Assembly (NCBI GenBank): GCA_009837725.1
Contig: VXSY01000273.1
Coordinates: 1 to 38,649, forward strand
Reading direction: 5' to 3'
From: Gammaproteobacteria bacterium
Lineage (GTDB): Bacteria > Pseudomonadota > Gammaproteobacteria > Pseudomonadales > Azotimanducaceae
DNA length: 38,649 nt
This document shows positions 1 to 38,649 of the stretch, one piece after another; position 1 is the stretch's first letter; the number at the start of each line of letters is the position of its first letter. The translations under genes and the position numbers were made by a program. The notes below the pieces were generated by a model that made no database searches, was not told where the DNA came from, and was given only the letters and a program-made list of their open reading frames with translations.

Positions 1-453
1 TGCGGCTTCACGCAGATCCTCTCCATGGGCCGCCGCAACAAGATGACCGGCACCTCGGAGCAGTTCCAGTACATCCTTCGCGACGAATCCATGCACGTCA
101 ACTTCGGCATCGACGCCATCAACCAGATCAAGCTCGAGAACCCTGATCTGTGGGACGAGGACATGCAGTCCCTCGCCACGGAGATGATCGTCGAAGGCAC
201 CGAGCTCGAAACCCGCTACGCCCGCGACACCATGCCCCGCGGCATCCTCGGCATGAACGCCAACACCATGGAGGAGTACCTCCAGTTCATCGCCAACCGC
301 CGCCTGGCCCAACTCGGCCTCCCGGAACGCTACCCCGGCGCCCGCAACCCCTTCCCGTGGATGTCGGAAATCATGGACCTCAAGAAGGAAAAGAACTTCT
401 TCGAAACCCGCGTGACCGAGTACCAAACCGGCGGCGCCCTGAACTGGGATTGA
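1..453 (+). CDS. nrdB: Ribonucleotide reductase small subunit, C-terminal part
   Basis: This is the 3' end of the class I ribonucleotide reductase radical-bearing subunit, which with NrdA reduces ribonucleotides to deoxyribonucleotides in the cytoplasm. The frame is open from base 1, so the gene starts outside the window and only about 150 residues are present. The stretch [11 protein letters not shown] is the helix that supplies a glutamate and a histidine iron ligand in this family. The C-terminal region, with [13 protein letters not shown] and NPFPWMSEI, is typical of NrdB, where the flexible tail docks onto NrdA. The stop is TGA at 451-453. The next gene is convergent, on the minus strand. 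Identity is secure. The metal centre subtype cannot be judged from this fragment. Confidence 0.93.
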
Positions 454-508
454 GCCGCGCCTGCCAGGCGCGCACCTCTGCCGAGGCCAAGAAGCTTGAG
501 CAGAGGTT

Positions 509-551
509 CCCTAGGCGTGCGTGGACGGCGGGATGCCGGCCTCCAGAGAGG
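509..551 (-). repeat. R3 hairpin repeat, copy 1 (TCC loop)
   Basis: This is a short inverted repeat between convergent genes. On the minus strand it reads as an 8-bp imperfect stem around a TCC loop (plus-strand arms 523-530 and 534-541, loop 531-533), preceded by CCTCTCTGGA-like sequence. The same arrangement, with different stem bases, recurs at 4152-4172 and 29309-29327. It could act as a weak bidirectional terminator for nrdB and the oxidase gene, but no T-run follows. Confidence 0.5.
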
Positions 552-563
552 CAAACACTCGCC

Positions 564-1652
564 TCAATATCCCTCCGCCAGCAACGGGAAGGCGGACATT
601 ACGTCGTAGGGACCTGGCAATGGCAGGTCCCGTTCCACCATGTCCGGCGAGAGGTCGTCGATGTCCGCAATGCCCATGAGGCCCATGGTGAGCTTGATTT
701 CCGTTTCGAGCAGCTCCAGCGCACGTACGACGCCGGGCGCGCCCCGGGCTGCCATGCCGAGGGCGAGGAGGCGGCCGGTGCCGACTGCGGTGGCGCCGAG
801 GCAGAGGCCCTTCACCACGTCGGCGCCGCGCAGGAAGCCGCCGTCAACGATCACGGGAACGCGGCCGTCCACGGCTGCGACCACATCCGGAAGCATGTCG
901 ATGCAGCCCTTGGCGTGGTCGAGCTGGCGCCCGCCGTGGTTGGAGACGTAGACGATGTCCACGCCAGCCTCGACGGCTCGGGCGGCATCGTCGGCGCGGG
1001 CGATGCCCTTGAGCACGAGCGGGATGTCGAAATTCTCCTTGACGTGCGCCACCGTGTCCCAGTCCATGCGGGCCTGGGCGAAGAAATCGGCGTTGGCGTC
1101 CTGTTCGCGCGGATCGAGCAGAGAAATCCGCCCGGACCCAGGTATGTAGCGCTTGTGGATGTCGCGCTCGCGACGGCTGTATAGCGCGGTGTCCACGGTG
1201 AGGCAGAAGGCATCGTAGCCGGCCTCGATGGTGCGGCCGATGACATCGTCCATCCAGGCGCGATCGCCGATGAGGTAGAGCTGGAAGATCTTGCTGCAGC
1301 CCGGCGTCTTGGCCACGGTCTCGAAGTCCGGCAGCGCGGCGGAGCTCAGGATCATCGCCGTGCCGAACTCCGCTGCCGCTTCGGCCACGGAAACACCACC
1401 GCCAGCCTCGAACTGCTGCACGGAACCGATGGGCGGCAGCACCACCGGAATGCGCATGGGCGCGCCGAGCAGTTGCCGCTCGGTGCGGATTTCGGTGACG
1501 TTGTTCAACACCTTGGGGCGGAATGCCCATGACGAGAGGCTCAGCCGGTTGCGTGTCACCGCCGCTTCGGAGTCGGCACCACCACGCAGGTAGTCCCACA
1601 GGTTGTCGTTCAGGTTGCGCCGCGCCTGCTTGGCGATTTCCCCCAACGTCAT
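564..1652 (-). CDS. FMN-dependent alpha-hydroxy-acid oxidase/dehydrogenase
   Basis: This is a 362-residue TIM-barrel flavoprotein of the glycolate oxidase / L-lactate dehydrogenase / mandelate dehydrogenase family, which oxidises a 2-hydroxy acid to the 2-oxo acid using FMN. Family landmarks are present in order: WDYLRGGADSE near residues 19-29, a TVDT segment near 153, the FMN-contacting lysine in LVLKG (about K215), the catalytic histidine and arginine in SNHGGRQLD (about H239 and R242), then DGG (about 270) and GTGR (about 291) for the FMN phosphate. The start is taken as ATG at 1652, because GGAAGAAG lies just upstream; an in-frame TTG at 1667 overlaps that site and is less likely. The exact substrate cannot be read from the sequence. 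It is transcribed away from the repeat at 1751-1850. Confidence 0.9.
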   Translation of the reverse strand: MTLGEIAKQARRNLNDNLWDYLRGGADSEAAVTRNRLSLSSWAFRPKVLNNVTEIRTERQLLGAPMRIPVVLPPIGSVQQFEAGGGVSVAEAAAEFGTAMILSSAALPDFETVAKTPGCSKIFQLYLIGDRAWMDDVIGRTIEAGYDAFCLTVDTALYSRRERDIHKRYIPGSGRISLLDPREQDANADFFAQARMDWDTVAHVKENFDIPLVLKGIARADDAARAVEAGVDIVYVSNHGGRQLDHAKGCIDMLPDVVAAVDGRVPVIVDGGFLRGADVVKGLCLGATAVGTGRLLALGMAARGAPGVVRALELLETEIKLTMGLMGIADIDDLSPDMVERDLPLPGPYDVMSAFPLLAEGY

Positions 1653-1750
1653 GAATTCTTCTTCCAAAATGTCGTTCCCCTCTCGCGAATGCGGCGCGCA
1701 TCATACCCGTCGTTCGGCGTTGCTCGCGCCCCACTCAAAGCAAACTCATT

Positions 1751-1850
1751 GGCTAGCGGTTCGCGCGAGCGAACTGCTGGCCTTCGTGCTCGCGTTCGCT
1801 CGCACCTACGGCTAGGAGCCTGCGCCGTTTCTACGGCGCAGGCTCCTAGC
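1751..1850 (-). repeat. R1 structured repeat, copy A (reverse orientation)
   Basis: This is a dispersed element of about 100 bp. It includes a perfect 14-bp stem around a 4-base loop (arms 1814-1827 and 1832-1845 approximately) flanked by CTAG. That is followed, reading on the minus strand, by the conserved linker CGAGCACGAAGGCCAGCAG and the GCAGTTCGC/GCGAA stem. It is the best-paired copy of the first hairpin. It lies in the divergent spacer between the oxidase and the ferredoxin reductase genes. Confidence 0.8.
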
Positions 1851-1865
1851 GCATGAGGAAGGCCA

Positions 1866-1900
1866 CCCGAAGAAGGGCGACGCATGCGTCGCCCCTGTCC
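1866..1900 (+). repeat. R4 GC palindrome, copy 1
   Basis: A perfect 10+10 palindrome occupies 1875-1894 (GGGCGACGCA and its complement). It sits in a longer shared context, CACCCGAAGAA before and CTGTCC after. The same context and nearly the same palindrome recur at 3952-3986. It is adjacent to an R1 copy in both places. Confidence 0.6.
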
Positions 1901-1903
1901 GGC

Positions 1904-1931
1904 TTGGGCGCAGGAGCGGCGGCGATACAAT
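1904..1931 (+). promoter_or_regulatory. Candidate promoter of the ferredoxin reductase gene
   Basis: TTGGGC at 1904-1909 and TACAAT at 1926-1931 are separated by 16 bases, close to the sigma-70 spacing. The -10 candidate overlaps the ATG at 1930, so a transcript from here would not contain that ATG. This favours the in-frame TTG at 1966 as the real start. It rests on consensus matching by eye only. Confidence 0.35.
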
Positions 1932-1965
1932 GCGGATTGTTGTTGCGGCGAAGTGGGATGCAGGG

Positions 1966-3174
1966 TTGACCATCGTGATTGTCGGCGGCGGCCATGCTGC
2001 CGGTCAGGCGGCGGCGAGCCTCCGTCAGGGGGGGTACGACGAGGCCATCGTCGTGGTCGGCGACGAGCCGCATCTGCCGTATCAGCGCCCGCCGCTCTCC
2101 AAGGAGTACCTCGCTGGCGATCAGGGGCTCGAACGCGTCCATCTACGACCGCGGAAGTTCTATGCCGATCGCGACATCGAGGTGCGTTCGGGCGTGCGGG
2201 TATCGGCGATCGACCGTGCCCGGAACACGGTGATTTGCGACGACGACACGACGCTACCCTACGACCGGCTCCTGCTTGCCACGGGATCGCGTCCACGACG
2301 GCTGGACGTACCGGGGTGCGACCTTGCTGGCGTCTGCCTGCTCCGCACCATCGCCGATGCCGACTCGATCCGCGACAAGCTCAAGCCTGGCGCAAGGCTC
2401 GTCATTGTCGGCGGCGGCTACATCGGCCTCGAAGTGGCGTCCGTTGCGGTGCAGCACGGCTTGGACGTGACGGTGCTGGAAATGGAGGAGCGGATTCTGG
2501 CGCGGGTGACGACGCCGGCCATGTCGGCGTTCTACCATCGCCTGCACACCGGCAAGGGCGTCACCATCCGAACCGGTGCCCGGGCGGCCTCGTTCGCCGG
2601 CAACGGCCGACTTGCAGAGGTGCGATGCGACGACGGCACGTCGGTGCCAGCAGATTTGGCGGTCGTTGGCGTAGGCATCGTGCCCAATGTGGAACTAGCC
2701 GAAGAGGCCGGCCTCGCCTGCGACAACGGCATCGTCGTGGACGAGCGCGCCGGCACCGCCGACGAGCGCATCTACGCTGCCGGCGACTGCACCAACCACC
2801 CCAATCCGCTACTGGGCCGGCGCTTGCGCCTGGAATCCGTCCCCAATGCCATGGAGCAATCGCGGGTCGCCGCCGCGAACATGGCGGGGGGCGAGCGCAC
2901 CTATGCCAGCGTGCCGTGGTTCTGGTCGGATCAATACGACCTCAAGCTGCAAATGGTGGGCTTCTCCACGGACGCCGAACACGAAGTGGTGCGGGGCGAT
3001 CCCGACGAGGAGACGTTTGCCACCTTCCACTTTCGCGGCGACACGCTGATTGCCGCGGATGCGGTGAACCGGCCCCGCGAGTTCATGGTCGCGCGGCAGC
3101 TCGTGGGTCGAACGGTGGATGCTGCCCGGCTCGCGGACCCCGCAACCGATTTGAAGTCGCTGCTGTCGGGCTAG
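1966..3174 (+). CDS. FAD-dependent ferredoxin/rubredoxin reductase family protein
   Basis: This 402-residue pyridine nucleotide-disulfide oxidoreductase resembles the reductase components (ferredoxin, putidaredoxin or rubredoxin reductases) that pass electrons from NAD(P)H to a small redox protein, often for an oxygenase. Motifs run in the expected order: FAD-binding VGGGHAAG at residues 6-13, the family signature PYQRPPLSKEY near 38-48, NAD-binding IVGGGYIGLEVA near 147-158, and the second FAD motif YAAGDCT near 270-276, followed by the C-terminal domain. An ATG at 1930 would add 12 residues, but it overlaps a likely -10 box and the FAD motif fits best very near the N-terminus. No ferredoxin or oxygenase gene lies beside it in this window, so its electron acceptor is unknown. 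Confidence 0.88.
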   Translation: MTIVIVGGGHAAGQAAASLRQGGYDEAIVVVGDEPHLPYQRPPLSKEYLAGDQGLERVHLRPRKFYADRDIEVRSGVRVSAIDRARNTVICDDDTTLPYDRLLLATGSRPRRLDVPGCDLAGVCLLRTIADADSIRDKLKPGARLVIVGGGYIGLEVASVAVQHGLDVTVLEMEERILARVTTPAMSAFYHRLHTGKGVTIRTGARAASFAGNGRLAEVRCDDGTSVPADLAVVGVGIVPNVELAEEAGLACDNGIVVDERAGTADERIYAAGDCTNHPNPLLGRRLRLESVPNAMEQSRVAAANMAGGERTYASVPWFWSDQYDLKLQMVGFSTDAEHEVVRGDPDEETFATFHFRGDTLIAADAVNRPREFMVARQLVGRTVDAARLADPATDLKSLLSG

Positions 3175-3330
3175 CGTCCCGTGCCAGAAATGCGTTGCAT
3201 TTGACAAAGAACACTTGAAAGCACAGACCGGCCAAAGAAAAGGAGGATGTGCCGCCCAAATGGCGCAGGGAAGGCCGCTTTTGCACGAAGTCGGCCCCAA
3301 GCAAACGTCAGCATGTTCCTCGTGCGGCAC

Positions 3331-3449
3331 ACTAGGAGGCTGCGCCGTGGAAACGGCGCTGGCTCCTAGCCGTAGCTGCGAGCGGATGCGAGCACGAAGG
3401 CCAGCAGTTCGCGCCAGCGAACTGCCAACGCGCCCGCAAGGGCGCGCCA
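3331..3449 (+). repeat. R1 structured repeat, copy B
   Basis: This full-length R1 copy holds hairpin 1 (imperfect, flanked by CTAGGAG and CTCCTAG), the linker with CGAGCACGAAGGCCAGCAG, hairpin 2 (GCAGTTCGC/GCGAACTGC, loop GCCA) and hairpin 3 (GCGCCC GCAA GGGCGC). The preceding ATGTTCCTCGTGCG is shared with the DNA just before copy E at 7545. It ends 14 bases before the first possible start of the CULT gene. The rest of the 3175-3463 spacer holds no gene I can support. Confidence 0.8.
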
Positions 3450-3463
3450 GTGGGGTTAGGCGG

Positions 3464-3859
3464 ATGCGGGCGAGCGCCGATTCGGACGTCGCGGACGCCG
3501 CCGTCATGGACCCGAAGCTGAAGTCGATCCTGGAGGAAAACGAACGCGCCGACGAGGGCTACATCTTCTGCGCCGCCTGTTCGCATGTCATCGGTCACGT
3601 CAACGACCGCTTCGAGGTCAACGGCTCGTTCGAGCATCGGTTCGTCAATCCCTATGGCTTCGAGCACCACTTCGGCTGCCACCGCGAGGCGCACGGCTGC
3701 GCCATCGTCGGCGGCCCACAGGCCGCCGATAGCTGGTTTCCGGGCTTTCGCTGGCGCCTCGCCGACTGTGGCGGTTGCGGCGTTCACATGGGATGGCTGT
3801 TCGAGCGCGACGACGCCCATTTCTTCGGCTTGATCCTGCACCGCATCCAAACGGGCTAG
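3464..3859 (+). CDS. CULT-domain protein (bacterial cereblon-like)
   Basis: This small cytoplasmic protein is built almost entirely of one CULT domain, the thalidomide-binding fold of eukaryotic cereblon and of a few single-domain bacterial proteins such as the Magnetospirillum one. Numbering from the Met at 3506 (117 residues), the zinc ligands are C22 and C25 (CAAC) and C88 and C91 (CGGC). The aromatic cage is W77 and W83 in SWFPGFRW plus W97 in GWLF. Residue 99 is Phe, as in human cereblon. N39 to N48 lies in the EVNGSFEHRFVNP segment typical of the family. An in-frame ATG at 3464, with GGGG/AGG upstream, gives 131 residues and is used here; the 3506 start is a real alternative. The stop TAG lies in the CTAG that begins the next R1 repeat. 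The native ligand is unknown. By family knowledge it may bind C-terminal cyclic imides or related molecules. Confidence 0.88.
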   Translation: MRASADSDVADAAVMDPKLKSILEENERADEGYIFCAACSHVIGHVNDRFEVNGSFEHRFVNPYGFEHHFGCHREAHGCAIVGGPQAADSWFPGFRWRLADCGGCGVHMGWLFERDDAHFFGLILHRIQTG

Positions 3860-3943
3860 CCGTAGTTGCGAGCGAACGCGAGCACGAAGGCCAGCAGTTC
3901 GCGCTAGCGAACTGCCGACGCGCCCTTCAGGGCGCGCTAGCGC
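3855..3943 (+). repeat. R1 structured repeat, copy C (lacks hairpin 1)
   Basis: This copy starts at the GCTAG that contains the CULT gene stop codon. It has the CGAGCACGAAGGCCAGCAG linker, hairpin 2 (GCAGTTCGC/GCGAACTGC, loop GCTA) and hairpin 3 (GCGCCC TTCA GGGCGC), and ends in GCTAGC. The first hairpin seen in copies A, B and D is absent. Confidence 0.8.
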
Positions 3944-3951
3944 AATGGGGG

Positions 3952-3986
3952 CACCCGAAGAAGGGCGACGCAGCGTCGCCCTGTCC
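3952..3986 (+). repeat. R4 GC palindrome, copy 2
   Basis: The arms GGGCGACGC (3963-3971) and GCGTCGCCC (3973-3981) flank a single A, in the same CACCCGAAGAA...CTGTCC context as the copy at 1866-1900. It sits between R1 copies C and D. Confidence 0.6.
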
Positions 3987-4003
3987 ACAAGGTCCGACAG
4001 ACT

Positions 4004-4126
4004 GCTAGGAGGCGGCGCCGTAGAAAACGGCGCCGGCTCCTAGCCGTAGCTGCGAGCGAATGCGAGCACGAAGGCCAGCAGTTCGCGTAGCGAACTGCCG
4101 ACGCGCCCGCAAGGGCGCGCGCTAGC
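4004..4126 (+). repeat. R1 structured repeat, copy D
   Basis: This full-length copy is bounded by GCTAG at both ends. Hairpin 1 has 13 of 14 pairs (arms about 4008-4021 and 4027-4040). Hairpin 2 is GCAGTTCGC GTA GCGAACTGC and hairpin 3 is GCGCCC GCAA GGGCGC. Against copy A, one stem pair changes from T-A to G-C on both sides, which keeps the pairing. Together with copy C, R4 and R3 it fills most of the 473-bp spacer between the CULT and HAD genes. Confidence 0.82.
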
Positions 4127-4142
4127 GCTTGAGCAAGCACGG

Positions 4143-4178
4143 GCCTCTGGAGGGAAGGCATCCTGCCTTCCCTGCGCG
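4143..4178 (+). repeat. R3 hairpin repeat, copy 2 (TCC loop)
   Basis: A perfect 9-bp stem, GGGAAGGCA (4152-4160) and TGCCTTCCC (4164-4172), surrounds the loop TCC. It is preceded by CCTCTGGA and followed by TGCGCGC. The loop and flanks match the R3 copies at 509-551 and 29299-29335 while the stem bases differ. The remaining 4179-4319 shows no gene. Confidence 0.6.
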
Positions 4179-4319
4179 CACACTGGCGCGCTGACCGCTA
4201 CCTGCAACAGGAAAGTGCCTATTGTGGCGCTTGGGGAGTCGTTTCGTCTTTCGGGAATGTCCTGTTGGCGGGCCTGACGGAGCGTCATTGTCCACAAGCG
4301 TGCACGCAGCAACGTTGAG

Positions 4320-4332
4320 TAAAATCCCATCC
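4320..4332 (+). promoter_or_regulatory. -10-like box 7 nt before the HAD start (possible leaderless start)
   Basis: TAAAAT at 4320-4325 is followed by seven bases and then ATG at 4333. No Shine-Dalgarno sequence is visible, so transcription from this box would begin at or next to the start codon. No good -35 is visible at the standard distance. Confidence 0.35.
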
Positions 4333-5013
4333 ATGAGCCGCCCAAACCCGAACGACTACGACGTTCTCACCTTCGACTGCTACGGCACCCTGATCGACTG
4401 GGGTTCCGGGATGGTGGAGTTCCTGCAGCCGGTCCTGCTCGCCCATGACGCCCACGTGGTGGACGACTTCCTGCTCGAGTTCTTTGCCGACAAGGAACCG
4501 GGCGCGCAAAGGGATGGACGGCGGTATCGCGACGTGCTTGCGGACGTATTGACGCAGCTTGGCGAACGCCTTGCGTTCACGCCGTCGGAAGAAGCCCTCA
4601 CCGGCTTTGCCGACAGCGTGGGCGATTGGCCTGTGTTTGCCGATACGGTGGCTTCGCTGAAGCGTCTTGCGGAGCGGTTCGACTTGGTGGTGGTCTCCAA
4701 CGTGGACAACGAACTCTTCGCCCGCACCGCCAAGCGCCTTGAAGTCACGTTTCGACATGTCGTGACGGCGGAGGATGTGGGCGCCTACAAGCCAGACCGA
4801 CGCATGTTCGATGCGGCTCGAGAGGCGCTCGGTGATGCCCGCATCCTGCACGTCGCGCAGAGCCTCTTTCACGACATCGAGCCGGCCAGCGCGCAGGGCC
4901 TCGACACAGCGTGGATTCGACGCGAGCGTGAAGCGGCGCGACGGGTGGACGTTGCCCCGAACTGGCGTTACGAGTCGCTCGCCGAGTTCGCGGGAGACAT
5001 CCTGGGGGATTGA
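4333..5013 (+). CDS. HAD-superfamily hydrolase, haloacid dehalogenase type II-like
   Basis: This 226-residue cytoplasmic hydrolase belongs to the subgroup that holds L-2-haloacid dehalogenases and related phosphatases. The four HAD motifs are visible: the nucleophile D15 in FDCYGTL, S122-N123 in VVSNVDN, K153 in GAYKPD, and the acidic motif HDIEPA around D181. The HDI-PA form and the YGTL motif are characteristic of the type II dehalogenase-like group. A helical cap sits between motifs I and II, as expected. Whether it removes halide or phosphate cannot be decided by reading. The start at 4333 is chosen because the domain begins there and a -10-like box ends seven bases upstream. The ankyrin gene begins one base after the stop, so the two are probably co-transcribed. 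Confidence 0.85.
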   Translation: MSRPNPNDYDVLTFDCYGTLIDWGSGMVEFLQPVLLAHDAHVVDDFLLEFFADKEPGAQRDGRRYRDVLADVLTQLGERLAFTPSEEALTGFADSVGDWPVFADTVASLKRLAERFDLVVVSNVDNELFARTAKRLEVTFRHVVTAEDVGAYKPDRRMFDAAREALGDARILHVAQSLFHDIEPASAQGLDTAWIRREREAARRVDVAPNWRYESLAEFAGDILGD

Positions 5014-5014
5014 C

Positions 5015-7294
5015 ATGACCGGCGCCGCCATCGCGCCTACCGAGGCCCCGCTTTGCTTCGATGAGCTTGTCGACGCCGCCGAACGGCTTTGGCAGGCGGG
5101 GGAACGGCGGCGACCGAGTGCGCTTGCGCGGGCCAAGCGGGTCTTGCCGGGAGCGCTGTTCCGCGAAGTCGAGGCGAGGGGCATGGCCCGGGCCGACGCC
5201 GAGCAGGTGGTGGCGCGGGAGGCTGGGTTTCGGGATTGGCTGGAGCTTCAGGCAACGAGAGACCCTACCGGGCTCGACGACTCCGGGCGCGAACGAGCCA
5301 TCGTCGAAGCCGCCTTGGCAGGTGACGAGAGTGTGGTTTCGCGCCTTCTCGCCGATGCGCAAGACGTCGAACATTCGCTGCCGTGCGCCCTCGCACTCGC
5401 GTCGGACGATGCGTTGCGCCTCGTCACGGCAGCCAATGCCACGCGCCCAGCCGGTGCGCGGAACTGGCTGCCACTGCACTACGTCTGCTTCTCTCGCTTT
5501 GGCAATCGCGACGCGGTGGTTCGCGGTCGGCGGGTCGCCATCGCCGAGCGCTTGCTTGCGTTGGGTGCCGACCCCAACGTGGGCATGGTCGAGTCAGAGA
5601 CCGTGCGCGGCTTTCGCACCTGCTTGGGTGGTGCGGTCGGAAGGGCCCGCGACCCCGAACTCGCGCGGCGCTTGCTGTCTGCCGGGGCAAAGATCGACGA
5701 CGGGCCGACGCTGTACGAAGGCAGCGCCATGTGGGAAGCGGTGCGCTGCCCTGATGTCGAAAGCCTGCAACTGCTGGTCGAGCACGAACCGCCGTTCTGG
5801 CACATCTGCCACGCACTGCCGCAGGCGCTGCACTTCGCCGACGAGGTGGGCAACGCGATGGTGCGACTGTTGCTTGCGGCCGGTGCGGATCCAAACTGGA
5901 CCATGGGCAGCATGGGGTTCGACGGCAATTGCCTGCACGAGGCGATCATGTTGGGTCGCGATGTCGATCCGGTGCGGGCGCTGCTCGCGGCCGGCGCACA
6001 GGTGGATTTCCTGGATCGCGACGGTCGCATGCCGCTGCAGTTGGCGGTGGCGATGAACCGCTCGGACGCGGCGGCACTGCTGCGTGAGAGCGGGGCCGAC
6101 GAGGGCGCCGTTCGGGTCGCGGATCGGCTCGCGGCCGCCTGCTTCGCGGGGGATCAGGTCGCTGTGCGTCGCATCCTCAATGCGAGCGACGAGGTCGCCC
6201 GTGCCTTCAAGCCCACCGACCATATTTGGCTCGGGCGCGCTCTGCGCACCGGCAACGTCGAAGCCGCGCGACTGATGCTGGAGGCCGGCTTCGATGCCAA
6301 CGCGCACGATGACGACGGGCTGTACCCGCTGCACGTGGCCGCGGCCCGTGGCGACATCGAGGCGGTGGAATGCCTGCTCGGCGTAGATGGCTCCAAACGA
6401 CACGCGGACCTCGAAGCGACGGACTACGCCGCCGAGACACCCCTCGATCATGCGCTCAAGCTTGGTGACGAGAACGTGCGCGACCGCCTGGCGGAGCTCC
6501 TCGTCAACGACATCACCGACGAAATCCGACCCCGCAACGACGATCCCGCGTTCGCCGACCGGTTTGAGCAGGCCGCCGACGCCGTCGCGGCCGGGGATGC
6601 GGACGCGCTTGCGAGGATGCTGGCAGACTTGCCAGCGCTGGCAGAAGCGAGATCGTCCCGCGCCCATCGCTGCACCCTGCTCAACTATCTCGGTGCCAAC
6701 GGTTTTGAGCACGAACGCCAGAAGACACCACCGAACGCGGTGCAGATCATCGAGATTCTGCTCACCGCCGGCAGCGACCCCAACGCGTCGAGCTACGCCT
6801 ATCGCGGCGGCCCCGGCGCCAACACTGTGGCGTTGCTCACCAGCAGCAGCCATCCGCAGCACGCCGGCCTGACGATCCCGATGGTGGCGGCTTTGGCGCG
6901 AGGCGGCGCCAAGGTCGGTGCGGAATTCGAACTCCTGTGTGCGCTGCACGAGGCCGATCGAGAGCAACGCCTAGGCGACGCCCTCAGCCAGATCGACGCC
7001 GCAGCGCCGGCAACGGCGGAAGCCTTGGTACAGGCCGCGGCCACCAACGAGCGAATGCTCCTGGTCGCCCTGCTCGACGCCGGGGTGGACATCAACGCTC
7101 CCGCCACGCAAAACATGCGCGCCTTGCACCAAGCTGCCTTCTACGGCCACGAGGAGTTGGTGGACATGCTGCTGGCGCGTGGTGCCGATCCAAGCCTCAC
7201 CGAAGACCTCTACAACGGCACCGCAGCCGGCTGGGCCCGGGCCGGGGAACACGAAGCGCTCTACGAACGCCTCTTGAAGCTCTCGGCCCCCTGA
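5015..7294 (+). CDS. Large ankyrin-repeat protein
   Basis: This 759-residue protein has no signal peptide or membrane segment and is made mostly of ankyrin repeats, which mediate protein-protein binding. Repeat units are clear by eye, for example ERLLALGADPNVG, VRLLLAAGADPNW, VRALLAAGAQVDFLDRDGRMPLQLAV, ARLMLEAGFDANAHDDDGLYPLHVA, and near the C-terminus MRALHQAAFYGHEELVDMLLARGADPS. The first roughly 100 residues are helical, non-repeat sequence with a WLEL segment. The start is ATG at 5015, one base after the HAD stop, so translation is likely coupled. No secretion signal is visible. Its partner is unknown. Ankyrin proteins are common in host-associated bacteria, but nothing here proves such a role. 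Confidence 0.85.
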   Translation: MTGAAIAPTEAPLCFDELVDAAERLWQAGERRRPSALARAKRVLPGALFREVEARGMARADAEQVVAREAGFRDWLELQATRDPTGLDDSGRERAIVEAALAGDESVVSRLLADAQDVEHSLPCALALASDDALRLVTAANATRPAGARNWLPLHYVCFSRFGNRDAVVRGRRVAIAERLLALGADPNVGMVESETVRGFRTCLGGAVGRARDPELARRLLSAGAKIDDGPTLYEGSAMWEAVRCPDVESLQLLVEHEPPFWHICHALPQALHFADEVGNAMVRLLLAAGADPNWTMGSMGFDGNCLHEAIMLGRDVDPVRALLAAGAQVDFLDRDGRMPLQLAVAMNRSDAAALLRESGADEGAVRVADRLAAACFAGDQVAVRRILNASDEVARAFKPTDHIWLGRALRTGNVEAARLMLEAGFDANAHDDDGLYPLHVAAARGDIEAVECLLGVDGSKRHADLEATDYAAETPLDHALKLGDENVRDRLAELLVNDITDEIRPRNDDPAFADRFEQAADAVAAGDADALARMLADLPALAEARSSRAHRCTLLNYLGANGFEHERQKTPPNAVQIIEILLTAGSDPNASSYAYRGGPGANTVALLTSSSHPQHAGLTIPMVAALARGGAKVGAEFELLCALHEADREQRLGDALSQIDAAAPATAEALVQAAATNERMLLVALLDAGVDINAPATQNMRALHQAAFYGHEELVDMLLARGADPSLTEDLYNGTAAGWARAGEHEALYERLLKLSAP

Positions 7295-7319
7295 AGGCCG
7301 CCCAACGTTTCAAGGAATA

Positions 7320-7360
7320 GACCTATTAACACGTTGATTTAAAAAAATAAATCATCTCTA
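7320..7360 (+). other. AT-rich patch with perfect inverted repeat
   Basis: Immediately after the ankyrin gene is a very AT-rich stretch in otherwise GC-rich DNA. It includes the inverted repeat TGATTTA (7335-7341), six A residues, then TAAATCA (7348-7354). It could be a weak terminator, an operator or an A-tract structure. No function can be assigned from sequence. Confidence 0.4.
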
Positions 7361-7370
7361 GGGCCGAGTT

Positions 7371-7500
7371 CACACCAACGAACCGGCCGGATGGCGCCGT
7401 GTGAAGCTACTCGAAGCCAGGGCCCATCACGCTCCTCGCGCCGAAGGCGAAGCAACCAAGGCTCCAAACATGCAACCAGCCCCCTCCCCGCGAGACGGGC
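7371..7500 (+). repeat. R2 dispersed repeat, copy 1
   Basis: This element of about 130 bp begins CACACCAACG and contains CCGGCCGGATGGCGC, then GGGCCCATCACGCTCCTCG, GCCGAAGGCGAAG, CAACCAAGG and GCAACCAGCC, and ends GAGACGGGCC. The same order of blocks occurs at 26146-26279 in this orientation and at 12189-12320 in reverse. No start codon or coding frame common to all copies stands out. Confidence 0.75.
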
Positions 7501-7544
7501 CCGACGGGTGGCGGGGAACGCTGCCATGTTCCTTGTGCGTCAGC

Positions 7545-7630
7545 GGCTCCTAGCCGGAGGGTGAGCGGATGCGAACCCGTAGGCCAGCAGTTGCGAAGCA
7601 ACTGCCGACGCGCTCGCAGAGCGCGCTAGG
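7545..7630 (+). repeat. R1 structured repeat, copy E
   Basis: This copy starts at GGCTCCTAGCC, the 3' arm of hairpin 1 only. It has a diverged linker, hairpin 2 as GCAGTTGC GAA GCAACTGC and hairpin 3 as GCGCTC GCA GAGCGC, and ends in repeated CTAG. Both stems differ from copies B-D but pair perfectly. It abuts the 3' end of the convergent phosphotransferase gene. Confidence 0.75.
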
Positions 7631-7636
7631 CTAGGG

Positions 7637-8746
7637 CTAGCTATCGCGCAAAAGCCCCCACCCACGTTCGGCTCGGGCCCGCGCGACTCCCGCATACTCC
7701 AGCGCCTTCTCCGAGCTCGCATTGCCGTCGAGCCCGCGCTTGTACACCCCCTGCATGATTCCGGCGGAGCGGAACAGGTTGTAGACGATGTAGAACGGCC
7801 AGTTGGCGATGGCGCCGCGGCCGGCGAAGCCGCAGTAGGCCGCCACCAGTTCGCGTTCGTCGGGAATGCCCCAGGCGTCGAGATCAACGCGCGCGACGGA
7901 GCCTTCGCCCAGCGGCCCGCTCTCGTCGCTGCCGTAGTACTCCTGGCACCAATAGCCGAGGTCGGCAAGGCCGTCGCCCAAGGTCGATAGCTCCCAGTCA
8001 AGGATGGCCACCACACGCGGTTCCATCGGATGCAGCAGCACGTTGCCAAGCCGATAGTCGCCGTGAACAACCACCGGCGGCGTTTCCGCTGGAAGATTCT
8101 CCGGCAGCCAATCCATCAGCCGGTCCATGGCCTCGATGGTTTCGGTCTCCGAGGCGCGGTACTGGCGGCTCCAGCGGTTGATCTGGCGACCGAAGTAGTT
8201 GCCGGGGCGGCCAAAGTCGCCCAAGTCCACGGCAGCCGGGTTCACCGCGTGCAGGTGTGCGAGATGCCGTGCCATGTCGCGGTAGATCTCGCCGCGCTCT
8301 TCGCGTTCCACATCTGGCAGCGCCGTGCGCGCATAAAGCCGCCCTTCTACCATCTCCATGACGTAGAACTTGGAGCCAAGCACCGCGCGGTCCTCGCACA
8401 GCGAATGCATGCGCGGCACCGGCACCGGCGTGTCGTAAAGCGCGTCCATCACGCGGTACTCCCGATCCACCGCATGCGCCGACGGCAGCAACTCTCCCGG
8501 TGGTTGCTTGCGCATCACATAGGGCCGGTCCTTGGCCTCGATGAGAAACGTGGGATTGCTCTGGCCACCCTCGAATTGCTGCACCGTGAACGGACCCTCG
8601 AAGCCCTCGATGTGCTCCTCCATGTAGGCACGCAGCGCATCCTCGTCGAATCGATGCTGGGGTCGCACCGGCGTCAGTTCCACGTCACTCAACGGTCCGC
8701 CCTCCGAAGGTGGTGTGCCGGATTGTACGGGCCGCAGCCGCTTCAT
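7637..8746 (-). CDS. Phosphotransferase family protein (APH / ACAD10-11-like kinase)
   Basis: This 369-residue protein has the protein-kinase-like fold of aminoglycoside phosphotransferases. It belongs to the group related to the kinase domain of acyl-CoA dehydrogenase family members 10 and 11, which acts in 4-hydroxyacid or acyl-CoA catabolism. The nucleotide-binding region has FEGGQSNPTFLI and K80 in VMRKQPPG. The catalytic loop is HGDYRLGN (228-235) and the metal-binding aspartate is D250 in ILDWELSTLGDGLADLGYW. The start ATG at 8746 is supported by AAGGAG nine bases upstream on the minus strand. No acyl-CoA dehydrogenase gene is adjacent. Antibiotic resistance is not implied, because the ACAD-like signature fits a metabolic substrate better. 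Confidence 0.86.
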   Translation of the reverse strand: MKRLRPVQSGTPPSEGGPLSDVELTPVRPQHRFDEDALRAYMEEHIEGFEGPFTVQQFEGGQSNPTFLIEAKDRPYVMRKQPPGELLPSAHAVDREYRVMDALYDTPVPVPRMHSLCEDRAVLGSKFYVMEMVEGRLYARTALPDVEREERGEIYRDMARHLAHLHAVNPAAVDLGDFGRPGNYFGRQINRWSRQYRASETETIEAMDRLMDWLPENLPAETPPVVVHGDYRLGNVLLHPMEPRVVAILDWELSTLGDGLADLGYWCQEYYGSDESGPLGEGSVARVDLDAWGIPDERELVAAYCGFAGRGAIANWPFYIVYNLFRSAGIMQGVYKRGLDGNASSEKALEYAGVARARAERGWGLLRDS

Positions 8747-8853
8747 GAGTTATCTCCTTGCCCGACGCGACGCGTGGCTTCATAGTCGCGGGGGCCGTCC
8801 GCTCGCATGGCAGGGCGGCAACTCGAGCAATGGGGATGTTAGGAAGGAGGTAC

Positions 8854-9609
8854 ATGAAGCCTATATCGGTGCAGCTCTATTCGCTGCGGGAGGAGTCGCA
8901 AGAGGATTTCGATGGCGTGCTCGAACGTCTGGCGGCCGTTGGCTACAAGGGGGTCGAGCCGTTTGCGCTGTTTGGCAAGACGGCGGAGGCGTTCAAGCGG
9001 CAGGTGGAAGATCTCGGCATGACGGTCTCCTCCACGCACCATCCCTGGGCCAACCGTTTCGAGGCGCAGGAAGTGATCGACACCGTGTCCGCGCTGGGCC
9101 TCAGCCGTGCCGCGGGGGGCTTTTCGCCGAACGACTTTGCCGACATGGATGCGGTGATGCGCACAGCCGACACCATCAACGGCCTTATCGAACGGCTGCG
9201 CCCCGCGGGTATTGACCTCTTCATCCACAACCACTGGTGGGAGTTCGAGGAGATCGAAGGCGAACTCGGCTATCACCACATCGCGCGGCTCTGTCCCGAC
9301 CTGCAATTCGAGGTGGACACCTACTGGGCCGCCAACTTCGGCGCCGTGGACCCCGCGACCGAAGTGGCGCGAGTGCGGGACCGGGCGCCGCTCTTGCACA
9401 TCAAAGACGGCCCCTTGGAACGGGACAAGGCACACGTAGCGGTAGGCGATGGCCGCATGGATATCGCCGGCATCGTCGCTGCCGCCGACCCCGATGTGCT
9501 CGAATGGCTCATCGTCGAACTCGATGCCTGCGACACCGACATGATGACCGCGGTGAAAGGCAGCTATCGCTATCTCACGCAACAAGGATTGGCAGCCGGC
9601 AATGAGTGA
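8854..9609 (+). CDS. Sugar phosphate isomerase/epimerase family (xylose isomerase-like TIM barrel)
   Basis: This 251-residue TIM-barrel protein belongs to the AP-endonuclease 2 / xylose isomerase-like superfamily, whose members isomerise or epimerise sugars and polyols with a divalent metal. Likely metal and substrate positions are in HNHWWEF (125-131), EVDTYW (153-158), HIKDG (182-186), VGDGRMD (197-203) and E222 near the C-terminus. The start ATG at 8854 has a strong ribosome site, AAGGAGG, four bases upstream. Its last eight bases overlap the start of the aminotransferase gene, so the two are translationally coupled. The divergent phosphotransferase gene shares the 107-bp upstream spacer. 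The substrate is not identifiable. Confidence 0.86.
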   Translation: MKPISVQLYSLREESQEDFDGVLERLAAVGYKGVEPFALFGKTAEAFKRQVEDLGMTVSSTHHPWANRFEAQEVIDTVSALGLSRAAGGFSPNDFADMDAVMRTADTINGLIERLRPAGIDLFIHNHWWEFEEIEGELGYHHIARLCPDLQFEVDTYWAANFGAVDPATEVARVRDRAPLLHIKDGPLERDKAHVAVGDGRMDIAGIVAAADPDVLEWLIVELDACDTDMMTAVKGSYRYLTQQGLAAGNE

Positions 9610-10759
9610 ATCACGCAAATTCGACTTCGCCGTTGGGCGCACCAATCCGGCGACCTTCCCCATCGAGCGGGTGCAGCGCGCCGCTCACGACGCCATCGCG
9701 CGGGAGTTTGCGGAAATCACCGAATATCCAGGCCGGCTGGGCCACCCGGGCTTGCGCCAGGTGATGGCGCGGCGCGAATCCGAGCGCGAGGGCGTGCAAG
9801 TGGATGCCGACCTCATCAGCCTCATGAACGGCTCCATGCAGGCGGTCACCCTCACCGCCGAGGCGCTCACCAAGCCCGGCGACACCGTGGTGCTCGAGGA
9901 ACTCACCTATGGCGGCACCATCGGCGCCTACCGCACCCTCGGCATCGACATGCAGGGGCTGCCGGTGGACGAAGACGGCATGAAAGTGGAGCTGCTCGAA
10001 GCCAAGCTCGATGAGCTCGGCGAGGGCGAGCGCAAGCCCAGGTTCATCTACGTGCTCACTACCTACCAGAACCCCACCGGAGCGATGATGTCGCTGCCCC
10101 GCCGCCGTCGCCTGATCGACATCGCCCGGGAGCGTGACATCCCTGTGGTGGAAGACAACTGCTATGGCGACGTGCACTTCGACGGCGACAAGCCGCCGGC
10201 GCTCTATGCGCTGTCCGACTACGACAAGATCATCTACATGTGCTCGCTGTCGAAGATTCTGGCTCCGGGGATGCGGCTCGGCTATCTCTATGCGCAGCAG
10301 GAGCTTCTCGATCGCATCCTGTCGCGGCGGCACGACGCGGGCGGCAACTACCTGGCGGCGGCCATCGTGGCGGAGCTCTATCGGGACGGGGTGTGGGACC
10401 TCACCGAGGAACTGAACGTCTCCCTTGCCACCAAGAAGAACCTGGTGGTGGATGGGCTTGCTGCCGAGGCGGCGGATGTTTGTGCGTGGTCGAACCCGGC
10501 AGGGGGCCTCTTCGTGTGGGTCCGGTTCCCGGAGGATGTGGATCAGGACAAGCTCCTTAAGCTCACCGCTGAAGCCGGCTTCTACTACGCCCAGGGCGCC
10601 AACTTCCACATCGCCGGCGAGCGCGTGCCGTATCTGCGCCTCGCCTTCGGTCACGTGCCGGACGACGACATCCGTGATGGCATCCCGGTGCTGGCGCGGT
10701 GCATTCGGCAATCGCGGACGAGCAATCTGCCGCCGGCGTTCACGGGCCTCTTTGACTGA
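9602..10759 (+). CDS. PLP-dependent aminotransferase, class I/II (2-aminoadipate/MocR-type)
   Basis: This 385-residue fold-type I aminotransferase uses pyridoxal phosphate to move an amino group between an amino acid and an oxo acid. The cofactor lysine is K218 in SLSKILAPGMRLGY, with R225 nearby. N157-P158 in YQNPTG, D185 and Y188 in VVEDNCYGD are further PLP contacts. GHPGLRQVMARR near residue 47 resembles the catalytic domain of MocR-like and 2-aminoadipate aminotransferases, but there is no N-terminal GntR-type DNA-binding domain, so it is an enzyme only. ATGAGTGA at 9602-9609 holds both its start and the stop of the isomerase. The pair could act on an amino sugar or on a product of the isomerase, which is inference. 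Confidence 0.9.
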   Translation: MSESRKFDFAVGRTNPATFPIERVQRAAHDAIAREFAEITEYPGRLGHPGLRQVMARRESEREGVQVDADLISLMNGSMQAVTLTAEALTKPGDTVVLEELTYGGTIGAYRTLGIDMQGLPVDEDGMKVELLEAKLDELGEGERKPRFIYVLTTYQNPTGAMMSLPRRRRLIDIARERDIPVVEDNCYGDVHFDGDKPPALYALSDYDKIIYMCSLSKILAPGMRLGYLYAQQELLDRILSRRHDAGGNYLAAAIVAELYRDGVWDLTEELNVSLATKKNLVVDGLAAEAADVCAWSNPAGGLFVWVRFPEDVDQDKLLKLTAEAGFYYAQGANFHIAGERVPYLRLAFGHVPDDDIRDGIPVLARCIRQSRTSNLPPAFTGLFD

Positions 10760-10875
10760 GCAGGTGCCCTTGGGAAGCACCTCGTTGGGGGATGGATCGA
10801 GGTAATGCGCGCAGGGGGCCGGATGCCCCTCCAAAGGCCACCCATCCGCCGGCAAGGTAAGCTTGGGCAGTCCTG

Positions 10876-11000
10876 TTGCGAGGGGACAGGGTCATAGACG
10901 AATCCGAACCCGGCGCTGCGGCACCGCCGAAGCGCAGGCGATGTGACAACTGCGGTGCCCGGCTGCGGGGGCGGTTTTGCGTCAAGTGCGGCCAGCGACC
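10876..11000 (+). pseudogene. Extra out-of-frame zinc ribbon upstream of the DUF3667-like gene
   Basis: In the frame one base behind the main gene, codons from about 10894 encode DESEPGAAAPPKRRR followed by CDNCGARLRGRFCVKCGQR. That is a complete four-cysteine zinc ribbon almost identical in plan to the in-frame ribbon CENCGAPKQGLYCAVCGQ at about 11025-11080. An AGGGG ribosome-site-like stretch precedes an ATA codon at 10894, and the only normal start nearby is TTG at 10876. It looks like the true N-terminus of the downstream protein, separated by a frameshift between 11000 and 11020, or a degenerate duplication. Confidence 0.5.
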
Positions 11001-12118
11001 AGCACTATGTGGAGGAGATCCGCTGCGAGAACTGCGGGGCTCCGAAGCAGGGCCTGTACTGCGCCGTCTGTGGCCAAAACGACCGCAACTACCGTCGCTC
11101 GGTGTTCCCGGTGGTAGGGCAGGCCCTCGCGGAGACGTTTGAGACCGACTCTCGGCTTTGGGCGACGCTGCGGGCGCTCCTCGTCCGCCCAGGCCATCTC
11201 TCTCGGGAGTTTTCGCGCAATCGGCGGGCGAGCTATCTGCCGCCGTTCCGGCTGTATCTGTTCTCCAGCATCGTCTTTTTCTTCGCGCTGTCGATGACCA
11301 TCGACCTGCCGGAGGGCCCCGGTGAGGCGCGGGCGTTCTTTGCGGACCGCGAAGACGCGCCGCCAGTCCTGCGCGAGCGCCTGCGCGAAGGAGGGATCGA
11401 GCTGCGTCGTACCGACGGGGGTACGGAAGAGGAGGGTGACGGCGGGGGACCGGGCCTCACGATTCAGTTCGACCTCGATGACGACGACATCGGGTTGGCC
11501 CTAGAGGGGGGCCAAGGGTCCCGCTATACGCCAACGCCCGACCAGCGAGTCCTGATGGAGCGGTTCGTCGAAGTCCTTGATGACGAGCGTCGCCGTCGGC
11601 TGGAGCGGGCGCTCCGTGGGCCACTCGGCAAGACGATGTGGGAGAGCGTCGAGAACCTGACGGAACAGAGTATCGCTGAAATGGATCGGGTGGACCTTTA
11701 CGTCGTGGGGCAAGTGATCGACTTCCTGTACGAGCCATGGGCTGCCGCCCGGACGTGGATCGAAAACCTGCCGGTGGCGATGTTCTGCGTGCTGCCGCTC
11801 TATGCGCTGCTGCTCAAGATCGTCTATCCGTCCCGCTACTACGCCGAGCACATCGTCTTCGCCATGCACATCCACACGGTGGCGTTCATCGTCTTCACCG
11901 TCATGATGATCCTCCCCGAAACCGCGAATGTGGACGACTGGGCATCCTTGGCCCTGTTCATCGGCTTTGCCGCCTACCAGTTCCTGGCCTTGCGCAACTA
12001 CTACGGCGGCGGTGTGCTCGCCACCACCGTCAAGTACTGCCTCCTGGGTGCAGCGTATTCGGTGCTCCTCTTCGCGGCCTTCTTGGCCGCATTCGGGGTG
12101 GTGTTCTTGCTCATGTGA
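10943..12118 (+). CDS. Zinc-ribbon membrane protein, DUF3667-like
   Basis: This inner-membrane protein of about 391 residues (from GTG at 10943) has unknown function. It opens with a zinc ribbon, CENCG...YCAVCGQ, and then the block TLRALLVRPGHLSREFSRNRRASYLPPFRLYLF that is typical of DUF3667-type proteins. A hydrophobic segment (SSIVFFFALSM) follows, then an acidic soluble loop of about 150 residues. Three or four C-terminal membrane spans come next: AMFCVLPLYALLLKIV, HIHTVAFIVFTVMMIL, ASLALFIGFAAYQFLAL and YSVLLFAAFLAAFGVVFLL. The start is uncertain, because the stretch before the ribbon is out of frame with a second ribbon encoded upstream. GTG at 11009, just before EEIRCENCG, is another option. 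It stands alone between the aminotransferase gene and an R2 repeat. Confidence 0.72.
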   Translation: MTTAVPGCGGGFASSAASDQHYVEEIRCENCGAPKQGLYCAVCGQNDRNYRRSVFPVVGQALAETFETDSRLWATLRALLVRPGHLSREFSRNRRASYLPPFRLYLFSSIVFFFALSMTIDLPEGPGEARAFFADREDAPPVLRERLREGGIELRRTDGGTEEEGDGGGPGLTIQFDLDDDDIGLALEGGQGSRYTPTPDQRVLMERFVEVLDDERRRRLERALRGPLGKTMWESVENLTEQSIAEMDRVDLYVVGQVIDFLYEPWAAARTWIENLPVAMFCVLPLYALLLKIVYPSRYYAEHIVFAMHIHTVAFIVFTVMMILPETANVDDWASLALFIGFAAYQFLALRNYYGGGVLATTVKYCLLGAAYSVLLFAAFLAAFGVVFLLM

Positions 12119-12188
12119 GTTTCCGTCCTGGTGAGGACGCCGGGTCGTGGGCGTGCAGGGAACAGAGGACGGTTCCCGCCACCGACGA

Positions 12189-12320
12189 GGCGTCTCGCGG
12201 GGAGGAGGCTGGTTACACCTTCGGGCCCTTGGTTGCTTCGCCTTCGGCGCGAGGAGCGTGATGGGCCCTCGCTCCGAAGGCAAGTCGGGACCGCGCCATC
12301 CGGCCGCCACATTGGTGTTG
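12189..12320 (-). repeat. R2 dispersed repeat, copy 3 (reverse orientation)
   Basis: Read on the minus strand this carries the R2 blocks in order: CAACACCAA, GGCCGGATGGCGCGGTCCC, GGAGCGAGGGCCCATCACG, CTCCTCGCGCCGAAGGCGAAG, CAACCAAGG, AACCAGCC and GCGAGACG. A GGAGCG/CGCTCC stem spans the centre here and in copy 2. It fills the spacer between the DUF3667-like and DUF7009-type genes. Confidence 0.75.
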
Positions 12321-12401
12321 ACTCGGCGTCAAGTCCATTCGTGGCCAATCAACGTGTTGCGGAATCTGTTTCCTGCAAAGAGGTTGGGCGGCGCCGGCAG
12401 G

Positions 12402-12414
12402 CATAATGCACCCC
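12402..12414 (+). promoter_or_regulatory. -10-like box 7 nt before the DUF7009-type gene
   Basis: CATAAT at 12402-12407 is followed by seven bases and then ATG at 12415, with no Shine-Dalgarno sequence. This is the same spacing as at the HAD gene. The box also contains an in-frame ATG at 12406, which would not be in such a transcript. Confidence 0.33.
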
Positions 12415-12765
12415 ATGAAGCTGCGCATTCACGGTGATTCGATTCGGCTTCGGCTAACGGTTGGCGAAGTAGTCGCGGTGGGTCGCGGGGAAACCGTGGC
12501 GGAGACCGCGCACCTCGGCGACCCCCACCTCTCCTATTCCCTCACGCCGCTGGCCGACGCGACCGCCGTGGATGCCGTGTTCGATGGCGGCGCGATGCGC
12601 GTGTCCCTGCCTGCTGCAATGGCACGGCGCTGGGCGGAGACGGAGGAAGTCTCCCTGCACGGTGCCGCTGGCGCCGTGATCATCCTCATCGAAAAGGACT
12701 TCGACTGTTTGGAACCTCGGGAGGGGGACGAGAAGCTCGACACGTTTCCCAACCCCAAGGCTTGA
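12415..12765 (+). CDS. Small conserved protein, DUF7009-type
   Basis: This 116-residue soluble protein matches the pattern of the DUF7009 family as I remember it. It begins MKLRIHGDSIRLRLT, continues with alternating strands and a SYSLTP segment, and ends with VIILIEKDFDCLEPREGDEKLDTFPNP, which is the family's most recognisable stretch. Function is unknown. No catalytic residues or membrane segments are evident, and the composition suggests a small beta-rich domain. The ATG at 12406 would add MHP, but the 12415 start gives the family-typical N-terminus. It is convergent with the SulP gene, 128 bp away, and that spacer shows no feature I can support. Confidence 0.7.
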   Translation: MKLRIHGDSIRLRLTVGEVVAVGRGETVAETAHLGDPHLSYSLTPLADATAVDAVFDGGAMRVSLPAAMARRWAETEEVSLHGAAGAVIILIEKDFDCLEPREGDEKLDTFPNPKA

Positions 12766-12893
12766 TCGGCGGCGGCTTCGACCAACCACACGGGGACGCA
12801 CACGTCGGCCGCGGGATGCTTGTCGCGGGCCGATGGCTTCTAGCGCCGCCAAACCCCTCGCTACGCTCGGCGTCTGGCCCCAGCCACTACCTC

Positions 12894-14582
12894 CTAGGCT
12901 CTTGCTTGCTTGTCGGTCAAGGTTGGGCCTGTCGAATCACGCCGGATGCCAAGGAATGCGGCGGCCAGCGGGCGCGCCTCGTCCAGACTTCGCACGCGGT
13001 TCCGCTCGCCAACGGCGTGCAGGATGTTGAGCGTGTCGAGCGTCGCGGCAACGGAGCCGGACAGTCCGATCATGATGCAGTGCGTGTCTGCTCGCCGCGC
13101 CACATCGAGGAGCTGCTCGATCACCATCGCCGCGCTGTCGTCGATGTAGGTCGCCTCGCTGAAGTCGAACATCACCACGTCGTGGTCCTTGATGTCCTCG
13201 CCGATCACGCTAACCAGCCGATGCGACGACGCCACCGTGAAGCTGCCCCGGAGCGCCAGCAAGCCGACCCTGGCCTGGTAGGCGTCGAACTCCTCCACGG
13301 GCTGGTAATGGGCGAAGAAGACGCGGTCGAGCAGGGGCGTGGACACCAGGCTGTCGAGTTCAAGCTGTTCCAATTGCCGAGCGTGCGCCATGCCACCGGC
13401 AATCAAGCCGATGGCAACCGCGGTGACTAGGTCCACGAAGATGGTCAGCATCAAGGTGATGAGCATCACCAGCAGGTGATCGGTGCGCAGGCGATGCACC
13501 CGCGCCAGCATCCGCCAGTCGATGATGTCCCAGCCAACCTTCACCAACACGCCAGCCAGCGCAGCGAGCGGGATTGGATCAACCAGCCCGCCGAGGCCCA
13601 GCACCACGGCGAGCAACAATGCCGAGCGCAGCACGCCCGACACCGGCGTTCGACCGCCAGCGCGGATGTTGGTGACGGTTCCGACCGTGGCACCGGCGCC
13701 GGGCAGCGCTCCGAACAGCCCCGCCGCCATGTTGCCGATGCCCTGTCCGACGAGTTCGCGATCCGGATTGTGTCGGTTGCCTGTGAGGGAATCCGCCACC
13801 AGCGAGGTGAGCAGCGCATCCACGGACCCGAGCAAGGCCAGAATCAGGGCGGGTTGCAGGGCGGTCAGGTAGAAGGAGGGTTCGGGGAGCGCCAGATGCA
13901 GCGAAGGCAGGCCGGTGGGAATGGGGCCGATGACCGGTGCGTCGGTAAGCCAAATCATGCCGAGCGCAGTGCCGATCGCCAGCGCCGCCAGGGGAGCGGG
14001 CAGCGCCTTGTCGAGCCGGCGCGGCCACAGGAATGCCGCCAGCAGCGTCACCGTGCCGACGATGACGGCATCGGGGTTGAGGCTTGCCACGGCCTCGGGC
14101 AATGCCGCCAGGGCATCGAGCGGGCCGCCGGTGGAAGACTTGCCCAGAAACGGCAGGGCCTGCACCAGCATGACGATGACGCCAATGCCGGACATGAAGC
14201 CCGAGACCACGACGTGCGGGGTATAGGCGACGAAACGACCGATCTTCGAAAGCCCCAGCAAGACCTGCATGAGGCCGGCAAGGACGACGATGGTGAGAGC
14301 CTCGGCGAGGCTGTCCGAATAGGTGACCATGATCGTTGCCATGGCAACGGTCATGGCGGGTGTCGGCCCGGAAATCTGTGAGCGCGTGCCGCCGAACACG
14401 GCGGCGAAAAAGCCGACGATGATGGCGCCGTAGAGGCCTGCCGCCGCCCCCATCCCCGAAGCGATGCCGAAGCCGAGTGCCACCGGCAGCGCCAGCACCA
14501 TGGAAGTGAGGCCGCCGAACATGTCGCCGCGCAGTGTCGGCAGGTTGTAGTCGAGCCGCTTCAGGCTTGCGAAGGTAAGCAC
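12894..14582 (-). CDS. SulP-family anion transporter with STAS domain
   Basis: This 562-residue inner-membrane transporter belongs to SLC26/SulP, whose members move sulfate, bicarbonate or dicarboxylates. The N-terminal membrane domain carries family features: LPVALGFGIASGMGAAAGLYGAI, then GGTRSQISGPTPAMTVAMA (the substrate-site SGPT region), and later GALPGAGATVGTVTNIRAGGRTPVSG. The cytoplasmic STAS domain covers about the last 110 residues (LLALRGSFTVASS...VVMFDFSEATYIDDSAAMVIEQL). The GTG start at 14582 is chosen because GGGAGG lies five bases upstream and the protein then begins at the family's usual N-terminal helix. The frame is open for another 102 codons upstream, but that sequence is not protein-like. 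Its neighbours act on organic acids, so dicarboxylate transport, as in E. coli DauA, is possible. Sulfate or bicarbonate are alternatives. Confidence 0.88.
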   Translation of the reverse strand: MLTFASLKRLDYNLPTLRGDMFGGLTSMVLALPVALGFGIASGMGAAAGLYGAIIVGFFAAVFGGTRSQISGPTPAMTVAMATIMVTYSDSLAEALTIVVLAGLMQVLLGLSKIGRFVAYTPHVVVSGFMSGIGVIVMLVQALPFLGKSSTGGPLDALAALPEAVASLNPDAVIVGTVTLLAAFLWPRRLDKALPAPLAALAIGTALGMIWLTDAPVIGPIPTGLPSLHLALPEPSFYLTALQPALILALLGSVDALLTSLVADSLTGNRHNPDRELVGQGIGNMAAGLFGALPGAGATVGTVTNIRAGGRTPVSGVLRSALLLAVVLGLGGLVDPIPLAALAGVLVKVGWDIIDWRMLARVHRLRTDHLLVMLITLMLTIFVDLVTAVAIGLIAGGMAHARQLEQLELDSLVSTPLLDRVFFAHYQPVEEFDAYQARVGLLALRGSFTVASSHRLVSVIGEDIKDHDVVMFDFSEATYIDDSAAMVIEQLLDVARRADTHCIMIGLSGSVAATLDTLNILHAVGERNRVRSLDEARPLAAAFLGIRRDSTGPTLTDKQARA

Positions 14583-14776
14583 GGCGCCTCCCTGTTCCGG
14601 CACCCTCCTAGGGTTGCCCGCCGTGTGTTTGACCAGGATCGTTGATGTCGTGATTTGGGCCCATTGTCGTCTGTCATGGGCGGCATTGCACACACACGCA
14701 ACACGTCGCCGCCTTGTATTGGCTATTTGTGATTGCGAGCATGGCGGCGGACCATTGGGAGAGGCTAGAGAGCGAT

Positions 14777-16243
14777 ATGACTCGAACACGCCATGTCGTG
14801 GTGGTAGGCGGGGGCAATGCGGCGTTCTGTGCCGCGTTGGCGGCGCGGGAGCAGGGCGCCCAAGTGACGCTGCTCGAACGGGCCCCACACGAGGCTCGGG
14901 GCGGCAACTCGCGCTTCACCGCCGGTGCCATGCGCACCGTCTATGGCGGTGCCCCGGACCTGCGCCGGATCATGCCGGAGCTGACGGACGCCGAGGTGGC
15001 GCGCACGGATTTCGGCAGCTACTCGCGGGAGCGGTTCTACGACGATCTTGGTCGCGTCACGCAGTATCGTAGCGACCCGGATCTTGCCGAGCGCCTGATT
15101 GAAGGCAGCTACGAGACCTTGGTGTGGATGCATGGCCACGGCGTTCGCTTCCTGCCGCTCTACGGCCGGCAGTCGTTCGAGGTGGACGGCAAGGTGCGTT
15201 TCTGGGGCGGGCTGACGGTGGAGGCGTGGGGTGGCGGTCCGGGCCTCGTGGACAGCCTTACGTCCATCGCCGAGCGGGCCGGGGTTGCCTTGCGCTATGG
15301 CGCCCGGGCGACACGACTCGAACGGCATGGCAGCGGCTGGCGCGTCGGCGTCGCAGACGATTGGATCGACGCCGACGCCGTGGTGCTCGCCTGCGGCGGC
15401 TTCGAGTCCAATCCTGCTTGGCGCACGCGCTACCTGGGGCCGGGTTGGGATCTCGCCAAGGTGCGCGGAACCCGCTTCAACACCGGCGACGGCATTCGCA
15501 TGGCGGTGAATGCCGGTGCGGCAACGCGCGGCAATTGGTCGGGCTGCCACGCGGTGGGTTGGGACATGAACGCGCCGGAGTTCGGCGACCTCGCCGTCGG
15601 TGACAATTTCCAGAAGCACTCCTATCCGTTCGGCGTCCTGGTCAACAACGACGGCCGCCGCTTCGTGGACGAGGGTGCGGACTTTCGCAACTACACCTAC
15701 GCCAAGTACGGGCGCGAGGTGCTAGGCCAGCCAGGCCAGTGTGCGTGGCAGCTCTTCGACGCCAAGGTGACGCACCTGTTGCGCGACGAATACCGCATCC
15801 GCCAGGTGACCAAGGTGTCCGCCAACAGCATCGAAGCGCTGGCGGCGAAGATGGAGGGAGTGAACGCGACCAATCTTGTCGCCGAAATCGCCGCATACAA
15901 CACGGCGGTGGATACCGCGACCCCCTTCGACCCAACGGTGCTCGACGGCCGCGGCACCGACGGGCTTGCGCTGCCGAAGACGAACTGGGCGAACCGCCTC
16001 GACACCCCCCCATTTGAAGCCTACGGCATCACTTGCGGCATCACCTTCACGTTTGGGGGCTTGGCCGTGGACGCGGAGGCGAGGGTGTGCGGCGAGGACG
16101 GCGACCCCATGCCGGACCTCTACGCGGCCGGCGAACTGGTGGGTGGCCTCTTCTACTTCAACTACCCAGGCGGCACGGGCCTGACTTCCGGCGCCGTATT
16201 CGGCCGCACCGCCGGCACCGCTGCCGCCGAACCCGCAGCTTGA
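14777..16243 (+). CDS. FAD-dependent dehydrogenase, tricarballylate dehydrogenase (TcuA)-like
   Basis: This 488-residue flavoprotein belongs to the fumarate reductase/succinate dehydrogenase flavoprotein family and is closest in pattern to TcuA, which oxidises tricarballylate to cis-aconitate. The FAD site is VVVVGGGNAAFCAALAA (7-23) with E34 ending the second strand and ARGGNSRFTAG at 40-50. A C-terminal FAD motif is LYAAGELVGGLFYFNYPGGTGLTSGAVFGRTAG. The catalytic region includes GITCGITFTFGGLAVD. There is no export signal. The start ATG at 14777 is preceded by GGCTAGAGAG. TcuB, the usual electron-transfer partner, is not next to it. Related 3-oxosteroid dehydrogenases and fumarate reductase-like enzymes are alternatives. 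It is divergent from the SulP gene across 194 bp. Confidence 0.8.
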   Translation: MTRTRHVVVVGGGNAAFCAALAAREQGAQVTLLERAPHEARGGNSRFTAGAMRTVYGGAPDLRRIMPELTDAEVARTDFGSYSRERFYDDLGRVTQYRSDPDLAERLIEGSYETLVWMHGHGVRFLPLYGRQSFEVDGKVRFWGGLTVEAWGGGPGLVDSLTSIAERAGVALRYGARATRLERHGSGWRVGVADDWIDADAVVLACGGFESNPAWRTRYLGPGWDLAKVRGTRFNTGDGIRMAVNAGAATRGNWSGCHAVGWDMNAPEFGDLAVGDNFQKHSYPFGVLVNNDGRRFVDEGADFRNYTYAKYGREVLGQPGQCAWQLFDAKVTHLLRDEYRIRQVTKVSANSIEALAAKMEGVNATNLVAEIAAYNTAVDTATPFDPTVLDGRGTDGLALPKTNWANRLDTPPFEAYGITCGITFTFGGLAVDAEARVCGEDGDPMPDLYAAGELVGGLFYFNYPGGTGLTSGAVFGRTAGTAAAEPAA

Positions 16244-16299
16244 CGTTGTCGTCCTGTCGGAATGGCGAGCGACGCCCTCCAGCAGCGGCTCGTCCCTGC

Positions 16300-17385
16300 C
16301 TAAGTCGTGATGGCACTGGCGATTGCGTCGCCCACCTCAACAGTTGAAGCGGTGCCGCCCATGTCTCGTGTGCGCGGGCCGCCCTCCGTCAGCACCACTT
16401 CGATGGCCTTCTCGACCGCGTCTGCCGCCTGACCGTGCCCCAAGTGGCGCAGCATCATCGCGCCGGACCAGATCTGGCCGATGGGGTTGGCAATGCCCGC
16501 GCCGGCGATGTCGGGGGCGGAGCCATGCACCGGCTCGAACATCGAAGGGTGTGCACCGGTGGGGTTGATGTTGGACGAAGGGGCGATGCCGATGGAGCCC
16601 GCCACGGCGGGGCCCAGGTCCGAAAGGATGTCGCCGAACAGGTTGCTGCCCACCACCACGTCGAACCAATCCGGGTGCTGCACGAAGTGGGCGGTGAGGA
16701 TGTCGATGTGGTACTGGTCCGTCTCGATTTCCGGGAAATCCGCTGCCACTGCGGCAAAGCGCTCGTCCCAATACGGCATCGTGTGGATGATGCCGTTCGA
16801 TTTGGTGGCCGAGGTGACCTTGCTTCGGCCTTCCCGCCGGGCAAGCTCGAAGGCGAAGCGGATGATCCGGTCCACGCCGCGGCGCGTGAAGACGCTCTCC
16901 TGCACGGCCATTTCCGCGTCCGTGCCGGCATAGAGCCGGCCGCCGATCTCGGAATACTCGCCCTCCACGTTCTCGCGCACCACGAGGAAGTCGATGTCGT
17001 CGGGGCCCCTTCCGGCAAGGGGCGTCGTGGTGCCCGGGAACATCCGGCACGGCCGAAGGTTTACGTATTGGTCGAACTCTCGGCGGATGGGGATAAGCAG
17101 GCCCCAAAGGGAGATGTGATCGGGCACCGTCGGCCAGCCCACCGCGCCAAGGAAGATGGCGTCGTTTGGACGCAGTTGTTCGATGCCATCCTCCGGCATC
17201 AGTCGACCGCTCTGGGCATAGTCTTCGCACGACCAGGCGAAATCGTGCCATTCGAAGTCGATGCCGAAGCAGCGCCCCGCCGCCTCGAGCACCTTCATGC
17301 CCTCCGGCACCACCTCGCGACCAATGCCGTCTCCCGGGATGGCCGCAATGGCGAGCCGTTTTGCGGCCTTCGGTGTCTTGGTCAT
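16300..17385 (-). CDS. Isocitrate/isopropylmalate dehydrogenase family, tartrate/D-malate type
   Basis: This 361-residue beta-decarboxylating dehydrogenase oxidises a 2-hydroxy acid with NAD and usually releases CO2. Visible features are IPGDGIGREVVPEG (16-29), the substrate arginines in IPIRREF (R101-R102), NLRPCR (R111) and VVRENVEGEY (R137), K195 in TSATKSNG, and the metal aspartates D228 (DILTAHF) and D252 and D256 (GDILSDLGPAVAGSIGIAPSSNI), with EPVHGSAPDIAG for the nucleotide. The N-terminal insert and the WGLLIPIRREFDQYVNLRP stretch fit tartrate dehydrogenase/D-malate dehydrogenase better than LeuB. Its ATG overlaps the mpl stop as ATGA, so it is translated from the mpl message. That placement is unusual for a catabolic enzyme. 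Confidence 0.87.
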   Translation of the reverse strand: MTKTPKAAKRLAIAAIPGDGIGREVVPEGMKVLEAAGRCFGIDFEWHDFAWSCEDYAQSGRLMPEDGIEQLRPNDAIFLGAVGWPTVPDHISLWGLLIPIRREFDQYVNLRPCRMFPGTTTPLAGRGPDDIDFLVVRENVEGEYSEIGGRLYAGTDAEMAVQESVFTRRGVDRIIRFAFELARREGRSKVTSATKSNGIIHTMPYWDERFAAVAADFPEIETDQYHIDILTAHFVQHPDWFDVVVGSNLFGDILSDLGPAVAGSIGIAPSSNINPTGAHPSMFEPVHGSAPDIAGAGIANPIGQIWSGAMMLRHLGHGQAADAVEKAIEVVLTEGGPRTRDMGGTASTVEVGDAIASAITT

Positions 17386-18803
17386 ACAGCCTCGGTCTCC
17401 AGTTGTTCCCGGAGCGTCGCGTGAATGCCGCCGAATGCGCCGTTGCTCATGAGCACGACGTGGCAGGGCTCGGCCGTGTCGGACATGCCGGCGATTTGCG
17501 TGGTGAGGAGGTCGAGATCGTTCACCACCGTTGCCGGTGGCGTGCTGTTGCGGGCGAGCTCCGCCAGGTCCCATTGGATGCCCTGCGGGCGAAACCAGAT
17601 GGTCTCGTCGGCGGCGGCGCAGCAGGCGGCGAGGTCTGCGCGCAGCGTGCCGAGGGACATGGTGTGGGTGCGTGGCTCCACCACCGCCACGATCCGCTCC
17701 TTGCCGACATGGTGCCGCAGCCCTTCGAGGGTTGTGCGGATGGCGGTGGGGTGGTGCGCGAAGTCGTCGTACACGATCAGATGGCCACTGGTGGCGACCA
17801 CCTCGAGCCGTCGCTTGACGCCTTGGAACGACGCGAGTGCAGCGATGGCATCCTGCGGCGGTACGCCGACGTGTCGCGCGGCGGCGATTGCGGCGAGGCC
17901 GTTGTGAACGTTGTGGCGTCCGAGCAGTCGCCAGGTGACCTCGCCGAGTTCCTCGTCGCCGAGCGTCACCGAAAACGAGCTGCCGTCGGCCGAGGCGTCC
18001 GCTTGCAGCCACTCGCCGTTGTCCGTGGGCAAGCGCCTCCAGCGTTCGCCCTTGCCCTCGCCGAAGCGGGATATGGGCGTCCACGCGCCCGTTGCCAGCA
18101 TCTCGCTGACGTGGTGGTCGTGTCGGGGCGCCACGATCAACCCGTTGCTCGGCACCGTTCGAACGAGATGGTGAAACTGTTCCTTGATCTGCTCGACGTC
18201 GTCGTAGATGTCGGCGTGGTCCAGTTCGATGTTGCTGACGATCAGCGTCCGGGGCCGATAGTGGACGAACTTGGCGCGACGGTCGAAATAGGAGGTGTCG
18301 TATTCATCCGCCTCCACCACGAAGAACGGCGACTCGCCAAGTCGTGACGACACCCCGAAGTCGAGGGGCACGCCGCCGATGAGGAAGCCGGGCTCGAGAT
18401 CCGCACAATCGAGAATATGCGCCACCATGCTGGCGGTGGTGGTCTTGCCGTGGGTGCCGGAAACGGCCACCGGCCAACGCCGGCGCAGCACCTCTTGGCC
18501 GAGCCATTCGGCGCCGGAGATGTAGGGCAGGTTTTCGTCGAGCACATGCTCCACCGCGGGATGGCCACGCGGCAGTTGGGCGTTGCCGATCACGACGAGG
18601 TCGGGCCTTGGCTGCATTTGCTCGGGCTCGAATCCCTCATGGACAGTGATGCCGGCGTCGGCGAGTTGGTCGCTCATCGGTGGATAGAGCGGCCCGTCGC
18701 TGCCGCTCACTTGATGACCCATTTCCCGCGCCAGCAGCGCGAGCCCGCCCATCAGCGTGCCGCCGATGCCAAGGAAGAAGATGCGCTGCCCGCCGGCGCT
18801 CAT
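17382..18803 (-). CDS. mpl: UDP-N-acetylmuramate:L-alanyl-gamma-D-glutamyl-meso-DAP ligase
   Basis: Mpl is a cytoplasmic ligase that reattaches recycled murein tripeptide to UDP-MurNAc using ATP, so that cell-wall peptide re-enters peptidoglycan synthesis. The 473-residue protein has the Mur-ligase order of domains: the N-terminal UDP-sugar domain with FFLGIGGTLMGGLALLA, the P-loop SGTHGKTTTASM (115-126), and central VVEADEYDTSYFDRRAKFVHYRP. The later blocks are NIELDHADIYDD, GRHNVHNGLAAIAAA and YDDFAHHPTAIRTTLEGL. ADEYDT in place of the MurC sequence and NIELDHADI are characteristic of Mpl. Its start overlaps the stop of the upstream membrane-protein gene as ATGA, and its stop overlaps the dehydrogenase start in the same way. 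Confidence 0.95.
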   Translation of the reverse strand: MSAGGQRIFFLGIGGTLMGGLALLAREMGHQVSGSDGPLYPPMSDQLADAGITVHEGFEPEQMQPRPDLVVIGNAQLPRGHPAVEHVLDENLPYISGAEWLGQEVLRRRWPVAVSGTHGKTTTASMVAHILDCADLEPGFLIGGVPLDFGVSSRLGESPFFVVEADEYDTSYFDRRAKFVHYRPRTLIVSNIELDHADIYDDVEQIKEQFHHLVRTVPSNGLIVAPRHDHHVSEMLATGAWTPISRFGEGKGERWRRLPTDNGEWLQADASADGSSFSVTLGDEELGEVTWRLLGRHNVHNGLAAIAAARHVGVPPQDAIAALASFQGVKRRLEVVATSGHLIVYDDFAHHPTAIRTTLEGLRHHVGKERIVAVVEPRTHTMSLGTLRADLAACCAAADETIWFRPQGIQWDLAELARNSTPPATVVNDLDLLTTQIAGMSDTAEPCHVVLMSNGAFGGIHATLREQLETEAV

Positions 18804-19315
18804 GGTGACGGAACCGGGGGTGGCGGCAGGGTGGCTTGGAGCACAACGATAGCGATCAGCCACATGCCGAACGCGACCAGGATGCCGACTCGGAGCGTGG
18901 TGTCGAGCGCGCGCCCCAAGATGAAACCGTTGACCACGATCTGCCAGATCTGGAAGGCGAGGGCAAAGGTGCCCTGCACGATGGGCCAGGCCATCAGCAC
19001 CGCCAGAGTGGGAAGCATCGGCACGCTGATGAGCACCTCGCACCCGACCAGCGCAGCGAACGTAGGCGGAAAGCGCTCGCCAAAGTCGCGCACATAGAGG
19101 CCAAACCAGGTGAGCGAACCGAGCACGGCGAGGCCCAGAATGGGCGTGCCGAGGGCCAGCGACAGCGGCACGTCGGCGAGTAACGCAAACCCGGCGCCGC
19201 CGATGACTACATCGGCGGCGATCAACGCAAGCAGAAACCACGTCTGCGTGGGCACGGACTCCGGCCCGTGCCGCAACAGGCAGATATTCAAGAAAAGATT
19301 AACCACCCCAACCAT
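18800..19315 (-). CDS. Small multi-span membrane protein coupled to mpl
   Basis: This 171-residue protein has about five hydrophobic segments and no recognised motif: FLNICLLRHG leading into WFLLALIAADVVIGGAGFALLA, then LALGTPILGLAVLGSLTWFGLYV, FAALVGCEVLISVPMLPTLAVLMAWPIV, FALAFQIWQIVVNGFILGRAL and VGILVAFGMWLIAIVVLQATL. I do not recognise the family with certainty; a YIP1-like or generic inner-membrane protein would fit. The ATG at 19315 is chosen because the hydrophobic part begins soon after, and the open frame above it is not protein-like. Its TGA overlaps the mpl ATG, so it is the first gene of a three-gene coupled operon. A role near cell-envelope recycling is inference from position alone. 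Confidence 0.72.
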   Translation of the reverse strand: MVGVVNLFLNICLLRHGPESVPTQTWFLLALIAADVVIGGAGFALLADVPLSLALGTPILGLAVLGSLTWFGLYVRDFGERFPPTFAALVGCEVLISVPMLPTLAVLMAWPIVQGTFALAFQIWQIVVNGFILGRALDTTLRVGILVAFGMWLIAIVVLQATLPPPPVPSP

Positions 19316-19526
19316 CGCGCAGATTCTCGCACAAGGACCGGCCAGGCGTTGATCAAGACCCCAAAAACCTGCCCGCGCGGTGAGCAATGCGAGGGTGTAG
19401 ACGGCTCGGCATGCTCAACAGGATGTATCTGGGCCGAACGGAACGCTCCCCTGTAGAGAAACCGGCGTTCCAACCCCGCACCCGAGCCAATAGACTTGCG
19501 CGCCGACGTTTTGCCCCGGAGACACC

Positions 19527-21374
19527 ATGTCCGACACCGCAGGCCCCCCTTGGGATCTCTCCACCGAGTACGCCGCTCCCGACGATCCCGCGATCGATGC
19601 CGACCTTGCCGAGCTCGAGGCGTTGCTGGCGGACGTGGAGCGGCGGAGCGAACCGCTCGCGGAGGCTGTAGCGCAATCCTTCGTGCTTGACGAGGCAGCT
19701 CGAAGGGCCTGTGTGGCTGCCGCGCAGGATGTCTATCTCATCGAAGAGAAGGCATCACGCCTGCTCCAGGACCCGAACGTGTATGCGGAATGCCGCCTTT
19801 CCGTGAACAGCCGCGACGGTGCTGCGCAGGCGCTCCAAGGCCGGCTGCAATCCCTGCATGTGCGCTATCTCGAAGCGATGGAGCCGCTGTCGCAGTTCCT
19901 TGACTTGGCGCCGCAGGACTGGGTGGACGAATACCTCGCGGACGACCGCGTGCGCGCCTCGGAGTTCGCCGTGCGGCATTCCCGCAAGAGGCGACATGAG
20001 ACCTTGCCGCTCAGCGAGGAAAGCCTCGTCAATGCCCTTTCGCAGGACGGCATCCACGCTTGGGGCCGCCTCTACGACCAACTGTCTGGGGCGCTCCGTT
20101 GTCAGGTGCGCGGCGAGGGCAATGAGCCCGAAGAGGTGGGCCTCGCCGAAGCCGCCTCCCGAATGCAATCCACCGACGATGCCGTTCGCGAGGACGCCTG
20201 GCGCGCCATCAACCGCAGTTGGGACGGTCACGTCGAGTCCGCCGCCGGAGCCATTAACGCCATCGCTGGCTGGCGGCTTGAAATGTGCCGCCGCCGTTCG
20301 GGCGAGCGCTCGGTGCACTACCTCGACGCCCCAGTCCACGCCAATCGCATCGAACGCAAGACGCTGGACACTCTCATGGAAGTGGCCTGGGAAGCCAATG
20401 CCCTCGGCCGCCGCGCCGCCCGCGCCATGGCCCGTGCCTACGGCAAGACCCATATCGCCCCTTGGGACCAGCGCGCTCCCGCTCCGGCCCTGTCCGGTGC
20501 CCCCGAAGCCATTCCCTTCGCCGAGGCGACGGAACTCGTAGCGAGCGCCTATGGCAGCGTTGACTCGGAGATGGGCGACTTCGTGCGCATGATGGTGGAG
20601 AAGCGCTGGATCGAAGCCACCCAAGGTGCCAACAAGCGCCCCGGTGCGTACTGCACGTCGTTTGCGAAGTCGCGCACCCCACGGGTGTACATGACGTATT
20701 CAGGCTCGATGACCGACGTGACGATTCTCGCCCACGAACTTGGCCACGGCTTCCACCACTGGGTCATGCGCGACCTGCCGGATTCCCAGCGCCACTACGG
20801 CATGTCCGTGGCGGAAACCGCCAGCACCTTCGGCGAAACGGTCGTGCGCGATGCGCTGATGCGGCGCGCCGACTCCGCCGAAGCCGAGCTTGCAGTCGCT
20901 TGGGAGGAAGTGGCCGCCACTGCCGCCTTCCTTCTCAACATCCCCACCCGCTTCGAGTTCGAAACCCGGTTCTACGATGCCCGCTCCGAGCGTCCGCTGC
21001 TGCCGGACGAACTGAAGGACATCATGCGCGAGGCCTGGCTCAAGTGGCACGGCGACGCCCTCGCCGAGCCGGATCCGCTCTTCTGGGCCAACAAGCTGCA
21101 CTTCTACATCTCGGGGTTGAGTTTCTACAACTTCCCGTACCTGTTCGGCTATCTCTTTAGTCTCGGCGTCTATGCCCGACGCGAACGGATGGGAGAGAGC
21201 TTCTTCGAGCGCTACAAGGCCCTCTTGGCCGACACGGGCCGCATGACGGCCGAGGAGTTGGCGAAGCAACACCTCGATGCAGACCTGACCGCCCCGGACT
21301 TCTGGCGCGACACGGTGGAGGCCTTGGAGCCAAGGGTTGCCAACTTCGAGCGCTTGGTGGCGGAGTGTGTGTAG
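19527..21374 (+). CDS. M3 family oligoendopeptidase
   Basis: This 615-residue zinc metallopeptidase of the thimet/PepF clan cleaves short peptides in the cytoplasm. The catalytic motif is HELGHGFHH (403-411), with the third zinc ligand E430 in GMSVAETASTFGET, as expected for HExxH proteins of family M3. The N-terminal 200 residues form the helical PepF-type region, and the sequence ends with the family's LFGYLFSLGVYA and RYKALLADTG blocks. There is no signal peptide. The ATG at 19527 has GGAGA five bases upstream. It is divergent from the membrane-protein/mpl operon across 211 bp, where no further gene is seen. The peptidase is complete and all catalytic residues are present. Confidence 0.93.
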   Translation: MSDTAGPPWDLSTEYAAPDDPAIDADLAELEALLADVERRSEPLAEAVAQSFVLDEAARRACVAAAQDVYLIEEKASRLLQDPNVYAECRLSVNSRDGAAQALQGRLQSLHVRYLEAMEPLSQFLDLAPQDWVDEYLADDRVRASEFAVRHSRKRRHETLPLSEESLVNALSQDGIHAWGRLYDQLSGALRCQVRGEGNEPEEVGLAEAASRMQSTDDAVREDAWRAINRSWDGHVESAAGAINAIAGWRLEMCRRRSGERSVHYLDAPVHANRIERKTLDTLMEVAWEANALGRRAARAMARAYGKTHIAPWDQRAPAPALSGAPEAIPFAEATELVASAYGSVDSEMGDFVRMMVEKRWIEATQGANKRPGAYCTSFAKSRTPRVYMTYSGSMTDVTILAHELGHGFHHWVMRDLPDSQRHYGMSVAETASTFGETVVRDALMRRADSAEAELAVAWEEVAATAAFLLNIPTRFEFETRFYDARSERPLLPDELKDIMREAWLKWHGDALAEPDPLFWANKLHFYISGLSFYNFPYLFGYLFSLGVYARRERMGESFFERYKALLADTGRMTAEELAKQHLDADLTAPDFWRDTVEALEPRVANFERLVAECV

Positions 21375-21513
21375 GCCGACTGGTAGCTTGTCCCCTGCCA
21401 GCCCGCCGAGGACGTCGGGTCGCCGTCGGGCGGTGGGAACCCCCGTTAAGCTTGCGTTCAGGTAGCGACGTGCAGTGTGCGTGCATGTCGCATTTTGCTG
21501 GAGTGATTCACTC

Positions 21514-21948
21514 ATGAAACCAAAGCGCGTTCTTGTCCGGGCAATCCCGGCTGTTGTGCTCGTATTGGCGGGCTGCGCCGCGCCAACGCAGCCCGTTACC
21601 GAGCGCAACTCCACGCTCACCCAAGGCCAGGTGCAACTGAACCTCCAAGTGGGCACGACCACCAAGGCCGAAGTGGTGGAGGTGTTTGGTGCCCCCAACA
21701 TCACCACCCGCGACAGCGATGGCGTTGAGGTGTGGACCTACCAGCGCTCGGCACGGGTCTCCCAATCGGCCAGTCGATCGGGGCTCTGGTCCATCCTGCT
21801 CACGCCCGGTGCGCGCGGCGCGGGGGGCCTCCTCGGCACGTCTTCCTCAAGCGGCTTCGAGACCACATCGCGCATGATCACGCTCATCATCGAGTTTGAC
21901 TCTGCCGACGTGGTGGCAGACTTCCGCAGCCGCACAGCGGATTTCTGA
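21514..21948 (+). CDS. Lipoprotein with SmpA/BamE-like domain
   Basis: This 144-residue lipoprotein has a signal peptide (MKPKRVLVRAIPAVVLVLAGC) with the lipobox LAGC, so Cys21 would be lipidated. The mature part follows the SmpA/OmlA/BamE pattern: LNLQVGTTTKAEVVEVFGAPN, then VEVWTYQRSARVSQS and a final strand pair ITLIIEFDSADVVADFRSR. Such domains occur in outer-membrane biogenesis proteins and other small lipoproteins. A glycine/serine-rich loop interrupts the domain near residues 95-115, which is longer than in BamE, so this is probably not BamE itself. Another lipoprotein gene follows 26 bp downstream, so both are likely co-transcribed. Confidence 0.8.
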   Translation: MKPKRVLVRAIPAVVLVLAGCAAPTQPVTERNSTLTQGQVQLNLQVGTTTKAEVVEVFGAPNITTRDSDGVEVWTYQRSARVSQSASRSGLWSILLTPGARGAGGLLGTSSSSGFETTSRMITLIIEFDSADVVADFRSRTADF

Positions 21949-21974
21949 TCACACGACGACAAGGGGAGAACGCT

Positions 21975-22457
21975 ATGCAAATCGCACTCCGGTTCTGCGC
22001 TGGCGCAGCCAGCCTGCTGCTTGTGGCAGGTTGTGTTGTCCATTACGAACCGCCGCCGACGCCCCTCGAGCTGCAAGCGCTGCAATCGCGCGACTACGAC
22101 GAAGACAAGCAGGTCGCCTTCGGCAGCGTGATGAGTGTGTTCCAGGACCTCGGCTACACCCCCACCAGCGCCGACCTCGAAACCGGCTTCATCACCGCCG
22201 AGAGCGTGGCAACGGGCAACTTCGACTGGATTGCCGTGCTCACCGACACGAGCAGCACGGTGCAGACGCGGGCCACCGCCTATATTGAGGAAGTCGGCGA
22301 GGCGGTGCGCGTGCGGCTCAGCTTCGTGGAGGTGCGAAGCACGTCGTCCGAGCAGGGCCAGGCCGGCAGGAGCGACAGGGCGCTGCTCGATCCCGCCTTG
22401 TACGCGAATGCGTTCGAGCGCATTGAACAGGCCATCTTCGTCCGCTCCAGCGAGTAG
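21975..22457 (+). CDS. Small lipoprotein of unknown function
   Basis: This 160-residue protein has a signal peptide and the lipobox VAGC (Cys20), followed by a proline-rich linker (YEPPPTPLELQAL). The mature domain starts with QSRDYDEDKQVAFGSVMSVFQDLGYTPTSADLETGFITAES, a pattern seen in several small periplasm-facing lipoproteins of Gram-negative bacteria in which a strand-helix unit is followed by beta strands. I do not know its function. AAGGGGAG lies about six bases before the ATG at 21975. It is the last plus-strand gene of the M3 peptidase/lipoprotein group and is convergent with the ABC permease, leaving a 47-bp spacer. Confidence 0.75.
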   Translation: MQIALRFCAGAASLLLVAGCVVHYEPPPTPLELQALQSRDYDEDKQVAFGSVMSVFQDLGYTPTSADLETGFITAESVATGNFDWIAVLTDTSSTVQTRATAYIEEVGEAVRVRLSFVEVRSTSSEQGQAGRSDRALLDPALYANAFERIEQAIFVRSSE

Positions 22458-22504
22458 CTGCGGTGCGCCTATCGCGGCGCGCAAGGCGGATGCGTGCGTC
22501 GTCC

Positions 22505-23458
22505 CTACCGACTATCGGCACGCCACCGGTCCAAAATCACCGCGAGGATGATGACGGCGCCGGTGATGACGCGCTTGGTGGGTTCGGTGATGCCGATTTG
22601 GGCGAGGCCAATCTGCAAGACTGAGACGATCAGGACGCCTATGAAGGCGCCGACGACGGAGCCTCGGCCACCCATGAGGCTCGTTCCGCCGATCACCGCG
22701 GCAGCGATCGCGGAGAGTTCCATGCCGACACCGGCGTTGGGGTCGGCGGAACCGAGATAGGAAGCGTTCATCAAGCCGCCTAGACCCGCGAGGGCCCCGG
22801 AGATGACGAGCACCGTGCAGCGCACCCTCTTGGGATCGATGCCGGAGACCTCGGCGGCGCTTTCGTTGCTGCCGACGGCGACGATCTGGCGGCCGAACAC
22901 CGTCGATCGGAGCAGGTACTCGAAGGCGATGACGAGCGCGAGTGCGGTCAGGAACGAGGCCGATACGCCGATGCCCCAGATGGGTACGGCGAAGGACTGC
23001 ACCCTTGCGCCCAGATACACCGTTTGCGAGTCCGTGACGAGATAGGCGAGCCCCCGCGCAACTTCCAGCATGCCGAGGGTGACGATGAATATCGGCAGCC
23101 GCAGATAGGCGCCGAGGCTGCCGTTCGCAAGCCCCGCCAAGGCTCCGGCGAGGATGCCGATGCCGGCTGCAAGCGGCAGCGGCATTCCAAAGAGCGTCAT
23201 GCAACCGCCGACGACCCCGGCGCAGAGGGCAAGAACCGATCCCACCGAGAGGTCGATTGCGCCCGAGATCAGCACCAGCGTCATGCCGATGGCCACGACC
23301 GTTAGGGCCGGCAACTGGTTGAGGAGCGTCGAAAGCGTGGTGAGCGAAAGAAAGCGGTCTGAGGCCAAGCCAAAGAACGCCACGATCCCGATCAGCGACA
23401 GGAAGATGAGGTTGTCTTCGAACAATCGAACGATGCGAGCTGTTGGTTTCGCTGTCAC
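22505..23458 (-). CDS. ABC transporter permease, ribose/sugar type (RbsC-like)
   Basis: This 317-residue inner-membrane subunit belongs to the ribose/galactose/autoinducer-2 class of ABC importers. It has about eight to ten hydrophobic segments and the family blocks LTVVAIGMTLVLISGAIDLSVGSVLAL, RLPIFIVTLGMLEVARGLAYL, FGRQIVAVGSNESAAEVSGI and AAAVIGGTSLMGGRGSVVGAFIGVLI. The ERLLR-like stretch and the AVGSNE loop are the ATPase-contact region. The GTG start at 23458 is chosen because GGGAG lies upstream and it gives the usual N-terminus; the frame above it encodes out-of-family sequence. It is the last gene of the SBP-ATPase-permease operon, 23 bp after the ATPase stop. Confidence 0.9.
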   Translation of the reverse strand: MTAKPTARIVRLFEDNLIFLSLIGIVAFFGLASDRFLSLTTLSTLLNQLPALTVVAIGMTLVLISGAIDLSVGSVLALCAGVVGGCMTLFGMPLPLAAGIGILAGALAGLANGSLGAYLRLPIFIVTLGMLEVARGLAYLVTDSQTVYLGARVQSFAVPIWGIGVSASFLTALALVIAFEYLLRSTVFGRQIVAVGSNESAAEVSGIDPKRVRCTVLVISGALAGLGGLMNASYLGSADPNAGVGMELSAIAAAVIGGTSLMGGRGSVVGAFIGVLIVSVLQIGLAQIGITEPTKRVITGAVIILAVILDRWRADSR

Positions 23459-23481
23459 CGTCCCACTCCCAGGACACCGCC

Positions 23482-25047
23482 TCACGCGTATTCGCTGAAG
23501 GCGGCAGCCAGAATATCCTCTTGGTGCAACTCGCTGCGCTGGAACTCGCGCACCAGCTTGCGATTCGACAGCACGATGATCCTGTCGCAGAGGCTCGCGA
23601 GTTCGTCGAGTTCGCTGGACACCGCGACGATGGACCTGCCGGCATCGCGCAAGCGCACGAGTTCCTCGTGGATCGCGAGTTTGGCCGCGACATCCACGCC
23701 CCTGGTCGGCTCGTCGAGCAGGAGCAACTTCGCGTCGCAATGCAGCCAGCGCCCCAGCATCGCTCTTTGCTGATTGCCGCCGCTCAAGGTCCGCATGGGC
23801 TGATCGATGCCGTCGCTCTTGACGCGAAGCTCCCGCACCAATGCCCCCACGGCGCTCGTCTCGCGAGAGCGAATCAGCCGTCCCACGCGACCGGCGATGC
23901 GGCGGAGCCCAGCCACAGTCACGTTGAATGCCAGCCCCTGGTCTCGGAATACGCCGTCGCTGGCACGATCCTCCGCCACCAACCCGACGCCGCCGCGGAT
24001 GGCTTGCCTCGTGCTGTGGAGCTCGACCCAGGTGCCATCCACATGCAGCCGAACCACGCCGCCGAGGCGCTTGTCGAGGCCGAAGATTGCCCGCAGAAGC
24101 TCCGTTCGACCGGACCCGGCCAGCCCGGCGATGCCGAGGATTTCACCCCAGCGACACTCGAAGCTGATGGGGTGTGGCAACTCGGCGGTGCGCAACTCCT
24201 GCACCGACAGATGCACCGGCAGGGCCGCGACCGCGTTCCGTTCGCTGGCCTCGAGATCCGCATCGACACCTGCCATTTCCCGAATCAAGATCGCCTCGGA
24301 GAGCTCGTCGCTGCTGCTCGTCAGGCGCACCTCGCCGTCGCGCAGCACCGATATGTGGTCGCAAACCTCGAGCACGTCTCCCAAGCGGTGCGAGACATAG
24401 ATCACGGCCACTCCGGCATTCGCCTGCTCGCGGAGGATTTCGTGCAGCCGGTCGGCCTGTGGCGCGGTGAGGGCGGAGGTGGGTTCGTCCAGCACCAGCA
24501 GGGCGGCACCCGTCGCAAGTGCTCTGGCCACCTCTACAAGCTGTTTCTCGGCGAGGCTCAGCCGGCCGACGCGCATGGCCGGGCTCGCGTGTTCGAGGCC
24601 GACGCGTGCCAGCGACTGCATGGCGTATTGGTGCGCGAGCTTGCGGCGGATGCGTGCGCGCCCCCTGGGGCGCGCTGCCGACGACGCGGGGAGCAGCAGG
24701 TTGTCGGCGATGGAGAGATCGTCGATGAGGCTCAGTTCCTGCGTGCACAAAGCGACGCCGGCCTTTAGCGACTCGGACGTACTGCGAGGCTGGTAGGCCG
24801 CACCGGCGAGCGACAGCGACCCGGAGTCGGGCTGTTCCAGGCCCACCATGATCTTGGCCAGGGTGGACTTGCCGGCGCCGTTTTCGCCAACGAGGCCGTG
24901 AATGGAGCCTGCGGCGATGCGTAAGTCCACATTCCGCAACACCTGGGTCGCAAACGATTTGCAGATTCCCCTCGCGGCGATGGCGGGAGGCTTGCGTTCG
25001 CGACTCCCTGGCTCGGCGGCGTTTGCGGTCGTGGCTGACTGGGGCAT
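23482..25047 (-). CDS. Sugar ABC transporter ATPase with two nucleotide-binding domains (RbsA/MglA-like)
   Basis: This 521-residue tandem ABC ATPase drives sugar import with the permease downstream. The first domain has Walker A GENGAGKST (54-62), a signature-like RLSLAEKQLVEVARAL and Walker B LLVLDEPTSAL. The second has the usual degenerate Walker A (GLAGSGRTELLRAIFGLD), a good signature LSGGNQQRAMLGRWL and Walker B LLLLDEPTRGVDV. This asymmetry is typical of RbsA and MglA. The ATG at 25047 is used. It begins 21 bp after the binding-protein gene and is followed 23 bp later by the permease. The substrate class is probably a pentose, hexose or nucleoside. Confidence 0.93.
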   Translation of the reverse strand: MPQSATTANAAEPGSRERKPPAIAARGICKSFATQVLRNVDLRIAAGSIHGLVGENGAGKSTLAKIMVGLEQPDSGSLSLAGAAYQPRSTSESLKAGVALCTQELSLIDDLSIADNLLLPASSAARPRGRARIRRKLAHQYAMQSLARVGLEHASPAMRVGRLSLAEKQLVEVARALATGAALLVLDEPTSALTAPQADRLHEILREQANAGVAVIYVSHRLGDVLEVCDHISVLRDGEVRLTSSSDELSEAILIREMAGVDADLEASERNAVAALPVHLSVQELRTAELPHPISFECRWGEILGIAGLAGSGRTELLRAIFGLDKRLGGVVRLHVDGTWVELHSTRQAIRGGVGLVAEDRASDGVFRDQGLAFNVTVAGLRRIAGRVGRLIRSRETSAVGALVRELRVKSDGIDQPMRTLSGGNQQRAMLGRWLHCDAKLLLLDEPTRGVDVAAKLAIHEELVRLRDAGRSIVAVSSELDELASLCDRIIVLSNRKLVREFQRSELHQEDILAAAFSEYA

Positions 25048-25068
25048 GTCCTGAACGTAAGCGACCGA

Positions 25069-26094
25069 TCAATGTATCGTGGCGGTTGGTTCCTCGGCGG
25101 GCAGGTCGTTGGCGGTGACGACGGCAATGGGGGTTTCTCGATCGGTGAGCGCCACCTGACCGCCGATCATGTCGAGCGCGAGTTCGATCCCGTTCACTGC
25201 GAACTGATCGCCGTATTGCTCCACCGTCGCCGCGATGCGGCCATCCCGCAGCAGCGGATGCACGGCGGAGATGTTGTCGAAGCCGACCACCGTCACGTCG
25301 TGGTCGAGTCCGGCGAACGCCACCGCCGAGGCCGCACCCAAGGCCATGTTGTCGTTGGCCGCGAGGATCACGTGCGTTTCGGGGTGCGCCACGAGAACGG
25401 CGGCGGTGACTTCGGCGGCCTTGGTCTGATCCCATGCCGCGCTTTGCTTCGCGACCAGGTTTGCGCCGGTGGCAGCAATCGCGTCCTCGAAGCCGCGCCG
25501 GCGCTCGATGGCATTGTGGGCACTGGTGACGCCCTCGAGGATGACCACGTTCGCGCGGTCGGCAAGTCCGCCGAGCACGAACTCGGCAACGTCGCGGGCG
25601 CCCTTGCGGTTGTCGGGGCCGATGAAGGGGATCGCGAGGTCGTATTCGGCCAGCACCTCGGCATCGAGGCGATTGTCGATGTTGACCACCTGTATGCCGG
25701 CGGCGCGGGCGCGCGCGAGCACCGGCACGAGCGCCTTGGAGTCGGCCGGAGCGATGACGATGGCATCGACGCCAAGTCCCATCATCTGCTCCACCAGGGC
25801 CACCTGGGCGGCGAGGTCGCTCTCGTTCTTGATGCCGTTGACGATGAGGTCGTAGCGACCCTCGTGCTGGTCTTGGTGCGTCTGCGCGGCATCCGCCATG
25901 GTGACGAAGAACTCGTTGGCGAGGGATTTCATCACCAGCGCGATGGTGGGCTTCGCGTGGGTGTCGTGGTCGCCGCTATCGCCTTCCGGGCTGCACGCGG
26001 TACTGCCGAAAAGCGCCAGCACTACAGCACAGATGCTGAGTCGCATCCTTGGGAACAAGCGTCCCAGAGTTACACCACACACGTAGCACGACAT
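25069..26094 (-). CDS. Periplasmic sugar-binding lipoprotein of the ABC importer (RbsB-like)
   Basis: This 341-residue solute-binding protein belongs to the ribose-binding/LacI-like fold. The N-terminus has a hydrophobic segment ending in the lipobox STAC (Cys34 from the 26094 start), so it is likely a membrane-anchored lipoprotein rather than free in the periplasm. The mature protein starts PTIALVMKSLANEFFVTM and continues with AAQVALVEQMMGLGVDAIVIAPAD, ILAANDNMALGAASAV and VVGFDNISAVHPLLRDGRIAATVEQ, all typical of RbsB. The ATG at 26094 has GGGGGA five bases upstream. A Met at 26046 just before the hydrophobic segment has weaker support. It is first in the importer operon and lies 229 bp downstream of the ADP-ribosylglycohydrolase-family gene. 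Confidence 0.9.
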   Translation of the reverse strand: MSCYVCGVTLGRLFPRMRLSICAVVLALFGSTACSPEGDSGDHDTHAKPTIALVMKSLANEFFVTMADAAQTHQDQHEGRYDLIVNGIKNESDLAAQVALVEQMMGLGVDAIVIAPADSKALVPVLARARAAGIQVVNIDNRLDAEVLAEYDLAIPFIGPDNRKGARDVAEFVLGGLADRANVVILEGVTSAHNAIERRRGFEDAIAATGANLVAKQSAAWDQTKAAEVTAAVLVAHPETHVILAANDNMALGAASAVAFAGLDHDVTVVGFDNISAVHPLLRDGRIAATVEQYGDQFAVNGIELALDMIGGQVALTDRETPIAVVTANDLPAEEPTATIH

Positions 26095-26145
26095 TGGATT
26101 CCCCCAGCAACGAGTCAGAAAGGTGAATGTGCATCGAAGCCGAGC

Positions 26146-26279
26146 CAACACCAACGTGCCGGCCGGATGGCGCGGTCCCCAAGGCCGCTCGGAGCGAGGG
26201 CCCGTCACGCTCCTCGCGCCGAAGGCGAAGAAACCAAGGGCGAGGGCGTGCAACCAGCCTTCTCCCCCCAGACGGGCCA
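26146..26279 (+). repeat. R2 dispersed repeat, copy 2
   Basis: The blocks run in the same order as at 7371-7500: CAACACCAACG, CCGGCCGGATGGCGC, GGAGCGAGGGCCCGTCACG, CTCCTCGCGCCGAAGGCGAAG, AAACCAAGG, GCAACCAGCC and CAGACGGGCC. It sits between the ADP-ribosylglycohydrolase-family gene and the importer operon, which are both on the minus strand, so it would lie in any message joining them. Confidence 0.75.
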
Positions 26280-26323
26280 CGGCACACTGCACAATAGCGC
26301 GCAGTCGGAGATTCCCAAGGAGC

Positions 26324-27646
26324 CTACGGGGTGGCCTCCGGAATTATCCATGCTTCGGCCTGAACTTCGCCTCCCATCTCCTCGACAACGACCCGATCGA
26401 CGATGCCAACCCCCGTCGCCGCCATGTTGGTGAAATCATCCACGCCGTTCGGCGTCGGAAAACCGGTGCGGGTTCGATGGATGTTGTAGCGCTCCGAGAA
26501 CTTCTGCCCGAACATCTCCTCGATGCCCGCCTTGCCGGCCATGAAGCCAAGCAGCCCGCCCCAAGTGGCCGCCGGATTGTCGGAATCCCAGCCGGCCAGC
26601 ACCGCGATTTTCACCGTCTCCTGGTAGTCGCCCTCCCCGTAGAGCAAGCTGACGATGCTGGCGGCGAAGTTGATGCCGGAGGCGAAGCAGGCGTTGCAGA
26701 AGATCTCGCGCGAGGTCATGTCGTAGCCATCCTGCTGCTCGACCTGATAGCGCTGAAACACCTCGTCGCGGGCCTGCTCCCACGGCACGTCGGCGTCGTA
26801 GCGGCTCTTCACGAAGTCGTACATCTTCGCCGTGGTGGATTCATCCGGCAGCAGCGAGCGCGCTTCGGCAGCCATCGCATGCACCTGCTCCTTGGCGGGT
26901 TGGCCGGCATCGATGCCGGCGGCGAGGGCGTGCATGATGACGTAGAAGTCCGACGCCAGCTTCGCCTCGCCACTCGCGGTGGTGCGGATCGGCAGGTGCG
27001 CCATCTCTAGCGCGATGTCGGGTCGTCCTGGCGCGAACAAGCCGAAAATCTCGGTGGTGAGCTGCGCGTCGATCATTTCGCTCAGTTCGTTGTTGGCAGG
27101 ATCGCTGGTCGCCGGCGGCACGATGCCTTCGTGCATCAGGTCGTGTGCGCGCTGGTTGGAGACCCAGAGGAAGTTCTCGCCGCCGCCCCTGCCGTCGCTG
27201 AGCGGGGAGTTGTTTTCGTCGAAGATGTGCGTCAGCCAGCCGTCGCGTATCTGCTCCCCGGTGAGCCGGCTGGTCTCGTGCTGCGCGAGCAGATGCTGGT
27301 ACATGTACTCGATGTCGGTGTCGTCGTCGGCGCCCCAAATCTGGTTGGGTGCCCGCCGCACCCAATCGATGTTGCGCGACAGATCAGGTCGCCGGAAACC
27401 AAAGAAACTCGGCTGATCCTCCTTGCCCCAATCGTCCCGCGTATAGAAGACGAGCTGCTCCCCCTCTCCCACGCCAATCTTGTCCATCTCCGTGACGATG
27501 CCCGTCCAGTTCGCGAGGCACTGACCGAGCCAGAAGCCCTGCAGCTTCTCCGCATAGTCCGCCCGAGAAACCGTCAGCTCCCCCGCGCCGGCACCCATCG
27601 CCAAAACCAGCGCCGCCATGGCCATGGCACGAAAAAGCCCTCGCAT
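26324..27646 (-). CDS. Secreted ADP-ribosylglycohydrolase-family protein
   Basis: This 440-residue protein has a Sec-type signal peptide (MRGLFRAMAMAALVLAMGAGAG) and so acts outside the cytoplasm. The family hydrolyses ADP-ribose or N-glycosidic bonds using a metal pair held by aspartates. Visible motifs are GFWLGQCLANWTG near 37-49, ADDDTD (106-111) and the C-terminal WDSDN...TWGGLLGFMAGKAG (353-374). The WGADDDTDIEYMYQHLL form is the sub-type often annotated simply as ADP-ribosylglycohydrolase family. The ATG at 27646 is chosen because AAGGA lies eight bases upstream and the signal peptide starts there. The sugar importer genes lie downstream on the same strand, which suggests that it releases a sugar or nucleoside for uptake. 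That link is inference. Confidence 0.84.
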   Translation of the reverse strand: MRGLFRAMAMAALVLAMGAGAGELTVSRADYAEKLQGFWLGQCLANWTGIVTEMDKIGVGEGEQLVFYTRDDWGKEDQPSFFGFRRPDLSRNIDWVRRAPNQIWGADDDTDIEYMYQHLLAQHETSRLTGEQIRDGWLTHIFDENNSPLSDGRGGGENFLWVSNQRAHDLMHEGIVPPATSDPANNELSEMIDAQLTTEIFGLFAPGRPDIALEMAHLPIRTTASGEAKLASDFYVIMHALAAGIDAGQPAKEQVHAMAAEARSLLPDESTTAKMYDFVKSRYDADVPWEQARDEVFQRYQVEQQDGYDMTSREIFCNACFASGINFAASIVSLLYGEGDYQETVKIAVLAGWDSDNPAATWGGLLGFMAGKAGIEEMFGQKFSERYNIHRTRTGFPTPNGVDDFTNMAATGVGIVDRVVVEEMGGEVQAEAWIIPEATP

Positions 27647-27741
27647 GTTCTGCATTCCTTCTGGCCCTTGTAAGGGAGACTGGCAAGTATCACCCACCGC
27701 CTCGACATCCGGCAACGCGGTCGCCCCGTAGCGGCGGGAGT

Positions 27742-29190
27742 TCAGCCGCCGGCGGCCTCGCGTTCGGTGCGCAAGTCCAGGATGCGTTGCGCGAGTCTTG
27801 CGCGGAGGCGGTCGTCGTCGCCGACCAGGCGGGAGGCGTACTCGAGGTGGCGGACGGCGCCGTTGTAGTCGCCATGGAGGGCGAAGAACTCGGCGCGGGC
27901 GCGGTAGATGCCGACGGTGCTGCCGGCGAGCACTTCGGTTTCGGCGAGGAGATACCAGATGTCCGAGTCTTGCGGCCGCTTCTGGGCGTGGCGCCAGAGC
28001 ACGCGGCTGGCTTCGTCGTGGTCGCCCTTGGCGCTGAGGGCGCGGGCGTGGAGCATGGTTAGGGGGTCGTTGTCGGGGTTGAGATAGAGCTGGCTGTCGA
28101 GCACGTCCAGGGCTTCCTGTGGGCGACCGCCTTCGATCAGCACCTCTGCCAGGGAGGCGGTGGTGAGGATGCTGTCCGGGCGCTGTCCGCGCAGCACCTG
28201 CATGGTGTCGGCGGCTTCGTCGTACTCGCCGTCGCCGGCGAGGGCCACCGCCAGCTCGTAGATGCCGGCTAGGCGCCGCACCGAGCCGGGCTCGCCCTCC
28301 TTGGCGCGGGCGCGGGCGGCAACCACGGCTTGCTTCGGTGTGTCGGCGTAATGCACGCGCACCCGCGCACGCATGAACTGATAGTCGGCGGAGGGTTCGT
28401 ATTCGCCCTTCGACATGCGCGAGGCTTGATCGCGGGCGTCAGAGATGCGCGACTCGGTCAGCGGGTGGGTGAGCAGGAACTCGGGCGGGCGCTGGCTCAT
28501 CGTGTGGCGGAAGGCGCGCTGCATCCGCTCGAACATGCGTGACACGCCTCTTGGATCGTACCCGGCTTCCACCAGGATGTTGAGACCAATGCGGTCTGCC
28601 TCCTGTTCGCGGGTGCGGCTGTAGCGCAGCATGGAGTCCTGGGCGAGGGCCTGGCTGCCCTGCATGGTCGCCATGGCCGCATCGGCGTCGCCGCCGGCGG
28701 CGATGATGGCGACGGAGGCCAGCACTCCCGCCAGCACAGAGAGCGACATGCCCTGCATCTTCTCCACTTGGCGCGCGAAGTGGCGCTGGCTCAGGTGGGC
28801 GAGCTCGTGCGCCACTACCGACGAGTACTCGTGCACGTCCTCTGCGTAAAGATAGAGGCCAAGATTGATGCCGATGATGCCGCCGGGCACTGCGAAGGCG
28901 TTGATTTCCGGGCTGTCCACCAGCACGGGATAAAGCACAGTCTCGTTCAGGTCCGCGTACTGCGCGAGGCCGCGGATGTTGACCTGCGTGAAGTACTTCA
29001 GCAGTGGGTCGTCCGAGGTCGGCACCTGGGCACGGATTTGCCGCAGCGCTTGCTGACCGAGGGCCCGCTCTGCCTCCGGCGAGACGATTGCGGAGGAGGC
29101 ATCGCCAAGCTCGGGCAACTCGTTGGTATGCGCGCCAGCGCCGCCCGCTAAGAGCACGAGTGCAGCAACCGCTGTGTGCATGAGACGCAT
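27742..29190 (-). CDS. bepA: M48-family periplasmic metalloprotease with TPR domain (BepA-like)
   Basis: This 482-residue protein has a signal peptide (MRLMHTAVAALVLLAGGAGAH) and a zinc metalloprotease domain with HELAHLSQRH (128-137) and the downstream glutamate in REQEADRIG (about 196). The C-terminal half is helical with TPR-like units (YDEAADTMQVL, PQEALDVLDSQLYLNPDNDP). This is the plan of BepA/YfgC, which assists outer-membrane protein assembly and degrades stalled LptD or BamA, and the length matches E. coli BepA. The start at 29190 is chosen because TATGAT lies seven bases upstream on the minus strand; ATGs at 29202, 29199 and 29181 are alternatives and no Shine-Dalgarno site is visible. 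It is divergent from the tusA-like gene. Confidence 0.88.
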   Translation of the reverse strand: MRLMHTAVAALVLLAGGAGAHTNELPELGDASSAIVSPEAERALGQQALRQIRAQVPTSDDPLLKYFTQVNIRGLAQYADLNETVLYPVLVDSPEINAFAVPGGIIGINLGLYLYAEDVHEYSSVVAHELAHLSQRHFARQVEKMQGMSLSVLAGVLASVAIIAAGGDADAAMATMQGSQALAQDSMLRYSRTREQEADRIGLNILVEAGYDPRGVSRMFERMQRAFRHTMSQRPPEFLLTHPLTESRISDARDQASRMSKGEYEPSADYQFMRARVRVHYADTPKQAVVAARARAKEGEPGSVRRLAGIYELAVALAGDGEYDEAADTMQVLRGQRPDSILTTASLAEVLIEGGRPQEALDVLDSQLYLNPDNDPLTMLHARALSAKGDHDEASRVLWRHAQKRPQDSDIWYLLAETEVLAGSTVGIYRARAEFFALHGDYNGAVRHLEYASRLVGDDDRLRARLAQRILDLRTEREAAGG

Positions 29191-29203
29191 GGACGGCATC
29201 ATA
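29191..29203 (-). promoter_or_regulatory. -10-like box 7 nt before the bepA start
   Basis: On the minus strand TATGAT (29203-29198) is followed by seven bases and ATG at 29190. It is one mismatch from the sigma-70 consensus. No ribosome-binding site is seen, which suggests a leaderless message. The same layout is seen on the plus strand before the tusA-like gene. Confidence 0.35.
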
Positions 29204-29232
29204 GCCGCAGCCCGCGCGCCCTGACGGGCGTT

Positions 29233-29427
29233 CCAGACAGCGCCAACAAAGCGCCGGCCCCGACAACGCCACCAAACCAGCCCCTGCCATGCGAGGGCCT
29301 CTCTGGACGGAGGGCGTCCCGCCCTCCAAGCGTGCCGAAGGCGCGCACGCAGCGGGGCCGGCCAAGGCCACCGTCACCCACGTCCCAGACAACGCCACCA
29401 AAGCGCCGGCCCCGAACACGCCATCAA
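29233..29427 (+). repeat. Direct repeat pair flanking an R3 hairpin
   Basis: A unit of about 43 bp at 29233-29274 recurs with a few changes at 29385-29427. Both begin CCAGACA and contain AAAGCGCCGGCCCCGA and ACGCCA. The divergent bepA/tusA-like spacer is therefore largely repeat material. A CGCCCTGACGGGCG hairpin at 29217-29230, like R1 hairpin 3, lies just before the first unit. Confidence 0.6.
29299..29335 (+). repeat. R3 hairpin repeat, copy 3 (TCC loop)
   Basis: A perfect 8-bp stem, GGAGGGCG (29309-29316) and CGCCCTCC (29320-29327), surrounds the loop TCC. It is preceded by CCTCTCTGGAC and followed by AAGCGTGCC. The loop and flanks match the copies at 509-551 and 4143-4178, but the stem bases are different on both sides. 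Confidence 0.6.
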
Positions 29428-29445
29428 CAAATGGCACCTCGGTGC

Positions 29446-29457
29446 GATAATCCGCGC
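29446..29457 (+). promoter_or_regulatory. Candidate promoter immediately before the tusA-like gene
   Basis: GATAAT at 29446-29451 is six bases before the ATG at 29458, and a TCAACA hexamer 16 bases upstream of it is a fair -35. No Shine-Dalgarno sequence is present, so the transcript is probably leaderless. Confidence 0.4.
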
Positions 29458-29718
29458 ATGGCTGCCCACAACCAAAGCGACAACCCCGTGTTTCTCGATG
29501 CCACGGGACTGCGCTGCCCCATGCCCCTGCTCAAGGCAAAGAAGGCGCTGAACGAGATGGAGCCGGGCGTGCGCTTGCGCGTGGTGGCGACGGACCCCGG
29601 TTCCGTGCGCGACTTTGCCGTTTTCTCCGAACAGAGCGGCCATGCGCTGCTCGAATCCGAGGAGCAGGACGGCCGCTACACGTATCTCTTGGAGAAGCGC
29701 GCCCGCCCGCGCGGGTAG
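29458..29718 (+). CDS. TusA/SirA-family sulfur-carrier protein
   Basis: This 86-residue cytoplasmic protein belongs to the TusA family of small sulfur-transfer proteins, which carry persulfide sulfur to targets such as tRNA thiolation or molybdenum-cofactor enzymes. The family motif LRCPMPLLKAKKAL puts the active cysteine at C20, followed by VVATDPGSVRDFAVFSEQSGHALLESEE. It resembles the TusA-like protein that accompanies bepA in Pseudomonas, rather than necessarily TusA itself. The PerM-like gene begins five bases after its stop, so they form an operon. The start is ATG at 29458, and there is no leader to hold a ribosome site if the upstream -10 box is used. Confidence 0.88.
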   Translation: MAAHNQSDNPVFLDATGLRCPMPLLKAKKALNEMEPGVRLRVVATDPGSVRDFAVFSEQSGHALLESEEQDGRYTYLLEKRARPRG

Positions 29719-29723
29719 CAGTC

Positions 29724-30845
29724 GTGCGCTTCGTCGAGATCATCGGCGGGTGGGTCAACCGCCACTTCTCCAACGAAGAGGCGATCTTCTTGGTCGCCCT
29801 GATCGTCGCGGTGACGCTGGTGGTGCTCACGCTAGGTACCGTGCTTGCGCCGGTGCTGGCTGGGCTCGTGTTTGCGTTCCTCCTGCAGGGGCTCGTGAAG
29901 CGCCTTGAAAACTGGCATGTGCCGCGCATCGTCGCGGTGAGTTTCGCGGTGTTTCTGCTTGTCGGTGCCTTGGTACTGCTTTGTGTTGGTGTGCTGCCCT
30001 TGGTGTGGCGGCAGCTCGAAGAGTTCGTGGCGGCGTCGCCGGACTTCATCGCCGAGGTGGGCTCTGCGCTCGCGGAGTTGCCCGAGCGCTATCCGACGAT
30101 GTTCCCGCAGGAACGGGTGAGCGGCTGGATCGACACCATGAGCAATCAGGTGGCGAACCTCGGCACGACGGTGCTGCAAGCGCTGGTGGCGCAGGTGTCG
30201 AACGTCTTTCAGATGCTCATTTTTTTGGTGCTTGCGCCCATCTCGGTGTTCTTCTTCCTGAAGGATAGCGATCGCTTGATGGCCGCTTTGGAGCGAGCGC
30301 TGCCGCCGCAGCGACGGCTGCTTACCCGCGTCGGCCGCGAGATGAACGCCCAGATCGCCAACTACGTGCGCGGCAAGGTGGTGGAGATCGTCATCGTGGG
30401 CCTCGCTTCGTACATCACCTTTGTGCTCTTGGGCCTCAACTACGCTGCCTTGCTCGGAGTGGTGGTGGGCCTATCCGTGCTCGTGCCATTCGTTGGTGCC
30501 GCAGTGGTGACCGTGCCGGTGGCCGCCGTGGGACTGTTGCAGCACGGCTGGTCCATCGAACTCGCCTACGTGATGGGTGCCTATGCCGTCATCCAAGCCA
30601 TCGACGGCAACGTGCTGGTGCCGCTGCTCTTCTCCGAGGCGGTAAACCTGCACCCCATCGCCATCATCGTCGCTGTCCTCGCCTTCGGCGGCATCTGGGG
30701 CTTCTGGGGCGTCTTCTTCGCCATCCCGCTCGCGACCCTCATCAAGGCGGTGTACAACGCCTGGCCGAGCAAGGTCGAGGAAGAGGGCGAGCAAGCGGAA
30801 GCCGAGGAACCGCTCCCATCCGCCGACCCGCCGGGGCCCAGCTAG
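29724..30845 (+). CDS. AI-2E family transporter (PerM-like permease)
   Basis: This 373-residue inner-membrane protein belongs to the AI-2E/PerM family. It has an N-terminal hydrophobic pair (AIFLVALIVAVTLVVLTLGTVLAPVLAGLVFAFLL, IVAVSFAVFLLVGALVLLCVGVLPLV), a helical soluble loop, and then the family blocks NVFQMLIFLVLAPISVFFFLKD, NYVRGKVVEIVIVGLASYITFVLLGLNYAALLGVVVGLSVLVPFVGAAVV, and ALIQAIDGNVLVPLLFSEAVNLHPI with the acidic tail typical of the group. Members export autoinducer-2 or exchange ions; the substrate here is unknown. The start is GTG at 29724, five bases after the tusA-like stop. The ribosome site is weak, so coupling to tusA translation is likely. Confidence 0.88.
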   Translation: MRFVEIIGGWVNRHFSNEEAIFLVALIVAVTLVVLTLGTVLAPVLAGLVFAFLLQGLVKRLENWHVPRIVAVSFAVFLLVGALVLLCVGVLPLVWRQLEEFVAASPDFIAEVGSALAELPERYPTMFPQERVSGWIDTMSNQVANLGTTVLQALVAQVSNVFQMLIFLVLAPISVFFFLKDSDRLMAALERALPPQRRLLTRVGREMNAQIANYVRGKVVEIVIVGLASYITFVLLGLNYAALLGVVVGLSVLVPFVGAAVVTVPVAAVGLLQHGWSIELAYVMGAYAVIQAIDGNVLVPLLFSEAVNLHPIAIIVAVLAFGGIWGFWGVFFAIPLATLIKAVYNAWPSKVEEEGEQAEAEEPLPSADPPGPS

Positions 30846-30851
30846 CTTTCT

Positions 30852-30870
30852 CGGGTGGCCGTCCCACCCG
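30852..30870 (+). other. Hairpin after the PerM-like gene
   Basis: CGGGTGG and CCACCCG form a perfect 7-bp stem around a 5-base loop just after the stop codon at 30843-30845. No T-run follows, so it is not a standard intrinsic terminator. It could stabilise the 3' end of the message. Confidence 0.4.
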
Positions 30871-30984
30871 TCCGCCAGAAGACTGACGGTTGTTGAAGGG
30901 GCCTCGGCGTCGCGCGGGGAAAACCCACCTGCGAGCCGCTCGGACCGTTGGGCTTGCCATACGAAGTCGCGTTCGCTCCGCTGT

Positions 30985-31056
30985 CCCGCCCTGACGGGCG
31001 CGTTGGCGGTTCGCTGGCGCGAAAACTGCTGAGGTCTCGTCGCATTCGGGGGCACG
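30985..31056 (-). repeat. R1 structured repeat, copy G (reverse, diverged)
   Basis: Read on the minus strand this gives a diverged linker, CAGCAGTTTTCGCGCCAGCG (hairpin 2, imperfect), and a hairpin 3 of CGCCC TGA CGGGCG type. It is arranged head to head with copy F at 31083-31164. Confidence 0.55.
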
Positions 31057-31082
31057 CCCACGCGGTTTCCACGACGCAGCCT

Positions 31083-31164
31083 GCTAGCCGTAGCTGCGAG
31101 CGAACGCGAGCACGAAGGCCAGCAGTTGCGAAGCAACTGCCGACGCGCTCGTAGAGCGCGCTAG
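31083..31164 (+). repeat. R1 structured repeat, copy F
   Basis: The copy is bounded by GCTAG. It has the linker CGAGCACGAAGGCCAGCAG, hairpin 2 as GCAGTTGC GAA GCAACTGC and hairpin 3 as GCGCTC GTA GAGCGC. The HEAT-protein reading frame on the minus strand runs through it and stops in its boundary CTAG. Confidence 0.78.
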
Positions 31165-31728
31165 GCGACCGGAATCACGTCCGTAGCTTCCTGAACCGCG
31201 GACCGCCCGGCACCCACCAACCCGCCACCTTGCGCACTGCGGGTGCGGATCGTGTTGGTGCGCGCGTTGAACTGCCGCCCGTGCCGCCTCGCTGCGCAGC
31301 ACAGACGGGCCCAGCATCCCGGCCGCCTGCTGACGCACGTTGCGATCGTCGTCGTGCAACAGCGCCTCGACCACCATGGGGATTACATCGTCCTCTCCGG
31401 GTCGGCAAGTCCCTTCCTTGCAGCGGTCGCAGGCGAGGGCATGGATCGACCACGCGCGCACGCCCGGGTGCCAATGGCTGACGTTGGCCGCCAGTTCCGG
31501 CAGCGCCTGCTCGTCCATGAAGTGATCGAGCACCTGGCAACAGGCGATGCGGACCTCGGGGTCCGCGTGCTTGAGCCCGGCCCGCACCGCCGGCGTTCCG
31601 GCCCGTCCGGCCGCCATCAACTTCCGCAAAGCCACCTTCCGCCGATGCGGAATGGCCAGCATCTCAACCGCCTCGGCGAGGGTGTTGCCCGACAGATCGA
31701 CCACGGGACGAGCGAGGTCTCGTGCCAT
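31084..31728 (-). CDS. HEAT-repeat protein with frameshifted C-terminus running into a repeat
   Basis: This 214-residue open frame has a first part of about 165 residues made of helical HEAT repeats (for example AGTPAVRAGLKHADPEVRIACCQVLDHF and DDVIPMVVEALLHDDDRNVRQQAAGMLG), a scaffold-type fold. After residue 163 or so (DPHP) the sequence turns to unlikely composition and reads through R1 copy F, ending LLAFVLAFARSYG. In the neighbouring frame the sequence continues as AVRKVAGWWVPGGPRFRKLRT and stops at 31175, which looks like a natural family ending. One missing base near 31240-31243 explains both. The intended gene is therefore probably 31175-31728. Start is ATG at 31728. Function unknown. 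Confidence 0.72.
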   Translation of the reverse strand: MARDLARPVVDLSGNTLAEAVEMLAIPHRRKVALRKLMAAGRAGTPAVRAGLKHADPEVRIACCQVLDHFMDEQALPELAANVSHWHPGVRAWSIHALACDRCKEGTCRPGEDDVIPMVVEALLHDDDRNVRQQAAGMLGPSVLRSEAARAAVQRAHQHDPHPQCARWRVGGCRAVRGSGSYGRDSGRLARSTSASAVASQLLAFVLAFARSYG

Positions 31729-31777
31729 ATCTGGTTAGTGTGGGGGTACCGAGTGGCCTAGACGTTTGTCCTGATGG

Positions 31778-32818
31778 TCAGGTTGAGTCTACCGTCGCGG
31801 CCGGTCCGGGCATCAGACCCTGGACCAGCGTGTCGATGCGGTAGAGGCCGGTGCGGGAGGTCATGTAGAGCATGTGGCCATCGTTGCCGAAGGCAGCATT
31901 GGCCGGCAGTTCGGGTGTTCGGATGGTTCCAAGATGGTCCCCGTCGGGACTGATGACCACGACGCCGCCGGGGCCGCTCGCCCAGATGTTGCCGAGGGTG
32001 TCAACGGCAAAGCCATCGGGTGCCCCCGGGTCTTCGCTGGCGGAGAGGTCGAGCAGCACTCGTCCTTCGCCGACGTTGAGATCGTCGGTGAGTGGAAACG
32101 CCATCCACACCCGCTCCACGTCGGAGTTGGCGACGTAGAGGGTGGTTTCGTCAGGAGACAGGCCAATGCCGTTCGGGCGACTCATGACATCTGACAGGAG
32201 CGTCACGCTGCCGTCCGGGTCCAGCCGGTAGATGCCTTGAAATCCGAGTTCACCGGCCTCGGGGTTCGCCAAACCGTAGGGCGGATCGGTGAAGAATGCG
32301 GCGCCGCTCGAGTGGTAGACGATGTCGTTGGGGCTGTTGAGCCGCTTGCCGTCGTAGCGGTCGGCAAGGGTGACACGGTTGCCGTCGTCTTCGATGCGCG
32401 CCACGCGTCGGTTTCCGTGTTCGCACAGGACCAGGCGGCCTTCGAGGTCCAGGGTGAGGCCGTTGGAGCCGCCCACGCCGTTGGTTTCGAGTTCGGGGAG
32501 AAACACTGGGCTCAGAAACACGCTGGTGCCTTCGGACTCCGACCAACGGAACACCGTGTCGCCCGGGATGTCGCTGAAAAGCAGATGGCCATCGTTGGTG
32601 CCGCCTACCCAGACCGGCCCCTCGATGAACTGGAATCCCTCCGCAATCCGCTCGACGGTAGCGTCGGCCGCTAGCAGCCCGTCTAGCTGATCGTTGCTCT
32701 CGGGAGCGTTCAAAGCTGGGGATGCCGGTGGCTGTGAGTCTTGGGCCGAGTCGCCGCCGTCGCAGGCGGTCACCGTCACCAGCAACAGGCAAGCGCAGAA
32801 TCCGGCAACTTCACGCAT
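31778..32818 (-). CDS. SMP-30/gluconolactonase-family lipoprotein
   Basis: This 346-residue beta-propeller lactonase-family protein is probably a lipoprotein: MREVAGFCACLLLVTVTAC ends in a lipobox (Cys19). The propeller has FIEGPVWVGGTNDGHLLFSDIP with the metal-ligand glutamate in EGPVW, LNSPNDIVYHSSGAAFFTDPPYG (the asparagine/aspartate calcium site), SRPNGIGLSPDETTLYVANS and APDGFAVDTLGNIWASGPGGVVVISPDG, all canonical SMP-30 blocks. These enzymes hydrolyse sugar lactones and need a divalent metal. The start ATG at 32818 is preceded by AAGGAG seven bases away. A longer frame from 32863 is open but lacks a ribosome site. It is probably attached to the membrane facing the periplasm. Confidence 0.9.
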   Translation of the reverse strand: MREVAGFCACLLLVTVTACDGGDSAQDSQPPASPALNAPESNDQLDGLLAADATVERIAEGFQFIEGPVWVGGTNDGHLLFSDIPGDTVFRWSESEGTSVFLSPVFLPELETNGVGGSNGLTLDLEGRLVLCEHGNRRVARIEDDGNRVTLADRYDGKRLNSPNDIVYHSSGAAFFTDPPYGLANPEAGELGFQGIYRLDPDGSVTLLSDVMSRPNGIGLSPDETTLYVANSDVERVWMAFPLTDDLNVGEGRVLLDLSASEDPGAPDGFAVDTLGNIWASGPGGVVVISPDGDHLGTIRTPELPANAAFGNDGHMLYMTSRTGLYRIDTLVQGLMPGPAATVDST

Positions 32819-32936
32819 GTCAACACTCCTTGGAATCGACGCCATTGCTGGGGCGGGACGCACTCACTCTAACTTGCTTTGGCCAGCACGCCTTAGGGTG
32901 TCTGGCTGGGCGCATTGCGGCTTCATCGACGTTGCC

Positions 32937-33332
32937 TTACGTCGCATGGAGGAAGCTGGAGCGGAACTGGATGCCCCAGTGGCCGTCTTGGAGGGTTGCG
33001 ATCCAGAACGTGTCGAAGCTGTGGTACACGGTTCCGTCGGCGCGGCAGCGGTCGTTGCGGATGGCGATGTGTGCTTTGTCTGTGCCGGAGTGCAGTACTT
33101 CAAGGCTCGCGACGACGGTGTGGTGCCAGCCTTCTTCGCGCAGGCGGGGTTCGTTGCGGCGACAGCCGGCAATGAACGTCTCGGCGCTGTCGATCGTCGT
33201 GAACTTGCCGTCTGCGAGGCGGATGTGAGGGTAGTTGAGGGTGTCGGCGTGGCGTTCGTGGTCTTGGGCGTTGAAGGAATCGATGAATGCCTCGACCGCC
33301 TCGACGCCCCGTTTGGCGCTCTCTTCGTTCAT
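32937..33332 (-). CDS. SnoaL/NTF2-like protein
   Basis: This 131-residue cytoplasmic protein has the cone-shaped NTF2-like fold used by SnoaL-type polyketide cyclases, isomerases and many uncharacterised enzymes. Its start AKRGVEAVEAFIDSFNAQDHERHADTLNYPHIRLADGKFTTI is the typical helix-and-strand opening, and the end HSFDTFWIATLQDGHWGIQFRSSFLHAT is the terminal strand pair. No catalytic residues can be assigned. GGGGA lies about nine bases before the ATG at 33332. It is 118 bp upstream of the SMP-30 gene on the same strand, so they could share a message. The other side is a 235-bp divergent spacer where no gene is seen. Confidence 0.75.
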   Translation of the reverse strand: MNEESAKRGVEAVEAFIDSFNAQDHERHADTLNYPHIRLADGKFTTIDSAETFIAGCRRNEPRLREEGWHHTVVASLEVLHSGTDKAHIAIRNDRCRADGTVYHSFDTFWIATLQDGHWGIQFRSSFLHAT

Positions 33333-33567
33333 GTGCCACGGTCCCCGGTACTTCCGATCCTTTTAGTATGTCCGAAATGCCAGACGCAGACTCCGTCTCG
33401 AAGTGGACTCCATGAAGGGAGAGCCCTGCGGACTTCCTTGCGCGAGAACGACGGTGGCCATCCAAATGCGGTTGCGTGCACTGCATTGGCTCACTGGGCC
33501 GGTCCAAGTCAGAGGAACGAACGCCGCGGCCCGACCTATCGGATCGCTCTAGGAAAGGGGAAGGACA

Positions 33568-34755
33568 TTGGAGACTAAGGGAGATGGCTTGCGGGTTTTC
33601 GGCATTGATGCCGCTGGGGCATTTGACGAGTACGCGCGGCTGCCGTTCGAGGCCAAGCACACAGAGGCCATGCTGGAGGACTGGCTGGAGTCGAATCCGG
33701 ACGGGTTCGGTGAAAAAGGGAGCGTCCTGATCATGGGCCGGCAGTTGGCCACAGACCTTGGTGGTTCCATTGACCTCCTTGGGCTGGACCGCAATGGCAA
33801 TGTGGTCGTGGTTGAGCTCAAGCGAGATCGAACGCCGCGCGATGTGATCGCTCAGGCGCTTGAGTACGCGGCGTTCGCGGAGAAACTCGATGTGCCGGAA
33901 CTGGAGACTGTGCTTCGCACGTACTTGGGTGACAACGACATCAGCTTGGTCGATTACCACCGCGAGTATTTCGACCTTGCGAAGGACGAAGGCGTTGCTT
34001 TCAACAAGAGCCAACATCTGGTCATCGTCGGTCAGCAGGTGACGGCACCGATACGCGAAACGGCGGCCTACCTTGGATCGCGAGGCATCCTAACGACTTG
34101 CGTTGAGTTCACGTTCTTCGAGGCGGAAGGCGGCAAACGGCTGTTTACGCGGGATGTCGTGGTGGACGGGCATGGAGGTGGCCGGCGGCAGGCGGTATCC
34201 GCACCGCGGCACGAGACGAACGAGGCGGAGTTTCTCAACGCTTGTGACGAGCACGGACGCGACCTTTTCCCGCGCGTTTTGGACTGGGCTTTCAAGAACA
34301 ACCACAAGGTTTCGTGGGGCGAGAAGGGGTTCTCCATCGGGTTGGAAAGCAAGAGCGGCCGGGTGGTGCTCTGTTACGGATATCCGCGTGGGGCTGTCTA
34401 TGGACAAAGCATCCACACGGCATTGCGAGACCGCTATGGCCTCGGCAAATTGACGGCGGTGCCGATTGAGGCAATCGAAGAGCTCGAAGGCAAGGTCAAG
34501 GCGATGGGTTGGTTCGTCAAGGCGGGCCGGCAACTGAAGTGGGTCGTCGATGCCCAGCCGGAACAGGAGCAAACCGAGGCATTGTTTACTTGGCTGGACG
34601 CAGTGTCCGCGTTGGTACGCAAGCACGATACAGCCGCAACGCCTGAGTGCGCCGGCAGGGCCCCCCAAGGCCCGTCTGTTAGCGTAGGGTTGCGTTCGAC
34701 AGGATCGGAAAAGGGGAAGGGATGCCGCTTCGGGGCAAGCTGCGCTTCAACATGA
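33568..34755 (+). CDS. NucS/DUF91-like PD-(D/E)XK nuclease-family protein
   Basis: This 395-residue protein has a catalytic domain resembling endonuclease NucS and DUF91 in its first 130 residues: TEAMLEDWLESNPDGFG, then GGSIDLLGLDRNGNVVVVELKRDRTPRDVIAQALEYAAF. The nuclease core residues are D69, E83-x-K85 and Q96. A second domain (LNACDEHGRDLFPRVLDWAFKNNHKVSWGEKGFSIGL) follows. NucS cleaves mismatched or branched DNA, but related bacterial proteins are uncharacterised. The TTG start at 33568 has AAGGGGAAGG just upstream, so it is well supported. The last 34 bases overlap the MFS gene start, with ribosome-site-like AAGGGGAAGG inside its coding sequence. It may be foreign in origin, as its neighbours are unrelated, but nothing proves that. 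Confidence 0.78.
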   Translation: METKGDGLRVFGIDAAGAFDEYARLPFEAKHTEAMLEDWLESNPDGFGEKGSVLIMGRQLATDLGGSIDLLGLDRNGNVVVVELKRDRTPRDVIAQALEYAAFAEKLDVPELETVLRTYLGDNDISLVDYHREYFDLAKDEGVAFNKSQHLVIVGQQVTAPIRETAAYLGSRGILTTCVEFTFFEAEGGKRLFTRDVVVDGHGGGRRQAVSAPRHETNEAEFLNACDEHGRDLFPRVLDWAFKNNHKVSWGEKGFSIGLESKSGRVVLCYGYPRGAVYGQSIHTALRDRYGLGKLTAVPIEAIEELEGKVKAMGWFVKAGRQLKWVVDAQPEQEQTEALFTWLDAVSALVRKHDTAATPECAGRAPQGPSVSVGLRSTGSEKGKGCRFGASCAST

Positions 34756-36209
34756 AGCTCTCGTTCGGGGTCGGGCAGGCTGCGGAGGGGTTCTTTGGTG
34801 CCGCGTACGGTACGTTTCTGATCTTCTACTACAACCAGGTGCTTGGGATGCCGGGCACTTTGGCTGGGGCGGCGGTGGGGATCGCGCTGGTCGTCGATGC
34901 GTTCACCGATCCGCTGGCGGGCTCGCTCTCCGACCACTGGAACTCGCGCCACGGGCGGCGCCACCCCTTCATGTACGCCTCGATCCTGCCGTTGATGCTG
35001 TCGTTCTATTTCCTTTTCTTCCCGCTCGTGACGAGCGACCTGGGCCTCTTCGTGTGGCTGGTGGTGTTCTCCAACGCCACGCGCACGTCCATGTCCCTCT
35101 ATCACGTGCCGCACATCGCCCTCGGCGCGGAAATGAGCGAGGACTACGACGAACGTTCGAAGCCGGTGGGCTATCGGATGTTCTTCGCCAACGTCGGCGT
35201 GCTGCTCACCTTTGCCCTGGGCTTCGGCTACTTCTTCTTGCCGACGCCGGAGTTCGAGAACGGTCAGCTCAACGCCGCGTCCTATCCGCCCTTTGCCATC
35301 CTGCTCGCGGTGCTAATGGGGATCACCATCTTCTGGAGCGGCTGGGGGACGCGCGCCGCGATCCCGCACCTGCCCACCGTTCCGGCCGCTCCACGCCTCG
35401 GCCTGGGCCGGGTGCTCTGGCGGGTGCTCCTCGACGTCGCCGCCGCCATGCGCAGCCGCTCGTTCCGCTGGCTGTTCCTCGGCGTTCTGATCGTGTTCGT
35501 CATGGTGGGGGTGAACGGTGGGCTGGACCTCTACATCTTCACCTACTTCTGGGAGCTCGATCGCATTTCGCTCCTCACCGTGATCCTCGCCTATCCCGTG
35601 GGCGTGATGCTTGGCTCCTTTTTCTGTCCCGCATTCTTCAATCGCTTTGGCAAGAAGGCGGGGCTGATGTTCGGTGCCTGTTCGTGGCCGCTTTGGCAGA
35701 CGCTCCCCATCGTCGCCCGGCTGCTCGACTGGTTCCCGGAGAACGGCGATCCAATGCTGGTGGTGCTGCTGGTGGCCATCAAGGTCGTGCAGGGCGCCTG
35801 CACCGTGCAGGCAAACGTTGCCTTCGGCTCGATGGTGGCGGACATCGTGGACGAGCACGAGTACGAAACCGGCCAACGCCAGGAGGGCATCTTTTTCGCC
35901 GCCAGTTCGTTCTCCGCCAAGGCCACCTCCGGCATCGGCAACGTCATCGCCGGCATCGCTCTCGACATCATCTCCTGGCCCCGTGGAGCACACATCCGCA
36001 CGGCTGCGGATGTGCCGCCAGAGACGTTGGTGAACCTCGGGTTGGTGTATGGCCCTATCGTCGCGGCGTTCGGCTTCGTCTCCGTGTGGTGCTACACGCA
36101 CTATCGGCTATCGCGGGAACGGCACGCGGAAATCCTCGACGTACTCGCCGAGCGACGAGCGGCGGCCTCGACCCAGGCGCTGGCCGCAAGCCCTGCCGCG
36201 TCTGGATGA
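34722..36209 (+). CDS. MFS transporter, GPH (glycoside-pentoside-hexuronide:cation symporter) family
   Basis: This 495-residue inner-membrane protein has 12 hydrophobic segments and the GPH signature VVDAFTDPLAGSLSDHWNSRHGRRHPFMYASI near residues 51-82, as in MelB and XynB-type symporters. A second loop signature, VADIVDEHEYETGQRQEGIFFA, lies near 374-395 and is also characteristic. The family imports sugars or glycosides with a cation. The start ATG at 34722 is preceded by AAGGGGAAGG three bases upstream, inside the nuclease gene. Translation is probably linked to it, although the two functions are unrelated. The substrate cannot be read from sequence. Confidence 0.9.
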   Translation: MPLRGKLRFNMKLSFGVGQAAEGFFGAAYGTFLIFYYNQVLGMPGTLAGAAVGIALVVDAFTDPLAGSLSDHWNSRHGRRHPFMYASILPLMLSFYFLFFPLVTSDLGLFVWLVVFSNATRTSMSLYHVPHIALGAEMSEDYDERSKPVGYRMFFANVGVLLTFALGFGYFFLPTPEFENGQLNAASYPPFAILLAVLMGITIFWSGWGTRAAIPHLPTVPAAPRLGLGRVLWRVLLDVAAAMRSRSFRWLFLGVLIVFVMVGVNGGLDLYIFTYFWELDRISLLTVILAYPVGVMLGSFFCPAFFNRFGKKAGLMFGACSWPLWQTLPIVARLLDWFPENGDPMLVVLLVAIKVVQGACTVQANVAFGSMVADIVDEHEYETGQRQEGIFFAASSFSAKATSGIGNVIAGIALDIISWPRGAHIRTAADVPPETLVNLGLVYGPIVAAFGFVSVWCYTHYRLSRERHAEILDVLAERRAAASTQALAASPAASG

Positions 36210-36223
36210 TTGCGAGTGGTTGA

Positions 36224-36763
36224 ATGAACGGAAGGGTGCTGGCGCTTGCGTTGGCCGCAGTCGTCACCGCGCCACTTGCAGCCGAAGTCGCCGTGGTGGA
36301 CGAGCGGGGCTTCGTCTCCGAGCACGAACTGGACATCGCGGCGACGCCAGATCGCGTCTTCGAAGCGCTCATCGACGAAGTCGGCGCGTGGTGGGACCCG
36401 GCGCACACCTATTGGGGAGATAGCTCGCGGCTCACGTTCGAGTGCGGGTTCCTACCCACGCTCTGTGAGGTCTCGGAGGACGGCGAGGGTTTTGCGCGGC
36501 ACATGACGGTGGACTCGGTTCGCCCAGGCAAGAGCCTCGTCCTGAGCGGCGGCCTCGGCCCGCTGCAGCCACTTGGCGTTGCCGCCAGCATGTCCTTCCG
36601 CCTCCCGGTGACAGCGGATGGCACGCGCCTCGACTACCGGTACATTGTCAACGGTCGCGACCTCGAGCAACTCGCCGAACCGGTGGATCGCGTGCAAGGC
36701 GAGCAGCTCGCCCGCCTCAAGCGCTATGTCGAGACCGGCAGCCCGGAGCCGACAAGCGACTGA
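36224..36763 (+). CDS. Exported SRPBCC-domain protein
   Basis: This 179-residue protein has a signal peptide (MNGRVLALALAAVVTAPLAAEVA) and a START/SRPBCC helix-grip domain, with VSEHELDIAATPDRVFEALIDEVGAWWDPAHTYWGD as the usual N-terminal strand-helix unit and a C-terminal helix (VDRVQGEQLARLKRYVETG). Such domains bind hydrophobic ligands. They are usually cytoplasmic, so export is unusual. It begins 14 bases after the MFS stop and is likely in the same message. No binding residues can be assigned, and no lipobox is present. Confidence 0.78.
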   Translation: MNGRVLALALAAVVTAPLAAEVAVVDERGFVSEHELDIAATPDRVFEALIDEVGAWWDPAHTYWGDSSRLTFECGFLPTLCEVSEDGEGFARHMTVDSVRPGKSLVLSGGLGPLQPLGVAASMSFRLPVTADGTRLDYRYIVNGRDLEQLAEPVDRVQGEQLARLKRYVETGSPEPTSD

Positions 36764-36893
36764 TTGCCTATCGGAAGCTGGCCGTCTCTGGTAGGTTATG
36801 GCGCTTTTGCGGCGTCGGTTGGCGGCAAGCGCGAACCTGCAAGGCAAGACCACTCGCGCCCGCAAGGGTGCGCAATCGCTCAAGGGGAGTTTC

Positions 36894-38549
36894 ATGGGTA
36901 CTGTTTCGGGCGCGGCTCTGATGGCGCGCAGCCTCAAGACGCAGGGCGTCGACTACATGTTCGGAATCGTCGGCTTCCCGGTACAGGGCGTTGCTGCCGA
37001 GGCGCAGAAGGCCGGCATCACCTACATCGGCATGCGCAACGAGCAGGCCGCCAGCTATGCGGCACATGCCGCCGGCTACCTCACCGGCCGCCCGCAGGCC
37101 TGCCTGACGGTGTCTGGCCCGGGCGTCATTCATGCCTTCGCCGGCCTTGCCAACGCCAAGGAGAACTGCTGGCCGATGATCCTCATCGGCGGCGCTTCGC
37201 CCGTGTACCAGAACGGCATGGGTGCCTTTCAGGAGGAGCGCCAGACCGAGCTCGCCGCGCCCTACTGCAAGTTCGCGCACGACATCGAGCACGCCTCGCG
37301 CATCCCCTTCTATGTCAACAAGGCCGTGCGGCACTCGATCTACGGACGGCCGGGGCCGGTCTATCTCGACTTCCCCGACGACATCATCCGCGCCGAGGTG
37401 GACGAGGACGAAATCGTCGATGCGCCTCGGGTGCCCGAACCGCCGCGCACGCTGGCGGACCCCGAAGCGGTGGAAGCGACGCTGAATGCGCTGGAATCTG
37501 CCGAGCGGCCGCTTGTGGTGGTGGGCAAGGGTATGGCCTGGTCCCGCGCCGAAGACGAAGTGCGGGAATTCATCGAGCGCACGCAACTGCCGTTCCTCAA
37601 CTCGCCCATGGGCAAGGGCACGATGCCGGACGACGATCCGCTTTCGGTGGGGGCCGCGCGCAGCACCGCGTTGCGGGAAGCCGACCTCGTCGTGCTGCTT
37701 GGCGCAAGGCTCAACTGGATCATGCACTTCGGCCTGCCGCCGCGCTTCAACAAGGACGTTCGGGTCATCCAGCTCGACATCCAGCCTGAAGAGATTGGCT
37801 CCAACGTGGAGGTGGAAACGGCGCTGGTGGGCGACGGCAAGGCGGTTGTGGGGCAGCTTAACCGCGCCCTCGACAACCGCCAGTGGTTCTACCCGGCGGA
37901 AACCGAGTGGCGCGACACCCTGCAGGCCAAGGCCGAAGCGAATCTCAAGGCCGTGCAGCCGATGATCGACGACGATGCGGCGCCGACCAATTACTACCGT
38001 GCCTTCCGCGACATCGTCGACTGGATGCCGGATGACGCCATCATCATCGGCGAGGGCGCCAACACGATGGACATCGGCCGCACGCAGATGCCGAACCGCA
38101 GTGCCCGACACCGACTCGACGCCGGCACCTACGGCACCATGGGCGTGGGCCTCGGCTTCGCCATCGCCGCGGCGGTGACGAACCCGGACAAGCCCATCGT
38201 CTCCGTGCAGGGAGACTCCGCGTTCGGCTTCACCGGCATGGAGATCGAGACGATGGTGCGCTACAACCTGCCGGTGAAGCTCATCGTCCTCAACAACGGC
38301 GGCATCGGCGGCGGCATTGGCCCGCTTAAGGAAGGCCAGACCGTGCCGCCTGGCATCCTCACCTACGGCGCTCACTACGAGGGCATGCTCGAAGCCTTGG
38401 GCGGCAAGGGCTTCTACGTGGAAGACCCGAAGGACCTCCGGGCGGCGTTGGACGAGGCGATGGCCTTCAACGGCCCGACTCTCATCAACGTGCCCCTGAA
38501 CCCGCGTGCGGGTCGCAAGCCGCAGGAGTTCGGCTGGTTGACCACCTGA
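36894..38549 (+). CDS. ThDP-dependent 2-hydroxyacyl-CoA lyase / oxalyl-CoA decarboxylase-type enzyme
   Basis: This 551-residue thiamine-diphosphate enzyme shares its pattern with mammalian 2-hydroxyacyl-CoA lyase and bacterial oxalyl-CoA decarboxylase. The N-terminal domain has FGIVGFPVQGVA and the ThDP-activating glutamate E50 in GMRNEQAASYAA, then GYLTGRPQACLTVSGPGVIHAFAGLANA. The C-terminal cofactor domain has GEGANTMDIGRT, HRLDAGTYGTMGVGLGFAIAAA and the Mg-ThDP motif GDSAFGFTGME...LNNGG from residue 440 to about 470. The RLDAGTYGTMGVG and GEGANTMDIGR blocks favour 2-hydroxyacyl-CoA lyase over oxalyl-CoA decarboxylase, but substrate choice needs assay. The start ATG at 36894 is preceded by AAGGGGAG four bases away. 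An R1-like hairpin 3 (36857-36875, GCGCCC GCAA GGGTGCGC) lies just upstream. Confidence 0.88.
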   Translation: MGTVSGAALMARSLKTQGVDYMFGIVGFPVQGVAAEAQKAGITYIGMRNEQAASYAAHAAGYLTGRPQACLTVSGPGVIHAFAGLANAKENCWPMILIGGASPVYQNGMGAFQEERQTELAAPYCKFAHDIEHASRIPFYVNKAVRHSIYGRPGPVYLDFPDDIIRAEVDEDEIVDAPRVPEPPRTLADPEAVEATLNALESAERPLVVVGKGMAWSRAEDEVREFIERTQLPFLNSPMGKGTMPDDDPLSVGAARSTALREADLVVLLGARLNWIMHFGLPPRFNKDVRVIQLDIQPEEIGSNVEVETALVGDGKAVVGQLNRALDNRQWFYPAETEWRDTLQAKAEANLKAVQPMIDDDAAPTNYYRAFRDIVDWMPDDAIIIGEGANTMDIGRTQMPNRSARHRLDAGTYGTMGVGLGFAIAAAVTNPDKPIVSVQGDSAFGFTGMEIETMVRYNLPVKLIVLNNGGIGGGIGPLKEGQTVPPGILTYGAHYEGMLEALGGKGFYVEDPKDLRAALDEAMAFNGPTLINVPLNPRAGRKPQEFGWLTT

Positions 38550-38573
38550 TCGGGCCCAACCGATCTGGAGCGT

Positions 38574-38605
38574 GGGCCGCGGGTTGCGGCCCCGGTTTGT
38601 TTTTG
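38574..38605 (+). terminator. Intrinsic terminator after the lyase gene
   Basis: A perfect 7-bp stem, GGGCCGC (38574-38580) and GCGGCCC (38586-38592), has a 5-base loop and is followed by CGGTTTGTTTTTG. That gives a run of T residues (broken by one G) in the right place. It lies 25 bp after the stop codon. The last 40 bases of the window hold GACGCGCCCGCAGGG, the start of a sequence like R1 hairpin 3. Confidence 0.8.
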
Positions 38606-38649
38606 GGACACCGGCGCCCCCACGACGCGCCCGCAGGGGGGGAAAACCC

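Follow-up and report, generated by a model that had tools for sequence, protein, structure and literature searches.

Seven Copies of R1 Lie in the Window

The window, by which we mean the whole 38,649-nt stretch analyzed (contig VXSY01000273.1, from a gammaproteobacterium of the Azotimanducaceae), contains seven copies of a dispersed hairpin element, R1 (Table 1). Copy A sits between divergent genes, and the stop codon of the gene upstream of copy C is the first TAG of that copy. A covariance model matched all seven copies (32.5–111.7 bits), the strongly diverged copy F with an E-value of 3.5e-07 (32.5 bits). Copies B, C, D and G belong to the alignment of the model, so their matches hold by construction; the other three are outside it.

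The sequence said in the earlier note to be common to all copies, the 19-mer CGAGCACGAAGGCCAGCAG, was exact in five of the seven, had three mismatches at 7572–7590 (copy E), and was not found within three mismatches at 30985–31056 (copy F). Shuffled window sequence yielded no matches to it. The seven are copies of one element by the model match, and the shared sequence is exact in five only. The two or three hairpins ascribed to each copy vary in completeness: H1 is complete only in copies A (1751–1850), B and D, copy E retains the last bases of H1, and copy A has a degraded H2 and lacks H3.

Table 1. Coordinates of the R1 copies in the window and of two hairpins of copy B.
Feature	Start	End	Strand	Composition	Model match	Bits
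R1 copy A	1738	1850	-	Perfect H1, core, degraded H2; no H3	1738-1813	61.1
R1 copy B	3331	3449	+	H1 + core + H2 + H3, TTCGC/GCCC type	3368-3449	108.3
R1 copy C	3855	3943	+	Core + H2 + H3	3858-3939	111.7
R1 copy D	4004	4126	+	H1 + core + H2 + H3	4042-4122	105.9
R1 copy E	7545	7630	+	H1 remnant, diverged core, gamma subfamily; H2 GCAGTTGC/GCAACTGC, H3 GCTC/GAGC	7552-7628	69.4
R1 copy F	30982	31067	-	Strongly diverged	30982-31067	32.5
R1 copy G	31083	31164	+	Core + gamma-type H2/H3	31086-31163	90.9
H2 of copy B	3404	3425	+	GCAGTTCGC/GCGAACTGC, by fold
H3 of copy B	3429	3446	+	CGCGCCC/GGGCGCG, by fold; part common to genus

R1 Is Abundant, Extragenic and Restricted to Its Lineage

With 150 candidates scored per genome and related units included, the covariance model gave at least 149 matches in the own genome (G000), at least 150 in G005 and at least 151 in G010. 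The core was present in 3 of 16 congeners (70, 59 and 39 matches); the other 13 were at chance level (0–2 matches; reversed-pattern controls, 0–2 per strand). Lone core matches in eight other genomes were discarded as chance: at E ≤ 0.01 the model matched only four of them, at no more than 22.4 bits. The H3 pattern was found in 15 of the 16 congeners (3–174 matches) and in one of the 42 non-congeneric genomes (controls, 0–1 per strand). Within the genomes searched, the family is restricted to the genus. Copy B and a 20-mer were unmatched in phage, plasmid and viral collections, and no report found on REP/RAYT, double-hairpin repeats or sponge-symbiont repeats names these repeats in its title or the start of its abstract.

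The gene context was counted for 28 of 30 core matches: 9 were divergent, 8 convergent and 8 tandem, 2 lay within predicted genes and 1 at a contig end. By home-made gene calls, 26 of the 28 copies are outside predicted genes, and there was no excess downstream of genes. Separately, the TAG stop of the preceding gene comes from R1 in several copies besides copy C. We do not claim insertion at stop codons: among the 24 copies that lack an upstream hairpin, 8 were open in that frame vs. 4 and 4 in the others, three of these rows stemming from one locus.

A Double Hairpin Is Shared across the Genus

An H2 hairpin was adjacent at 34 of 65 sites picked by H3, compared with 2 of 61 on the opposite side and none of 65 with letter-shuffled flanks; at the other 31 sites no H2 hairpin exceeded the score limit. 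The sites were the 1–3 first-listed per genome, 13 from G009, 25 from G000 (those fetched by hand being chosen so as to exclude known R1 core copies) and one from outside the genus (G030). Pairing of H2 arms with their own partners (34) exceeded all 5,000 arm shuffles (mean 4.1, maximum 11). H2 and H3 are unlike in sequence and are arranged in tandem, with CCA and AACG/GACG as their usual borders. Neither a GTAG nor a CGTC tag borders them; a GTAG does lie within the core of 43 of the 55 copies, ∼28 nt before H2.

Covariation Holds among Subfamilies

Paired changes on both arms had been taken in the earlier note as a sign of selection on structure, and the individual differences are real. The H3 variants GCGCCC/GGGCGC and GCGCTC/GAGCGC are mostly linked to the H2 variants TTCGC and TTGC, with few mixed copies, and together mark one subfamily. 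The T-A pair of H1 in the copy at 1751 does become G-C in the copy at 4004, but 17 of the 23 distinct rows have no pair there.

Stem changes in the R1 clade are mostly uncompensated. In 106 of 122 copies (16 fell below the alignment-score limit; aligned sister-genome copies were counted separately unless >97% alike), 62 changes were broken, 27 wobble and 17 two-sided, and 15 of the 17 represent one subfamily mark. A hand count of transitions in the same set gave 27 wobble and 18 broken pairs. Part-by-part parsing recovered 64 copies with all parts, or 55 once near-duplicates were removed. With 51 distinct rows, the covariation score (0.030) and the two-sided cells (6) were above all 500 shuffles; every such cell came from a single subfamily pair, and sliding the partners by −3 gave an equal score. 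Pairs changed on both sides (1) were not in excess (271 of 500 shuffles as high). H1 had a modest excess, with 5 pairs changed on both sides vs. a shuffled mean of 2.4 (2 of 500 as high). Comparison of aligned loci revealed that H2 bases were lost in one genome of the pair at L012, L024 and L036, and that L038 and its partner were degraded in both.

These data indicate that (i) covariation holds among subfamilies, the differing H2 arms pairing with their own partners genus-wide; and (ii) it does not hold from copy to copy in the R1 clade, where pair-breaking changes predominate. Selection on structure is borne out at the first level and not at the second.

R1 Copies Are Present or Absent at Aligned Sites

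For 12 G000 copies comparable with G005, the core was common to both genomes in 3 cases, the gap was without a model match in 6 and it held related units in 3; two G005 copies were absent from G000. No core of a window copy was present at the aligned G005 site. Opposite copy A, the gaps aligned in G005 and G010 contain neither a core nor a model match. No model match was detected for copy B in the gaps of either genome, that of G005 being nearly closed, at GGCTAGC, or for copies C and D in the G005 gaps. Copy G is missing in G005, its gap having no model match, and copy F is inside a stretch absent from G005. The G005 gap facing copy E lacks the core but holds two related units, one on the opposite strand (49.3 bits) and one on the same strand (29.8 bits). 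In most aligned gaps, the difference between genomes extends beyond the element itself.

A RAYT Gene Is Encoded Outside the Window

The earlier note saw no matching transposase in the window, and there is none among the nine window proteins scanned. The search for a RAYT that it proposed was rewarded, with one such gene elsewhere in the genome. Among the 16 congeners, only the three R1 genomes had a match to the RAYT model NF047646 above its cut-off; this split is thin, because the next-best match, in the non-R1 genome G004, reached 78.8 bits vs. a cut-off of 80 and some match at E ≤ 0.001 was found in 13 of the 16. In the three R1 genomes, both gene and repeat may come from shared descent. 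There was no RAYT match at E ≤ 0.001 in G013 (28 H3 sites) or G001 (35). The R1 core does not adjoin the RAYT gene in G000, G005 or G010, and the hairpins beside that gene are of a different kind (GGAGGGCGGGACGCCC type). A search for the H3 pattern at 30 loci of RAYT-model matches, many of them weak, gave one clear case nearby (L164). RAYT is a candidate for the mobilizing enzyme of R1.

The AG of the core was preceded by CT in 39 of 55 copies, and H1 began with CTAG in 21 of 25 (hand count). E. coli TnpA-REP cleaves at a CT located on the 5′ or the 3′ side of the REP (PMC8266576). We tentatively suggest that the units may move as folded single-stranded DNA, cleaved in trans by a RAYT-type HUH (Y1) enzyme, with modules joined at CT|AG. 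The narrow margin by which a non-R1 congener (G004) misses the RAYT cut-off reduces confidence in this step.

Origin and Spread of R1

A REP-like or MITE-like mobile element, one of the possibilities raised in the earlier note, is the best-supported explanation, since the repeat is high in copy number, intergenic, lineage-restricted and present or absent at aligned sister sites. R1 is probably a composite, lineage-specific form within a family of REP-like mobile palindromes that is non-autonomous and confined to the genus; the fold of its members would matter while they are mobile and decay in place. The genus-wide unit would be the double hairpin: H2, with arms that vary by subfamily yet pair, followed by a near-invariant H3. 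In the three R1 genomes the double hairpin carries a core on its 5′ side and, often, a further hairpin upstream (H1 or another, H1′). If source copies must fold for mobilization, new subfamilies would arise with both arms changed; in copies landed between genes pairing would not be maintained, and decay would follow. We infer that pairing is selected through mobility. A bolder version, which we regard as doubtful, is a third, untagged class of REP-like repeats with H3 as a conserved handle and H2 as a fast-renewed specificity hairpin, each subfamily being matched to a changed mobilizing enzyme; R1 would have captured its core and third hairpin via CT|AG joining.

Several observations would suit an origin in replication or repair, where template switching or gene conversion between arms or copies makes palindromes and keeps them symmetrical with neither a transposase nor selection on folding. 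Perfect and imperfect H1 arms occur side by side among copies; the aligned loci L001 and L114 have the same core, H2 and H3 but different upstream hairpins; related units are in opposite orientation between the two genomes in three aligned gaps; and tandem arrays occur, one in G013 comprising 9.5 units of 50 bp. By itself, however, such a process leaves unexplained both the spread to well over 100 dispersed sites and a constant H3 beside a diversifying H2, and we consider it unlikely.

The joins between modules fall at CTAG, a word that is scarce here (244 occurrences vs. 896 expected by base composition), and 29 of 105 intergenic CTAGs are ≤8 nt from listed modules that cover 1.4% of the sequence. 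A CTAG target habit is IS5-like, and this distribution would fit a classical MITE mobilized by a DDE transposase and duplicating its CTAG target. That origin is quite improbable: no clean target duplication, of CTAG or otherwise, and no exact empty site was seen at aligned sites, a full-length parent element was not seen (DDE families were outside the searches), and terminal flanks did not pair beyond chance. An outer stem, suggested by complementary flanks in L002, L084 and L006, was rejected after up to 55 copies were compared with shuffled partners (lowest p 0.055, many settings). In L006 alone the flanks pair over 11 bases.

A structured RNA acting in place, as mRNA stabilizer, terminator or regulator, would agree with the strong folding of six copies as DNA (z-scores −1.95 to −8.01) and with the stop codon supplied by copy C, but is highly improbable given the lack of downstream enrichment among 28 copies, the mostly uncompensated stem changes, the absence of copies at aligned sites where the genes remain, and the lack of any Rfam match in the window at gathering score.

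Relation to Known Systems

We compared R1, read as a mobile palindrome, with known systems as described in the cited papers. Like the GTAG/CGTC REPs (Di Nocera et al., 2013; PMC3733652), of which several families may share one genome, R1 is a short, high-copy intergenic palindrome, and complementary changes in the stem distinguish its subfamilies. Unlike them, it combines two or three dissimilar hairpins in a set order, with H2 and H3 untagged. Its separation from the RAYT gene in the three genomes departs both from these REPs, whose RAYT is flanked by the same repeat, and from the RAYT-flanking TIR families (TIRtrons), some of them self-complementary, which reach moderate copy number (PMC3733652; PMC6006769). 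The RAYT of this genome resembles the latter in having adjoining hairpins unlike other repeats.

REPINs, like R1, are multi-part hairpin-forming mobile units; compensatory changes are reported to be common in their hairpins, and single REPs are regarded as defunct remnants (PMC3116915). In a REPIN, however, the long hairpin is formed by one REP present in two inverted copies, whereas H2 and H3 are tandem hairpins unrelated to each other. With IS200/IS605 elements (PMC6006769; PMC8266576) our proposal shares a single-strand mechanism and hairpin recognition by a Y1 enzyme; unlike them, R1 has no gene.

Two senses of covariation that are often merged come apart here: paired changes separate subfamilies, and single copies lose pairing in place. 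A constant H3 with a variable H2 in 15 related genomes forms a natural series for asking what a hairpin-recognizing mobilizer reads. The same series bears on how REP-like families spread without a dedicated transposase, an issue raised for CGTC repeats in PMC3733652.

R1 combines an optional upstream hairpin, a core and two 3′ hairpins

A covariance model of the dispersed repeat R1, built from an alignment of 55 copies, recovered all seven stretches that the earlier note had taken as copies of one element (32.5 to 111.7 bits); four belong to the model's own alignment and three are independent matches (see table). The 19-mer core word said to be shared was exact in five of the seven stretches, but had three mismatches in one, and another gave no match at ≤3 mismatches. 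On the core strand the parts follow in the order H1 or H1′ (optional), 40-nt core, H2 and H3. The H1 hairpin, 5′ of the core, reads CTAGGAGG...CTCCTAG; the alternative H1′, which differs from it, reads CTAGCAGCCTGTCGG..., and the core mostly starts with AGCCGTAG (39/55 copies). Copies tend to fall into three subfamilies, with mixed copies present. In one, H1′ occurs together with GAACG and a loop of TTCA; in another, H1 is combined with GAATG and an H3 start of AACG; the gamma form has H2 GCAGTTGC and H3 GCGCTC/GAGCGC. Two aligned copies (L001 vs. L114) had core, H2 and H3 in common and unlike upstream hairpins. Folded as single-stranded DNA, six copies gave z-scores of −1.95 to −8.01.

R1 copies, related units and neighboring features
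Feature	Sequence	Position	Strand	Remark
R1 copy A	window	1738..1850	-	independent match (1738)
R1 copy B	window	3331..3449	+	in model alignment (3368)
R1 copy C	window	3855..3943	+	in model alignment (3858)
R1 copy D	window	4004..4126	+	in model alignment (4042)
R1 copy E	window	7545..7630	+	independent match (7552)
R1 copy F	window	30982..31067	-	independent match (30982)
R1 copy G	window	31083..31164	+	in model alignment (31086)
HEAT-repeat ORF	window	31084-31728		enters copy G, source of its last codons and stop; frame near end unlike G005 relative
Second repeat family, ~140-180 bp	window	7363-7545, 12191-12330, 26136-26267		many matches in G000, G005, G010
Third repeat, ~200 bp	window	29229-29432		many matches in G005, yet missing at aligned G005 site
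Related units in opposite orientation, facing R1 copies of G000	G005 L179; L211; L202	6651-6839; 12239-12318; 9026-9080
R1 copy in short island	L117 (vs. L002)	5750-6150		island strongly unlike G000; flanks 99% identical
Tandem array	G013, L315	435-906		9.5 repeats of a 50-bp H2-H3 unit, 98% matches
H3 hairpin	G003, L164	near 1852		~60 bp from RAYT-model match containing stop codon

H2 is renewed and H3 is almost constant

The H3 pattern alone was found in 15 of 16 congeners, with 155, 174 and 120 matches in the R1 clade (the window's own genome G000, with G005 and G010) and 3–84 in twelve others. There was no match in G015; among 42 genomes from the family and order that lie outside the genus, one had a single match, and the reversed-pattern control gave 0–1 matches per strand. 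In six congeners other than the R1 clade, weak model matches were H2-H3 units at 26 of the 30 loci listed, many with different H2 arms (by eye).

Sixty-five sites were selected by H3 alone, so that the choice was independent of pairing. A hairpin scoring ≥7, the limit set for H2, was present on the 5′ side at 34/65 sites, on the 3′ side at 2/61 and in 0/65 letter-shuffled sequences, and arms shuffled between copies (5,000 rounds) paired at 4.1 sites on average and at no more than 11. At the other 31 sites no H2 reached the limit; some have a degraded H2 and others unrelated sequence. Distinct H2 arm pairs numbered 18, or 16 after merging two nested inside others, with seven merged pairs in G000 alone (hand count); two pairs carried a mismatch, one of these being a GC-rich hairpin unlike the others. 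Because arms pair with their own partners more often than shuffled arms do at H3-chosen sites, H2 is renewed with change in both arms, and H3 stays almost constant.

Stem changes within the R1 clade are mostly one-sided

Paired changes on both arms had been read as selection on structure. This holds between subfamilies, but is not supported for individual copies, because one-sided changes dominate within the clade. The statistics here and above count copies as independent, although many are related by descent. In 106 copies (16 pairs) we found 62 unpaired and 27 wobble one-sided changes, 17 two-sided paired changes (in 15 of them, the change at pair 6 of H3 that marks the gamma form), 2 two-sided unpaired changes and 38 gap cells. 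Transitions kept a wobble in 27 cases vs. 18 that broke the pair (hand count), and a preference is not clear. Among 51 distinct rows, chosen by a parser requiring near-consensus H2 and H3, two-sided changes occurred at one pair (6 cells) and 98.9% of cells were paired. In H1, 5 pairs had two-sided changes (shuffled mean 2.4), and two positions were unpaired in 19/23 and 17/23 rows.

R1 copies turn over between sister genomes

Core matches at ≤2 mismatches numbered 70 in G000, 59 in G005 and 39 in G010, and 0–2 in each of the other 13 congeners, where the reversed-pattern control gave 0–2 per strand. Among the core stretches listed from named genomes, 46/54 belonged to IRC4_bin_23 and SB0662_bin_60, a pair of MAGs under the title Gammaproteobacteria bacterium, which from their names we take to originate in Ircinia sponges. 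Model matches, including core-less H2-H3 units and weak matches, were at least 149 in G000, 151 in G010 and 150 in G005. Other hairpin families in a 283-kb sample of G000 gave 17 (GGAGGGAAGGCATTCTGCCTTCCCTCC), 15 (GGAGGGCGGGACGCCCTCC) and 9 (GGGCGACGCATGCGTCGCC) matches on both strands, where near-palindromes may score on each.

The six window copies from the core search had no core in the aligned G005 intervals; the cores of A, B and G were missing in G010 also, where the other window copies were not aligned, and a ~290 bp stretch with F and G is missing from G005. Within the regions queried, 12 G000 copies were compared with G005. Three were common to both by core (L191:9049, L191:17287 and L198:8317), and six faced a gap in which the model scan found no match (A, B, C, D, G and L188:17552). 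The remaining three (E, L198:12767 and L191:16420) faced related units in opposite orientation (49–55 bits), which may reflect inversion or separate arrival; the gap facing E holds two units, at 49.3 bits (opposite strand) and 29.8 bits (same strand). Conversely, two G005 copies (L117:5883 and L211:2488) are missing in G000. Near-identical copies were present at 4/11 loci, shown because the core is in both genomes, within flanks 98–100% identical, and therefore some R1 copies were inherited. Aligned gaps between these mostly fragmented genomes, with contig breaks frequent at repeats, yielded no clean empty site and no target duplication, and the difference usually extends beyond the element itself.

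When G000 and IRC4_bin_23 were compared (L002, L023, L030 and L035), some loci were 98–100% identical and others, including the window, 87–95%, a mosaic that may have arisen via recombination or binning. The G005 contig C174 has the size of the window (38,649 bases); its fetched stretches match G000 contig C178, not the window.

R1 lies between genes

Home-made, approximate gene calls on 283 kb of G000 placed 26/28 copies outside predicted genes: 9 in divergent, 8 in convergent and 8 in tandem gaps, and 1 at a contig end. Gaps of ≥60 bases comprise 11,888 (divergent), 8,252 (convergent) and 14,147 (tandem) bases. This location, split over all three kinds of gap, argues against R1 acting as a terminator or 3′-end RNA.

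A candidate mobiliser and comparison with known REP systems

One gene, a 225-aa reading, exceeded the cut-off of the model for RAYT, the REP-associated Y1 (HUH) transposase (89.6 bits vs. 80); it lies between or beside putative acyl-CoA carboxylase genes (by eye from translations and DNA). Only 3/16 congeners passed the cut-off (G000, 90.5; G005, 89.6; G010, 90.6). The R1-RAYT link is a thin correlation over three genomes, in which both may be common by descent, because G004 scores 78.8 and G011 73, some match at E ≤ 0.001 occurs in 13/16 congeners, and the upstream side of the RAYT gene carries hairpins of other kinds than R1. The dinucleotide CT lies directly 5′ of the core in 39/55 copies. 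Cleavage at CT is described for TnpA-REP in PMC8266576, and the CT/AG joins of R1 are consistent with it, though suggestive only.

Compensatory changes are common in REPINs, according to PMC3116915. In PMC3733652 most REPs are classed by whether they bear a GTAG or a CGTC tag; CGTC repeats are said to have apparently no dedicated transposase, and RAYTs with unrelated TIRs on their flanks are described. R1 differs from the tagged REPs in having neither tag beside H2 or H3 and in not flanking the RAYT gene of G000, G005 or G010, and is similar in kind to REP-type elements.
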